Assembly (NCBI GenBank): GCA_963402885.1
Contig: OY727099.1
Coordinates: 12,822,001 to 12,886,000, forward strand
Length of the DNA: 64,000 nucleotides
Direction: 5' to 3'
Source: Antedon bifida
Lineage: Eukaryota; Echinodermata; Crinoidea; Comatulida; Antedonidae
Shown: piece after piece, positions 1-64,000 of the stretch
How the letters are laid out: each line of letters opens with the position of its first letter
How positions within the stretch are numbered: position 1 is the first letter of the stretch
Position numbers and translations under genes: made by a program
The notes under the pieces: generated by a model
What the model saw: only the letters and a program-made list of their open reading frames with translations
The model's database searches: none
What the model was told of the DNA's origin: nothing

Positions 1-2020
1 TTATCCATGGTTTGATTGTTAATTTATATATAATTATAAAACAAACTTCCAAAAATTGCTGATGATTCTACTACTACAGTACTAGGCATATATTTCAAAT
101 TTTTCAAAAATAAAGAATATAATGCTTTGATTGACATAGCCTACTACTAATAATAATTAAACTATACTGTAAATATAAAATAAAATATAAATCCAAAGGC
201 AAATTACTGAAAAAATAACAATGCTGTGGGTATCAAAATACAAAAAAAAAAAAAAAAAGCGAAAAGCTAAATCAAAACGATAAGTAAAACAGCCAGAAAA
301 GTTAGCAAAGCTTTCGGGCAACACTAGCCCTTCATCAGTGCAAGTGAAGGAATTTGGATAACGTCATAGTATAAGAGCTGGCAAGTGCTGCCATAAATAA
401 AATAAAATATAGTAATTAGGCCATTGCTATTTATAAAATAAAATATAGTAATTAGGCCTCGTTTAGTAACTCCTTAGTAACTAGGCCTAGTACATACAAG
501 CCTACTTGTGGGCCTATTCTATATATTCTATGACATGTCATAACACAAACAGGAGAGGAGCAGTAGTAGTACTGTAGTGTAGTAGTACGTACAGTAGATA
601 GAGTGGGTTTGTAAATAAAATAAATTATCACTATTATTATGGTAACTAGGCCGACAGTAATTTGCAAATAACATTAGGTCTAGACTAAAACTTTTTCAAT
701 AACTTACTTCAATAACCAGTACTAGGCCTACTATACTGTAATAAGCTAGGCCACTACGTAGTACAAGGCCTTATCACACTGTCCTTCCAGGCGCCTCAAA
801 CGCTAGATCAAACTTTAGATATCAACTACGGCTTAGGGTCTAGGCCTAGCGAATGTTCTCATGTAACGATCGAATACCCTAGTGCAAAATAAAACACTAG
901 ATAAACATAGAAGGTTTATAAATATTTCTAGTTGGGATTTAATAAGGAATACATATAATTACCTGTCAAAATACCTCCTCCGCAAATTAATTAGGTTACG
1001 GTAAACAAAACCACTGCCCAGTAGATCGCATCCACTTAAAACACTGCCACGAAAACCGGAAGTTACAAAACGCGTCATAACTTTTTTTTTAATAAAGCTT
1101 ATAGGATATATATTAAAACATTAAACAAACAAAAAAGATTAATTTATTCAAATTTCAAAATGGCCTATTCAAAATCTGATATTGTTAACTGATTTAAAAA
1201 CATGAATATACAAAAATAAGCAAAACATAACAAAATAGAAGGCAAAAGAGGGAAAAAATTATACTGTTAGTATTTATTTTTTATTGATGCCTATTTATTG
1301 GTTAAATAATATGAACGCGTATTATTATTATTAAATATTTATCTGTACGGCATTGTATTATTGTTTTATTTGGTTTCTGATAAAAACAAAATTGTCGAAA
1401 TATCTAATTAAAATGAATATTGAGCCTCACATTATCATAATCATCATCATCATTGTTATGATACATGCCGTCCTTATGGTTATTTATTATTATTATTTGT
1501 TTATTATTTACTATATTTTAGTATGTCACATCAACTGTTTAAAACATGAACCAATTCATTATTTCATGTTTTCAACTTCAAGAAAACCACATTACTATAT
1601 CTTCCGGTATTCTGGCTATAATCGATTTAAAATCGATTTTAGTCATAAAAGAAAACAGAGACGGCTCGAAAATCAGGAGAGGCGAGTGACGCTTAACAAA
1701 TATTTTGTTTGGCCTTATTAAATTGCATTATAAATATATAGGCTGAGTCCGTGCCAGCGAATATAATATATTTTTTGTTTAATTAAAATTTAAAAAAATA
1801 TATTATAAGCCTGGATTTAAAAAGCATTCTAAATTTGTGAAAAAAATTATATATATAAAAAATGTTTTAAATTATATTTTTGTGAGCCTAAAGGCCTATA
1901 AGCCTATGAAATCTAGGCCTACACCTGGTTGTTATCGTATTTATTCGAATACGGAATAGGATAGGCCTAATTTAATCCTGAAACAATCGATTTGCGGTTT
2001 AATTATTACTGTATTATATT
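1..2020. other. AT-rich flank, no supported gene
   Basis: No splice-consistent coding sequence or known domain was seen here. It contains short ATT/AAT runs, a poly(A) stretch near 241-258 and several copies of the TAGGCCTA-type motif. Around 300-355 the minus strand reads TDEGLVLPESF, a peptide often seen in repeated DNA of marine invertebrates; this may be a transposon relic, but I cannot assign a family. Confidence 0.4.
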
Positions 2021-2455
2021 ATTATTGTTATGATCCTGCTTGACCACGTTACGCCCTTCTCCTACTTAAAGAATAGTGTCATTTATAGACCTTGTGAATC
2101 CATTAGTCATCACTTTAATAAAGCGGGTCTTCTGTTCGAAAAGAATTTTGTTTTTGCAAAAATAATCGATCTCGAAATCAAGTCCACTGGGCTTCTTTAC
2201 GAGACTATTTGAATATCACAAAGGAACATGGTGATTTAATACAAGATAACTTGTGATGCAGATAAAATGTATGTTTATATAGGCTACATGTTTATATGTT
2301 TGTATGGTATTTTTAATAAATATATAAACTCCTTTATAAAATCCTATTATTGTAGTAGCAATTCACAAAATTCACAGCATTCATTTTGAAAAGAAGCCCC
2401 AACTTTTTAGTTTGCAAAGGTAATCTCGAAAAGAAGGCCATCTTGAAAAATACCT

Positions 2456-2492
2456 TTAAAAAGTAGAAGCCCATGGGCTTCTTTTCAAAGTT
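2456..2492. repeat. Perfect 18-bp palindrome in a short inverted repeat
   Basis: AGAAGCCCATGGGCTTCT at 2465-2482 is a perfect palindrome, and the flanks extend it imperfectly with AAAAG and CTTTT. Related 'gaagccc' and 'gggcttct' words occur between 2100 and 2480, so it is probably part of a small foldback repeat. No gene was seen between 2020 and 3040. Confidence 0.45.
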
Positions 2493-2744
2493 TTACGATA
2501 GGATGTGATTACACACAATAGATTAAATGAATAGGCCTATTAAAAATAAACGTCATATAATAGTCAAGTAGGTCTAGAATTGCCCGAAAAAAGACGGATG
2601 TGTGTAGCTGGCCTGGAAATGATAATATTTATAGGTCTATATTGGTACTTTGATCCACTTTTAAGTTTGCCAAACACCAACACAGTTTCAAAGAGAAAAT
2701 CGTTATCCTTAATATAGAAACATTGAATAATAAAGACAAGGCCA

Positions 2745-2837
2745 TATACATGGCTGCAGTCACGTGCTCAAGTTAGCGTTTACCGACAAACCGACCGACA
2801 GAGTGAGCTGTAGAATCGCGTTGCACGCGACTAAAAA
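2745..2837 (+). repeat. Hairpin-ended ACCG-core short repeat, copy A
   Basis: This is the first of four copies of one family. It carries 'caaggccatataca'-like sequence (here 'aaggccatatacatgg'), a short ACCG core (accgacaaaccgaccgacag), 'gtgagctgtaga' and a terminal hairpin TCGCG-ttgca-CGCGA followed by ctaaaaa. It is closest to copy B (about 9310-9440). Confidence 0.6.
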
Positions 2838-3034
2838 TCTCTTTTTTTTAAAGAAACATTAAAAACTTCCCTTCGTTTTGTGTCCCAGTTTCCTGTATCT
2901 TTTTGGATCCTGCCTTTCCCTCCATATATATAAAAACCAGGAAGACTTTTTTCAGTAGTTAGGTAGTTTAACCTAATGTAATAATATGTCTGGTGACTCC
3001 CTAGAAGGTGAAAAAAGAGGATGGATACCGTAAT

Positions 3035-3415
3035 TCTTCTAATAGTAACCCACACTCTAATAGTAACCCCCCTTCTAATAGTAACCCATCCTTATAAGTC
3101 AATCTATAATAATAACCTCCTACTCTAATAGTAACCCATGGGGGTTACTATTAGAGTCTCAAAAACTTATGATGCAGCCGTATTTTGAAAATAAGGAGAT
3201 AACGCATGTTGATCTCGAGAGTGGAGGAGGATTGAGTGTTTTTGAGTTTATAAAATAAAGTTCAACCAAATTTGTTTATTCGTACTGTTTTATTATTTTG
3301 CTATGAGTTGCTGACCGGAAAAAGTGAGTTACTATTTCCAGGTGCCTAATTTAAGATTAGTAATAGTAACCTACTACTCTAATAGTAACCCCCTTCTAAT
3401 AGTAACTCACCCTAA
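3035..3415. repeat. CTAATAGTAACCC tandem/inverted repeat
   Basis: The word CTAATAGTAACC(C) recurs irregularly at both ends of this block (3035-3160 and 3360-3415). At 3122-3157 it forms a perfect inverted repeat, with arms ACTCTAATAGTAACCC and its complement around ATGG. Between the two clusters is about 200 bp of unrelated unique-looking sequence. This could be a foldback element with degenerate tandem ends. Confidence 0.55.
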
Positions 3416-3489
3416 AAAACAATCAAAGAAAAATAACCCAGAGTTACAATTAGAAGATTTACGGTATACGATGGATAATTTTTGCTATG

Positions 3490-4930
3490 CTGTAGAAACT
3501 CCTAGAAAACATTGACACTTCTATAACAACTGATGTATAAACTCCTAGGAAACATTGGCATCTACCACTAATGAAGAAACTCTTCGCGAACATTGACACT
3601 TCTACACCTAATGAAGAAACTCCTGGAAAACGTTAAAACTTCTACAACTAATTAAGAAACTCCTGAGAAACATTGAAACTTCTACAACTAACGTAGTAAC
3701 TCCTAGGGAACATTGACACTTCTATAATAACTGATGTAGAAACTCTTCGGAAACATTGACATCTACAACTAATTAAGAAACTCCTGGGAAACATTGACAT
3801 TTCTATAACTGATGTAGAATCTCATAGGGAAACATTGAAACTTCTATAACTGATAAAGAAACTCCTGGGAAACATTGACACTTCTATAACTGATAATGAA
3901 ACTCCTGGGAAACATTGACACTTCTACAGCTATTGAAGAAACTCATCGGGAACTTTGACACTTCTATAACTGATGTAGAAACTCCTCGGAAACATTGACA
4001 CTTCTACAACGCATGAAGAAACTCACGGGAAACCTTAACACTTCTACAACCAATGAAGAAACTCTTCGGGAAACATTTATTTTTATTTTATTTTATTCAA
4101 TCAAAATCAACAGCGATAAATACCGCCACTAACATGTTTGAAACATAAAACAATAAAACATCAAAAACGGTTAACAATAAAATACAGATATAAATATATA
4201 TAAAAACATAGATCAACATTGTCACTTCGACAACTAATGACGAAACTCCTGGGAAACATTGAAACTTCTAAAACTAACAAAGACATTTCTAGGAAACATC
4301 GACACTTCTACAACAAGAAACTCCTGGGAAATATTGACACTTTTATAACTAATGAAGAAACTTCTGGGAAACATTGACACTTCTACAGCTATTGAAGAAT
4401 CTCCTTTAGAAACATTGACATATCTACAACTAAAGCTAATTGAGGAATCTTTTTTTAAGTAACAATGACACTTCTACAATTAACGAAGAAACTTCTCGGA
4501 AACATTGACACTTTTATAACTAATGAAGAAACTTCTGGGAAACATTGACACTTCTACAGCTATTGAAGAATCTCCTTTAGAAACATTGACATATCTACAA
4601 CTAAAGCTAATTGAGGAATCTTTTTTAAGTAACAATGACACTTCTACAATTAACGAAGAAACTTCTCGGAAACATTGACACTTCTATAACTGATGTATAA
4701 ACTTCTGGGAAACATTGACACTTCTACAGCTATTGAAGAATCTCCTTTAGAAACATTGACATTTCTACAACTACAGCTAATTGAGGAATCTTTTTTTAAG
4801 TAACAATGACACTTCTACAATGACGAAGAAACTTCTCGGAAACATTGACACTTCTATAACTGATGTATAAACTCCTGGGAAACATCTACACTTCTACAAC
4901 TAATGAAGAACCTCATTTAGAAGCATTGCC
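3490..4930. repeat. ~41-bp minisatellite with higher-order structure
   Basis: A unit of about 41 bp (core words CTCCTGGGAAACATTGACAC and TTCTACAACTAATGAAGAA) is repeated with divergence. From about 4370 to 4870 a longer higher-order unit of about 170-180 bp, marked by 'aatctcctttagaaac' and 'aagtaacaatgacac', is repeated three times. The array is interrupted at about 4075-4215. All frames carry stops, so it is non-coding. Confidence 0.8.
4076..4214. mobile_element. Insertion inside the 41-bp minisatellite, possible LINE 3' tail
   Basis: About 140 bp with no similarity to the repeat unit splits the array. It begins with a 'tttatttttattttatttta' run and is A/T-rich thereafter. The word composition resembles the 3' untranslated tails of the CR1/L2-like LINEs elsewhere in this window, inserted in minus orientation. 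No coding part is present, so the assignment is weak. Confidence 0.35.
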
Positions 4931-5959
4931 ATTTTCTCATTGTTGATGGAAATTATAATAATACTGTACAGATTTTGAAGATATAGTGAAGGCGAGACAG
5001 TTTACTAAACATTCTGGGTTGTATTGTATTTTGCGTTAATCTCTTGGAGTGTATCTACAAAAGTATGCAATGGGTCATCATAATTCATCTTCGATTTTAA
5101 GTAAATCAACTTATATTGCATTAGGTATATGTTTTACAAAACAAACAACACAAGATGATTATTTACAACGTTGTTTTCTTTAATAAAAAGGTTATATAGT
5201 ACACCATTCAATTATATTACCGTACACCTTTTAAAAAGGAAATTCGAAATTGTTTATTATTGTACGTCACATAAACGAGCTAATCCCATCATGTTACACG
5301 AATATTACACGAATATGGCATACAGAAAGTATTTTAAAGTAGGCTACATACAGTATTTAAGTTAATAAATATCACTTAATAAGAAAATATCTAAACAAAT
5401 TTAGAAATTATACTATTGAACATTAGATATTTCCAGGAAGAATGAACAATGGTTAACTGAAGTATAACAAATAGACTAAGCACAAAAGCTTCTACTGTAT
5501 TTAAAATCATCTAATTAAACAATATTATAAAGACGTTAGCATGATATAAACTATATTTATCAATATTGAGACATTACATTGATTACACAACCGAATATTA
5601 GCTGTCACTAGGTAGATTGTGACTGGCACTTGACAGTCATCTAGATACGAGTCTATAGGTGTATTAAGTAATACATTCTGTACCTGTCTACATACGGACA
5701 TATTGACAAGAGAATCGGGTTGATTACACATTGTCTTTTACGATTATTATCATACAATGATTAAATACTAAACTAAATTTAATGTTCGAGTAATTCTATA
5801 TTTTACTTTCGTCGGATCTACATTTTTTACAATAACGTTTGAACTATAGTAATTTTGAAATAAACATTGTATGACCGAATGAGTGACTGACTGTAAATGT
5901 ATATATACAAAATAATATTAATAATAATAAGTATAAAAAATTAATTCATTTAAAGCACG
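4931..5959. other. 3' flank of gene 1
   Basis: This lies just downstream of the gene 1 stop codon on the minus strand and probably includes its 3' untranslated region. No further coding exon or convincing poly(A) signal was identified. Short open frames here have no recognisable domain. Confidence 0.4.
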
Positions 5960-7656
5960 TTACTTTTTTGAAAGTGTAAATCCTGGTTGAAGAGGTTCTT
6001 CACGAGTCATGGGAACGGTAAACGGACTTACAGACCTCGCTCTTGCCAAACAAGCTGCTATCCGTTTGCGCTTTTCCTCTTCTGCTTTGGTTTTCTCATC
6101 CTCTTTGATGGGGGTTTCTTCTGGATTTTTATCTTTTGTACAATCTGTTTTTTCATCTGGTTTGTCTTCTTGTTCTGTTTGTGGTTCATCATTTTTGTCG
6201 GGTTTTTGATCTTCTGGATTTACGTCCTGTTTCGGGTTTTGTGGTTGCTCAGTTTCGTCTGTATTGCCCTTTTCGTTGTCCGTGTTTTCTACATCTGTTT
6301 TTGTTGACTCGTCTTCATTTGAACTTTGATCTGTTACCGGGGTTTCTTCTTGATTTGTGTCCTGGTTCGAGTCTGTTTTGTCCTCTGTCTTGTCGTTCTG
6401 TTCAGTTTTTGGTTCCTCCGTTTCGTCGTTGTCCGTGTTTTCTACTTCTGTTTTTGTTGACTCATCTTCATTTGGACTTTGATCTTTGACCGGGATTTCC
6501 TCATGTGTGTCCTGTTTCGGTTCTGTTTTGTCCTCTGACTTGTCGTTCTGTTCTGCCTGTGGTTCCTCGGTTTCGTCTGGATTGCTTTCTTCATTATCCG
6601 TGTTTTCTACTTCTGTTTTTGTTGACTCGTCTTCATTTGAACTTTGATCCTTGACCGGGGTTTGTTCTTCATTTGTATCCTGTCTCGAGTCCGCTTTGTC
6701 CTCTGTCTTTTCCTTCTGTTCATCTTGTGGTTCCTCAGTTTCATTTGGATTGCTTTCGTCGTTGTCTGTGTTTTCTACTTCTGTTTTTGTTGACTCATCT
6801 TCATTTAGAATTTGATCGTTGACCGGGATTTCCTCTTGATTTGTGTCCTGTTTTGGGTCTGTTTTGTCGTCTGACATGTCGTCTTGTTCTTCTTGTGGTT
6901 CCTCAGTTTCGTCTGGATTGCTTTCGTAGTTTTCCGTGCTTTCTACTTCTGATTTTGTTGGCTCATCTTCATTTGGACTTTGATCTTTGACCGGGATTTC
7001 TTCTTGATTTGTGTCCTGTTTCGGATCTGTTTTGTCCTCTGACATGTCGTCTTGTTCTTCTTGTGGTTCCTCAGTTTCGTCTGGATTGCTTTCGTAGTTG
7101 TCCGTGCTTTCTACTTCTGATTTTGTTGGCTCATCTTCATTTGAAATTTGATCAGGAATGTTATTGGGTTTAGTTTCTGTTGTGTTATCATTTTTGGTTT
7201 CTTGTTGTGCGGGTGTTTCGTCGTTTGTGTCTGTATTGTATTCATCGTTGTCCATTTTTTCATCTTCTGTTTTTGTTGACTCATTTGAGTTCTGGCTTTC
7301 AATTTTGATCGGAATTTCATCTGGATGTGTATCTTGTTTAAGGTCTACTATTTTGTCGTCGTCTTCCGATTGGCCGTCCGTTTTTTCTGGATGATCATCG
7401 TCAGTTTTCATATTTTCATCTTCGGGTTTTGTTAAGTCATCTGGATTTGGAATGTTATCTTGTACAGGTGCTTCTTTTGGATTTGTATCGTGTTTATTCT
7501 CCTTACTAGGCTCTAACTTGTTTTGTTCTGCTGTTGGTTTGTCATTTTTTTTTGAATTCGTATCGTCATTGTCTAATTCTTTATCATTTTCTATTAGTGG
7601 TTTAATTACTTCTGTTATTTCTGAAGTTGAGGAATCTTTTATTTCATCATTCTGTT
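5960..7656 (-). CDS. Gene 1 exon 24: acidic repeat cytoplasmic tail and stop
   Basis: The exon encodes 564 residues plus stop TAA at 5960-5962. Composition is extreme: Glu, Asp, Thr, Asn, Lys, Gln and Pro, almost no hydrophobics. The middle is about five copies of a ~57-residue (171-bp) repeat with landmarks NEDEPTKSEVES, NPDETEEPQEEQ and QDTNQEEIPV. The last ~40 residues differ (KRKRIAACLARARS, then SPFTVP) and are basic. The acceptor is attaattag, phase 1, which fits exon 23. The region is probably intrinsically disordered; no known signalling motif was identified. Confidence 0.88.
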
Positions 7657-10600
7657 CTAATTAATAATTCAATAAAAAAAATGATTGTTAGAAATACTGC
7701 CAATGTATTACTTTACAAACGTTTCTTTTAATAATACTATTGAGTGTTGAAATACAATCGTGTACAACGGACTAAAAATGTAATATTGGGATATCTTCAC
7801 CTGTATCTGGCTTTGGTTGTTCTAAATTAGTATCTTTGTTTTCTTCTGGTAGTTGTTCAGGGGCTAATTTGTGAGGTTCGTCGGTGATTGGTTTATCATC
7901 AGCCACTGGTTCTTTTGCTTTAGTCACTGTGGCATTAGGAAGCTGCAGAAGTTGTGCACTTTCGTTTTCATTATTTTGGTCTGCAGGTTTTACGACATTG
8001 TCTTGCGGAGTGTCTTCTGGCAATTCTAGTATCGGTGGTGTATGTACCACCTTGGTTTTTTCTTGGTCCTCAGGTACTGTCTTTTCTTGCACTAGCCCTG
8101 GTATATCCTCTTCGTTGTATTCTTGTCTTGGACTGGGAGACCGATCTAATTGAGGCTACAAGTGAGGAAAGTAATACAAATAAACATCGTTGATTTTAAA
8201 AACTGAATAACTCGCCAATTTCGGGGTAGATAAATTATAATTGATATCGTCCTTATAAACTAAGTCAGTTGAAGCTTATGGAGTGTGGAGTAGAAACAGT
8301 CATACTCTATTGGTACTATTGGTAAAAATAGAACCCTGACCCTTGAAACTACTAAGCTACATCTCAACTAGGCCTACTTCAATCCACTACTTTCTCCCGT
8401 TTATAAATAATATTAATACATTATGATATTTGTATTTAATCCATATCCATAACAGTATCAATAATTCTTAGTAAATTTAGTTAAGTTAAAATATAATTGG
8501 TGTAACTTACAGTTTTCAAACCATCCTCTGCATCAGACACATTGTCGGGATCATTTTCAGTTTCTTGTATACGATTATGTAATGGTATACTTTCTAAATA
8601 AGATAATCATAATAATTGAAAGCTATTAGTAAAACAAAAATATTTTTAATTAGTATAAATGGCATAGCCTAATTCTATATTATTTTGCTATATTATAACA
8701 CTAACAGAAACAGCCTATGAACAATTTTAATTTGAGCATTTACAAGACTTGAAACGGATTCCGAAAAATACGATTAGCCAAAACTAAATCAGCCAATAAT
8801 TATGCTGTTGTTATGGTACAATTTTGGCAGGACAATCATGACATTATTAGGCTAAAACTTCGAACTGAATAAATTGTCATTGTCTGTACAAAATAAAACC
8901 TCAAATTTGAACCGTACAAGACCGTAAAAGTGATTCTTTCTTACCCGTTGCATGGAAAAGAGCAGGAGATTGACGAGCTGGAGGTAAGATTCTCTGAAAG
9001 AAAAGATTACTTTTTCTCAGTATTGTTCTTTAATCAACGGTAAATGTTAAAACTGATGATAAATTTGTTATAATTGTATGAATAAATCTTTATGTTGTCT
9101 CTGTTTTAGTGAACTTCCTAGATAAACGTGTCATGTATAATATTTGGGGAAATGTTAATGCGCCTTTTCTGTTGATTATAATTTACTTACCAAATGTTGT
9201 TGATCTTGATTCTGTAAATTTGCAACTTTCGTGCGGGCATTTGATTCATTCATGTAGTACTCTTGAACCTACAATAGTGATAACATAATGGGAATTTATA
9301 ACATACTATTCTTTTTTAGTCGCGTGCAAACACGACTCTATAGCTCACTATGTCGGTCGGTTGGTCGGTCGGTCGGTCGGTAAAGACTAACTCAAATTTG
9401 CGCACGCGACTGCAGCCATGTATATGGCCTTGTTTTATTATTGCCCTACATTTCAATATAGTATTATATATATACGATGTACACACACTTAAATAGCCAT
9501 ATTTTCTTAATTTCAATCTTAACAAAATAGACACACTTATTTATTCAAACAGTACTATTGAATAGCTTGATACTCTTGTGTATATTGGAGGGAAATGTGG
9601 GGACTAAAGTTTCATCAGATCTACGCGCATACACCTTTCAATGTAACAATACTATTTTAATTCTAAGGATAGCCAACAGAAATGTTCACCTACTATATGA
9701 TTTCGCATTCCAAAAAATATAAAGATGTAAATGGATAAAACGAGACCAAACATGGCAAAGAAAACTTGATAGCCTAGAGAGTTGATGTGCTTCGTCGTTA
9801 GACCTCCGAACAACCAAGTCAAACCAGTTAGAACAGCCACAACACAAATATCCCTCAGTGAGATCCTATCGAAGAAATATTAGTAATGATTGATAGTAAA
9901 AAAGGTCAAGTAAAACATCTAGGCCTAATGTAATATATAATTATATTTATCATATTTCGACATTACCAATGACATGTTTGTCACGAATGACCTGTTATGA
10001 ACATATTAATAATGTATTATATAGTGATATAATAATTGGTTTTAAACCGATCGGTTAGATACATACACTAGATATGGTTCCAGATGGTTGACGTCACTGT
10101 ACATATTCTTGTTATTATTGTAGTTTATAAGTATTAAACAACTGATGCAACTCTGTAAAAAAACATGGATTTTAGTGTCGTAAGGAAAATTCCAAAACTT
10201 CTTAGTTTATTGATGGTATAGCCTATATCTAGACATCAAACGTAGTTTTTAGTGTTTAAATAAAGCAAACTGTAAACAAAATTGAGCAAAATAAATAGGC
10301 CTACATCAGTAAATAGGAAGTGAAATGCGAAAGACATCACCGGTGTAATGTTTTTTGTTTATATTTCAAATTTATTTTATGCAATTTGCAGGTACTATAA
10401 ACATAATAAATAAGTGGACGGAATATACCCGGTGAAAGTATTACAATGTGTCGCTCCAATACTCCGAACCACATACACAAACATATAAAGTTAATTGAAC
10501 ATGATAATTAATCCATGTGCAATTTATGTTTGTAAACCAAAAATCAATAATGACAGAATACAACTGTGTCTACTTACAAGCATGATTAAAACTGCTGGGA

Positions 10601-13600
10601 GTATATACGCCGCCAAGAAACCTTTATCTGTACTCATCCAACACCTATAGAAAGTACAAAGATTTAATGATTACTCAAAACGTTCTTTTTGTAAGGAATA
10701 CTGTAAATGAGTTGGTGGTTTATACGGTTATGTTACACTAATACATTATCAACAAACTTGGTTTGTTTTATGATAACATCAACCAATTAAAAAAAAAATT
10801 CTTCAATAGCAGCATTCGCTTTTAAAAGAAATAACGAGTCGTGATTTTTTATTTTGTATACGCGTTATGACATTTTTGAGGTTAAATAAACTTGTAAACA
10901 AAACTTGAATACACAATGAAACGATAACATTACACGTCATTGCTGCCGTATCCTTCATAATATGACGCCATTGTGAAGAAAGTTATTACCAAAGGTAAGC
11001 ACCAACCAATCAAAATATGAGAGATCAGGATCTTTCCATTTTGAGGGAATGGTGTTATCATGGTAAAATGAAGATAGACTCCTTCTAGCAAAACCCACAT
11101 GAAGTGAACAAGTAGAAAGAAGTGGAGAAAGATTGCAGTCGCCCTACATCCACTCTGTAAAAAGAAAAAAATGTGTTACGACGAAGGTCTACAATTAATT
11201 CTATTCACACATGCCGGGTTGATGTAAGCTTAGCATGTACAGTACTAAGAGAAAGTTCTCTATTTTTATCATCAATACATGATATACATTTATAATGACA
11301 TGATAAATTGTACCAAACTTACAATGGTGTGTGTATCTTCAATGCCTGCCAAAAATGTTATAAAACAGCATACTAATGATAGTACAAGATTACCATGTAC
11401 TATTAGCCAATGCGCACGAGTAAAAGCACTACAAAGAAAAAAAATATAAACAGTAATAATTGTTTTCGTACACGAAAATTAAGTACTATTTCTCGATCGA
11501 TAAATAGTTCGTACTAGTCCTGTGACCCACATTCGTCCAATAAAATGACAGGAATTCATGTAGGTGTTATATAAAATTGAATATTAATTAATTTGAAAGT
11601 AATAGTACTTACTAGACCCATATCAGAATGAATAGTGTAAGGAAGAGCATTATCAGTCCAATAATAATAAAAATATAAACAATATGTGCCAGATCAATAC
11701 TGCTGGAAACCTAGTAAATGAAATTTAAAATTAGTCCTAAATATATGATTTTAACAATATAGGGGACACCTCCGGGATCCAACATTATCACCGTTTGTTC
11801 GTTTCACGGTAAAGTGTCCGCATAACGGGGGTGTCACTTAAATAAAGTAGGTTCAACATTCTAGGCCTACTGTATTTTCTATTTTATGGTATCTGCGTGT
11901 TTGTAATGGAAATGCTTTTTTCAACAAATGATAAAAGCCAGGGACTGAACATGACATCAATCATAGTATCAGTAATTTGCAGTTATTTATGATAAATAAT
12001 AATAATAATCAAAACAATCTGTGTCAGTTATAGAGATATCATTATAAAGAAGAATTCGCTCTACCAAATATCTGAGATGATTTTAAGTTTCATAATAATA
12101 ATAGTAATTTTTATTTTCTTTAGTTTTAGTTTTATTTAATTTGCAATTGTTATAGGTTGTGTACCGTATTTACTTTTTATTTACACCCATAAAAATGAAA
12201 TTGGCCAACCATACTACTATTTCGAATTCAATGGGCTTAAACAATTTACCTCTTCAATTTCGACTACTATTCCAAAGTTGGTTGTATGAGAACATTCACA
12301 TTGCATTTCAGTATTTATTTCCGATGTACTGGTACACCCTTCTGTAGACCAATCCCTACACAAAATTAAAAAATTAATTTGATTATAAAAGAACAAGTTT
12401 GTAGCGAACCTGTTGTAAACAAAATACCTAATTAAAAATAATGCAGCTCAAAAATAAAATGCGTGTGGTATTAATTAATAAGAAAAAATCGTCTAAACCA
12501 GAGAAAAGTTATATAATATTTATTATTATTTTATAAATATAGTTTATAGCAGATATGTTATGTTATTATATTGCATAACTTTTCAGTATCGGTGTATTGG
12601 TATGAAATGTAATATATTATCATTTTATTAAGAAACATACACAGACGGTGTATCCCAAAAGCGACAAGTGGTTGTTTTTTCTTCTTTGGTTCCATCTTGA
12701 TTTTCACTTTCTTCTGCAAGAATCTAAAACATAAACGTTAATACAAATATTATATAATGATGTCTAATGGAACAAATGATTTAAACCCTTAGTAAAATAA
12801 TCAATAAATACACTTACAGTGTCGTATTCCAGAGAAAATTCAACGGGAACAGAACGTATTCCCGAATCATCAAACACAGAGCATGAAATCACACCACTTG
12901 CTAATATTTTTGATTTACTGGAAATAAATAAATGTTAATTTTAAACTTAGTCGTCTAGCTTACCTGGATAAACCGACAATAAACCATGCTCTTCAGAGTG
13001 AGGGCTTAGATATGAAAAGCGTAGGGACGTTTTATATTCTTTTACTTCTTTGTAGGACCGTAACTTACAAACATAAATAATAATGGACGATGGGACAATA
13101 TGGTGGCGGATCGGTCCATTATGGCAAAGGGAATTTTAACTTTCGTACGTAAATCCTCCCTCCCTCATTGGCTATTGTCAATTTAGCCAGGTAAGTGGCA
13201 CTCATAGACTACTAACTCAACTATTGGTTTGTGTAAAGTATCTACGCGCATGTTGCATATCAAAATTGGGCAACTTATCAAGTTTTAAGTTCTATTGTTT
13301 ACTACTTGTTTAAATATAATAAATACATTTTTTTTTTAGAAAATGCATTCTTACCTTTTCAATTCTTCGTTATTGACTGCTTGAGATGATTTAAAAACAT
13401 CTTTGTCATAATAAATTACAGACATCCCTATTGTACCTACGTTAGGAAAAAGCAACTTGATTTCAATGTGTTGACATCAATAGCGAAGTGAATTATATTA
13501 ATTATTTTGATATTAGTATAGTCGTTACCAGGTGTGCTTTGTGTATTTATACTAACATATGTAACGTGACCAGGTGAGTTGATTTTTATACTTATATATA

Positions 13601-16600
13601 ACTTAATCCATGGTTGATTATATAATCGTTACGTGATCAGGCGAGCTGACTGTATTTATACTAAACCTGTAACTTGATCCATGGCTGAATATATAGTCAT
13701 TATACGTGACCAGGTTAACGGACTGTATTTCTAGGCTACTAACCTGGCTGATTATATTGTCGTTACGTGACCAGGTGAGTTGATTGTATTTTTACCGGTA
13801 CTAACTTGTAAACTTGTTCCGAGGCTGATTCTAATCTTTAGTTGACTAGGGGATTGGGAAGTACTAAATCCATATTTAAGTTTCCAAATAGAGTTGAAAT
13901 TATTTCGCTTTAGGCCTACCTGTAACTTGGTCCAAGGCTGAGTCTTTAAGCTTTAGGTGACCAAGTGAGTTGACATTAAATGTCTTCTTATCATCAATTG
14001 ATGAGGAAATATTGGAGTCAATTTCGTGGTTGAAATTAAACACTAAAGATGCTGCCTCCTCAACAGAATCTGTATTGATAATATTGATGGCTGAAAGTAA
14101 ACAATTACAGCGATATAAGTTTTCACACAATTATAGTTATTGATTAATAAATATTCCCTTGAAATGTTTCATTACCATGACACTCCTGTGATTCAGGCAG
14201 TTTAATTCCGGAACATTTTAAAATGGGGGAAATACCCAGTTTGAATAACATATTTAAAAGTCATTATTGGTCAAGTTTCTGATTTCATCATGCAATATTA
14301 AGGGTTTTATGTTTATATTGTAATACTTCCGGGGACTTGCTTTTTCTAACAAAGATTATAACAAATAGCTACAATATATTGTATATCATAACTATAACAT
14401 TTTATGTCGCTATATATCCAATTTCAAACCTATATTTTTAGAAGACAAAGTAAAGTTGGTTCCTGTCGGTAGGTTTGCAGCTGACTTGACAAGAATAAGT
14501 TCCATTGAAACCGCAACTCCAAGTACATCATCTTCATCCTGGAAATGAACAATTGTAATACGGAATGTTATAAACACAGAAACTATGTCAATTTAAGGTA
14601 ATAATAAGGACAACACGTCTTTGACAATACATTTTCGCCATGCTTTCAGAACTTTGAATGTGATTTATTTTAGCCATAATGGGCATCTTTTAATGAAAAA
14701 AAAACTGCCACATAAATCGCATTTAGGCCAACAATACTGCGTGGTTTAATGCAATATAGTACTACATTAAAATGATGGGGTCTTTTAAAGCCGCCAAGTT
14801 AATATAGTATTGATAGTTACCAATTTTTGTGCAGGATCAAACAGATTCTCTGCAACGTCTCTCAAATTCTATAAAATAATGAAAATAGTAATAATATAAG
14901 TAGGAAGTAGTTCAAGTGTTTATCATTAATTTTGGCAAGAATGCAAAAAATATTCCAAATAGACCAACCTCAGCTCTTGTTTTGATTTCACCTTCACTCC
15001 CTTCCTGATCAAAAGATGCAATTTCATCCAAAGTAGATAACAGTAGGTTTATATCACTTTCACTAAGTTGGTTATCGTCATTTTGATTCAAATACTCAGC
15101 GGAAACTGATAGTATGTTATCCTGTGTTTCATTCGATAAAGTTGATATCTGTAAAAGAAGTTCAATTGTACTGAATAGTTCTAGGTTGAATAACTTTCGG
15201 TATATTCTATTGATGCCAGAAAGAAATGTTATTTGAGTGAGTGAATGACAGTTCGGTTAATACAGTAATCTATAGCCATAGCATCGAAAGTGCTGAAGGC
15301 TCATTGGCTTCATGATTCTGGTAGTAGTCTTCTCGGATAAAAACTATAAACCGTAGGTCCAGTGTACACAAAATACATAATACCTACTACATCTTTCGAG
15401 ACGAGTAGGGGTTTACCCCGGTGTACAAGCCCACACATCTACTGTAGTGGACAGACAAAATGAGCGCAAACAGTTCGTAGACATAAATTGACCTCTTTGA
15501 GAGAAGCATGTTGTTGAAAAGTGTAATATCTAAGACCATGAGTAATGTTTGTTGGAACGGCGCTATATAAATGGAAAATATTATTAAATTATTATTTATT
15601 ATCTATTTATGAATTTGTCAGACCGAAGAAGATTTCAGAGCCAAAATTCATGTTTCATAATATAATGGATGATATAGACCTACAACCTCTATCAATTAAT
15701 AAATCAGATCAGGCAAGTCGAATCTAATAGATTACAGGCTGTTTACTCCAAGAATTATTAGATAATCATGATCATAATCATAAACAACTCACAAGCTCTA
15801 TAGTTTCGTCATCAAATATTGAAGGAATTTCAGTCGTCATTTTAACAGTGGTTGTAGTCTGGACGTTGGTCGTAACTTCATCGTCGACTACATCATCTGT
15901 AACGTTGGTATTTTCGTTTGCGTACTCAATAATTGTTACATTATCATTGTAAGCTTCATTTGTGGCACCATCTGCATTGATCGTTTCGGTTGTTGCTTCC
16001 TGATCTGAGATGATGTTTTCGCTTGTAGAAATTGTATTGGGCGTAGTTTGAGCATTCTCATTGTTTGCTTGTGTTTGAGATGCAAATATTGTAGCACTGT
16101 TTGTAGCTTGGGCATTAGTAGTGGCTGCTGTATTTTCATTGTTTGCTTGTGTTTGAGGTGCATTTGTTGTGGCACTGTTCCCGTTTGTAGCTTGGGCATT
16201 AGTTGTAGCTGCTGTATTGTCATTGTTTGCTTGTGTTTGAGGTGCATTTGTTGTGGCACTGTTACCGTTTGTAGCTTGGGCATTAGTTGTAGCTGCTGTA
16301 TTGTCATTGTTTGCTTGTGTTTGAGGTGCATTTGTTGTGGCACTGTTCCCGTTTGTAGCTTGTGCATTAGTTGTAGCTGCTGTATTGTCATTGTTTGCTT
16401 GTGTTTGAGGTGCATTTGTTGTGGCACTGTTCCCGTTTGTAGCTTGGGCATTAGTTGTAGCTGCTGTATTGTCATTGTTTGCTTGTGTTTGAGGTGCATT
16501 TGTTGTGGCACTGTTCCCGTTTGTAGCTTGGGCATTAGTTGTAGCTGCTGTATTGTCATTGTTTGCTTGTGTTTGAGGTGCATTTGTTGTGGCACTGTTC

Positions 16601-19600
16601 CCGTTTGTAGCTTGGGCATTAGTTGTAGCTGCTGTATTGTCATTGTTTGCTTGTGTTTGAGGTGCATTTGTTGTGGCACTGTTCCCGTTTGTAGCGTGGG
16701 CATTAGTTGTAGCTTCTGTATTTTCATTGTTTGCTTGTGTTTGAGGTGCATTTGTTGTGGCACTGTTTCCATTTGTAGCTTGGGCATTAGTTGTAGTTGC
16801 TGTATTGTCATTGTTTGCTTGTGTTTGAGGTGCATTTGTTGTGGCACTGTTTCCATTTGTAGCTTGTGCATTAGTTGTAGCTGCTGTATTGTCATTGTTT
16901 GCTTGTGTTTGAGGTGCATTTGTTGTGGCACTGTTTCCATTTGTAGCTTGTACATTAGTTGTAGCTGCTGTATTGTCATTGTTTGCTTGTGTTTGAGGTG
17001 CATTTGTTGTGGCACTGTTTCCATTTGTAGCGTGGGCATTAGTAGTGGCTGCTGTATTGTCATTGTTTGCTTGTGTTTGAGGTGCATTTGTTGTGGCACT
17101 GTTCCCGTTTGTAGCTTGGGCATTAGTTGTAGCTGCTGTATTGTCATTGTTTGCTTGTGTTTGAGGTGCATTTGTTGTGGCACTGTTCCCGTTTGTAGCT
17201 TGGGAATTAGTTGTAGCTGCTGTATTGTCATTGTTTGCTTGTGTTTGAGGTGCATTTGTTGTGGCACTGTTCCTGTTTGTAGCTTGGGCATTAGTTGTAG
17301 CTGCTGTATTTTCATTGTTACCTTGTGTTTGAGGTGCATTTGTTGTAGCACTGTTCCCGTTTGTAGCTTGGGCATTAGTTGTAACTGCTGTATTGTCATT
17401 GTTTACTTGTGTTTGAGGTGCATTTGTTGTGGCACTGTTCCCGTTTGTAGCTTGGGCATTAGTTGTAGCTGCTGTATTGTCATTGTTTGCTTGTGTTTGA
17501 GGTGCATTTGTTGTGGCACTGTTCCCGTTTGTAGCTTGGGCATTAGTTGTAGCTGCTGTATTGTCATTGTTTGCTTGTGTTTGAGGTGCATTTGTTGTGG
17601 CACTGTTTCCATTTGTAGCGTGGGCATTAGTAGTGGCTGCTGTATTGTCATTGTTTGCTTGTGTTTGAGGTGCATTTGTTGTGGCACTGTTCCCGTTTGT
17701 AGCTTGGGCATTAGTTGTAGCTGCTGTATTGTCACTGTTTGCTTGTGTTTGAGGTGCATTTGTTGTGGCACTGTTCCCGTTTGTAGCTTGGACATTAGTT
17801 GTAGCTGCTGTATTGTCATTGTTTGCTTGTGTTTGAGGTGCATTTGTTGTGGCACTGTTCCCGTTTGTAGCTTGGGCATTAGTTGTAGCTGCTGTATTGT
17901 CATTGTTTGCTTGTGTTTGAGGTGCATTTGTTGTGGCACTGTTCCCGTTTGTAGCTTGTGAATTAGTTGTAGCTGCTGTATTGTCATTGTTTGCTTGTGT
18001 TTGAGGTGCATTTGTTGTGGCACTGTTCCCGTTTGTAGCTTGGGCATTAGTTGTAGCTGCTGTATTGTCACTGTTTGCTTGTGTTTGAGGTGCATTTGTT
18101 GTGGCACTGTTCCCGTTTGTAGCTTGGGCATTAGTAGTGGCTGCTGTATTGTCATCGGTTACTTGTGTTTGAGGCGTATTTGTGATTGTTGATGAAATGG
18201 TTTGTGACGTGCTGATATCTGTGTCTGTGGTTGAAGTAACCCATTCTTCGGTAATTTCAACCACTTCAGTATACATGATTTCTTCTGTCACATCATAGCT
18301 AGCACTACGCCGAAGTCGTATTATTTGCTGATCTTGAAACTTTTGTGTATCTGACATTTGGATTGGTATTTTAACAAACGTTTCTTGTGAACTACCAAAA
18401 TCTTCAATCGTATATTCTGTAGAGTATAAATGAACAAACGAGCTGTATTAAACGGATTAAGATAATAAATCAAATCAATCAAATCAAATAAACATAAAAA
18501 ATGATTAAAAAAGTTTGCACACTGTAAAAGAGTGCTTTTTAATAATGTCTGCCATGTACAGATAACCGTAGATTTTAATCATCTTTCGGGGTGAGAACAA
18601 GCAAACAAAAATACTGTTTTAAAAGTAATACTCGCTTAGCTATTGTCACACTTAATTGTTTTATAAGAAGATTTATCTTTGAGAAAAAGAAACTTACTTG
18701 AGCACACAATAACTTCTAGCCTCAGTGCACATCTGTTATTGCAACTAATGACATTGAGTTTGATATATCGCCCTCTAACTGGAGATGAAAACATGTTTAC
18801 TACGTAGTCATTTTCATTCATATGACTTGCAGAAAATATCTATGAAAAAATCACATACAAATCACTAAATATATTTGTGTTTATTATTTTATTTACAACT
18901 AAAGTTTGCAATAGCAACTTGCATATTAATATGGTAGACATGAAATATAATAGAAAGAAATATAATTATACTCTAAGGCTTACATACAATTTACAAGTAT
19001 TATGTCGCACAATCTTCTTTGGCGACAGGTACAGAAAAACGACAATCAGCTAAATTCATTCGTACTTTATTAGTTAATAGTTAGTGAACACTTGTACTTC
19101 TTGTCATTTCCTGTTACTTAACTTAAACCAGCATTATTATTTCCTCAAACAATGATTGTAACTTAAGTGTTTGTGAAAATCTCAATTTCGAAAATCCTAC
19201 TTATGACTGATTCCGTTTGAAGATGCCAGATTTGCGCATCTGTGGCTTGTTGCAATTGCATTGAGCATACCGGACTCTATCCTATATTCACAGTGGACGG
19301 CGGATCCAGATTTTCATTTCATGTATGCCCACTACATTAAGTCATTCATATTAATCGTGGATAAAGGAGTGTTACTGCTCCATCACCCAACAATAAACAA
19401 TGACATTTCATAATCTTTCTCAATTACACAATCACATATATAATGTAATTCTGTACTAAATACATACTGTAATTATATTCATATCATGAATGGACTGCTA
19501 ACATATTTCATTACGCACTTATTTTTCTATGTATATAAAAAACCAATATTATAATATTACCTTGTTACCGTTTGCGTCCTCTGCTTCTGTATCGGTTTCA

Positions 19601-22600
19601 TCTTCTGCCAAACATCGTAAACTAAATTTGTCAATCCAAGAAGCTGGTGTTATACCACTACCTTGCGTAATAACACCAAATATAGATACATCTAATCCTA
19701 AATCAATCTGAATCCATCCGGATTCGTCGTCGTTTGCTTTCATCCAGTAGTTTATTCCATCCAATATCACCTCGTCTGCCTTAGTTTGCTCTGATGCTTC
19801 AGATGATGAGGTAAATTTTAAATAACCTAGACTACTTTCTGCAATATAGCCAGCATATTCATTGCAAACTGCACCTGATGAAAAGAACAATGCTTTGTAA
19901 GAAACATTTTAGAACAATAGCATCACAATAATGAATTATTTGGAGGGACACGCCCTTTGGCGATAGTTGCCCTTGCCTCTTGTCTCTACTCATTGCTCTC
20001 TGTTTTATGTGTCACTAAAAGAAGTAAATAATTATAAATTACAATAACTCTTTCACCACTTTCTAATCTAATTATTATACAACAGCCGGACCTAAACTTT
20101 GGAGCTTTTACTGCTTTTTCTATCCTTTTATAATACACTGAAATTAATAACTAATACATTTTATTGTATAACTACTGTGGAGTAACTTTTGAATTGGTCA
20201 GATTTGTACTTTATACTTTGAGAACAATGTACTTAGTATAAAGTACAAATTACGCCCTACGAGTAGGGCAAACCATCTGACCAAAAACGTTTATTATGAT
20301 TTCTTTTTAAATAATAGAATAAATATTTATGAATTACATAACGCTTTTATTTGTCAATATTTTGTTGCCTAGTTCCGCAGTGTTATTCAAAACATTACAC
20401 AAAATCTATAAAACAGGTTTTTAAACAAAATCGTGACCTAAAATACGAGTAGCATCATTGATTATTAATAAGCAATACATTTAATTGTATGATATAATAT
20501 TGGATTTTGTTACAAGGTTACATTATGTTTACATGAGTTTGCATGAAAAGAAGATACAATAGTGTGTAATATATATTTAATAGGCATATTATTAGTTTTA
20601 TAGTTATATCAAAGTTTGATTTAATTAATCTTCATGTTCATGTTTTGAGGGACAATGCGTCTTTAGCATTACTTCTGTGAATATATTTAAAGAAAGTAGA
20701 TAACTTTTTTTGCCAACTTTCAAGTATTTTGTGACAAGTGTGACGTCAATACAAACTATGAACTACATTAAAAACAACCTAACACCTAGTTAAACACAAA
20801 TGGTTGTAAATAATTACGAAAATGATATAGACAATATTATTTTTTAGAACTGATAATAAAAAGCATAAAAAACATTTAAAAAGAATATTCCTCATATTTT
20901 TCCTTTGCAGGTTTCAAATAATAGTTCTTTTTTGTCTTGTGTGGGTTCGTCCCACTTTTCTTAGGGCCTATAGTTCTCTGTTATATTATAAATATAATAA
21001 TATGTACATTTATATTTATAAGGTACATTTCTAAAAAAATACATATCTTTTAAACAGTATATAGGCCTACATAAGCTAAGATTATTTTGATGTTAAAAAG
21101 AAACCACATTTACATTCATTTACATTTTTAAAAATACAATTATAGATGGCAATAAAATGACGATAAAAATTGATAAAAAAAACAAGGCCAACAGCCATAA
21201 GTCGCGTGCTAAAACGCATAGTGATACCGGACCGACAGACAGACCGACAGACCGACCGACCGATATAGTGAACTATAGAGTCGCGTCCACGCGACTAAAA
21301 AACGTACTGGTTATTGTTTTTTTATTCTGTTCGTGTCCGTGTCTGGGTAGAGAGGCTATAAACTCAGGGGAGGAATATAAAGTATCCTCCCTTTTCACCA
21401 AGACAAAAATGGATGAGATGAAAACGAAGAATGCAAAAGCTTAAACAAATTGTGTTTAGAATGGATAGGATGGAATGATGTATACTAATGACAACCGTAA
21501 GTTTAGAGTCCATACAAAGTGCAAGTCCAAGGTAATATTTTGGCTGTGTGTATGTGAGACGCTTCATACCCGGATGACATCTTAAACGTAATATAGTCAC
21601 TAGGCCTATATACAATGTAGCATTTTGTTATTTCATTAATTTAAGGAGATTTACCTTGAGCTTTAAAGTAGTAGCACATATACTCATTTTCAATTAAGTG
21701 TCAAATAATAGTTTGTAAAGTCAATGTCCGCATAAAAACCTAAGCTGATATACATTTGTGTGAAGATCTTAACTAATGTAAAATCGTTATTTATCAACAT
21801 TTTATTATTAACTATTACACATTTACGAGCTTTTAAAAATAGATCTATTGTCTTCGTGGAGGAGTTGGTACAGTTTGAATATCTGAATTTTCATTCAGTT
21901 GCGATGACCCATTTGTATAAAGTTAGGTACGTGTTTTGAGAAATGTGTCAATGATTTGATAAAATTATCAAATACAATTGTAGGCCTAAGGCTACATGTT
22001 ATATAAGAGTTTTCTATTTTAAAGGTTATGCATTGAATCCAATTAATATTTCCAGCTACCATACCGCTTTGTTAATTAACAAAGTTAATTAAATCGATTT
22101 AAATTATACGCTTGACATATGTATTTGTTTGTTATGGACCTTAGTTCATGGCTGAAAAATTACAAATTCAATAATTGAAAAACGTTTTCTATTATCGTTT
22201 TGAATGAATTTGACGAAGATATACTAATTGAATATTTAGTTAATTAATGGATAGATACATGGCTATTGAATATAATTTTACCAATATGTAATAATTATAT
22301 AGTAGTTTGTAAATCTGTCAAATTATAGGTAAGGTCTCATTGGACAAAGATGCTACAGTTTCGCATTTATATAATGTTGAAACCATTGTCAACATAGTTT
22401 TTCTAACTTGTCGTCATGGAGTTAGCTTTTCCAAAGCGGTAATGCTATTAGGTACTTATGATACACATATTGTTGAATTATTATTCAACGGAAGTAATCG
22501 AATTAACTAGTTTACAGCCGTGTCTCAACTGTGGAATTTTTCAATTACCATTAAATATAATAATAATTATTATTTATTTCGGCATTTTATCAAGCACAAA

Positions 22601-25229
22601 CTTGCCAGGAGCAAGCAATAGGCATATGCCCGAACAGATCTAACTGCTCTTTCTCCAGTATTAGCAAAACAATAATTTATAAACAAAGTTAGAAATTTAA
22701 TTAAAGTTATAAAACTAATGTAACTAACTACCACCAACTGAGACAGCGTTTTTGTTTATTATTTATTTTCCACACACAAAATATATAACATAGTATTGGT
22801 AATAAACATCATTTAGTTAAAAGAAAAAACAGACAAACTAGTTAAATGTCTTATATAAACCAAGTCAAGTATAGTGTGTGTGGATGGAGACCAAAATAAG
22901 GCATGGTCACCATTACAAAAAAAAGTCAGAGTCACAAAGAACAATATGTGATACAAATGATAATAATAAACACCAAATAAGAAAAATAGAGAAATGCAAA
23001 GCAAATGTTGTCTGGTTTATGCAATATAGATATAAATAAGTTGCAGGTAGATAATAAATTATCATCCAGGTAATTGGCTGTACATGATTAAATTAGAAAA
23101 AAAAAGAAGTAGAGAATAATACGAAAGAGAAGCAGAAGGAGAAGAAGAATAACGGGAGACTTACCTGCCATACATTGAAACCAGAGAGTTTTAAAGATTT
23201 AATTAAACAATTTTAACATTTGGTAGAGATTTAAGTGATGTATCTAAGGAATTCCATAAATTAGGGCCATTAAAAAAAATAGATTTTTTCCTAAGAAAAG
23301 ATATATATTTTTCAGATGAAACATTACTTTTTGCAAATCTAGTTCTGTGATCATGAATCTCAGATGGTTGCTTAGGAAATAGTGAGGAAATATGTGCAGG
23401 TAATATGTTATTCTTAAAACGGTACATAAAAGTAAAAGTTTGTAATTTATTTATGTCAAAGACGTTAAGAACATTCAATTTATAAAATAATGGTTTGGTG
23501 TGGGCTATACGGGTTGAACCTGCACAGATCATGAGAGCACGTTTTTGAAGTTTAAATATATTATCAATATGTGTTGTTTCATGACCTGTCCAGGGACACA
23601 AGTATACAAATTTGTCAATTGTAGTAACCCATGCGATATTACAATAATTAATATAAGGTAAGGCTAAAGTATTATATAACGATAACAGAATGTGTTGGGG
23701 AAAATAAAATTTTAATTTGTTCATAACGCCAATGTTTCTAGAAATAATATTAGACATTTTATTAAGGTGAGGTTGCCATGCCAATTTAGAGTCTATCGTA
23801 ACTCCTAGAAATGTAGTATTATTTACTTGATTAATAATGTTGTTATCAATTTTAATAACAAAAGAATCAGTATTTTTGATACGTCGTACGTCGTGATTTC
23901 TTAACTTAAATATTTCTACTGATATGATTTTCAAAAATGAGTTGTTTTAATTTCTGTTTAAAAAGACTTAATATGGGAGACTGTTTTACATGATCTGTCA
24001 AGTTATTCCAAATACGTGGTCCTTCCTCGTTTTAATTGTGGCAGAAGTTTGACCAGTTTCTAGTAACCATGGAAAGAGCCAGATGTACTGAATAAGTTAT
24101 TAAATGATACGCGTAATATTATTATTATTTTTATATTGGTACATAATGACAGTGTACTTTTTATAAAGGTAAAACATATGTAATGTTTATTTAACATGTT
24201 TATGAATAATAATAATAATTTCTTAGAAGCGTGCAACTACTAACAGAAAAGATATGTTTTATATGTATTAATTCAGCTTTATCGGATAAAATTCCGAAAG
24301 TACTGGGACAAATTTCTTATATTTATTATTATTTATTACAATAACTTATCAAATATGAAGCTAATTTATAATCTATTTACCTTCCACTGAGATTGTATGA
24401 AGCATCAACAGTATTGTTACCTAAAGATGGGTTAAGAATAATCATAAAGGTATAAGTTTTAATAAGTTTTAATAATTGTTATTATATATTTTAAACAATT
24501 TTCTTTTCAACCGATGTGAATTTAAAATTCATATATTCCACACACCGGTCGTGTCAGATCTTAAAGATGTATTGTCTCCCAAAAACATGAAAAATAATCA
24601 TTAATAAAATCAGACTTTGAATTAGCCATTTTATATTATATATATCACTTCAGTAAAAACGTGAGGATAAAATACACGGTTAAATTCAACCAAAAACCCT
24701 ATTGGATGGCAGCCAATTTAACTATTTTTGGCTTTAAATTACATTTTTTCCGGTAAATAATTTTTTTTTCGATCCAATGTTTGGTCAAAGTGAATAACTA
24801 TTATGTAAAATTAAAATGGCATAATCAAAAAAAAAAAATTCAGGAGGACAATATATATTTAAATCATGCTTAGTTATGTTACCTACTTAGTTGAGATTAC
24901 CTTAAAGGCCAAAGAAATGTGGGTCTGCAACTAGGCAAACATAGATAATTTGTTTTAACAAAAATACAATGACTTTTAAGAAAACAGATTAGTGGTTATG
25001 ACGCATTTAATCATATACATTGTGTAGTATCCCTTCCTTTTAACTTTCCAAACTAACCACTCTTTATAGTAATTGGCGATTAGGAAATACAATGTTGGTC
25101 TAAATAATTATAAGTTTCAGTTTCTGTTTTAAGTAAGAACTTGAATATACTACTATAGTTTCATCCTACTTTAAGATATGTTGCTTTACATAATTGTGTA
25201 TTACTTACAAAAAATCTACAACGCATCAT
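5960..25229 (-). CDS. Adhesion G protein-coupled receptor gene 1 (discoidin, repeat stalk, GAIN/GPS, 7TM, acidic tail)
   Basis: Gene-level entry; 24 exons are listed separately. The joined frame is 7023 nt (about 2340 residues) with consistent phases throughout. Order: signal peptide (1-20), F5/8C (about 21-172), Asn/Thr/Ala/Gln repeat stalk (173-1047), GAIN (about 1048-1300), GPS with four Cys and cleavage motif H-T-T at about 1325-1327, 7TM (about 1340-1587), and a very long acidic cytoplasmic tail (1588-2340). Known for the family: the GAIN domain self-cleaves at the GPS, and the released N-terminus of the 7TM part acts as a tethered agonist. The transmembrane core matches family landmarks: TM3 Cys with ECL2 CW, GWCLP in TM4 and TGLTWLFG in TM6. 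It is a paralogue of the plus-strand gene at 39343-63140. Ligand and G protein coupling cannot be read from the sequence. Confidence 0.88.
7801..8155 (-). CDS. Gene 1 exon 23: Pro/Glu-rich tail
   Basis: It encodes 118 residues rich in Pro, Glu, Asp and Lys, beginning PQLDRSPSPRQEY. Acceptor cttgtag; donor ACAG|gtgaag, phase 1. If the 144-bp intron is retained, the frame continues for ten codons (DIPILHF) to TAG at 7772-7774, giving a receptor without the acidic repeat tail. Confidence 0.85.
8511..8593 (-). CDS. Gene 1 exon 22: cytoplasmic tail
   Basis: An 83-nt exon, phase 1 to 0, with acceptor cttatttag and donor ACT|gtaagt. It encodes about 28 acidic polar residues (ETENDPDNVSDAEDG). It keeps the frame between exons 21 and 23 open. 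Confidence 0.82.
8945..8993 (-). CDS. Gene 1 exon 21: short proline-rich tail exon
   Basis: A 49-nt exon, phase 0 to 1, with acceptor ttctttcag and donor ACGG|gtaaga. It encodes RILPPARQSPALFHAT. The motif PPARQSP could be an SH3-type or phosphorylation site, but that is inference only. Confidence 0.8.
9191..9268 (-). CDS. Gene 1 exon 20: membrane-proximal cytoplasmic tail
   Basis: A 78-nt exon, phase 0 to 0, acceptor tattgtag and donor TTG|gtaagt. It encodes 26 polar residues (VQEYYMNESNARTK, then NLQNQDQQHL). It is in the same position and phase as gene 2 exon 33. Confidence 0.83.
9310..9440 (-). repeat. Hairpin-ended ACCG-core short repeat, copy B
   Basis: Read on the minus strand: 'caaggccatatacatggctg', AGTCGCGTGC, an ACCG tandem core, 'tagtgagctatag', and the inverted match GCACGCGACT followed by aaaaa. 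It lies in an intron of gene 1 (between exons 19 and 20) and belongs to the same subtype as copy A. Confidence 0.7.
9694..9865 (-). CDS. Gene 1 exon 19: TM6, ECL3 and TM7
   Basis: A 172-nt exon, phase 2 to 0, acceptor cttcgatag. It encodes TM6 with the family signature TGLTWLFGG, a short extracellular loop (TTKHINSLGY) and TM7 (FFAMFGLVLSIYIFIFF), then RNHI. It corresponds to gene 2 exon 32. The usual TM7 'FQG' is replaced by 'MFG'. Confidence 0.93.
10067..10152 (-). CDS. Gene 1 exon 18: end of TM5 and ICL3
   Basis: An 86-nt exon, phase 0 to 2. Donor GT|gtatgt was chosen over an upstream GT because only it gives the phase that exon 19 needs. It encodes SCISCLILINYNNN, then a polar loop. Gene 2's equivalent is 83 nt. 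Confidence 0.82.
10578..10644 (-). CDS. Gene 1 exon 17: ECL2 and TM5
   Basis: A 67-nt exon, identical in length and phase (2 to 0) to gene 2 exon 30. It encodes the conserved ECL2 CW pair (VCWMSTDKG) and TM5 (YILPAVLIML). Donor CTT|gtaagt. Confidence 0.92.
10934..11154 (-). CDS. Gene 1 exon 16: TM3, ICL2 and TM4
   Basis: A 221-nt exon, the same length and phase (0 to 2) as gene 2 exon 29. It encodes SGCRATAIF with the disulfide Cys at the top of TM3, FMWVLLEGVYLH (family signature W-x-x-x-E-G), and TM4 LIGWCLPLVITFF. Strong adhesion GPCR evidence. Confidence 0.95.
11323..11428 (-). CDS. Gene 1 exon 15: ICL1 and TM2
   Basis: A 106-nt exon, phase 2 to 0, the same length as gene 2 exon 28. It encodes FTRAHWLIVHGNLVLSLVCC, matching the family TM2 signature H-x-N-L-x-L-S-L. 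Donor ATT|gtaagt. Confidence 0.93.
11613..11710 (-). CDS. Gene 1 exon 14: TM1
   Basis: A 98-nt exon, phase 0 to 2, donor TA|gtaagt, acceptor ttactag. It encodes a short lead (VSSSIDLAH) and a hydrophobic TM1 (IIIGLIMLFLTLFILIW). It is equivalent to gene 2 exon 27. Confidence 0.9.
11761..11841. repeat. Short element with GGGGACACC/GGTGTC ends
   Basis: About 80 bp in a gene 1 intron begins 'ggggacacctccgggatcc' and ends 'cataacgggggtgtcact', so its ends are imperfect inverted repeats. It may be a small MITE-like remnant. No other copy was found in the window. Confidence 0.35.
12250..12355 (-). CDS. Gene 1 exon 13: GPS second half and tethered agonist
   Basis: A 106-nt exon, phase 2 to 0. It encodes DWSTEGC, then QCECSHTTNFGIVVEIEE. 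The GPS Cys pattern C-x-C precedes the H-T-T cleavage tripeptide; His at -2 and Thr at +1 are kept, while the usual Leu at -1 is Thr. The sequence after the cut, TNFGIVV, fits the tethered-agonist pattern with Phe at +3. Confidence 0.93.
12641..12723 (-). CDS. Gene 1 exon 12: start of GPS motif
   Basis: An 83-nt exon, phase 0 to 2. It encodes an acidic linker (EESENQDGTKEEK) and the first GPS Cys and Trp (TTTCRFWDTPS). In gene 2 this sequence and exon 11 form a single exon, so the 94-bp intron at 12724-12817 is specific to gene 1. Confidence 0.9.
12818..12917 (-). CDS. Gene 1 exon 11: GAIN domain, subdomain B strand region
   Basis: A 100-nt exon, phase 2 to 0, donor ACT|gtaagt. It encodes KILASGVISCSVFDDSG and RSVPVEFSLEY, aligning with gene 2 residues ending in FSLATNTT. 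This is the beta-sandwich part of the GAIN fold that precedes the GPS. Confidence 0.88.
13355..13427 (-). CDS. Gene 1 exon 10: GAIN domain
   Basis: A 73-nt exon, phase 1 to 2, acceptor gtacaatag, donor AG|gtaaga. It encodes GMSVIYYDKDVFKSSQ and NNEELK, equivalent to gene 2 exon 24 (LGLTIMHINQESY). Confidence 0.86.
13515..13975. repeat. Degenerate ~75-bp repeat including the 3' end of gene 1 exon 9
   Basis: The last ~55 bp of exon 9 and its splice donor (words 'ctgtaacttggtccaaggct' and 'ggtgaccaagtgagttgac' on the plus strand) recur four to five times in diverged form through the neighbouring intron, e.g. 'ctgtaacttgatccatggct' near 13668 and 'gtgaccaggtgagttgat' near 13570 and 13768. It looks like an old tandem duplication that began inside the exon. 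Confidence 0.65.
13920..14090 (-). CDS. Gene 1 exon 9: GAIN domain
   Basis: A 171-nt exon, phase 1 to 1, acceptor tactttcag, donor ACAG|gtaggc. It encodes AINIINTDSVEEAASLVF and further polar beta segments ending KDSALDQVT. It is equivalent to gene 2 exon 23, with low sequence identity but the same phases. Confidence 0.87.
14430..14538 (-). CDS. Gene 1 exon 8: GAIN domain
   Basis: A 109-nt exon, the same length and phase (0 to 1) as gene 2 exon 22. It encodes VLGVAVSMELILVKSAANL and a NFT N-glycosylation sequon, typical of the helical subdomain A to B transition. Confidence 0.88.
14821..14868 (-). CDS. Gene 1 exon 7: GAIN subdomain A
   Basis: A 48-nt exon, phase 0 to 0, the same length as gene 2 exon 21. 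It encodes NLRDVAENLFDPAQKL, which aligns with gene 2 TILKMTRVLLDPRNNL (shared L-DP). Confidence 0.88.
14969..15148 (-). CDS. Gene 1 exon 6: GAIN subdomain A, first helices
   Basis: A 180-nt exon, phase 0 to 0. It encodes ISTLSNETQDNILSVSAEY and LLLSTLDEIASF, an amphipathic helical pattern equivalent to gene 2 exon 20. It joins in frame to the repeat exon 5. Confidence 0.87.
15793..18416 (-). CDS. Gene 1 exon 5: Asn/Thr/Ala/Gln repeat stalk
   Basis: One 2624-nt exon (phase 1 to 0) of about 874 residues. After an N-terminal part containing RLRRSASYD and a Thr/Glu-rich segment, about 25 tandem copies of a 28-residue unit follow (landmarks NNDNTAATTNAQATNG and NSATTNAPQTQ); a unique acidic/Thr-rich end leads into GAIN. 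The 84-bp DNA units are nearly identical. It is probably an extended, Thr-rich, likely O-glycosylated extracellular stalk; few N-x-S/T sequons are present. Repeat number is likely to vary between individuals. Confidence 0.9.
16050..18160. repeat. 84-bp coding tandem array, about 25 units
   Basis: Homogeneous 84-bp units on the plus strand (words gcattagttgtagctgctgt, gcatttgttgtggcactgtt). Variation is mostly single-base and concentrated at a few sites (GGG/TCC in 'ttcccgttt' versus 'tttccattt'; NAQA, NAHA, NSQA, NVQA). Because 84 is divisible by three, long stop-free frames also appear on the opposite strand. Confidence 0.93.
18698..18839 (-). CDS. Gene 1 exon 4: F5/8C (discoidin) domain, C-terminal half
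   Basis: A 142-nt exon, phase 0 to 1, acceptor tttttcatag, donor CAA|gtaagt. It encodes NMFSSPVRGRYIKLNVI and CALRLEVIVCS. The pattern 'F-x-x-P-V-x-x-R-Y-I-K-L' is characteristic of the F5/8 type C family. Confidence 0.93.
19561..19874 (-). CDS. Gene 1 exon 3: F5/8C (discoidin) domain, N-terminal half
   Basis: A 314-nt exon, phase 1 to 0, acceptor cttttcatcag, donor AAG|gtaata. It encodes AVCNEYAGYIAESS, GWIQIDLGLDVSIFGVITQG and WIDKFSLRC, the W-x-x-x-D-L-G and I-T-Q-G core of discoidin domains. The intron after it is in the same place as in both gene 2 discoidin domains. Confidence 0.94.
20185..20283. repeat. Degenerate copy of the TTGGTCAGA foldback element
   Basis: In the large gene 1 intron, 'attggtcaga' opens and 'catctgaccaa' closes a partly deleted palindrome carrying 'gtactttatac', 'gtacttagtataaagtac' and 'gagtagggcaaa'. 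It matches the intact palindrome at 62832-62976 but has lost part of one arm. Confidence 0.7.
21170..21303 (+). repeat. Hairpin-ended ACCG-core short repeat, copy C
   Basis: Contains 'aacaaggccaacagc', AGTCGCGTGC, 'gcatagtgataccgg', an (ACCGACAG)/(ACCG) core, 'atagtgaactatagagtcg' and hairpin AGTCGCG-TCCA-CGCGACT followed by aaaaa. Same subtype as copy D; it lies in the large intron of gene 1. Confidence 0.72.
22755..23934 (-). mobile_element. LINE fragment (CR1/L2-like), reverse transcriptase C-terminal part and 3' region
   Basis: An open frame of 243 codons (23934-23203) encodes the region after the RT active site: TTFLGVTIDSKLAWQPHL, PYINYCNIAW, LQKRAL, and the terminal W-NSLDTSLKSLP motif. 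It is 37-45% similar by eye to the element at 36.7 kb, so it is the same broad clade but not the same family. N-terminal endonuclease and RT catalytic motifs are absent. The 3' untranslated part probably runs left to about 22755. It is inserted in the gene 1 intron, in the same orientation as that gene. Confidence 0.8.
23925..24045 (-). mobile_element. Second LINE 3'-coding remnant
   Basis: Minus-strand reading gives EGPRIWNNLTDHVKQSPI and SLFKQKLKQLIF, the C-terminal motif of CR1-like reverse transcriptase polyproteins (W-N-x-L-P, then S-x-x-x-F-K-x-x-L). It abuts the larger fragment at 22755-23934 but belongs to another copy, since both contain the same C-terminal region. Confidence 0.6.
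24381..24420 (-). CDS. Gene 1 exon 2 (candidate): signal peptide hydrophobic core
   Basis: A 40-nt exon, phase 0 to 1, acceptor acccatctttag, donor GAAG|gtaaat. It encodes VTILLMLHTISVEG, completing Gly with exon 3, so cleavage would fall near VEG/AVC. Gene 2 has an exon of the same phases with the same kind of sequence (exon 2). Inferred from phase, splice sites and hydrophobicity. Confidence 0.62.
24558..24866. mobile_element. MITE-like element, copy 1
   Basis: About 300 bp bounded by 'ttaaagatgtattgtctccc' and 'ggaggacaatatatattta', imperfect terminal inverted repeats. Internal landmarks 'aaattcaaccaaaaaccc', 'ctttaaattacattttttcc' and 'ttggtcaaagtgaataac' recur in three other places in the window. 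No coding capacity, so a non-autonomous DNA element is likely. Confidence 0.72.
25209..25229 (-). CDS. Gene 1 exon 1 (candidate): start codon
   Basis: ATG ATG CGT TGT AGA TTT TTT followed by a perfect donor gtaagt. A at -3 of the first ATG fits a good initiation context. Joined to exon 2 it gives MMRCRFF before the hydrophobic core, a textbook signal peptide. Gene 2's candidate first exon has the same 21-nt coding length. No transcript evidence is available. Confidence 0.55.
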
Positions 25230-26120
25230 CTTTGCTAATTTGTGGCACGCCGATCGTTAGAGAATGTTTCAATCGTATTCACCAAATAAATCTTCGTTGT
25301 GATCTTAGCATAATAATACTATGATGTCAATATGCTACTTCTTCGTCGATTGTTAGATAACCTTTGAAATGTATTGACCAAAGATACATTTTGTAATCCT
25401 AAGATGCTACCCTCTCTTCAAATAATTAAGTCGATATACTGTAACTATGGTGTTTAATATGTTGAATAAAAAGAAATCGACAGCAATTATTAGTGTTCAT
25501 GGAGCAGATTAATTAAATAATGCCTCATTAAATAATTTCCCAGTCTTGTGTATTTTGACGTACACAACGTGATGGTGTAATAATTATTGTATTGTTTTAA
25601 TTAGTCAAAGAGGAAAATAAAGAAAAAAGTCATATTTTATAGTATATGGATCATTATAAATCGCTGAGCTATAGTGAAATAAATTATAATTTATAGATGC
25701 CTATAGATTAAAGAATTCTCGAAAAATAGTAGACTCGAACTCATAATTATTTGCTACATGTTAAGAAATCATGCCATTGCTTTTAATAAGGTTACCCCCA
25801 TTAATTTGTAGATTACATCAGAAATGTGGAACCGAACACGAACGAGATAGACACAGTTTAACAAGAAAGATTTTAATCATATATTTTATTCCCAATTTTT
25901 GTATCGTATCGAAAATTTTAAATGACAACAAATATGGTTAATACTGAATTCAAGCATCTTATTAGGTAAATATAACGTATACAACTTTACCAACTTTCTT
26001 TAATTGTCACAAATCTACATAGTCCAGAAATGTAATTTTTACAATATGTTCATAACTGAGAATTTAGGAATTCATTCATTAGGAATTTATACATTTATTA
26101 GGAATTTCCACCAGAAATTA
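25230..26120. other. Upstream flank of gene 1
   Basis: AT-rich DNA immediately upstream of the candidate start of gene 1; promoter and 5' untranslated region should lie here, but no clear core promoter element was recognised. No gene or repeat was identified. Confidence 0.35.
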
Positions 26121-26124
26121 TATT

Positions 26125-27420
26125 GGTAGATGAAATAAGCAGTGAATGTATCAGGAGTGGTTGCACCTGGAGTGATTGCATCAGGAGTGAATGTATTAGG
26201 AGTGGTTGTACCTGGAGAGATTACACCAGGAGTGAATGTATTAGGAGTGGTTGCACATGGAGTGAATGTATCGAGAGTGGTTGCACCTGGAGAGATTACA
26301 CCAGGAGTGAATGTATCAGGATTGGTTGCACATGGAGTGATTACACCAGGAGTGAATGTATCGGGAGTGGTTGCACCTGGAATGATTGCATCAGGAGTGA
26401 ATGTATAAGGAGTGGTTGCACCTGGAATGATTACACCAGGAGTGAATGTATCAGGAGTGGTTGCACATGGAGTTATTACACCAGGAGTAAATGTATCAGC
26501 AGTGGTTGCACATGGAGTGATTACACCAGGAGTGAATGTATCGGGAGTGGTTGCACCTGGAATGATTGCATCAGGAGTGAATGTATAAGGAGTGGTTGCC
26601 CCATGGATTGATTACACCAGGAGTGAATGTATCAGGAGTGGTTGCCCCTGGAATGATTGCATCAGGAGTGAATGTATCAGGAGTGGTTGCACATGGAGTG
26701 ATTACACCAGGAGTGAATGTATCGGGAGTTGTTGTACCTTGAGTGATTGCATCTGTAGTAATTGCATCAGAAGTGGTTGCATGAGGAGTGGTTGCAAGAA
26801 GAGTGGTTGCATCAGGAGTGATTGCATCAGTATTTATTGCATAAGGAGTAGTTGCATCATGAGTGGTTGCATTACAATTGGTTGCATCTGGAGTGATTGC
26901 ACCCAGAGTGATTGCATCAGGAATGGTTGCATAAGAAGTGGTTGCATCTGGAGTGATTGCATCATGAGTGATTGCACCAGGAGTGGTTGCATAAGAAGTG
27001 GTTGCATCTGGAGTGATTGTAGCAGGATAGATTGCATCGAGAGTGATTGCACCAGGAGTGGTTGCACCAGAAGTGGTTGCATAAGAAGTGGTTGCATCTG
27101 GAGTGATTGTAGCAGGATAGATTGCATCGAGAGTGATTGCACCAGGAGTGGTTGCACCAGAAGTGGTTGCACCAGAAGTGGTTGCATAAGAAGTGGTTGC
27201 ATCTGGAGTGACTGCACCAGGATTAATGGCATCGGGAGTGATTGCATCGAGAGTAGTTACATTTGGAGTGGTTGCATCAGGAGTTGTTGCACCATGAGTT
27301 GTTGCACCAGGAGTGATTGCATCAAGAGTGGTTGCAACAGAAGTGGCTGCATCAGAAGTGTTTGCATCAGGGGTGATTTCATCAGAAGTGGTTGTATAAG
27401 GAGTGATTGTTTCTGCATTT
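26125..27420. repeat. 15-bp minisatellite, about 85 units
   Basis: Unit GGAGTG(A/G)TTGCA(C/T)CA on the plus strand. The left half (to about 26740) has a higher-order pattern of 3 to 6 units; the right half is a plainer 15-bp array with a duplicated block near 26980-27190. Since 15 is a multiple of three, frames on both strands remain open over long distances, but changes fall at all codon positions and stops occur, so coding is unlikely. Flanked on both sides by 'aggaatttataca' words. Confidence 0.88.
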
Positions 27421-27424
27421 TCTT

Positions 27425-28886
27425 TTTCAATTTAGGAATGAATAGGTTAGAACCTACATCAGGAATTTATACATTAGGTTTCCTAATGAATCGTAATATT
27501 TTTACAGTAATTGGTAAATAGTGCGTCAAGAATTGGTTAGTACATCGGGAATTGGAGGTGGTTTTTATAGGTTTTTGTAGATAAGTAAGTTTTCCGTTAA
27601 TCATACGCAATGTAAAAGAGCGAATACATCATTTCATCAGTTGACATAAGGTCAATTTCATCAGTTGACATAAGGTCAAAGGTCAACATTTTACTATGCG
27701 TATTAGTTAGTTACCGGTACCAAATAAATGCAAAGTTGTCTGATGATATCGATGGTTTTACAAGTAATCAAATTATTTGATCAGTAAAGTTATGTTATTT
27801 CAATATAATTTTGATTATTATTATAATTATAATACTGTATTTAATTAAATCAGACTTCGATCAGGATAGGAAGTGTTCTCGAGGGATAAGGGTCAAAGTT
27901 CAAAATTGACCAATTATAAAAATGTATTATATATATATATGTATTATAAATCATACTGTCAAATTATAGAAACAGTGCTGGTCTAGAAAAGTTGGCAATT
28001 TGTCCCCTTTCGGGTGGTGATTCCCATCCCCTGCCACCGGACTTAATACAAATGTATTAATCTGCGATGAATGGAACATTCCAATCTCAAGTCTCCCAGC
28101 ATAATTATTTCGTTTACACAAGTAGGTTCGGGCGTCTCAACATCCACCACAATATCAAGTTTGCTGCGTGGCATGTTTAGAGAACGGCCTCCAACCAAGG
28201 CCCTGGTTCCCAGCTGGGACATCAACGTCGTCCTCTTAGGTGGGTCGTGACATGATGCACATCTATTGCCTTCTAGGGGTATCTAGATGGCGGGCTGCTT
28301 TTGCGATAGAATCCCAACAGGAATCTGCCTCACCGTCTATAATAGAATGTCGGTATGATTGGAGTATGCGCCATTAGGGGTTAAACTTAAAACCATGCAA
28401 TACTTTGACAATACTGTTACGTTTGAATGGCGAATTTCATACTGTGAGTGTGGGTACTGTTAGATATACAAACCCATAATAATATACAAATAAACTTTAT
28501 TACTGTGAGTGTAGGTACTGTTAAATATATAAACACATAAAATACAAATAAACTTTATTACTGACAGTTGCTTCTCAACGTTTGTATTAATTAATAATTT
28601 AAAAAAATAAAAATAAACGTCGCACTTTACTATTTCAATCGACTATGACAGCGACAGCTTTAACAAAGTATTAAATTGCAAATGCTTTACTTTATTTAGT
28701 GGTATAGTTATTAGTTATAGGCCTATAAAACATGAAAACAAAATATTTACCCATCATCTTCCTTGTTACATATAAAACACTATTTGTGTTTGTTTATAAG
28801 AAAAAATGTGGACTCATTTTGTGACAAGTTTCTCTTTAGGAAGTGATTCCCAGGGTGCTAATTTTAGTTAATTTCATGAATCATCG
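27425..28886. other. Intergenic DNA with a higher-GC patch
   Basis: Mostly unassigned. Around 27990-28380 the sequence is notably richer in GC than its surroundings and contains a 60-codon minus-strand frame (KLDIVVDVETPEPT) with no recognised domain; it may be a fragment of a mobile element or a lost gene. A 58-bp tandem duplication ('actgtgagtgtgggtactgt') is visible at about 28440-28560. Confidence 0.35.
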
Positions 28887-28893
28887 TTTATTA

Positions 28894-29466
28894 CCTCCGC
28901 CAAGGAGGTTATGTTTTCACCCCTGTATGTTGTGTGTGTGTGTGTTTGTGTGCCTGTGAACAGCCTGGAGGTCACAGTTTTTATCCGATTCCCACCAAAT
29001 GATCTATGCCCCAAAAGCTCGGACGAGTTCGAATTTGAGGGGAAAAGGTCATAGGTCAAGGTCACAACTAATAAAAAACTATTTTACTGCCTAGAGACCA
29101 CAGTTTTTATCCGATTCTCCCCAAACTTAGCCACAATGATCAATGACTCATCATATAATTGTGGTTAAATTTTAAAGGGTCAGGGTCAAAGATCAAGGTC
29201 CACAAAAAAAAAAAAAATAAAAAAAAAATAATAATAAAAAAAAAAAACCTCAGTGGGACTTGAACCAGCGATCTCAACTGTGAGAGGCTGGATACATAAC
29301 CATTACACCAAACTCTCATCCACAACTTTTTAGTGTGCAGTTAGCCTATTTACACTTAGAACTAATAAAAAAAAAAGTTTTTTTAAATATATATATTTTC
29401 CGGGGACATTTTATGTAGGGGAATTTTACAGTAGGCGGAGGTTTGTACTCTCGGAGTACCCTCTAG
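28894..29466. mobile_element. Interspersed element with 7-bp target duplication
   Basis: Bounded by 'cctccgccaaggagg' on the left and 'ggcggaggtttgtactctcg'...'accctctag' on the right, with TTTATTA directly flanking both ends (28887-28893 and 29467-29473). Inside are a GT microsatellite, two copies of 'cacagtttttatccgattc' in a repeated sub-block, an A-rich run and a tRNA-like segment. Non-coding; class uncertain. Confidence 0.7.
29246..29322 (-). ncRNA. tRNA-derived segment (SINE-like), not a functional tRNA
   Basis: On the minus strand TTTGGTGTAATGGTTA resembles the polymerase III A box and CTGGTTCAAGTCCCAC the B box; the middle 'cagcctctcac' is like a Glu-type anticodon loop. A T-run follows, as in a pol III terminator. 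The acceptor and T stems do not pair, so this is probably a SINE head and not a tRNA gene. Confidence 0.6.
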
Positions 29467-29473
29467 TTTATTA

Positions 29474-31650
29474 TTTATTTGTTTCCGTAAACGACAGTAT
29501 AGTCCTGAAATACGTACATTTGAAATCGTCCGTTATTTTACGCTGAAATTACTGTGTATTCGAGAATCATCTATGGCCACGACCTAGATGGGACGGGAGC
29601 GAAGCGAGCGTACCAACTAGGTTGTATAATTATTCCATAATTGAATGAATCTATTTTTGCTAAGAAACACGAGTAGATAGCCACATACTTCGAGATGTAT
29701 TATACATTATTCGTAGCAATGGACCATGCTTATAAAGCATTGTTGATTTTATTTTTTAGGGCGTCAATTGAATAATGTTGTAACTTTTTTAGCAGAGCCT
29801 CTGGTGGTAAAATAATCTTTTCACGCTGCTGCTTTAGCCAGCTACATCCCCAGAGGACTACTCATTCAGAAGCTATATCAAGCAGCAAGTTATAGTTTTA
29901 GAGGCTGACATTTTGAGATTTTGTAAACTAGGACGGGTCATGCTCAAATTACAAACCCCAAAGCACGTCTGGGAGAAGAGAGTCTATGAAAACATTTGTT
30001 GATAACACAGTATTATATAGATGCATGTAGACGGTAATCTGTAAAATCTTGTTCAATAAATAATGACTTTGTTCTTGCTGTCAACTTAGGCCATTATTAT
30101 AATAATTCACTGTCAAATAATCAAAACATTATTTTGGATTTCTAGACTGGTATTTACAATGAGTCCCATTTGACTGCTAATCTAGACCGATATTATAATA
30201 CTGTAATTCGCTGTCAGATAATCATTGAATTATTATCAAAACAGTCCATATAATAGTAAAGATTTTGTTTGTAGGATACAATTTGTTCACACTTAAAGCA
30301 TCTATGCTTGATGAAGTGACCGCCAGACTTGACCTTAGAAATAAAACAAACTAAAGAGACAGAAATTTAGTCTGTTTAGTGTAATAAAGTAATATTATTT
30401 AGACATAATTTTTATTTAAATTATTTAATAAGCACATCATCTTTTACAGATTCAATATTTTTTATTTTTCAATTTCAATTGCACAATTATGACATATCAT
30501 GAATTCTTATTGTATTTTACTTCAAATATAAAAGTTTATCACTTAAAAATAATATTTATTCACTTATAAAAAGAGAAAAGAAACGTTTAATTATAATCCA
30601 AATTACATTTTTTTCAGGTCAATAATTGTTTGGTTAACGTGAATAACTATTATGTGACAATAAAATGACACATTCAAAACCAAATTTGAAATAAAAAATA
30701 TTTGTTAGGGTGACAATATATCTTTAAAACTGTCAACAAGCAAGCGGCGTTTTTTAAGAAATAAATATATAATTGCATATTTTAATTTCATAATTCTGTG
30801 AAGTTTATATTTTTTAGTCTTTCCTAGTCTTCATTATATCCACTTATGCGAGGACGGTTATCCATGATTTGATAATAATAAGTCCATCAACTATATGCAC
30901 CATGGTATTACCCAATTTCCATTAATTTTTACGTTCTAAAACAATTGTTTTAATATAATAACCTACACTATATGACGTCAATTGAACGGACGTTAATTAA
31001 AAATGTATTTGTTGTCACCCCCACATCTCATGATTACTCAATACTATCGATTGCTTATTAATACAGACATTTATCTAACTCAGTGTTTTGATATTTCTTA
31101 CATTATCTGGTAAAAATCAATACATTAAGAAACTATGTATTGATAGAACTAAACAATATCGTCAATACAGCAGATCAATAATACCTTTTTGTCTAGCAGT
31201 ATAGCAGTATATTTCAAATTATAATTACACCGACGCCGAAGTAGTCGAAGTTGAACTAAAAAGTCTTCGTGAAGATGCGTGAATAGGGGATTGTTTGAAA
31301 TTGTTTATCAACCGATTTGTCAACATGGACCGACATATTCGGCTTGTAAATTTGGTAAGACATTCATTGTTGTTTATTTTCTTGAGATATGTTTACATTA
31401 TCAAGCTGTTAACTTTCTCAATAATGGACACCAGTGGGCTGGCCTAATATTTTGTTTTCCGCAAAGTATGGTATTTAGAATGTGTTTTTAATGGTAAAAG
31501 AAGTATGGAACCATTTGACTTAGGAATAGATTCCGGTTTTCAAACATTCTGGTATTGTTGAGAGTGTATACTGTAGATAACTTAAAAGTTTCAAGTTCAT
31601 GTGTATACGTTGAAATTATTGGTAATATTTTAGTTTCCAGTTTCAGTATT
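29474..31650. other. Intergenic AT-rich DNA
   Basis: No gene seen. It contains a fragment of the MITE-like family near 30555-30737 (listed separately). Confidence 0.35.
30555..30737. mobile_element. MITE-like element, copy 2 (5'-truncated)
   Basis: Only the right part of the family is present: 'ccaaattacatttttttc', 'gtgaataactattatgtga' and the terminal 'gtgacaatatatctttaaa'. The left terminal repeat is missing. Confidence 0.6.
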
Positions 31651-31654
31651 TAAA

Positions 31655-32290
31655 CCAATTATTAGCAAGCAAAACTTCCACACGTGCCCCATACTCTAGT
31701 AGCTAGATCAACTTTCGTATGCACTTTGAGGTCCAGAGAATTTGACTTCAGAAATTGGTTTAGGATGGTCAAACAATCATTTTTGGCTTGGTTACACATT
31801 TTGAAAATGTGACGAAAGGTCAAAAGGTCAGGGTCAATAGTTATAATACCAAACACCAATACGTCCTTAAATCTCTTGTCTCTTGTCACAGCAAGGTAAT
31901 TTTGGTCTCAAATTGATCAGAAGGTATACATTTATATTTAGTCTAATGGGACATTTTAGTCAAAAATTACCGGAAATGCCATTTATGACCTTTGACCCAC
32001 AACCCAGGGTATGTATGTATCTCCGTAACTACTGGTCGTAGACACTTAAATTAGGTCTTAAATTGTTCGCAATATACATTTTGTTATTTGTTGCACATTT
32101 TGAAAAATGTTACCAAGGTCAAAGGGTCAGGGTCAAGGGTTATATGAACAAACACAAATAGGTACTTGTATCTCGGCAACCACTGGTCGCAGCAAGTCGA
32201 TTTTAGTCTCAAAATGTTGAGAAGGCATGCATTCATATTCAGTCTAATGGGACATTTTAGTGAAAAATGATCAGAAATGCCATTTCTGAC
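31655..32290 (-). repeat. Interspersed repeat X, copy 1 (inverted relative to copy 2)
   Basis: About 640 bp with two diverged internal sub-blocks sharing 'agtctaatgggacatttta', 'aaatgccatttctgac' and 'gaccctttgacct'-type words. The reverse complement matches 36190-36437 plus 38649-38990. The hairpin end seen in copy 2 is missing here. Confidence 0.75.
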
Positions 32291-33004
32291 AAGTTGACAA
32301 ATTGTAGTCACAAACAAACAGATGATAGAATGAAGATCCATAACAATTGTGTAATCGTGTCTCATATAGTGTCTCAGGGTAATGATGTGTCATTGTTTTA
32401 TATCATTATACTGGAACCTGGAGAGGATTCGTTAAATGGAGCCTGTGACAGTGTCACTTTTATTCTAAAAGACAGAAACATTTTGTTACAAAAGCATAAA
32501 GAGGAAAATGCTTCATGTAAAGTACCTTTTATCAGTGAGAAACGAATTATATATCATTATTAAAATAAATTAGAGTATTTATTCAATTAAACACCCGCTT
32601 TGAATATGAGCCTCCTTCGAATAAATGCTCACCCCTCCCTTCGATTTAAACGCCCCGCCACATGCAGATACACAACAAGACCATATACATTTTGTATCAC
32701 TTTTTGATTTAATTGTGCTAGGTAGTATTTATTTGTCAAGTCAAGTCAAGTATCATTTATTATCATTTGTTTTAGGAAAAAAACATAGAAATTCTGTTTG
32801 CTCTGTTGGCGGAGCACAATATCCAACGGACACAACACGAACTCAAAAACAAAAACATTACAAAAAAGTGTCTACATCATGTTTAAGGCTCTAATAGATC
32901 CTGGAAAGAAACTATTTGTAAATCGTGCCTTATTGGCCTTAATAGAACGAAATCGCCGACCGCTGCGCATCAACTGGAACATACTAGAGGCCGGATGAAA
33001 TTGA

Positions 33005-33989
33005 TCATCTTTGATAGCCACTGCCTTTCAGAAGACGATCCGAAAATATGTTCTCCAAAGGCAGTTGTGCAGATCCAATTATACGCGATGCGGTCTTGAC
33101 TATATGGTCACGCTTTTCATTTTCGTTAGCGCTACCGAACCATACCGTTAAAGAATACGTTATTACACTCTCTATAACTGAGCTATAGAAGGACGACATT
33201 ATTTCAGAGTTTATACCAAATGATTTAAGTCTACGTAGGAAGTAGATTCTTCTTTGGGCCTTTCTAATAATGTTACGTGTGTTAATATGCCACTTCAGAT
33301 CATTTGAAATATAAATACCCAAGAATTTAAATTCTTCTACAAACTCAACTGATATACAATTAATAAATATTGGATATTTGACATTAAGTGATTTACGGAA
33401 GTCTACAACCATTTCTTTAGTCTTAGATACATTCAAGAACAGATTGTTTTCGTTACACCAGTCTACAACTCGTTTAACTTGGTTGCGATAATTAGACTCA
33501 TCACTGTCATCATTGATTAGACCTACAATGGTAGTATCATCCGCAAATTTAGCGATATGACAGTTACTGTAGTAGGTAACACAGTCATAGGTAAATAAAG
33601 TAAAAAGAAAGGGCGACAGTACACAGCCCTGTGGTACACTTGTATTTATAATACGCTTATCTGATATAATGGTGCCCACTTTAGTACGTTTGGGGTCGAT
33701 CAGTTAAAAAGTTTAACACCCAGTTACATATAGAAATATCGAAACCGATTTCAACCATCTTAGTGTGTAACTTATACGGTACAATCGTATTAAATGCTGA
33801 ACTAAAATCTATATATAAAATCCTAGCATATCTTTTATCACGTTCGAGATGCTCTAAGATCCTATGCAAAGTGATCGATACAGCATCTTCGGTAGACCGG
33901 TTTGGTCTATAGGCGAACTGATATTGGTCAAGATCTCGAGGACACTTGGCCTTCAGGTAATTAAGGACTATATGTTCAAAGCATTTCAT
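33005..33989 (-). pseudogene. Reverse transcriptase part of the Rex1-like LINE (frameshifted)
   Basis: The RT palm core is recognisable: D in YIDFSSAFN and the catalytic FADD at 33537-33548. The two halves lie in different frames, with the break near 33680-33690, where the peptide should continue from LTDRPQTY to GTIISDKRII. A thumb-like WCNENNLFLNVSKTKE follows. Inactive as it stands. Confidence 0.85.
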
Positions 33990-34000
33990 CAGAACCGACG

Positions 34001-34804
34001 TTAATGTCGATAATCATTCAGGGTTTCGATTGGGGAACGTTTCGGAATTGGAATTATTATAGAATCTTTAAAACATCGCGGAATAATTTGAGATATAAGA
34101 GAGAAATTGAAAATGTATGTAAAAATATGGGCAATCTGTTTGCAACAATGTTTAACAAGCATAGGGGATATACCGTCTGGACCAGCTGACTTATTTGACT
34201 TACATCTACTAAACTCAATACAAGTATTCTCTTCAAGAACAACTAACGGTACATCATTACCATTTTCATAATTATTGTCTTGATGGAGAGGGGGAGTGTC
34301 AAAACGACTGAAGAAATCATTCAGTCGTTGGGGTAGGTCATCATTTGAGTTAATTTTATCAGATTTTGGTTTGTAGTTGGTTATTTTATTTAAGCTTTTC
34401 CATAACTCTCTGGAATCGCCGGAAGATATATCTTCCTCTAACCTATTTTTATATTCTCTCTTGGCTTTATTTATTCCCTTTCTTAACTCGTATTTTGATT
34501 TCATAAATAGATCCTTATCATTTGATCTGAAAGCCCTATCTCTATTTCGTATCAGATCCTTAACAGACTTATTAAACCATGGGTTTTGATTTGGATATAT
34601 CTTAACTACGTCTTTATCAATACATATGTCCTGGCAGAATTTAATATCTGAAATAACGGATTCAGTACATAAGTTAATGTCCGAACTGTCTTTAAAAGCA
34701 TTCCAGTCTGTACAATCAAAGCAGCCTTGTAGTTTCATAATATTATTCGGTGTCCATTTGCTATTGTCATGCGTGATTTGACAGCCTCGCGCTTGAACTG
34801 ACAT
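34001..34804 (-). pseudogene. Linker and RT N-terminal region of the Rex1-like LINE
   Basis: A 267-codon frame containing NPWFNKSVKDLIRNRDRAFR and CKSNKSAGPDGISPMLVK, the RT fingers motif SAGPDGI, ending PIETLNDYRH. It overlaps the endonuclease frame by about 70 bp in another frame, marking a frameshift near 34790, and is broken again at its end. Confidence 0.85.
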
Positions 34805-35421
34805 CTGTATCGTGGTATCATGTAAATTAGGTTGTGGTCGGACTCGCCAAGTGGAGGTCGCTTTAGTGACCTGTAAACATCTTTAATTGTTGTATAACAA
34901 TGATCCAAGATGTTATTGTTCCGGGTCGCAACCGTAACATGTTGAAACAATTTGGGGAGCGTTTTCTTCAAATTTACGTGGTTGAAATCACCTAATATTA
35001 TGGAAGTTGCATTTGGATGTTTTAATTCGTTGTCAGTTACTATAGTAGATAGTTGGGTAGCCGCGGATTCTGCATTTGCATCAGGAGGTATGTAGACTAC
35101 TGTTATGATTAGCGACGTCAACTCCCGTGGTAAGTAGAAAGGACGACAGCGAATCGATGTGCATATGGCTGACAGATTCTTTACATCCTTACACCAATTT
35201 TGATTAACAAGTAGACATACTCCGCCCCCGCGGGATTTCCCTACAGCTTCCGAGTCACGATCCTGTCTGTACATCCCAAAATTCTGTGGTGTGACGTACT
35301 GATCGGGTACATTTTGATCAAGCCAGGTTTCCGTAAATGCGAAAATACAAGAGTTACAAAATTCGCGTTTTGTGTTTAAGCAGCAGGTAAGTTCGTCAAA
35401 TTTGTTTTTTAGAGATCTCAC
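34735..35421 (-). pseudogene. Endonuclease domain of the Rex1-like LINE
   Basis: A 228-codon frame with motifs of the exonuclease-endonuclease-phosphatase family: FTETWLD, GGVCLLVNQNW, VVYIPPDANAE, ILGDFNH and SDHNLIY. The N-terminal NVRSLKNKFDEL is typical for CR1-type elements. Upstream continuity to the frame at 35761-35495 is lost by a frameshift and stop near 35450-35490. Confidence 0.85.
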
Positions 35422-35494
35422 GTTACCTAAAAAGATACTTGGTAACGGTGATTTTCACGAATCTCGCCTAAGCCTCGCTAAAACACCGCCACGC

Positions 35495-35761
35495 CTACCT
35501 CTTTCTTCGCGGGGTTTTCAATACCGGATTTGGTAGGTCTACGTCGTCGGGCTTGAAAAGATCGTTGTAAAGTAGAGACTCGGGCAAGTTGATCGGCCGA
35601 TTTGACACATTTTCTCTAATATTTACCAATTCAATCCTGGTATAAGTGATTATTGCACCAATATCATCCACAAGAAAAGACAAAAACACAGAACACATTA
35701 ACAGAGCCAACGGAGCTGTGTCACCATTGAACGGCGCCATCATTATCATTTGATTAAACAT
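35495..35761 (-). pseudogene. N-terminal frame of the Rex1-like LINE polyprotein
   Basis: An 88-codon frame ending in the basic TPRRKR, matching the position of the short leader that precedes endonuclease in Rex1-like elements. It contains YTRIELVNIRENV. Assigned by position and orientation, since the sequence itself has no catalytic motif. Confidence 0.55.
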
Positions 35762-35770
35762 GTTACCATA

Positions 35771-36140
35771 TTACACCAAAAAAAAAATGCTCGGGGTGTT
35801 TATTAGGATGAATTCGGTAAGTTACTTCTAGCATTCTGAAAAGAATTATGTTGGGCTCGACGTTTCTATCAAAATGTTTGATCGTCCTCGGGGGTCAACA
35901 ATACTTTCTAGCATTATTATAAGCAAAAATACAATTACAAACAGTAAAGCAATTTAAAGCATAAGTTATTGCATAACATTACTGTCCAATGATAAGTTGT
36001 GTAGAGATATGTTTTTTGTTTGAAACAATATCATTAGTAATTAATAGTATTTCTGGTCATCTTTTAAGCAAATTGTCTATTAGAATGAATGTAAATATGT
36101 ATATTTCGAACAATTTGATACAAAATTTAAGTTTCTACGA
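35771..36140. other. Intergenic DNA between repeats
   Basis: Short AT-rich stretch between the Rex1-like LINE and repeat X copy 2. Nothing recognisable; the last part may already belong to a further sub-block of repeat X ('gtatatttcgaacaatttga'). Confidence 0.35.
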
Positions 36141-36437
36141 CCAGTATTTACAGAGATATAAAGATGCCCTGGTATGTGGGTCAAAGGTCAGAAAGGGCAT
36201 TTCTGATCATTTTTGACTAAAATGCCTCATTAAACTGAATATGAATGCATGCCTTCTGAACATTTTGGGACCAACACTGACCAGTGGTTGCCGAGTAGCT
36301 AATTATATTTGTTCATATAACCCTTGACCCTGAATATTTGACCTTTTGTAACATTTTTCAAAATGTATAACAAATAAAAAAATGTATATTTCGGACAATT
36401 TAAGAACAAATTCAAGTGTCTACGACAAGTAGTTACG

Positions 36438-38648
36438 GAGATACATTCATTCATTCATTCATAATAACATTTATTTCTTATCATTTCAAAGTAAACAAAA
36501 TAACAATTTAAATATAAATAATTAAGAGGCAACACCCAGAAAGTAATAACATTTGGAGGTTTCCCTCCAAAAAAACTTGTGACGGGTAGCCAGTTAAAAA
36601 GTTATAAACATATTGGAGTTTAAACAAACAGAAACAAAACAAGTCAACGACAAGTTAATAATAATATAATACTATGGAAGCACAGAAAAACCAGAATAAA
36701 TATGTTGTTTTATTATTATTAGTTATTTATGGAGTAGAATTTGTTTAAGTTTAAAAGAAAATTTATTTTTTGAAGGTGCCAATTTAATTTCGTCGGGGAG
36801 ATCATTAAATAATTTGGTGCCACTATAACGGATATTATGTTGCATTAATGTTAATTTGGTAAGGGGAGGGTGGAGGTTACAGGAGGATCTAGTTTTATGG
36901 GTATGAATACTATTATTTTTTATAAAGCTGCAAGAAAGTTTAGTTGGAAGTAGACAGTTGACATGTTCATAGACGAAGGTGCATTGTTGGAGGATATTGA
37001 TGTTTTGGACAGTTAATAATTTAAGGTCAGAGAAAAGCTCACTAGTGTGATCTAGGCGTGACGCACCAGAGATGAGGCGAATAGCTTTTTTTTGGAGAAT
37101 AAAAAGTTTGTTGAGGTTTGAAGCATAGTTGTTTGCCCAGACAATATTACAGTAAGAAATAAAAGGTAAAACAAGTGAACAATAAATCATGCGAAGGACT
37201 TCTTTGGGCAAGTAAAATGAAAGACGATATAATATTCCAATATTTTTCGAAATTTTAGTTTCGATTTCTTTAATGTGGTGTTTGAAGTTTAGTTCTTCGT
37301 CTATTTCTACTCCAAGAAATTTGGTATGCTTAACAAGAGGAATTTTGTGGGCAGCAAGGTAAACATTATGAGTGTCGTTAATCAAATCTTGGTGTCGAAA
37401 ACCAAAAAGCATAAAATGGCATTTGTTAATATTTATTGAAAGTTTGTTTGCATTGAAATAATCGTTCACGTTCTTCAATTCCCTATTAAAAGTATTGAAA
37501 ATGAAATCAAAATTAGTGTGTGAATAAAAAATGGTTGTGTCATCAGCATAAAGATAAAAAGAAAGGATGTCAGATGCATTTGGTAAATCATTGATATACA
37601 ATAAAAAAAGAAGAGGGCCTAATAGAGACCCTTGAGGAACACCACAAACAATAGGTTTGAAATCGGAAAAAACATTGTTGATATAGGTGCATTGAAGTCG
37701 ATTAGACAGATAATCTTTAAAAAGGTCAAGAGAAATGCCACGGATACCATAGTTAAAGAGTTTTGACAGTAAAATAGTGTGATCAATGGTATCGAATGCC
37801 TTCGACAGATCTATGAATAGGCCAGACGAAAACAACTTATTATGAATAGCATCCACAATGTTGTTGGTAAGATCAATTAAAGCAAAAGAAGTGGAATAGT
37901 TTTGTCTGAAACCATATTGTTTATTGTAGAGAATGTTGTGTCGGTTAATGAAATCATACGTACGGTCATAGATAAGTTTTTCAAGAATTTTTGAAAAGAA
38001 AGTAAGAACAGAAATTGGTCGATAATTGTTGGGATCAGATTTGTTACCTTTTTTGTATATAGGAGTGACCTTTGCAGTTTTCATGCTTTTAGGGAAAGAT
38101 CCTGTGGATAAAGATAAGTTGCAAATATGAGTAAGTGGAGAAAGAATAAGGTCTATTGATTTTTTAACAACATTGCCACATATATCGTCAATTCCAGCAG
38201 CCTTGTTGTTTTTGAAAGAGTTGACAATTTTAAGAACCTCATGTTCCGAAACAGGAGATAAAAAAAGGGAATTTGGAGTAGGAGGACTAAGATAGTGACG
38301 GAAACTATTGATAGAACTAGTGTCGATTTCTTTTGCTAATTCAGGCCCTATATTGGTGAAATGGTTATTTAATAAGTTGGACACCATTTTCGGGTCTTTT
38401 GTTAGATTTCCATTACTCATTATCTCAATGTTAGGAATTGTGTTGTTTGATGGTTTAAGTATAGAGTTTATAGTACGCCAAGTAGCTTTAATATTGGATT
38501 TGTTTTCATTAAAAAAGTTTTTATAATAATCCACTTTAACACTTTTTAGAAGATTATTTAACTTATTACGATACTTTTTGTATTTCAATATATTAGCGTT
38601 GGAAGGGTGCCGAATGCTCTTGAGATAAAGTTTTTGTTTGTATGACAT
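36438..38648 (-). mobile_element. 5'-truncated CR1/L2-like LINE with open RT frame
   Basis: Minus-strand element of about 2.2 kb nested in repeat X. It has an uninterrupted 641-codon frame and a 3' untranslated part of about 280 bp ending in a (GAAT)n tail at 36445-36462, typical of L2-like elements. Endonuclease is lost by 5' truncation. The lack of stops or frameshifts implies recent insertion. Confidence 0.9.
36723..38648 (-). CDS. Reverse transcriptase ORF of the CR1/L2-like LINE (5'-truncated)
   Basis: The frame has the RT order: fingers NNKAAGIDDICGNVVKKS and VTPIYKKGNKSDPNNYRPIS, palm GLFIDLSKAFDTIDH, VPQGSLLGPLLF and catalytic YADD at 37539-37550, then INKCHFMLFG, TKFLGVEIDEEL and the C-terminal NDLPDEIK. 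The first ATG lies at the truncation point and is probably fortuitous. Without the endonuclease it could not mobilise on its own. Confidence 0.88.
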   Translation of the reverse strand: MSYKQKLYLKSIRHPSNANILKYKKYRNKLNNLLKSVKVDYYKNFFNENKSNIKATWRTINSILKPSNNTIPNIEIMSNGNLTKDPKMVSNLLNNHFTNIGPELAKEIDTSSINSFRHYLSPPTPNSLFLSPVSEHEVLKIVNSFKNNKAAGIDDICGNVVKKSIDLILSPLTHICNLSLSTGSFPKSMKTAKVTPIYKKGNKSDPNNYRPISVLTFFSKILEKLIYDRTYDFINRHNILYNKQYGFRQNYSTSFALIDLTNNIVDAIHNKLFSSGLFIDLSKAFDTIDHTILLSKLFNYGIRGISLDLFKDYLSNRLQCTYINNVFSDFKPIVCGVPQGSLLGPLLFLLYINDLPNASDILSFYLYADDTTIFYSHTNFDFIFNTFNRELKNVNDYFNANKLSININKCHFMLFGFRHQDLINDTHNVYLAAHKIPLVKHTKFLGVEIDEELNFKHHIKEIETKISKNIGILYRLSFYLPKEVLRMIYCSLVLPFISYCNIVWANNYASNLNKLFILQKKAIRLISGASRLDHTSELFSDLKLLTVQNINILQQCTFVYEHVNCLLPTKLSCSFIKNNSIHTHKTRSSCNLHPPLTKLTLMQHNIRYSGTKLFNDLPDEIKLAPSKNKFSFKLKQILLHK

Positions 38649-39014
38649 GCCCTGGGTTGTGGATCAAAGGTCAGAAATGGCATTTCCGGTCATTTTTGAC
38701 TAAAATGTCACATTAGACTGAATATAAATGTATACCTTCTGATCAATTTGAGACCAAAATTACCTTTCTGTGACCAGTGGTTGTCGAGATTTAAGGACAT
38801 GTTGGTGTTTGGTATTATAACCTTTCACCCTGACCTTTTGCCACATTTTCAAAATGTGTAACCAAGCCAAAATTGATTGTTTGACCATCCTAAACCAATT
38901 TCTGAAGTCAAATTCTCTGGACCTCAAAGTACATACGAAAGTTGATCTAGCTACTAGAGTACCGTGCTTGTACAATGGAGGCTGCGATTCTTATTTTAGT
39001 TGGCCCCTATCAAA

Positions 39015-39185
39015 ACAAGGCCAACAGCGATTAAGTCGCGTGCTACAATGCATAGTGATACCGGACCGACAGACAGACCGACAGACAGACCGACAGACCG
39101 ACAGACAGACCGACAGACCGACCGACCGACCGACCGACCGACCGACATAGTGAACTATAGAGTCGCGTCCACGCGACTAAAAATC
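39015..39185 (+). repeat. Hairpin-ended ACCG-core short repeat, copy D
   Basis: Longest core of the four copies: (ACCGACAG)n passing into (ACCG)n at 39060-39147. Flanks: 'aacaaggccaacagcg', AGTCGCGTGC, then 'atagtgaactatagagtcg' and hairpin AGTCGCG-TCCA-CGCGACT followed by aaaaa. It lies directly upstream of the gene 2 candidate first exon. Confidence 0.75.
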
Positions 39186-39342
39186 GAAATAGTTGAGATG
39201 AGTGTTGAGCTTTTGGCCAGCCAATTTCATTTAGGTATATTATTATTTCAGTTACCCCGACATTTACAAGCTCAAGTATTTTTTTGTTCGAACTTTATCT
39301 TTCACTTAATATAAGTAGTTATTTAGTTCTTTTTGAGTTGTG

Positions 39343-39363
39343 ATGTGTACTCTTTTCATTCGA
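39343..39363 (+). CDS. Gene 2 exon 1 (candidate): start codon
   Basis: ATG TGT ACT CTT TTC ATT CGA followed by donor gtaact; G at -3. Joined to exon 2 it gives MCTLFIR before a hydrophobic run, a plausible signal peptide. Same coding length and phase as the gene 1 candidate. No transcript support. Confidence 0.52.
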
Positions 39364-42300
39364 GTAACTGCCTATACTGACCCCACTTACCTCTGATGCC
39401 ACTATGAAGAAAGGGAGGACATAATAACTTAAACAGTAACACTATATACAAATAGGTTTTTTATTATTATTTCTTACATTGCTGCCTCTCATCTATAGTA
39501 TAATATCCATTACAGTAGACTATTGAAACTTATTAATTACAAACACTAATAGTAAAACAATAACCATCTCAGAAATCTCACAAATAATACCAACTATCGC
39601 GAGCACCACAAAATATATGCAACCAGTTGCATATAAATTCAGTTATCACTTAATTTGTAATCCCTTCGTATAATAACACATACACGTAATAGTTTTGCGT
39701 AATTCGGTCATAACCAACGAATAACCTCAATAAAAGTAAATATAAATTGTGTTTACAAGACCATCTAAAATAACAACCATTTTAAATGCCTCGATTGCAG
39801 AAGGGACTTATTATCTCAAAGAATCATTTCTGGAATTCTCTCCCTGACTATGTGGTAACTGTTTCCTCTGTGAATAGTTTCAAGAAAAGACTAGATCAAA
39901 GTGTGGTTCTAAAGGCCATATAAGGCCTAACATTTTCCTGCGGATAACCACATCACATTTATCAATTATCTTTTGTTAGTTTCGTAATTTGTGACAACAG
40001 CTCTAAACTCGATACAAACCTTTTGTAGGCTTATATAATAATCCTAGAAGGGGTACCCAAAATCAGAGCAATTTAAAGACGTCATTTGTCCACGCCAGCA
40101 TTATATTACGTATATATGTTAAGATAAAAAGATTATATAAACATATCGAGTTTGGTATCAAATCCTAGCTCACTACTAATATCATAATTGTATGTAAATT
40201 ACTGACCTTTAATATCGATCAGCATCCTCTGAGATGACAGGTGACTTACAAAATCATCATCATAAAATGTCTTTAACTAAAATAAAGAAATTAAACTTAC
40301 ATTTCCTTTATAATTTTTCAGGTTATCATCACATTGAGTATCCTATACATAAACAGCAGTAGTGGTAGTCAAAGTAAGTAGTGTTCAACATTAGACTACG
40401 CAATCGACTACACTATACTTTTTATTTGCACTTTACAGAAGTACATATTGAAAACAAATGCTAGTATCTCCAAAAACTATGATATGTATTCATATCATAA
40501 TACTTTTCTATATTTATGATAAATAATACACAAATCAATTTAATTCAATTTATTTTTTCTTTTCATATACTGCAACCATGTACATAGAGGATGCATATTT
40601 TAAGATCTGTGCGGAGCACATATTTTTAAGCTAACAAGTACCCTTAAAAAATAATAAATATAAATAAAAATAAAAGCAAGTAAATAAGCACAGTGTTCTA
40701 TTACAATTAGGTGGCTCTGGATCAGGGGGTAGTGGATCAGGAAGTGGATCCGGAAGTGAATCAGGAAGTGGACCAGGAGGTAGTGGATCAGGAGGAGGAA
40801 GTGTTTCAGGAGGTGGATCAGGTAGTGGATCAGGTAGTGGATCAGGACGTGAATCAAGTGAAGGTAAGAGCCACCTAGTCTGTGTCCATCCAGCTGTTAA
40901 AGTTTACAAAAAATCGATTGAATGGTAAATAGACAAGACTTCAAGGAATAGGATGTACGCCTACATTTTCACATAATTATATTTATTTTTCTCAAATTAT
41001 AGTTTCTAAGCTTATAGTATGTGAGTCTGATACTGGAAACCCGCAATGTACTGAAGGTGGATATATTAACGTTAAATCTGTACGTTATGGACGTTATAAC
41101 TCAGGTTTTTGCCCTCACCCTTCTACAAGCAACACTAACTGCGGAATAGATTTAACGGCATATTTTATTGAAATCTGCAACGGCCAACCGCATTGTGAAG
41201 TAGGAATACTGTCAACAGTTGCAGACCCTTGTCCTGGCACTTACAAGTATACAGAAGTTGATTACACGTGCGTTCAAAGTAAGTTTGCAATCATAATTTA
41301 CCATACATTTTTATTTATTATTATATAATTTGGAGTTAGGTTCAAATAATGTTTCACTCTTTTAATTTCACGCAGGAATCGTTACAGACGTAGGGTTATT
41401 AAGTAGGACTACTGATTCAAGTAGTCAGTCAGGTGAAGAATCAGATATGGTCACAAATGAAGACGTATCATCAGGTATAACTACTGGTTCAGGTAGTCAA
41501 TCAGGAATAGTCACGGGTGAAGAAGTTTCAGGTAGGATTTTAGGCCTAGACTGGTGAGACTTAATGAACAATTGGAATACTTAATATAAAATGGTCTATA
41601 AAGATAAAATAATTTAAATTTTTAAATACTTGATTTTTTTTTCAATTTTGTATGTCACGGTGTCTCTAACATGCAATACATTACTTCTGATTTTTTATAA
41701 TTCTGAAATGATTTCTTTATTTGCCATATTATTATTTTAACTATTATGTAAAACTAAACAAATGAATATTTATAAGTTGAAATGTTGACTTCTCTATGTT
41801 AGAGATGCAATCTGTCAACGAATCAAATCATTTGTTTATAACTGTTTTTACATAACGGTGCCACAATTATCGTTATTTAAATGTCACATTATGCACAATT
41901 CAAATCTAAAAACCTATTTTTATTTTATTTTGCGATTACTTTTATTAGTACGGGTATTATACACGCATTTTCTGGTTCTGGTTTGATTTTTAGTTACATA
42001 TTATGACACAATCATGTTTGTATACACCAGTGCTGTTTAAGGCCAAAAGGTTACCCTCGAAATTTAGTAATTTAACTGTTTTTAGCCTTGTTTGTGTGTA
42101 ATTTATATCTAGTCGACATTATTCACGATGTGTAAGAGGAAAATGGTATAATACTATTATACGTACGTTGGGAATAATTTAAAGAAAAATCTGACTGTTG
42201 AATGTTTTGTTTGTAGATATCCTTTCGCTGCGAATATAACATACAGGTGTGTCATTAACATCTATTTAAATTGTAGGTTACTTTATTAATCAAACTATGC

Positions 42301-45300
42301 AAGTTGGATTGGAGTGGCACAAGATACCATCGTCTGCTTTCGATTCCTCTTCGCGTTCTCCATCATTCAATGCCCAGAGAGCCATTTTGAACATTTGGGG
42401 ATCGTGGTGCCATGTTTCTACAGACAACTCGCCTTGGATTAGTGTAGACATCGGGAAAATTGAAACAATCATTGGGATCATAACACAGGGTGATGGAGGA
42501 AATGATATAGCACATGATGGATGGATTACGGAATTCAGATTGGAATTAAGCGAAAACGAACATTTTACTCCTTCTGTTTATGCAGTTAATGCTGACACTG
42601 CAGAGGTAAGTGATTTGTTGAACTATACCACTTTTACACCAGAGCGCGTTTTCCTATAGGTAATTGATGCCAAAAATAATGAGTTATTATTCATGAAAAA
42701 CCTCAGAAAAAAGTGTATTTTTATGCCATCAATATCACAATAACATATAGTCCACATACAGTACTACAGTAACTGTCATTGGCATGTTTGGTACTCTGTA
42801 TTGGATAGATGTACATAAGACTATAATGACCCTCCAGTGCCAGTCTCTCTATTATACTGTAGGCATATGGCCGTAGGTATGTGCACAGAGTGTAATATCA
42901 CTCTTCGCTTGTGTGTTGGTGTGTGTGTGTGTATTCTGCTTAAAAGTGTCGGTTATATGTAACCTGCTCTGGCAAAGTGAAACATAAGTTAATTTGAAAA
43001 TAAAAACATTTCAGATTTGTATTCTATCTGTTAGAGCATTCATTTAATATAATTTACAATGATACCAAACTTAATATTTAACATGAAGGGGATCTTGAGA
43101 TATCGTAAGTTATGTCGAAGCATGTATAACAATTAGTCTGGGTTCCAGACGGAGTTTTATTTTAATATTAGTAAAAAGATAAATATTTTGGCACATATGG
43201 CGTTTCATACGTATACTACTTGAGTTTGTGTATTTTCAGACAAAAATCGAAATAAAAACAAATAAATAAAAAAAAGATAATGAATACAGACTTGGGGCAA
43301 GTCTAGTATAACAATATACAAATAACAGTTTTGAGAAAATCATGATTGAATGTCAGTGTTATTTTAATAACAACAATATAAATTATTGTTTGTGAATCTA
43401 ATAGTGTCACACATTCACAAAATACGATACAATAAAATATTTGTTGGTAGGATATTGATTACTGTGACAATACATACACAAAATATGTCCACATATGCTA
43501 TGTTAAATAGGCCTACATACTCATGTTTCTTTTAAGCACTTACTTTAAATGGTAAAAAAGGAGGTAAATTAATATTTTTACACTAACAATTGTATTATTC
43601 TTTAAAAATTCACTCAAATGTATACATTAAGTTAAATTATATAACATTACATACCAGTTCTTGAACTACTTTAATTACGATCTTAAAAATGTATTTTTAA
43701 GTGAACAATTTAAGTCTTACTTTTGTAGTGTCTGCTGATTAGATAACAAATAATTATGACTAACTTAAATAACATTATGTCATTGCTTTTTTCTATCAAT
43801 TATATAATGGATATGTTAAGCACATACTAATGTATGTTTTAAGCATTTACTTAAAATTGTATAAAACATGTGTAATGTGTATGTTGGTGTAAGTGCATAC
43901 CTAACATGAATTAACACAATAATGATTATGAAAATAATAAATATGGTAGGCCTAATATAGATAGTGATTTTTAACGTAAATAGTACTTATATAGGTCATT
44001 ACAGTGAATAGAGATAAGACATAGATATAAAAACATTATTTATTTGTGTATATTAAATAGAACACAGAACATTTTCAAAAGAAATAAAGGTCGTTCCAAA
44101 TTTACAATATATGGCACAATTGAAAAGCATATAATTATATGCACCCTTGAAAAACCAAAGAGAGAACGGATCCGTAAACGTAAAAGAAATCTATACACAG
44201 ACCACATAACTGTATTACGTTTACCTGAAAATTAAGCTTAGTTAGGTGAGCATAATAACTAAATAATTAAAAGCGAGAGATTGGGTGTAGATTGTCGTAC
44301 TAACTCGGTCTCGTTTATTATTATTATTTCAATCAGCATATATTTAGATCTGACGCAACTTCACGACATGACCGCACAACAAATATGTTCCAGCAAGGCG
44401 TACTTGCTCAACATGTAAAACTTCATGTTGCAGGGCATCATGGTACAGGAGCTTACTTAAGGATGGAAATACTTAGACTTCGCTCCGCTAATGGTATATA
44501 AATATTTATTTACAACTCAATGTTTACTAAATATATAACGTATATCGTATCGTATGTCTACATATATTATTGGTTTTCACCAACATTCTTCTGTACTTAT
44601 TCGAAAAATGTTTTCATCTGTTTTTTTTATCTGTATATAATTCTTTAATTTAAACCATGAATACCTATGTGTGCGACGTTTCGACTGTTTCCAACAGTCT
44701 CCTTCTGGCAATGACTAGATGTTAGTGGTTGCTAGGAGTACATTGCTTAGTTGTAGAACAGCGCCCCCTATTCGTGACCTTTAGTCTGCGATTTGCTGAA
44801 GTTACTTTTTAAGTAAAATGAGCTGATCACGTGAGAAAGCGCAAATCCACAGTCATTCCCATTCATCGTACTGTATTTTTGTTTTTTCTGATCCATAGAG
44901 ATTCTTAGGTAGGGGTTAAGCAGGTGTTTATTTTACACACAATCGCTGTCGTCTTAAGTAGGCCTTCAGGTTCCGTGATAATCGATAATATGTTGATTGT
45001 GGAACTTACTATAATGCATACTTCATAAGAAATACACAACGATAATGCGTTAATATCTGGAAATTGCATTTTATTTTTAAATTCCAGATGTAACTGCTGA
45101 TGAAGTTTGTGGATACGTAGGGCTTCATAACTCAACTATATATAGAAACCGTTTTTTCAGAGGGTCATCTAGTGTTGATGATAGTCAACCAAAAAAAGCA
45201 CGTGTTAATAGTCACTCATCATGGCACCCGAATCCAAATGACGATGAACCTTGGATTTCATTTGACCTTCATCGACGAACAACTATATTTGGCATTGTGA

Positions 45301-48300
45301 CACTGGGTGATGGAACGAGGAATGCTGAACGCGATGGATGGGTCTCCGAGTTTGAGCTAGAATTTAGCAATCATTATAACTTTGATACTAATGATTCTGA
45401 ATTTGCATTTGACAAAGATGGTTCGCAGGTAAGAATAATTATACATGGAAATCGGCTTTTTGACTGGCGTGAGAGCGAATTTATATGAATGTCTGTAATC
45501 ACAATTTGGGTTATATTTTAAACCATGTTCTAACTAGACCTAGGCCTACTTGGTTTAAATTAGAGAATTATTTTATTTCATACCCATTCGACAGCAAGCA
45601 ACTCAGCCAATTACCGGCAATTTGGGTTATATTTTAAACCATGTTCTAACTAGACCTAGGCCTACTTGGTTTAAATTAAAGAATTATTTTATTTCTTACC
45701 CATTCGACAGCAAGCAACTCAGCCAATTACCGGCGGGAAACAATTTAAATAAGAATTGTGTGAGTCGAACACAATTTTCAAACTAGAGACGGCGTAATTT
45801 TAAGCACTTGATTATTATTTGGTCTCCACGAGGTTAACACCTCTACATTTGTTGCCAGTAAGAAGTTCAATCTACCCTCCTGCCTACAACCACTTGCTTG
45901 GTATTTATATTCTATCAGGCTATTTTTCTCGGAGCATCATGTGTTCATTTTAGCCCTATCTTAATACGTTTATCATGTTTAACTTCTTCTCTGTATGTGC
46001 GTCATACACGTTTCGAGTGGTCATTTTTTTTACAAATAAAAACAATTATAAGCCAGTTATATGATGTATGTGTATTATTGTTTCAGACGTATCTTAGTGT
46101 CAAAATAATGACAATGATAATGATAATAATAAATTTACAGAGATTTCAAGTCAGTAGAGCATCTAGATACCAATGTGTACTCAGCATGTTTTTACATGAA
46201 CTACGTGCAGATTTTGTCAAACTTCATGTAAAAGGTTGCTTAGGAACAGGATGTTACTTGCGAGTGGCATTTGTAAAAGGCCCAAGTAAAGAAGGTATAC
46301 TAATGTACTTACTGTTCCGCATTTGCTACGTAAATAAAAAGTGATAATAATCTATCAAGTTAACAATGGTATTGGTAATAGCTGTCTGTTCATAGTCATT
46401 TTGTGCCATTCCATGGTAATGTAATGGGCTGTGTATGGTCTTATACCCTTACGAAATACCAACCCATGCCCGTTTGTTATTATAAGTCCTTTTGATTTAA
46501 AACAGGGGTCGAGGCCTTTATAGACCCTCTATATCACTGATTAAACTTTTTAAATTGTTGTTTTCAGCGGCAATTTTGTATGAATTGGCATTTGATTCAG
46601 ACTGTGAAGGTAAGTAACTAAATTCGTTTGGTTTGTTAAAAAGTGATATTTCAACCGTTTGAAAGATCGTTAGAGAACAGTTTTGTAGTTATTATAATTC
46701 TAGTTTTAGTTCGTTTTAAATCATGTCATTGCAATTTCTAACAATTTTCAAATTGTTATATTTTCTAGAACCTCCAACTACAACGCCGATGTTGGAAACC
46801 ACAGAACAACAAACAACTCGTACGTATTAACATTATTCCATGTCTACCCTAAATAAAATTATAATTGCATTATGAAATGATAAACCTAATAAATATGTTT
46901 TAGAACATTAAAATCCATTTCAGATTTGAGTAAACTTTCCTTTGATGCAATAAATGATGTTACGTAAACATAACGGTAAATTACTGGAACCAATAAAGAG
47001 TGGCATTTATTAATTTCATTCTTAGTCGACCATTTTCTTCAGTTAAAAAAGAATTTGGAAACAAATAGGTTGAGAAAAAAAGATTTTTTTATAGCGTTTA
47101 TTAAGAGATGATTTGAATTTCTAAGAATTGTCATGTTCTTCACAGGTACGCCATTGGAAACCACTCAAGCAGAACAACAGACAACTCGTACGTATTAACA
47201 TTAATCCATGTCTACCCTAAATAAAATTATAATTGCATTATGAAATGATAAACCTAATAAATACGTAGTGTTTTAGAACATTAAAATCCATTTCAGATTT
47301 GAGTAAACTTTCCTTTGATGCAATAAATGATGTTACGTAAACATAACGGCAAAATTACTAGAACCAATAAAGAGTGGCATTTGTTAATTTCATTCTTAGT
47401 CAACCGTTTTTTCAGTTAAAAAGAATTTTGAAAGAAATGAGTTGAGAAAAAATATGTTATAGCGTTTATTCAGAGCTGATTTGAATTTCTGAGCATTTCA
47501 TGTTCTTGACAGGTACGCCATTGGAAACCACTCGCGCAGAACAACAAACAACTCGTACGTATTACCATCCATGTCTACCCTAAATAAAATTATAATTGCA
47601 TTATCAAATGATAAACCTAATAAATACGTAGTGTTTTAGAACATTAAATCCATTTCAGATTTGAGTAAACTTTCCTTTGATGTAATACATTATGTTACGT
47701 AAACATAACGGTAAATTAGTAGAACCAATAAAGAGTGGCATTTGTTAATTTCATTCTTAGTCGACCATTTTCTTCAGTTAAAAAAGAATTTGGAAACTAA
47801 TAAGTTAGACAAAATATGTTATAGCGTTTATTCAGAGCTGATTTGGATTTCTAAGCATGTTCATGTTTTTCACAGGTACGCCATTGGAAACCACTCAAGC
47901 AGAACATCAGACAACTCGTACGTATTATCATCCATGTCTACCTGAAATAAAATTATAATTGCATTATAATAAACCTAATACATACGCAGTTGAGTAGAAA
48001 ATTACATTTCTAAAAAAGCAGCTATAATTCCGACAAACTATTAATAATATAGGTCTACACAGTCGAAAAACTACAACCTCGTGTGATATGTACAAATCAT
48101 TCACTTAGCGATATAAACACATAATCTATGGGAATTTTACGCTTTAAATAAAAATAAAATAAAGTTTGATTTCCACAAAACACGAAGCTGCAAGTTTCAT
48201 TGGGCAACGATGCCACATATATGATCCTGCAATGACAAGCAGGTGTATGGTCGACTGTTTTGTTCAAATCTTGAGTTGGAGCAGGGCAATCTAACAACAG

Positions 48301-51300
48301 GACACTGAGCTCGCCTTGACAAGACAGAAACTCGCGACAAATGCCGACAGTACTGTACATATTCTCCGTGGCGCGCAGTGTCTGTAAAGGGCGTGAAACT
48401 GATTGTGTCGCATCTCCTGAGCTCAGCATCTTGTTATTAGATAGCCTTGGTTGAGGAAACCTTCTCTACGTTCTTTACTGATTTTTTGTAAAATGTGGTT
48501 TCCTAAAAAGCTATAAAGTTCAGCATAATATTAATAGTACACAGTTGGATGTGTACTGACCACTGGTCTCTTTCTATTACTTGGCCAAATATGTTGCCAA
48601 GTATTAGGCCTAGTACTTGCTTTGTTTGTTTGTTAACACAATTTCGACCACAGTTTTTAAGTTACCGTCATATGTTTTTGGGCGTTACAGAAACTGTTGA
48701 TTTTCAGGAAAATTGATAATAATTGGTGACTTCACAAACGCTTATTGTATCAAAGTGTCGAGTTACTTGTATCGTCAATATAGAGCTGAAATGTTAAACA
48801 ACAAGCCCTCTGTCACTCTGAATTTGTTCATGAATACCCTGTATATATAATACGTATTAAAACATAATAGACAACATAGGCCTACAGGTCGTTGCTTCTT
48901 TAAACAAATATATAGAACAGAAAATGTCACTTGGTCGACAATACCTCCAGTTTCAACATGCAATTTTTGAAATTGTTTAGGTTTTCTATTCATTCAAAAC
49001 ATTCATTTTTATATAATAGATACAGACAGGCATACTACACACCAAAGTGATGTGGTAGATACACCAATGATGGAAACCACTGAACAAGAACCTCAAACAA
49101 CACGTAAGTACCCATCAGGAACACATCAGAAAATATCACTGGGTGACGACACACCAATATCGATATGAAATGAAAATGTTCATAATTAACGTGGACGTCT
49201 TTAATTTGCTCCTTCGAAAAAATGTGATCGACCGTTTTCGGTTTTCTAAAACGTATGAAATCTGGCATAATTATCAATAGTACACATCGATTGTGTTAAT
49301 ATCGTTATAGTTTGTTTTTCAAGTTCCTAAACAAATATATTTACCGATAGATACAGATTCCTCAAAGTGGGGCAATTTGTAATCACATTTTTGACTGATT
49401 GTTAGCGCTGTAGTGCTATCATAACAGACCAATAGACGGCATTGTAACTTCAAACAACCGTCGCTCGATTCTCGTATGGCATCCTCCGCAGTAGTGACTT
49501 AAAACGCTGAGAACTCGGTTGGTTACTGAATAAATTGTGTGTGTATTTCAACTAAAATGAAGCAACACTTGTTGTCGTTGCACGTCACATGTAAGGTACA
49601 ATTGCCTCTCTCACACCTGATCGCCAACTTAACTTGATGATGAACAGGATGAGAAGTGGCTTATTTATGTGCCATGCCTTTCAAGGCATATACAGATGGA
49701 GACGCCGTTTTATATAAAAGATTTTTTCAGAGGAGACATTCAAAACGTGCTTTGAGAGTACGTTGTCTTACAGTACAATGTTGTATATCTATAATATGTA
49801 TCTTTTATAATCAATTTATAGTTGAAGCGGATATTGCTAAAACGATAGAAGAGGACGAAGGATATGTAACATACACAGGTAAGTGAACTGCTGGTAATGG
49901 TATTAATGTATTAATCCTGGAATGATGTATACAACGATACTAAAGTGTGGTTGTAAATGCGGTGCGGTAAGTATAGCAAACTGTGTATGTAGTACAGTAG
50001 AAAGCCTAGGAGACATTAGTATGGTTGGCTAAAATCTGAGACAACAATATTGTACTGTATTTGATATTGTTGTCTCCGCTAAAATACAAGTAAACTGTAG
50101 TACTGCAGTGGAAGTTAAATGTTAAAGTGTAAGAACAAAATGTAAGTGCTATTGGTAGAGGAAGTGTGAGGGATGTGTTGAATTGAACTGGTAATGGTAG
50201 AGGAAGTGATGCGTGATACGTAGGCCCGAAGTGGTACGGGAAGCGTAAGTGGTATACAAAGTGTAAGTAGTACGGGAAGTGTAAGTGGCACGAGAAGTTT
50301 AAGTGGTACGGGAAGTGTAACTGGTACGGGAAGCGTAATTGGTATACAAAGTGTAAGTGGAACGACGAGTGTAAGTGGTACGGGAAGTGGTACGGGAAGT
50401 GTAAGTGGTACGGGAAGCGTAAGTGGTACGGGAAGTGTAAGTGGTACGGGAAGTTTAAGTGGTACAGAAGTGTAAGTAGTACGGGAAGTGTAAGTGGCAC
50501 GAGAAGTTTAAGTGGTACGGGAAGTGTAAGTGGTACGGGAAGCGTAATTGGTATACAAAGTGTAAGTGGAACGACGAGTGTAAGTGGTATGGGAAGTGGT
50601 ACGGGAAGTGTAAGTGGTACGGGAAGCGTAAGTGGTACGGGAAGTGTAAGTGGTACGGGAAGTTTAAGTGATACGGGTAAGTGATACGGGAAGTGTAAGT
50701 GGTACGGGAAGTGTAAGTGGTATTTGAAATGTAAAATGGTACGGAAAGCGTAGGTAGGCCTAATGTGAAGTGTAGTATGATAAGTATTATATAGTGTAGG
50801 CCTACTGTAGTATGGGCATAGGTGTAAGTTAAACAAACTAAGCGGGCGAGACATTGAATATAGCATAGGAGTGATAAGGCTACAATAGTTGGAGAATAAT
50901 TACAATAATCACATTACACTATCGGTACTTTGTAGAAGTTGTAGAGTTAGATGTTGACTATACTTCACTGATTCAAGAGGAAGATGAAGAACTTGTAACA
51001 GAGATAATTATAGAGGAAGAACTGTCTACCACTACGAGTGCTTACATAGGTTAGTCAGTATGATGTTGATATACAGGACCAGATAATTGAATATACTCTT
51101 ATTAAACATCATGAATATTGAGCTAAATATATTATAATTAAAAAATAAATTACGGTATAGTCAAGTTTCTATTTTTGAAGTCAGAGCTGCTATTGTAACC
51201 GATAAACGGTGCACAATCCGAAAGAAAAATATTTTCTCAATATGATATAATATAAATAAAGAAATAATGACTTCTGGAAAATAAAAATAAACAGCATTAA

Positions 51301-54300
51301 ATTGTTTTCTTAAATTAATTCCGTAATACAGTTTGTATTATAACACTGATGACCAGTAATTATTATTATTTATATTTTTAAAATATGTTATTAAAAATAA
51401 TAGTAAAATCAATACCAAAACAGTTACTCACCTTTACAAAAGGAAATATTAAAGTTTTATAAGCTATAATGATGATCAGTTGTCAAATCATTTTAATTGA
51501 ACGTACTGTACACCTTCAGTCTGTAAACGAATTTTAAGTCGTCTATTCAGTACAAAATATACACTTTTTGTCCCGAAGACGTATGTCGATAAAGCCTTCC
51601 AGTTGCAGTCCTATCCTATCTTAGAGTCATATTCAATTGACACATTTACACACTTTAGTTATTTGTAAATCTAAACTGTTATTTTTTCAATCCCCTGTTT
51701 GTTTCTAAACACTTTTGGATACTTTGTTGATTATTATTACAGACATCTACATATATTTCTATTTTGTAAAGTAAAATCAGGTAAAACATTTTCGGTTTTT
51801 GTTAATGATAGATGAAATTAATGTGCATAGTTCAGAAACTACACACAAGAGTGATATCGAGACAGTAGCTACGACAATGGATACCACTCAAAGAATACCA
51901 CGAACAAGACGTAAGTAGTTTTACCACTTTACTTTTATGTGATCTAGGCCCTAAGCCAAGTTGAAGTACCAGTTACCGGTCAGATATGGATATCCTGTAC
52001 TTGTATACACATGGTAAGCCATCTACATTCAGTAAAATTTTCAAAGAAAGTGTTACCATGGAAGAGTGACTGGTGTTACTAATGATAAACACTTAGGCCT
52101 TAAATGTAGGTCTATTTTTAAAAGTTAGCTGTGACTCTGCTAGTAGGAAAACAAGAAAAGAGAAATCTCCGATAATAAATACAAAAATTGAATTAAAAGC
52201 TGATTTTCATTTACCTTTTGACAGGTTTCAACATTTTTAACAATGTAGAGCGCATGGTAAGTGAACATGGATATTTTCTGTTAAAATCAAAATAGTAAGG
52301 CATTTAATAAACAGACAAACTGCCTTAAAATACCGTGACATGTTTCTGTGTGTTTAACTTGTAATTTCCTGAATGTTTAAGTTAAGTCTTTCAAAAGAAG
52401 TTGTCCACAAAACGCTGTGTTTGTATCACGTAATCCAGATTGTGTAGGCCTGTTATATTAATTTTGTTGTTGTTGAATTTATTGATTTTAGTTGGACGAT
52501 GCGCCAGCTGAGAACGTTTTGAACGCCGTAAGTGAATCTGGAATCGATGACGATCGAGATTTCACAGAAGAAGAAGTCACATCAATACACAGTATTCTCA
52601 AGAAAATATCACTGGGAAACACTTCTACTGTTGAAGAATACCGAAACAGTACTAAGGTATTATACCAGGTCTCATCTTAGTTTAGTACACCAGTTTTTAC
52701 AAATAAACCTGATTTTATTTCATCATTTCCAAAAAAGAGTAAAGCTTATAATGTTTTGATTTCGGTTTTAAATATGTCGCTTATTAAATGGCAATACAAA
52801 AGACTACAAATAAATTAATCTGTATCTATAAAGAGTAGTATTTTATCTAAATAAATGAATATAAATATGAACTAGTATTACATTTTAAAATAATGTTGTT
52901 GATTTTTAGACTATTTTGAAAATGACAAGAGTGTTACTTGATCCAAGAAATAACTTGGTAAGTTTAAACATTTTACAAATATTTATAGGTCTATTGTTAT
53001 AATGTAGATAACTAGTATGATGCAATAAAATACTGGTAAACTAATACTCCATCCATCATCCACCTTGTATTATCTAGTAGATGGTAAACAACTAAATTGT
53101 ATTGCTTAGTTATCCATAAACGTTTTAATATTGCTTTCTCTTATCAATGTGTATATTTAGTTATAAAGATTTCTTGTAAAATAAAATCCTTAACATTTCT
53201 CTATTGATATTAAATCCACCCGCCAAAGGAATGATGTATATGGTTTAGGAAATGTACACGTTTTTTATTTAGAAAAATGCGGATAAACTAAATGCTGCTA
53301 CTTTAACAGAGGACATCATTAGTAAGATGACTGGACATTTACCCAAGGGCGAAAGTATTATCGTAAAAGAAGATAACATGGGTATGCAAACGTTTTTATT
53401 TAATACAGTTAAATGTGTAATAATTACATAGTACATTTATCGCCAAAGAATTTGCATATCGGGAACAGTAGCTTATTTACTGAAAATGAGTTATCACATG
53501 GGACAATGTTACTTAACACTATGCAGACCACCAGTTACCGATGTCACGTCATGCATTTACAGTATGAACATTTTTTTTTACTCCAAAGGAGGAAAGCAAA
53601 ATGTAACTATTTCCATTTTACTGACGTGGGTCTTTTTAAAATCAAAAATTAGATAGAGCTAATCAAAAGTACTTCGATTTATGGATAGGTGATTAAAGGG
53701 GGAAGTTATATATTAATTAAATACGATTTATAGATTTATTTTGTTGAAGCACTGTTCTCATTGGTATGTTTTTGGTAAGATTCAATATTAATAATACATT
53801 TTAAATACAGTATTAACTTAAAGATGTATTGTCCACCAAAATATGAAAAATGAAGATTAATAAAAAAAAAAGGCAATTTCGTAGTTTCAATAAAGTGAAT
53901 CACTAGAAAAAACTAAAAAGAATGTTTTCACTTTTAAAAACAAAAATAAACTGTTAAATTCAACCAAAACCCATCGATTTCCATTCAATTTTTACTATTT
54001 TTTGCTTTAAATTACATTTTTTCCTGTAACTATTTGATTTCTACGATTCAATTTTTGGTCAAAGTAAATAATTTTTTAAGGAGATAATATATCTTAAGAG
54101 AAATTTAAAGAAAGAAAAATGGTTATCATAAAAATATTTTTTTCTATGTAGTTGCAGGGTGCTATCACATGGATAAATCCCAATTTGAAAACACTGTTTT
54201 TGATATCCCAACTACAACTAATGAGGTAGATGGGACAGAGTACCAAACTGCTGGAAAATTGAAGCCTATTCTTCCAGACGGTTTCTCGTCATTTGGTAAG

Positions 54301-57300
54301 ATGAATCATGGAGGAAGTAAACGAATAGTTAGACATAGGGAAATTTACTTGCTCCATGGAGAACGAAGTCCACACATTTTAAAACTACTACTCCTATATA
54401 AAATTACTTGAAAAATAGAATAGAAATTCACCATCACCATTATCATCCGCCAGCATTAACATAATCATCATGGTTTTAATTTTAGTTCAGTTCATTCAAT
54501 TTTACAAACAACAGACAAATATAAAAAATGAAAACAAGATTGAAGAAAATATATGAATGAACTGAGGATAACCCAAGAATGTTTAATAAAAAGCTTATTT
54601 CTTTTGAGGTCCCCAAATTAAAGGGAAACGCTGGGTACCTGACTCAAAATGTGTTCCCTTATAGTCTGAAAGTTGAAGTTGTCACTATCAATACACTACC
54701 TTTGAGATAGTGAAATGATGACACAAGCTGAAATTGCATGCAATCATGTTTAAAGAAAGTTATAACACTCCTAACGGAGTTAAATTCATTTCATTTTTTT
54801 TGCATAATAAAATAATCTTTTTGATCGGCTATCGATTATATTTAATATAACAGATTCATTGGGGCTAACCATAATGCACATCAATCAGGAAAGTTATTCA
54901 ACTGAACTCGACGAAAACAAGTAAGTTGTACAAGTTACTTAGTAGGGACTTTACAAAACACGACGGTTAGGGGAGGATGACGAATACAGCATCCTGTGTT
55001 CCCTAGAGCGTAAAATCATAACAGTCAACATAGCCGTTTATTATTTATGTGAAGACGACGTATCTCTCTCCCTGTCTCGTGGCGTGGGGCCCTTCTGAAT
55101 CGCTTGGCTCTGGTGATACAGCTTAGGCCTAGCCTTCCTAGCATTCAAACGCCGCTTTTAACATAGCCATTTTAACCCAATAAAAATGTTATTTCATTAA
55201 ATTAGAAGTTCAAATATTAGTTAGAGTTTTGAAAATTCCACGTTTAAGGGTAATTTAAACTGTATATTTAAGGTTATATATACATTATTTCTAGTCGTTC
55301 TCCGTAAACTGGGAAATGGCAAATTTATCGTTAAAGTTAAGACGACGTAATTTCCATTTTTTTAAGCACCGTCCTGTGGCTTCCCGTCGTGTTTCGTTCA
55401 ACGTGACCATTTTAGGGAGCTTTTGATTTCCGACGACCTAACTAGTTCACGTCAATATTATCGTTTTATTTCATAATACTGTTTGTAATTCATTAAAATT
55501 TGTTTAATTATTAACATTACATTAAACATTAATAATCAACAGAGAGACTTACGGTACCGCTAATACGGCAAGTGGGATTCTATCGGTTACATTAACATCC
55601 AACTCAAGAAAAGTTCAAATGGGAGTTAACTTTTCATTAGCTACTAACACGACAGGATTTAATGATGGAAAAGATATGGTAATCAAAGAAAAGGAGATTA
55701 AATTCAGAAAAGGCACAAATAAAACTAGGGCTATTGTGTGTTCTTTCTGGGACACAAGCTTCGAGTAAGTAATTCAGATCACTTCTTTATGACATTACTA
55801 GCATTATCAACATCAATTGTTATCAATCGTTTGATTGGATTAATCACGTATTTTCTTCGTAATAGGGTTTGGTCTCAGTATGGATGTAAGAAAGTGTTAG
55901 CGGACGACCACAGTGTGTCATGCGAATGTAATCATACAACAAGTTTTGCTGTACTTGTTCAAGTTAATGAAGCTGAGGTACATATATTTATCTACACTTG
56001 TAGGCACATTATAGCTCGACAGTATACTATTATTGTTCTGGAAAGTCCAGACATCATTTATGTTCTTTTTTACGTGATCCGTGCTTTTTTCAGAATAATA
56101 ATATTTATCACTATTACTATCGTCTCGTGTGTTTCCCTCTTTGTCTTATGTACACATAAAATCTGCCAGCCAATAAAATAGTGGATATTTTCGGATCCAA
56201 AAAGAACATATACCTAAATGATGAAGTAGAAAATACTGGGGTGCTACAAACTCCAATGGATGCCATATGAAATGGCGTCCAGCAGCCCAGTAAGTGAAGT
56301 GTCGGAACTTTTCAGGACAATAAAGGTGTCGAACTATAATGAAACTGGTGTTGTTATTTTGTTATTAATCAATCTAGACAATATCAACAATAACGATTGG
56401 CCTACAGTAAAAGTGCAACTGTAATTCAACTGTCTAGCTACGTAGCACTTTTGCTTTTCAATTGTGAGCATCTTTCCCGTCAATACCATGTAATAACTCC
56501 TACAAGTGCAGAATGTTAAAGTAAATGAAATTCTGGTCACTTTCATTTTATTATTAGTATAGTGTAATACAATATTGACGTGACTGTAATAAATTGAGGG
56601 ACTAACGATAACGGTAGTACCGAACATTACTACATCACAAAATCCGATTGGTGTGTGACAATGGGTTTATATCTTACAGTATTTATTTTAATATATTATA
56701 TATTTTACTACATAAATGTTCACAGATAAGTACAATTCATGACACAATCCTAACAGTCATCAGCTACGCAGGAGGCGCTCTTTCAATATTGTCACTTACG
56801 TTTGTGATTGGCCTGGTATACTATTTAACGTAAGTATGGCATTGTGATTTAGTATTGTCATTGTCACAATGATGAATGACAGACACTGGTATGCTTATGA
56901 GAATCATCATTAATTCTGTTCTGCGTATATGAAATGATCAAAATGTTCAAATAATGATGATAATAAGGATGATAATGAAGATTACTTTAAAGATGGTAAT
57001 TAATATGAAGATAGTGATGATAATGATAATGATTTGGATGGTGATTACTAACACAATCTAACAGCAAGATAATGAGCTCCGGTTGATCAAAGAATTCATC
57101 AGTGGTTGTGACACGATCAGTGACACGATCAGTCCCACGCTTTCTGACTGATTTTCGATTCGCTATTTGGCTTCCTCAAATGTTTGGTTAAAAGACACCG
57201 GAAATTATTTAGTACTTATAGTTATTTATTCAAAATGCAACCCACTTTCATTGTAAATTTAATCAATGAGGTAATTTACTATTATTAGTTAGGGAAAAAC

Positions 57301-60300
57301 ATTTTAGTTAAGTTTAGTCTACACGATAATTAGTTTGTGCAAACATTGTCAAAATGAAGTTTAACAATTCGCAAAAATTAAATTTAGATAAAATTACTGT
57401 TAAATCCAATATATTGTGTTTATATAATGAAAACCATTTCAAAAATTAGATACATATTAGAACTTTTTGTTCGTAATAAAAATCAGACACATTGGACATT
57501 GGATACAACATTTAATCAAATAAGAATAGACACATACACTATGAAACATAGGGTAACATTCAGCCGATAGATAATGTTGACTTACTATGAAGACGTTGAT
57601 AATGGAGTAGACAATAATGATCACTCCAAATGTGTAGTATGAGGATGCTGATAGATGATATTGGTGTTTCTGCTAAGATTGTGTTGTTAGGTTCCTGGCA
57701 ATGATATGAAAATAATGTATTCGCTTTAACCTTTTGCGCAGAGAGTTGGAAAAATCAGACCACGTGTTAATAATGAAGAATCTAATGATTACTTTGGCAC
57801 TAGGACAGAGTGTATTCCTTGCGGGTGTTGACAGAACTGAATCGATGGTACGTCACCTTAATACACATTATTCTTTATTTATTCTTTATTTCAAACCAAC
57901 AGTGTAAAACACCAATAACAGGTTGAAAATAAAATAACTAAACTATAAAATATGAGCCAATATAAATATATACAAAATGAAAAAAAGATTATTTAAATAA
58001 TTTCATTAATAATACACTTAAATTATATGTTATATTATTTTAAAATACTAGCAGTTTTTAGTGTTCTACAATAAGTGAAAGATAAATATAAAGAATAAGA
58101 TAATATAAAATAAAAAAAACCAATAAATCACTGTGTGAGTAAAGGATGTATTGTTCCGCCCCCTAAAAAACATGAAAATGAAGATTAATAAAATCAGACT
58201 CTGAAGATTATGTAGTTTTAATAATTCTCTTCCATAGAAACAAAATAACAAAATTAAAGGTTTCACTTATAAAAAGACATTATAAACTGTTAAATTTAAC
58301 CAAATACCCAATGGCTGACAGACTATCTGACAATTTTTTCTTTAAATTACAATTGTAAGTAATTTGTTGGGGGCGGGGGGGTATATCTTTAAACATAAGA
58401 CATTTAAACAAATTTCGAATAAAATAACAAAGATTGTTTTGAAGTCATCGTTTGCACCAGGCCTACTGTAAATAATACTCATGAACGTTCTTGTTCTCAA
58501 CAATAGATTTTGTGCAAAATAGTGGCATTCGTTCTCCAGTTTCTTTTCATCGCTATGTTTATGTGGATGTTCAATGAAGGATTGTATCTCTATCGCCGAC
58601 TTTGGTTGGTTTTTGGTGAAAACTCGACAAGTGCTCGGCAGTATAACTTGACCGGTTGGGCAATACCTGCTGTCTACGTCATTGTCTGTTTTATAATGCG
58701 TTCCAGTGATTATGGAACAGAAGACAGGTATGTCTGCAAAGAGTTGTGTGATTATTATTATTATGCATATTATTTATGAACTATTCATTTTATTGAAGAG
58801 ATTAAAGATTAAATTTCGGAACAACACAATCTACTCGATGTTCATTTCCAGCAATAGCAAATAAATACGACCAATATATGAACATGTTTTAAGTCACTTT
58901 CTGTAATGCTTTGTTTTAATTTTAAAAGGGTTAGTAAAGTATTTATATTTATTGGTGGGTTAAAAAACGAGCTCAACAAACACATGATTTAATCAATAAT
59001 GAGAGCAATTTCCTAAAATACACCGAAAAAAGATCTGATTTAAAAACGTTCTTTTTCAAATTAATAATGTTTTATATAATTTATATATATTATATAATAA
59101 GACATTGAATAAATTCCATTGTTGCTTTTACTATTCCTTATATGTTTTTTAATTGCACATGCTAGTTAAGTCAATGCTTATTGCATTATTAAGCTCAGTT
59201 GTATTTTGTATTCGTACAGTTGTTGGTTGAGTCAAGACAATGGACTGATATGGACTTTCGTGATACCTGTCCTTGTTATCATTTTTGTGAGTTTTTATTT
59301 TGTAAATAGAATCAAGCGCTGCTAGAAAAACGGCAAAAAGTGAAAGCTAATAATTTTTAGCATTACTTCGAATGTGTGAATTATATATTTTTATTGTCTA
59401 GTTTACAATAGAAGGTCGTGTACTTTTTCTTAAAATGGCACATGGAAATTGAAACCTAAAACAGTAAAAATAATAAAATATTATGGAAAAATATATATAT
59501 ATCAAAATATAACTATTGTTTTCATTCATATTGATTTCATTATGAATTTAAATTATTGTTTCATTAATGGTCACTATGCAGACGAAGGCTTGTTTGAATT
59601 TAAAACATTTACTACAACCACGAGGGGACACAAATACAAAATCTATAAACCATTTTTTCTAGAGCAAGAACATTTTCTTTACAAGAGCAATGAATAAATG
59701 GACTACTTTGTCCAAAGAGCTTGTCAATGCTCAGTCCATAAATAGTTTCAAAAACAAATTGGACACATGTTCACAAAACCATACAAAACTCATTAAAATA
59801 TTTTCACAATTTTGCCACCCAATTTAAGCATTAGTCATAATACAGTTCACCACCTTCTACCTTATTTTCTTGTTATGTGTGTTTTCAGAGCGGTTAACAG
59901 GCAAAAACGCCTTCAACCGAAACATCTTGTAATCCTGTAATACCCCACCTTTCTGTGTTTTGCTATTTCTCGTATAATCGACAACATTACAGCAAAACAT
60001 CTTTATTTTGTAGATAAATGTGGTTTTGCTCCTGCTTGTTGTGCGTATCATCATCAAAGCTGCTAAAGAAGTTGGAAGCACGTACGACCGCGTCAAGTAT
60101 GAACACGTCACTACTTTTTAAAACTATTTAAAAGATCCGAACATTAAAATAGACTTCATATTTCATTTCTTTTAAAATTATATTGGTCATTTATGTCGAC
60201 ATCAAACTATGTTTAAAAAACTACTATAACTTTCTAATAACGATAATTTTACCAGCGTATATTACTTTGACATAACACACGTTTAAAGAAACTATTCTTG

Positions 60301-63140
60301 CCATTTAGCAAATACAAAACATCCATTATTTTATGTATATACCTGATTGTATTCTTGCAATTGCATTGGTAAATTACGAATTACGTAATATTATTTCTAC
60401 CTAACGGTAAAGAGATCGACTGATGATAATTAATGGGCTCACGTTCTGTTTTTTGTAAACATTTTGAGAATGTTTGCCACGCGATGTTGTTTACTGATCC
60501 GCGTTCGAAAATCAACTTATACCATTTCAAGTAAACAATTATTTTCTTCTTTATTAAGTAGAGATTATAGCAATACATGCAATTACGTAAGAAAAGACCA
60601 ATAAAGCAAAAGCTTTTGATATGCTAGCTCAAAAATAAAAAAGACAAACATTGAAAAAAAAAATGTTTATAACTCCGCAGCACTCCTTTTTTTTAATGCC
60701 ATGTCTTCCCGACCTAGTGATCTCAATTTTAACGTTTAATAAAAGTAAATTACCAATACCAAGTATTACGAAATCAACCAATCAAATAGCAATCTTATAA
60801 TAGTTTTATTGTAGTAATATTCTGTTTTTAAATCAATATTTACAGGAAGAATACACGGAAGTCAATACTGGTAGTACCTATTCTTGGTATGACATGGGTA
60901 TTTGGCGTGGCTGCTGTTGGTCCTTTCATTAAAGTGTTCACCTACCTGTTTGTGATCTTCGCCTCATTCCAAGGACTTGCTATTGCCGTATATTGCTTTA
61001 CAAGTAACGAGGTGAAGATACTAAAACATTATTAAATTTAATATCTAGGCAAATCGCATTAATACAATATATTATAAATAGATAAGTATATAGCTTTCAC
61101 TTATTATTTTCAAAACTTTCGACAATATCAGCAACTGATATGATGTATGATACCAATTAATAAGATGGTTCGTAAAAGGACTAAAGCTCTGTCTACACTA
61201 ACAAACTAGTTTGACAAAACAAGTGTGATGTGCCCAAATATGGTAGTGATATGACATCATCATCATGTCCATATATGGGCACATCACATTTTTTTGTCAC
61301 ATGAAGTTTGATAATGTAGAAAAAGCTTTAGAGAGAAGTATTCCGTCGGCGAAGAAAAAATAATAGGTCATTTTAGCAAATACAAAACATGCCGTTGTTT
61401 CTAGGTATTTCTGGGGTGTTTTCTACAACTTTGTGATTTCAGTTGAAGTAATTGCATTCTGAAAATATTTCCAATTTATATATAATATTTTCCATATGCA
61501 AATTTTTGTATAGGTACAATATTAATATAAAATGTATTAGATTCATTGTAATCCACTGAAAACATAATAGTTCATCAACAAAGTCTTTGCAATTGTCTTG
61601 ACAGATTCAGAAGGCATGGAAGACCAAACAAGCAGAAAATTCGCCGGTAGTAAAACAAGCTACTTGGGCTACACAAAGAACCGATTCTGTTAGTTCACTT
61701 GTAAGTCTGACATTTATTAAAATCGAACATGATTTTAATTTAGAATTACAATTGAGATGCTAATGTTTTAGAATACAATACTTCAGGACAATTGGTTGTG
61801 GAAATTAATTGTGAGATTTGTTAGGTTAAGTTTTGTCCGTATGAATTTTTTGTCGAATAATTATATTTAACTACTAAAACTATCTAGAAAGTAAAATCTC
61901 ACAAACATTAACAACACGTTTTGGTGTTCGCTAGTACAATTACGGGAAACTACTCTAGGTATTGATCTCAATATATACCGTAGTGAGTTTGCAAAGTACT
62001 GTTTTATAATTGTGCTATTTGAGGAGTAGGTTTGGAAATTGTGTTCATATTATGTGTTTATCTTTTACCTGCTAAAATAATTATAGTTTCATAAAGTTCC
62101 TTCATATCTTAAAGCATGCAGGCATTTCTTGGTAGTCAATAAACAGTCAATAAACAATTATTATCTACAGAATGATATGCCATCGTACCAGGGAGAAACG
62201 TATTATGATGACTTTGGCAAAATTGTACCATATCGACTGCAGTTTGGATACCGGCCTAATGTGAAAAAGATGTCGAAGAAGAAGCTTGCCATGAAACAGA
62301 ATGAGCCCCAACGTGATGAGGTAAGTTAAAACAATCAGGCACGGTATCCAGAAATGTCGTATAGAGGAGGGAGAATTGGTATAAAACCTAGCACAATATT
62401 ACAAAAGCCAACCATAGTATAGCCTAATCATTATTATTCTGCTTATTATTAGTTTAATACATGGTTGTCGTTTGAAAATCTTAGGATTTTAACGTCGAAT
62501 GTACAGTATATCATGCAGTATTACATCAATGCTTAAATCTGTTTACTTTATTTCTTTTATATAGTTGTTTCTTTCTTATTGAAATATTGTTGTTAGATCA
62601 AAATTTATGCATTATGACTAATTTATTTTTGTGAAAGGAATCAAACCTCGATTAGCGAAAGCTATTTTTTGGCTCCTTTTCACATATATTGTACTATTTA
62701 TATATGATGTGAATAAAGTTGGTATTATATCCAAAATGGCCACGCTTACTTTTAATATAATGGTGTGTGCCTGATTACTGTATACAGTATTGTAATTGTT
62801 GTGGAGTAGCTTTGCGTCAGGGTGTTGAGTAATTGGTCAGATGTTTTGCCCTACTTTGACGTAATTTGTACTTCATACTAAGTACATTGAGAATACTTGT
62901 TTATTTCGCATTTATTCTCAATGTACTTAGTATGAAGTACAAATTACGTCAGAGTAGGGCAAAACATCTGACCAATGTATACATTATATCATAATAGAAA
63001 TGATTATTTTGACGTATTGATATTATTAATAATGTAAACATAATTCGATTTTATTTCAATAGATGATGCGTTCACCACCTCCATCCTATGAGGAAACAAT
63101 CCAGAAAAAACAAATGCAACTACAAATTGAGGACTTGTAG
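39343..63140 (+). CDS. Adhesion G protein-coupled receptor gene 2 (SG repeat, SUEL lectin, two discoidin domains, stalk, GAIN/GPS, 7TM, PPxY tail)
   Basis: Gene-level entry; 35 coding exons are listed separately. The joined frame is 4182 nt (about 1393 residues). Order: signal peptide (1-24), Ser-Gly repeat (25-75), SUEL/Gal lectin (about 77-167), Ser/Gly/Glu linker (168-219), F5/8C 1 (220-381), F5/8C 2 (382-546), Thr/Glu-rich stalk (547-737), GAIN (about 738-999), GPS with H-T-T at about 1023-1025, 7TM (about 1045-1286), tail (1287-1393) ending with PPPSYEE and IEDL. All modules N-terminal to GAIN are flanked by phase 1 introns, as expected for exon shuffling. It probably binds glycans or matrix through the lectin and discoidin modules; the specific ligand is unknown. 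Confidence 0.9.
39786..39923 (+). mobile_element. LINE 3'-coding remnant in gene 2 intron 1
   Basis: The frame reads RLQKGLIISKNHFWNSLPDY, then VSSVNSFKKRLDQSVV before a stop: the C-terminal signature of CR1/jockey-like reverse transcriptase polyproteins. Only the last ~45 codons remain. Confidence 0.65.
40322..40373 (+). CDS. Gene 2 exon 2: signal peptide core
   Basis: A 52-nt exon, phase 0 to 1, acceptor taatttttcag, donor CAAA|gtaagt. It encodes VIITLSILYINSSSGSQ: a hydrophobic core, then a small-residue region where signal peptidase could cut. Parallel to gene 1 exon 2. Confidence 0.7.
40711..40863 (+). CDS. Gene 2 exon 3: Ser-Gly repeat
   Basis: A 153-nt exon, phase 1 to 1, acceptor attacaattag, donor GAAG|gtaaga. 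It encodes 51 residues of almost pure Gly/Ser (GSGSGGSGSGSGSESGSGPG) from a GGATCAGGTAGT-like coding minisatellite. Ser-Gly dipeptides next to acidic residues (SESG, RESSEG) are candidate glycosaminoglycan attachment sites. Repeat number is probably variable. Confidence 0.82.
41003..41278 (+). CDS. Gene 2 exon 4: SUEL/galactose-rhamnose-binding lectin domain
   Basis: A 276-nt exon, phase 1 to 1, encodes one complete SUEL-type domain. It has eight Cys, the YGR motif (VRYGRYNSG), CNGQPHCEVG, and the DPC motif followed by KY (DPCPGTYKYTEVDYTC). These are the sugar-binding landmarks known from sea urchin egg lectin and rhamnose-binding lectins. Donor CAAA|gtaagt. Single domain in one exon with symmetrical phases. 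Confidence 0.95.
41376..41531 (+). CDS. Gene 2 exon 5: Ser/Gly/Glu linker
   Basis: A 156-nt exon, phase 1 to 1. It encodes 52 residues with two related halves (TTDSSSQSGEESDMVTNEDV and TTGSGSQSGIVTGEEV), a small internal duplication. More Ser-Gly sites next to Glu; likely an extracellular glycosylated spacer. Confidence 0.87.
42277..42605 (+). CDS. Gene 2 exon 6: F5/8C domain 1, N-terminal half
   Basis: A 329-nt exon, phase 1 to 0. It encodes WISVDIGKIETIIGIITQGD and DGWITEFRLELS, the discoidin core. Donor GAG|gtaagt. The half-domain split is shared with gene 2 domain 2 and with gene 1. Confidence 0.94.
42606..44336. other. Gene 2 intron 6
   Basis: 1.7 kb with GT microsatellite near 42915, AT-rich DNA and a 63-codon plus-strand frame at 44044-44235 (KRERIRKRKRN) that shows no known domain. 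Nothing else seen. Confidence 0.4.
44337..44493 (+). CDS. Gene 2 exon 7: F5/8C domain 1, C-terminal half
   Basis: A 157-nt exon, phase 0 to 1, acceptor tttcaatcag. It encodes HIFRSDATSRHDRTTN, LAQHVKLHVAGHHG and YLRMEIL, matching the F5/8C C-terminal pattern (R/H-x-V-K-L-x-V, L-R-x-E). Confidence 0.92.
44655..44712. other. Possible transposon junction motif
   Basis: Contains 'gtgcgacgtttcgactgttt' followed by 'ccaacagtctccttctggca'. On the minus strand this reads LLETVETSH, a peptide common in repeated DNA of many animals. I suspect a mobile-element remnant, but the family cannot be assigned. Confidence 0.25.
45088..45428 (+). CDS. Gene 2 exon 8: F5/8C domain 2, N-terminal half
   Basis: A 341-nt exon, phase 1 to 0. 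It encodes EVCGYVGLHNSTIYRNRF, PWISFDLHRRTTIFGIVTLG and DGWVSEFELEF: a second discoidin domain. Donor CAG|gtaaga. Confidence 0.94.
45502..45735. repeat. 116-bp tandem duplication in a gene 2 intron
   Basis: Two nearly identical units starting 'caatttgggttatatttta' at 45502 and 45618 and ending 'gccaattaccggc'. Only a few single-base differences, so the duplication is recent. Confidence 0.9.
46141..46294 (+). CDS. Gene 2 exon 9: F5/8C domain 2, C-terminal half
   Basis: A 154-nt exon, phase 0 to 1, acceptor aaatttacag chosen because it aligns with exon 7; an upstream AG (46086) would add 18 in-frame codons. It encodes RFQVSRASRYQCVLSMF, DFVKLHVKGC and YLRVAFVKG. Confidence 0.9.
46568..46609 (+). 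CDS. Gene 2 exon 10: stalk start
   Basis: A 42-nt exon, phase 1 to 1, acceptor gttttcag, donor GAAG|gtaagt. It encodes AAILYELAFDSDCE, a short linker after the second discoidin domain with one Cys. Confidence 0.8.
46769..46819 (+). CDS. Gene 2 exon 11: Thr/Glu stalk repeat 1
   Basis: A 51-nt exon, phase 1 to 1, donor CTC|gtacgt. It encodes PPTTTPMLETTEQQTT. It is the first member of the duplicated exon series in exons 11-14. Confidence 0.82.
47146..47187 (+). CDS. Gene 2 exon 12: Thr/Glu stalk repeat 2
   Basis: A 42-nt exon, phase 1 to 1, acceptor ttcttcacag, donor CTC|gtacgt. It encodes TPLETTQAEQQTT plus a split Arg. Confidence 0.85.
47513..47554 (+). CDS. Gene 2 exon 13: Thr/Glu stalk repeat 3
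   Basis: A 42-nt exon, phase 1 to 1, acceptor ttcttgacag. It encodes TPLETTRAEQQTT; one amino acid differs from repeat 2. Confidence 0.85.
47876..47917 (+). CDS. Gene 2 exon 14: Thr/Glu stalk repeat 4
   Basis: A 42-nt exon, phase 1 to 1, acceptor tttttcacag. It encodes TPLETTQAEHQTT. The duplicated intron sequence stops shortly after this exon. Confidence 0.85.
48140..48429 (-). pseudogene. Unassigned Cys-rich minus-strand frame in a gene 2 intron
   Basis: A 110-codon frame whose first ~95 codons have coding-like composition and higher GC than the surrounding intron: MYSTVGICREFLSCQGELS, ACHCRIIYVASLPNETC and SFVFCGN, with seven Cys and N-glycosylation sequons. No domain recognised and no clear splice context; it may be a processed gene fragment on the opposite strand. 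Uncertain. Confidence 0.3.
49020..49103 (+). CDS. Gene 2 exon 15: stalk
   Basis: An 84-nt exon, phase 1 to 1, donor CAC|gtaagt. It encodes TDRHTTHQSDVVDTPMMETT and EQEPQTT; the second half resembles the exon 11-14 repeat, an older duplicate. Confidence 0.82.
49822..49878 (+). CDS. Gene 2 exon 16: acidic stalk
   Basis: A 57-nt exon, phase 1 to 1, acceptor caatttatag, donor ACAG|gtaagt. It encodes EADIAKTIEEDEGYVTYT. Frame and phase fit its neighbours; no domain. Confidence 0.78.
50038..50076. repeat. 13-bp perfect inverted repeat
   Basis: GAGACAACAATAT and ATATTGTTGTCTC are separated by 13 bp in the intron after exon 16. A small stem-loop; significance unknown. Confidence 0.5.
50215..50725 (+). 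repeat. 18-bp intronic minisatellite carrying GTAAGT
   Basis: Unit AGTGTAAGTGGTACGGGA, about 28 copies, with a higher-order duplication of about 210 bp (blocks starting near 50263 and 50475). On the sense strand each unit contains GTAAGT, the consensus 5' splice site core. Not coding on the plus strand. Confidence 0.88.
50936..51049 (+). CDS. Gene 2 exon 17: acidic stalk
   Basis: A 114-nt exon, phase 1 to 1, acceptor tactttgtag, donor ATAG|gttagt. It encodes EVVELDVDYTSLIQEEDEEL and EIIIEEELSTTTSAY, strongly acidic. Confidence 0.8.
51050..51811. other. Gene 2 intron 17
   Basis: AT-rich intron DNA; no repeat family of this window or coding potential recognised. Confidence 0.4.
51812..51910 (+). 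CDS. Gene 2 exon 18: stalk
   Basis: A 99-nt exon, phase 1 to 1, donor GAC|gtaagt. It encodes INVHSSETTHKSDIETVATT and MDTTQRIPRTR. The THKSD and TT-rich pattern resembles exon 15. Confidence 0.8.
52225..52256 (+). CDS. Gene 2 exon 19: entry to GAIN
   Basis: A 32-nt exon, phase 1 to 0, acceptor ccttttgacag, donor ATG|gtaagt. It encodes RFNIFNNVERM and shifts the phase from the modular 1-1 stalk to the phase 0 GAIN exons. Confidence 0.78.
52492..52656 (+). CDS. Gene 2 exon 20: GAIN subdomain A
   Basis: A 165-nt exon, phase 0 to 0. It encodes DDAPAENVLNAVSESG and EEEVTSIHSILKKISLGN, a helical pattern equivalent to gene 1 exon 6. Confidence 0.88.
52910..52957 (+). CDS. Gene 2 exon 21: GAIN subdomain A
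   Basis: A 48-nt exon, phase 0 to 0, encodes TILKMTRVLLDPRNNL. Same length and phase as gene 1 exon 7. Confidence 0.88.
53273..53381 (+). CDS. Gene 2 exon 22: GAIN domain
   Basis: A 109-nt exon, phase 0 to 1, the same as gene 1 exon 8. It encodes KLNAATLTEDIISKMTGHL and ESIIVKEDNM. Confidence 0.87.
53820..54098. mobile_element. MITE-like element, copy 3
   Basis: In a gene 2 intron, bounded by 'ttaaagatgtattgtccacc' and 'ggagataatatatcttaa'. Shares 'aaattcaaccaaaaccc', 'gctttaaattacattttttc' and 'ttttggtcaaagtaaata' with copy 1. Confidence 0.7.
54152..54295 (+). CDS. Gene 2 exon 23: GAIN domain
   Basis: A 144-nt exon, phase 1 to 1. It encodes AGCYHMDKSQFENTVFDIP and GKLKPILPDGFSSF. Same phases as gene 1 exon 9. 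Confidence 0.87.
54854..54920 (+). CDS. Gene 2 exon 24: GAIN domain
   Basis: A 67-nt exon, phase 1 to 2, donor CAA|gtaagt. It encodes DSLGLTIMHINQESYS and ELDEN, equivalent to gene 1 exon 10. Confidence 0.86.
55543..55764 (+). CDS. Gene 2 exon 25: GAIN subdomain B and start of GPS
   Basis: A 222-nt exon, phase 2 to 2. It encodes SGILSVTLTSNSRKVQMGVN, FSLATNTT and the first GPS Cys/Trp (AIVCSFWDTSF). Gene 1 splits this into two exons. Confidence 0.91.
55866..55977 (+). CDS. Gene 2 exon 26: GPS second half and tethered agonist
   Basis: A 112-nt exon, phase 2 to 0. It encodes VWSQYGCKKV, then SCECNHTTSFAVLVQVN. The cleavage tripeptide is H-T-T; TSFAVLV after it closely matches the consensus tethered agonist (Phe at +3, Leu at +6). 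Confidence 0.94.
56726..56829 (+). CDS. Gene 2 exon 27: TM1
   Basis: A 104-nt exon, phase 0 to 2, acceptor tgttcacag, donor AAC|gtaagt. It encodes ISTIHDTILTVISYAGGA and LSILSLTFVIGLVYYL, the family TM1 with I-x-Y-x-G pattern. Confidence 0.92.
57742..57847 (+). CDS. Gene 2 exon 28: ICL1 and TM2
   Basis: A 106-nt exon, phase 2 to 0. It encodes VLIMKNLMITLALGQSVFLA. The canonical H-x-N-L is here K-N-L; the N-L is retained. Same length as gene 1 exon 15. Confidence 0.91.
58143..58396. mobile_element. MITE-like element, copy 4
   Basis: In the intron between TM2 and TM3 exons. 'gatgtattgttccgcccc' on the left, 'gggtatatctttaaac' on the right; internal 'aaactgttaaatttaacc' and 'ctttaaattacaattg' match the family. 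Confidence 0.68.
58507..58727 (+). CDS. Gene 2 exon 29: TM3, ICL2 and TM4
   Basis: A 221-nt exon, phase 0 to 2. It encodes ILCKIVAFVLQFLFIAMF, MWMFNEGLYLYRRLWLVFG and GWAIPAVYVIVCF. W-M-x-x-E-G in TM3 and G-W-x-x-P in TM4 are adhesion GPCR signatures. Confidence 0.96.
59220..59286 (+). CDS. Gene 2 exon 30: ECL2 and TM5
   Basis: A 67-nt exon, phase 2 to 0, donor TTT|gtgagt. It encodes CWLSQDNGLIWTFVIPVLVI with the conserved ECL2 CW. Same length as gene 1 exon 17. Confidence 0.93.
59520..59795 (+). mobile_element. LINE 3'-coding remnant in a gene 2 intron
   Basis: The frame contains DEGLFEFKTFTTTTRGHKYK, then after a frameshift WTTLSKELVNAQSINSFKNK: the C-terminal 'TTRGH' and 'S-x-N-x-F-K' signatures of CR1-like reverse transcriptases. 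Truncated and frameshifted. Confidence 0.65.
60014..60096 (+). CDS. Gene 2 exon 31: end of TM5 and ICL3
   Basis: An 83-nt exon, phase 0 to 2. It encodes INVVLLLLVVRIIIKAAKEV and GSTYDRV, the family TM5 N-x-x-x-L-L pattern and basic ICL3. Confidence 0.92.
60846..61011 (+). CDS. Gene 2 exon 32: TM6, ECL3 and TM7
   Basis: A 166-nt exon, phase 2 to 0. It encodes RKSILVVPILGMTWVFGVAA, YLFVIFASFQG and LAIAVYCFTSNE. L-G-M-T-W-x-F-G in TM6 and F-Q-G in TM7 are diagnostic for adhesion GPCRs. Confidence 0.96.
61181..61333. mobile_element. Foldback MITE in gene 2 intron 32
   Basis: An imperfect palindrome: 'ctaaagctctgtctacacta' and 'acaagtgtgatgtgcccaaa' at the left are mirrored by 'atgggcacatcacat' and 'gtagaaaaagctttagag' at the right, with arms of about 70 bp. 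Non-coding; typical MITE hairpin. Confidence 0.75.
61605..61700 (+). CDS. Gene 2 exon 33: membrane-proximal tail
   Basis: A 96-nt exon, phase 0 to 0. It encodes IQKAWKTKQAENSPVVKQAT and TQRTDSVSSL. The basic helix directly after TM7 may lie along the membrane; Ser/Thr at its end are potential phosphosites. Confidence 0.9.
62171..62320 (+). CDS. Gene 2 exon 34: cytoplasmic tail
   Basis: A 150-nt exon, phase 0 to 0. It encodes NDMPSYQGETYYDDFGKIVP and KKMSKKKLAMKQNE. It has a tyrosine/acidic patch (YYDDF), then a strongly basic one. Confidence 0.9.
62832..62976. repeat. Near-perfect 64-bp-arm palindrome (foldback element)
   Basis: Arms at 62832-62895 and 62913-62976 are reverse complements with one mismatch; the loop is about 17 bp. 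Arm landmarks are 'attggtcagatgttttgccc' and 'acttcatactaagtacattg'. It lies in the last intron of gene 2. A degenerate relative is at 20185-20283. Confidence 0.92.
63063..63140 (+). CDS. Gene 2 exon 35: C-terminus with PPxY and stop
   Basis: A 78-nt coding part, phase 0, acceptor tatttcaatag. It encodes MMRSPPPSYEETIQKK and QMQLQIEDL, then TAG. PPPSY is a WW-domain ligand of the kind used by NEDD4-family ubiquitin ligases; the PPxY-EE form is typical for membrane cargo. Terminal EDL could be a weak PDZ ligand. Confidence 0.92.
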   Translation: MMRSPPPSYEETIQKKQMQLQIEDL

Positions 63141-64000
63141 AAAGAATTTGATATAACAATAATTACATTTATCTAGTATATAGTTGTATATCATTGTAGA
63201 GTTTATTTATCTATACGTTGGTCCTTAGATGTTGAATAGGGCGAAAATTGATCAACTCGCTTGCGTTATGTTCACTTTCTTGTGTTGCGTCCTAGTATTG
63301 AGAACCAAACTAAGGAGCTTTCGATTTTTGCGACGACCTGGACCTATGACGTCTTATGAAATTACTATTCGCAAGCGTTGGTAATTTTCGTCGGAGCCAA
63401 TTTATTCGATTCCATAGGTTCAGGTGAAAACTTTCTGCTTGCTATCACAGACATGCCTTTTTTGGATGGGGTAGGGTCTGTACGGACATCACAAAATAAT
63501 ACATCGAAATGCATATTTTTGTAAGTGAGTACTATGTCCTGTGACTTACGACACGACCAATTACCTAGGTCAGGTCAATCGATGTGTCGTTGTGTTTCTC
63601 CTGGACTTAGAAAACACCAAACCTATGTCGAGATGAGGAGGGCGGACAAACGAACTAGCTTGCACACGTAAAATTAACTAACATTACGTAGATGGTCGTC
63701 GGTCGTCGCAATTCGGAAGCTTCCTATTATCATTATTGACAGTACATTTAAATTGATGTAGAAAACAAGTATTTTGGCTTTGATTTAACAGTGTGCGGTA
63801 GTTTGCTTTTATCTCGTAAAACATATTGTTTCAATTTTTACATTTTGTTTTATGTATTGAAAGTCTTAGTGTCGAAGTTTACATGGTAGGCTAATATATG
63901 ATATATAAATCACTATTTTTCACATCACAATGTTCTTTGCAATCAGTATATATTAATATAAGCTAAACAGTATGCATCATTACAGTATTATCTGTACAAT
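63141..64000. other. 3' flank of gene 2
   Basis: Contains the gene 2 3' untranslated region start; no clear AATAAA signal was noticed close to the stop. Around 63310-63350 'aaggagctttcgatttttgc' followed by 'gacgacct' resembles 'gggagcttttgatttccgac' near 55416, a possible small dispersed repeat. No other gene seen. Confidence 0.35.

Follow-up and report, generated by a model that had tools for sequence, protein, structure and literature searches.

Two head-to-head adhesion GPCR genes with discoidin ectodomains in Antedon bifida, probably old paralogues within a wider receptor group

Two spliced genes lie head to head between positions 5960 and 63140 of the analysed stretch of Antedon bifida DNA (64,000 nucleotides, hereafter the window), gene A on the minus strand and gene B on the plus strand. 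We consider it probable that both belong to a group of adhesion GPCRs whose ectodomains contain F5/8C (discoidin) modules, in a receptor-rich genome, and that they are old paralogues which would have arisen by an inverted local duplication and then diverged in their ectodomains and tails, acting by the mechanism proposed below. The genes were read from the sequence and their exons were joined by script. All introns of both genes are GT-AG and the frames are continuous across 22 (A) and 34 (B) exons; the initial exon of either gene was not found in the window. The head-to-head layout of two genes described in the initial annotation agreed with the sequence in its coordinates, orientation and exon lengths, and the differences it had listed between the two proteins were present, namely an 874-aa stalk and a 753-aa acidic tail in A versus a SUEL domain, a second F5/8C domain, linkers and a PPSY motif in B.

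Gene A (22 exons found, 19,874 to 5,960, minus strand) carries a single stop, at its end, the stop codon ending at 5960, and encodes in order an F5/8C domain (Pfam, 9.4e-16), an 874-aa exon with a stalk of 28-aa repeats, GAIN/GPS (GPS, 9.9e-10), 7TM (7tm_2, 3.6e-26) and the acidic tail. By Pfam and sequence, the F5/8C domain is divided between a first exon of 314 nt (19561–19874, phase 1-0) and a second of 142 nt (18698–18839, phase 0-1). The stalk exon (15793–18416), characterised by repeat and codon analysis, contains 25.4 copies of an 84-bp Thr/Asn/Ala repeat (95%); it is Thr-rich and holds two N-glycosylation sequons only. It is followed by GAIN exons of 180, 48, 109, 171, 82, 100 and 83 nt (12641–15148; A–B homology), a 106-nt GPS exon (12250–12355; Pfam) with the putative cleavage motif CSHT|TNFGIVVEI, 7TM exons of 98, 106, 221, 67, 86 and 172 nt (9694–11710; Pfam, spliced aligner), and tail exons of 78, 49, 83, 355 and 1697 nt (5960–9268), whose 753 aa (pI 4.1) include acidic repeats of 51–56 aa. 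A stop at 7772–7774 would cut the tail if the last intron were kept (7772–7800), and a short-tail form is possible.

Gene B (34 exons, 40,322 to 63,140, plus strand) is open over a single frame of 1,387 codons, counting the stop, which ends at 63140, and encodes in order a Ser/Gly-rich linker, a SUEL domain (Pfam, 1.2e-13), two F5/8C domains (5.1e-27, two stretches), linkers, GAIN/GPS (GPS, 1.1e-10), 7TM (7tm_2, 2.1e-50) and a tail with PPSY. In a frame check that used the outer acceptor of one exon, the correct frame contained the final stop only and the other frames 88 and 135 stops; upstream of 40,322 the frame reaches a stop without an ATG. The 5'-most known exons (40322–40863) encode a hydrophobic stretch, by eye probably the end of a signal peptide (52 nt), and the Ser-Gly-rich linker (153 nt). 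The SUEL domain, identified by Pfam and a PDB search, occupies one exon of 276 nt (41003–41278) and retains YGR and DPC-G-YKY, which we take to be SUEL motifs; a Ser/Gly/acidic linker exon of 156 nt (41376–41531) follows. Both F5/8C domains were found with Pfam, the first in exons of 329 and 157 nt (42277–44493) and the second in exons of 341 and 154 nt (45088–46294). For the latter half of the second domain the inner acceptor was chosen (start 46141, exon 46,141–46,294), which leaves the frame intact and excludes a stretch rich in Met and Ile. A PDB search with this second domain, in which the first letter of the query was wrong, returned 24 weak matches with E up to 0.1, to neuropilins, factor V/VIII and a venom prothrombin activator. 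Nine linker exons come next (42, 51, 42, 42, 42, 84, 57, 114 and 99 nt; 46568–51910), some of them tandemly duplicated; the splice sites of the low-complexity linkers were picked by hand on the basis of frame and phase alone, and the phase 1-1 shared by all nine is consistent with, rather than proof of, these exons being skippable. A tandem duplication of ~363 bp (46802–47967, 3.2 copies) multiplies a 42-nt Thr-rich linker exon plus intron, and an intron holds a period-18 array (50229–50752) in which many units contain GTAAGT, the splice-donor consensus. Exons of 32, 165, 48, 109, 144, 67 and 222 nt (52225–55764), mostly GAIN by A–B homology, lead to a 112-nt GPS exon (55866–55977; Pfam) with the putative cleavage motif CNHT|TSFAVLVQV, to 7TM exons of 104, 106, 221, 67, 83 and 166 nt (56726–61011; Pfam, spliced aligner), and to tail exons of 96, 150 and 78 nt (61605–63140), encoding a basic tail of 107 aa (pI 9.4) with SPPPSYEE near its end. 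The last intron contains a near-perfect inverted repeat (62832–62976, 64-nt arms, 17 nt between them), to which sequence near 20201–20290 bears a likeness by eye.

Judged from their sequences, A and B are adhesion GPCRs (class B2) with discoidin ectodomains, joined in B by SUEL, as had been annotated. The 7tm_2 core scored 92.4 bits in A and 171.8 bits in B (Pfam cut-off 20.6), and GPS scored 39.2 and 42.3 bits, respectively (cut-off 22.5). The two proteins are homologous over F5/8C, GAIN, GPS and 7TM: the region that starts at the end of the stalk and takes in GAIN, GPS and 7TM aligned with 154 bits (26%), and the F5/8C domain of A matched those of B with 57.8 and 57.4 bits. GAIN was assigned in both by this homology and by position, no Pfam match covering it. 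Both GPS motifs have His at −2 and Thr at +1 (CSHT|TNF in A, CNHT|TSF in B), which we take to be the cleavage residues, and the ECL2 Cys-Trp, the TM3 Cys and the TM6 motif G-[LM]-T-W-[LV]-F-G, found in A and B alike, presumably have roles in the receptor; cleavage and activation are predicted for both. Scans of viral and genome contigs with B's 7TM gave 3 and 50 stretches that fit the pattern, respectively, and 0 relatives.

The exact exon lengths and common phases that had been noted for the pair were reproduced. Exons of equal length were found for 48 nt (14821–14868 in A, 52910–52957 in B), 109 nt (14430–14538, 53273–53381), 106 nt (11323–11428, 57742–57847), 221 nt (10934–11154, 58507–58727) and 67 nt (10578–10644, 59220–59286); all homologous junctions, beginning with the F5/8C exon pair (1-0-1) and running to the exon after TM7, have the same phase in both genes, and B's 222-nt GAIN exon is split by one additional intron in A. 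As a control, six further receptor genes from this genome (315.6 Mb, 27 contigs) were modelled with a spliced aligner, which recovered the 7TM exons of A and B with A's last exon 15 nt too long, a soft check in that the profile contained A and B. Gene g7.73 (C12) showed the run 104, 106, 221, 67, 83, which is that of B; gC15 showed 221, 67, 83; g11.96 showed 106 and 67, with 242 where 221 was expected; gC11 had only 67 of the 106/221/67 run; and g13.72 and gC16 had none of these three lengths. Since g7.73 repeats the 106/221/67 run in full and gC15 and g11.96 carry portions of it, the run is no mark of the A/B pair, and exon lengths as proof of a special pair, the use first made of them, were ruled out by g7.73. 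The exact 48 and 109 are common to A and B and absent from the one other gene checked, g7.73, whose counterpart of the 109-nt GAIN exon is 100 nt long and compatible with the same phase; on the GAIN of other genes the A/B profile was too loose save for GPS and one g7.73 exon. Equal 7TM exon lengths that recur across the receptors of one genome are thus a warning, being insufficient alone for pairing paralogues. Excerpted text of one publication gives vertebrate ADGRL and ADGRE a 7TM exon layout in common (PMC6667449).

By domain order along the genome, the group of F5/8C adhesion GPCRs is wider than the A/B pair. At least 155 7tm_2 places were counted genome-wide, exon by exon, and 150 of the 155 were compared with 150 of 159 F5/8C places and with SUEL places (31 of 31). 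Among the matches listed, a same-strand F5/8C place lay ≤20 kb upstream of a 7tm_2 exon in at least six genes (A, B and four more), at A, B, g11.96, C15:18.52 Mb (gC15b), C15:18.77–18.78 Mb and C13:15.32 Mb, and the mirror control, F5/8C downstream of 7tm_2, gave one place (C9) among the matches listed. Four of the six places were read as DNA (A, B, g11.96, gC15b). Like A and B, g11.96, gC15b and the other F5/8C loci have F5/8C upstream of GPS and 7TM and a related exon layout; unlike A and B, the g11.96 locus adds SRCR, C-type lectin and EGF modules to F5/8C before GPS, assumed to form one transcript (one of its four C-type lectin ORFs falls just below its cut-off), and gC15b combines F5/8C and GPS with a diverged 7TM. 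SUEL upstream of 7tm_2 exons was found, among the matches listed, for B, two C11 genes and C16:6.24 Mb, the last being ambiguous, as it lies inside a dense 7tm_2 run and appears in the downstream control too. A further locus (L049, G000:C10:30868001-30878000) has SUEL then F5/8C on one strand as in B, with no 7TM in those 10 kb, and was left uncounted; at G000:C1:19.66-19.73 Mb, a dense SUEL run precedes F5/8C places, all on one strand, in what looks like a cluster of lectin genes.

Similarity of the F5/8C domains, adjacency and shared architecture together make it likely that A and B are old paralogues; that they are sisters is unproven. In comparisons of first-exon pieces, the F5/8C domain of A scored highest with the two of B (33.8 and 28.0 bits; 22.5 for the next), and a nine-row F5/8C tree grouped all three (73/86, weak, with long branches). 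The 7TM domains share 29% identity. Among 11 rows, A's 7TM scored best with B, narrowly (80.1 bits; 78.8 for ADGRL4, 77.9 for ADGRL3), whereas B's 7TM gave 138.5 bits with ADGRL2, 137.1 with ADGRD1, 136.6 with ADGRL3, 85.9 with the calcitonin receptor and 75.5 with A, which came ninth, eight other rows being nearer to B on the same scoring. In 7TM trees of 12 and 18 rows, the latter built without gC15b and the loci at C13:15.32 Mb and C15:18.78 Mb, A's branch measured 2.8–2.9 changes per column, and with calcitonin receptors as root B fell outside the rest of the adhesion receptors (89/85 and 86/87, not starred). The sister grouping put forward in the initial annotation is missing from the best tree, yet it was unrejected (p-AU 0.152 for 12 rows, 0.207 for 18 rows). 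A possible, though distinctly less probable, reading is that A and B are neighbours of different descent, with an exon layout inherited from ADGRL/E/D-like receptors and F5/8C captured twice or taken over from an older ancestor. It gains from the presence of B's run in g7.73 and of 221/67/83 in gC15, from the best 18-row tree, in which A joins g7.73 (47/26, unsupported) and B stands apart, and from a genome search with B's GPS-7TM, in which, of 116 matches, six stood below A's one listed exon (26.5 bits; for the corresponding exon g11.96 reached 41.1 and gC15 39.4). Against it stand the mutual nearness of the F5/8C domains, the 20.4 kb that separate the known exons of A and B, the unrejected A+B grouping, and the exact 48 and 109 in A and B where g7.73, the one gene examined, has 100 nt.

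Much less probable is a second alternative, that B is a rearranged latrophilin (ADGRL). B shares with ADGRL a SUEL/RBL lectin domain and GAIN, and ADGRL2 was the best PDB match for its 7TM (140.2 bits), but ADGRD1 scored almost the same (138.8 bits), B has two F5/8C domains, and olfactomedin and HRM were not found in B by Pfam with E allowed up to 0.5, so that the order differs from the vertebrate ADGRL layout, as had been pointed out. Moreover, in the best 18-row tree A and B fall outside the ADGRL/ADGRE clade (99/98), and it is gC11 that joins it, a C11 gene in which two exons encode SUEL and one, just above cut-off, HRM; in AU tests of 12 rows, a placement of B with ADGRL/ADGRE was unrejected (p-AU 0.058), and placing A there gave 0.343. 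Because the genome has its own ADGRL-type gene in gC11, B is probably something other than an ADGRL, and the latrophilin assignment was set aside as very improbable. The similarity of B's 7TM to ADGRD1 is not matched by grouping in the tree (p-AU 0.122); the ectodomain of ADGRD1 is pentraxin-type. An improbable reading of another kind, though less so than the latrophilin one, is that the low-complexity parts (stalk and acidic tail of A, linkers of B) are partly intronic repeats read as exons and that the real receptors are shorter. The arrays are open in more than one frame, and the stop at 7772–7774 shortens A's tail if the last intron is kept; as the stalk repeats are open in several frames, their openness itself proves little. 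However, differences among the stalk units (22 of 25) numbered 4, 8 and 26 at codon positions 1, 2 and 3, that is, 26 of 38 at the third, and 18 of 35 changed codons were synonymous versus 24% expected by chance, in a count that omits three end units and, as the units share descent, is no formal test. These third-position and synonymous excesses suggest that the stalk frame is translated; further, the 84-bp stalk units and the 51–56-aa tail units are in frame, and the non-repeat ends join the F5/8C and GAIN exons in phase.

For A and B as diverged old paralogues of the F5/8C group, we propose that H-T|T in GPS is the site at which each precursor cleaves itself and that the extracellular fragment stays held on the 7TM fragment. 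F5/8C in both receptors, and SUEL in B, would hold a surface, matrix or glycan ligand, and pull or unbinding would expose a tethered agonist, TNFGIVVEI in A and TSFAVLVQV in B. This peptide would enter the 7TM and lead to G-protein signalling. The repeat stalk of A may be an extended spacer carrying O-glycans, splicing of the phase-1 linker exons may give B variants of different length, and the PPSY of B may recruit a WW-domain protein. On this proposal, A and B would illustrate how binding heads, stalk length and tail change round a fixed exon core in invertebrate adhesion GPCRs. In the PDB search, the SUEL domain of B matched single domains of L-rhamnose-binding lectins (5h4s, CSL3) best, with 53.2 and 48.6 bits versus 45.5 bits for ADGRL2, scores being compared per domain (the whole-chain 116.8 sums three lectin domains); unlike B, these lectins have two or three SUEL domains and lack a receptor core. 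We advance as doubtful the larger idea that at least six F5/8C adhesion GPCRs form a lineage-specific set, a glycan- or surface-sensing repertoire in which lectin and discoidin front ends were swapped round a conserved exon core, with B (SUEL + 2 x F5/8C, skippable linkers) as a splice-tunable member sensing galactose or rhamnose. The F5/8C set offers a concrete repertoire for the study of ligand swapping. A and B are additions to an already recognised mix-and-match type of invertebrate receptor: excerpts of a 2008 paper list discoidin (DS), C-type lectin and SRCR domains in adhesion GPCRs of amphioxus (PMC2246102). Like A and B, these combine discoidin or lectin modules in varied ectodomains, a likeness by description and not by sequence, and the excerpts do not give SUEL + 2 x F5/8C or the stalk and tail of A (PMC2246102). 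Sea-urchin adhesion GPCRs, in the excerpts of another paper, mostly cluster apart from human ones (PMC4302439). The order SUEL + 2 x F5/8C + GAIN + 7TM was not found in open-access titles and abstract openings, a partial coverage that leaves its absence unproven.

Between the nearest known 5' exons of A and B there is a gap of 20.4 kb. A short promoter common to both genes was ruled out, given this distance and the retroelement ORFs in the gap. These LINE-like ORFs lie on the minus strand at 33005–35454 and 36723–38663; three overlap (one with RVT_1 at 1.6e-14, one with a weak endonuclease, one with neither), and there is also one open ORF of 646 aa with RVT_1 (6.3e-35). Large tandem arrays with units of 15 bp and 40 bp occupy 26141–27409 and 3494–4932, respectively, outside the modelled exons.
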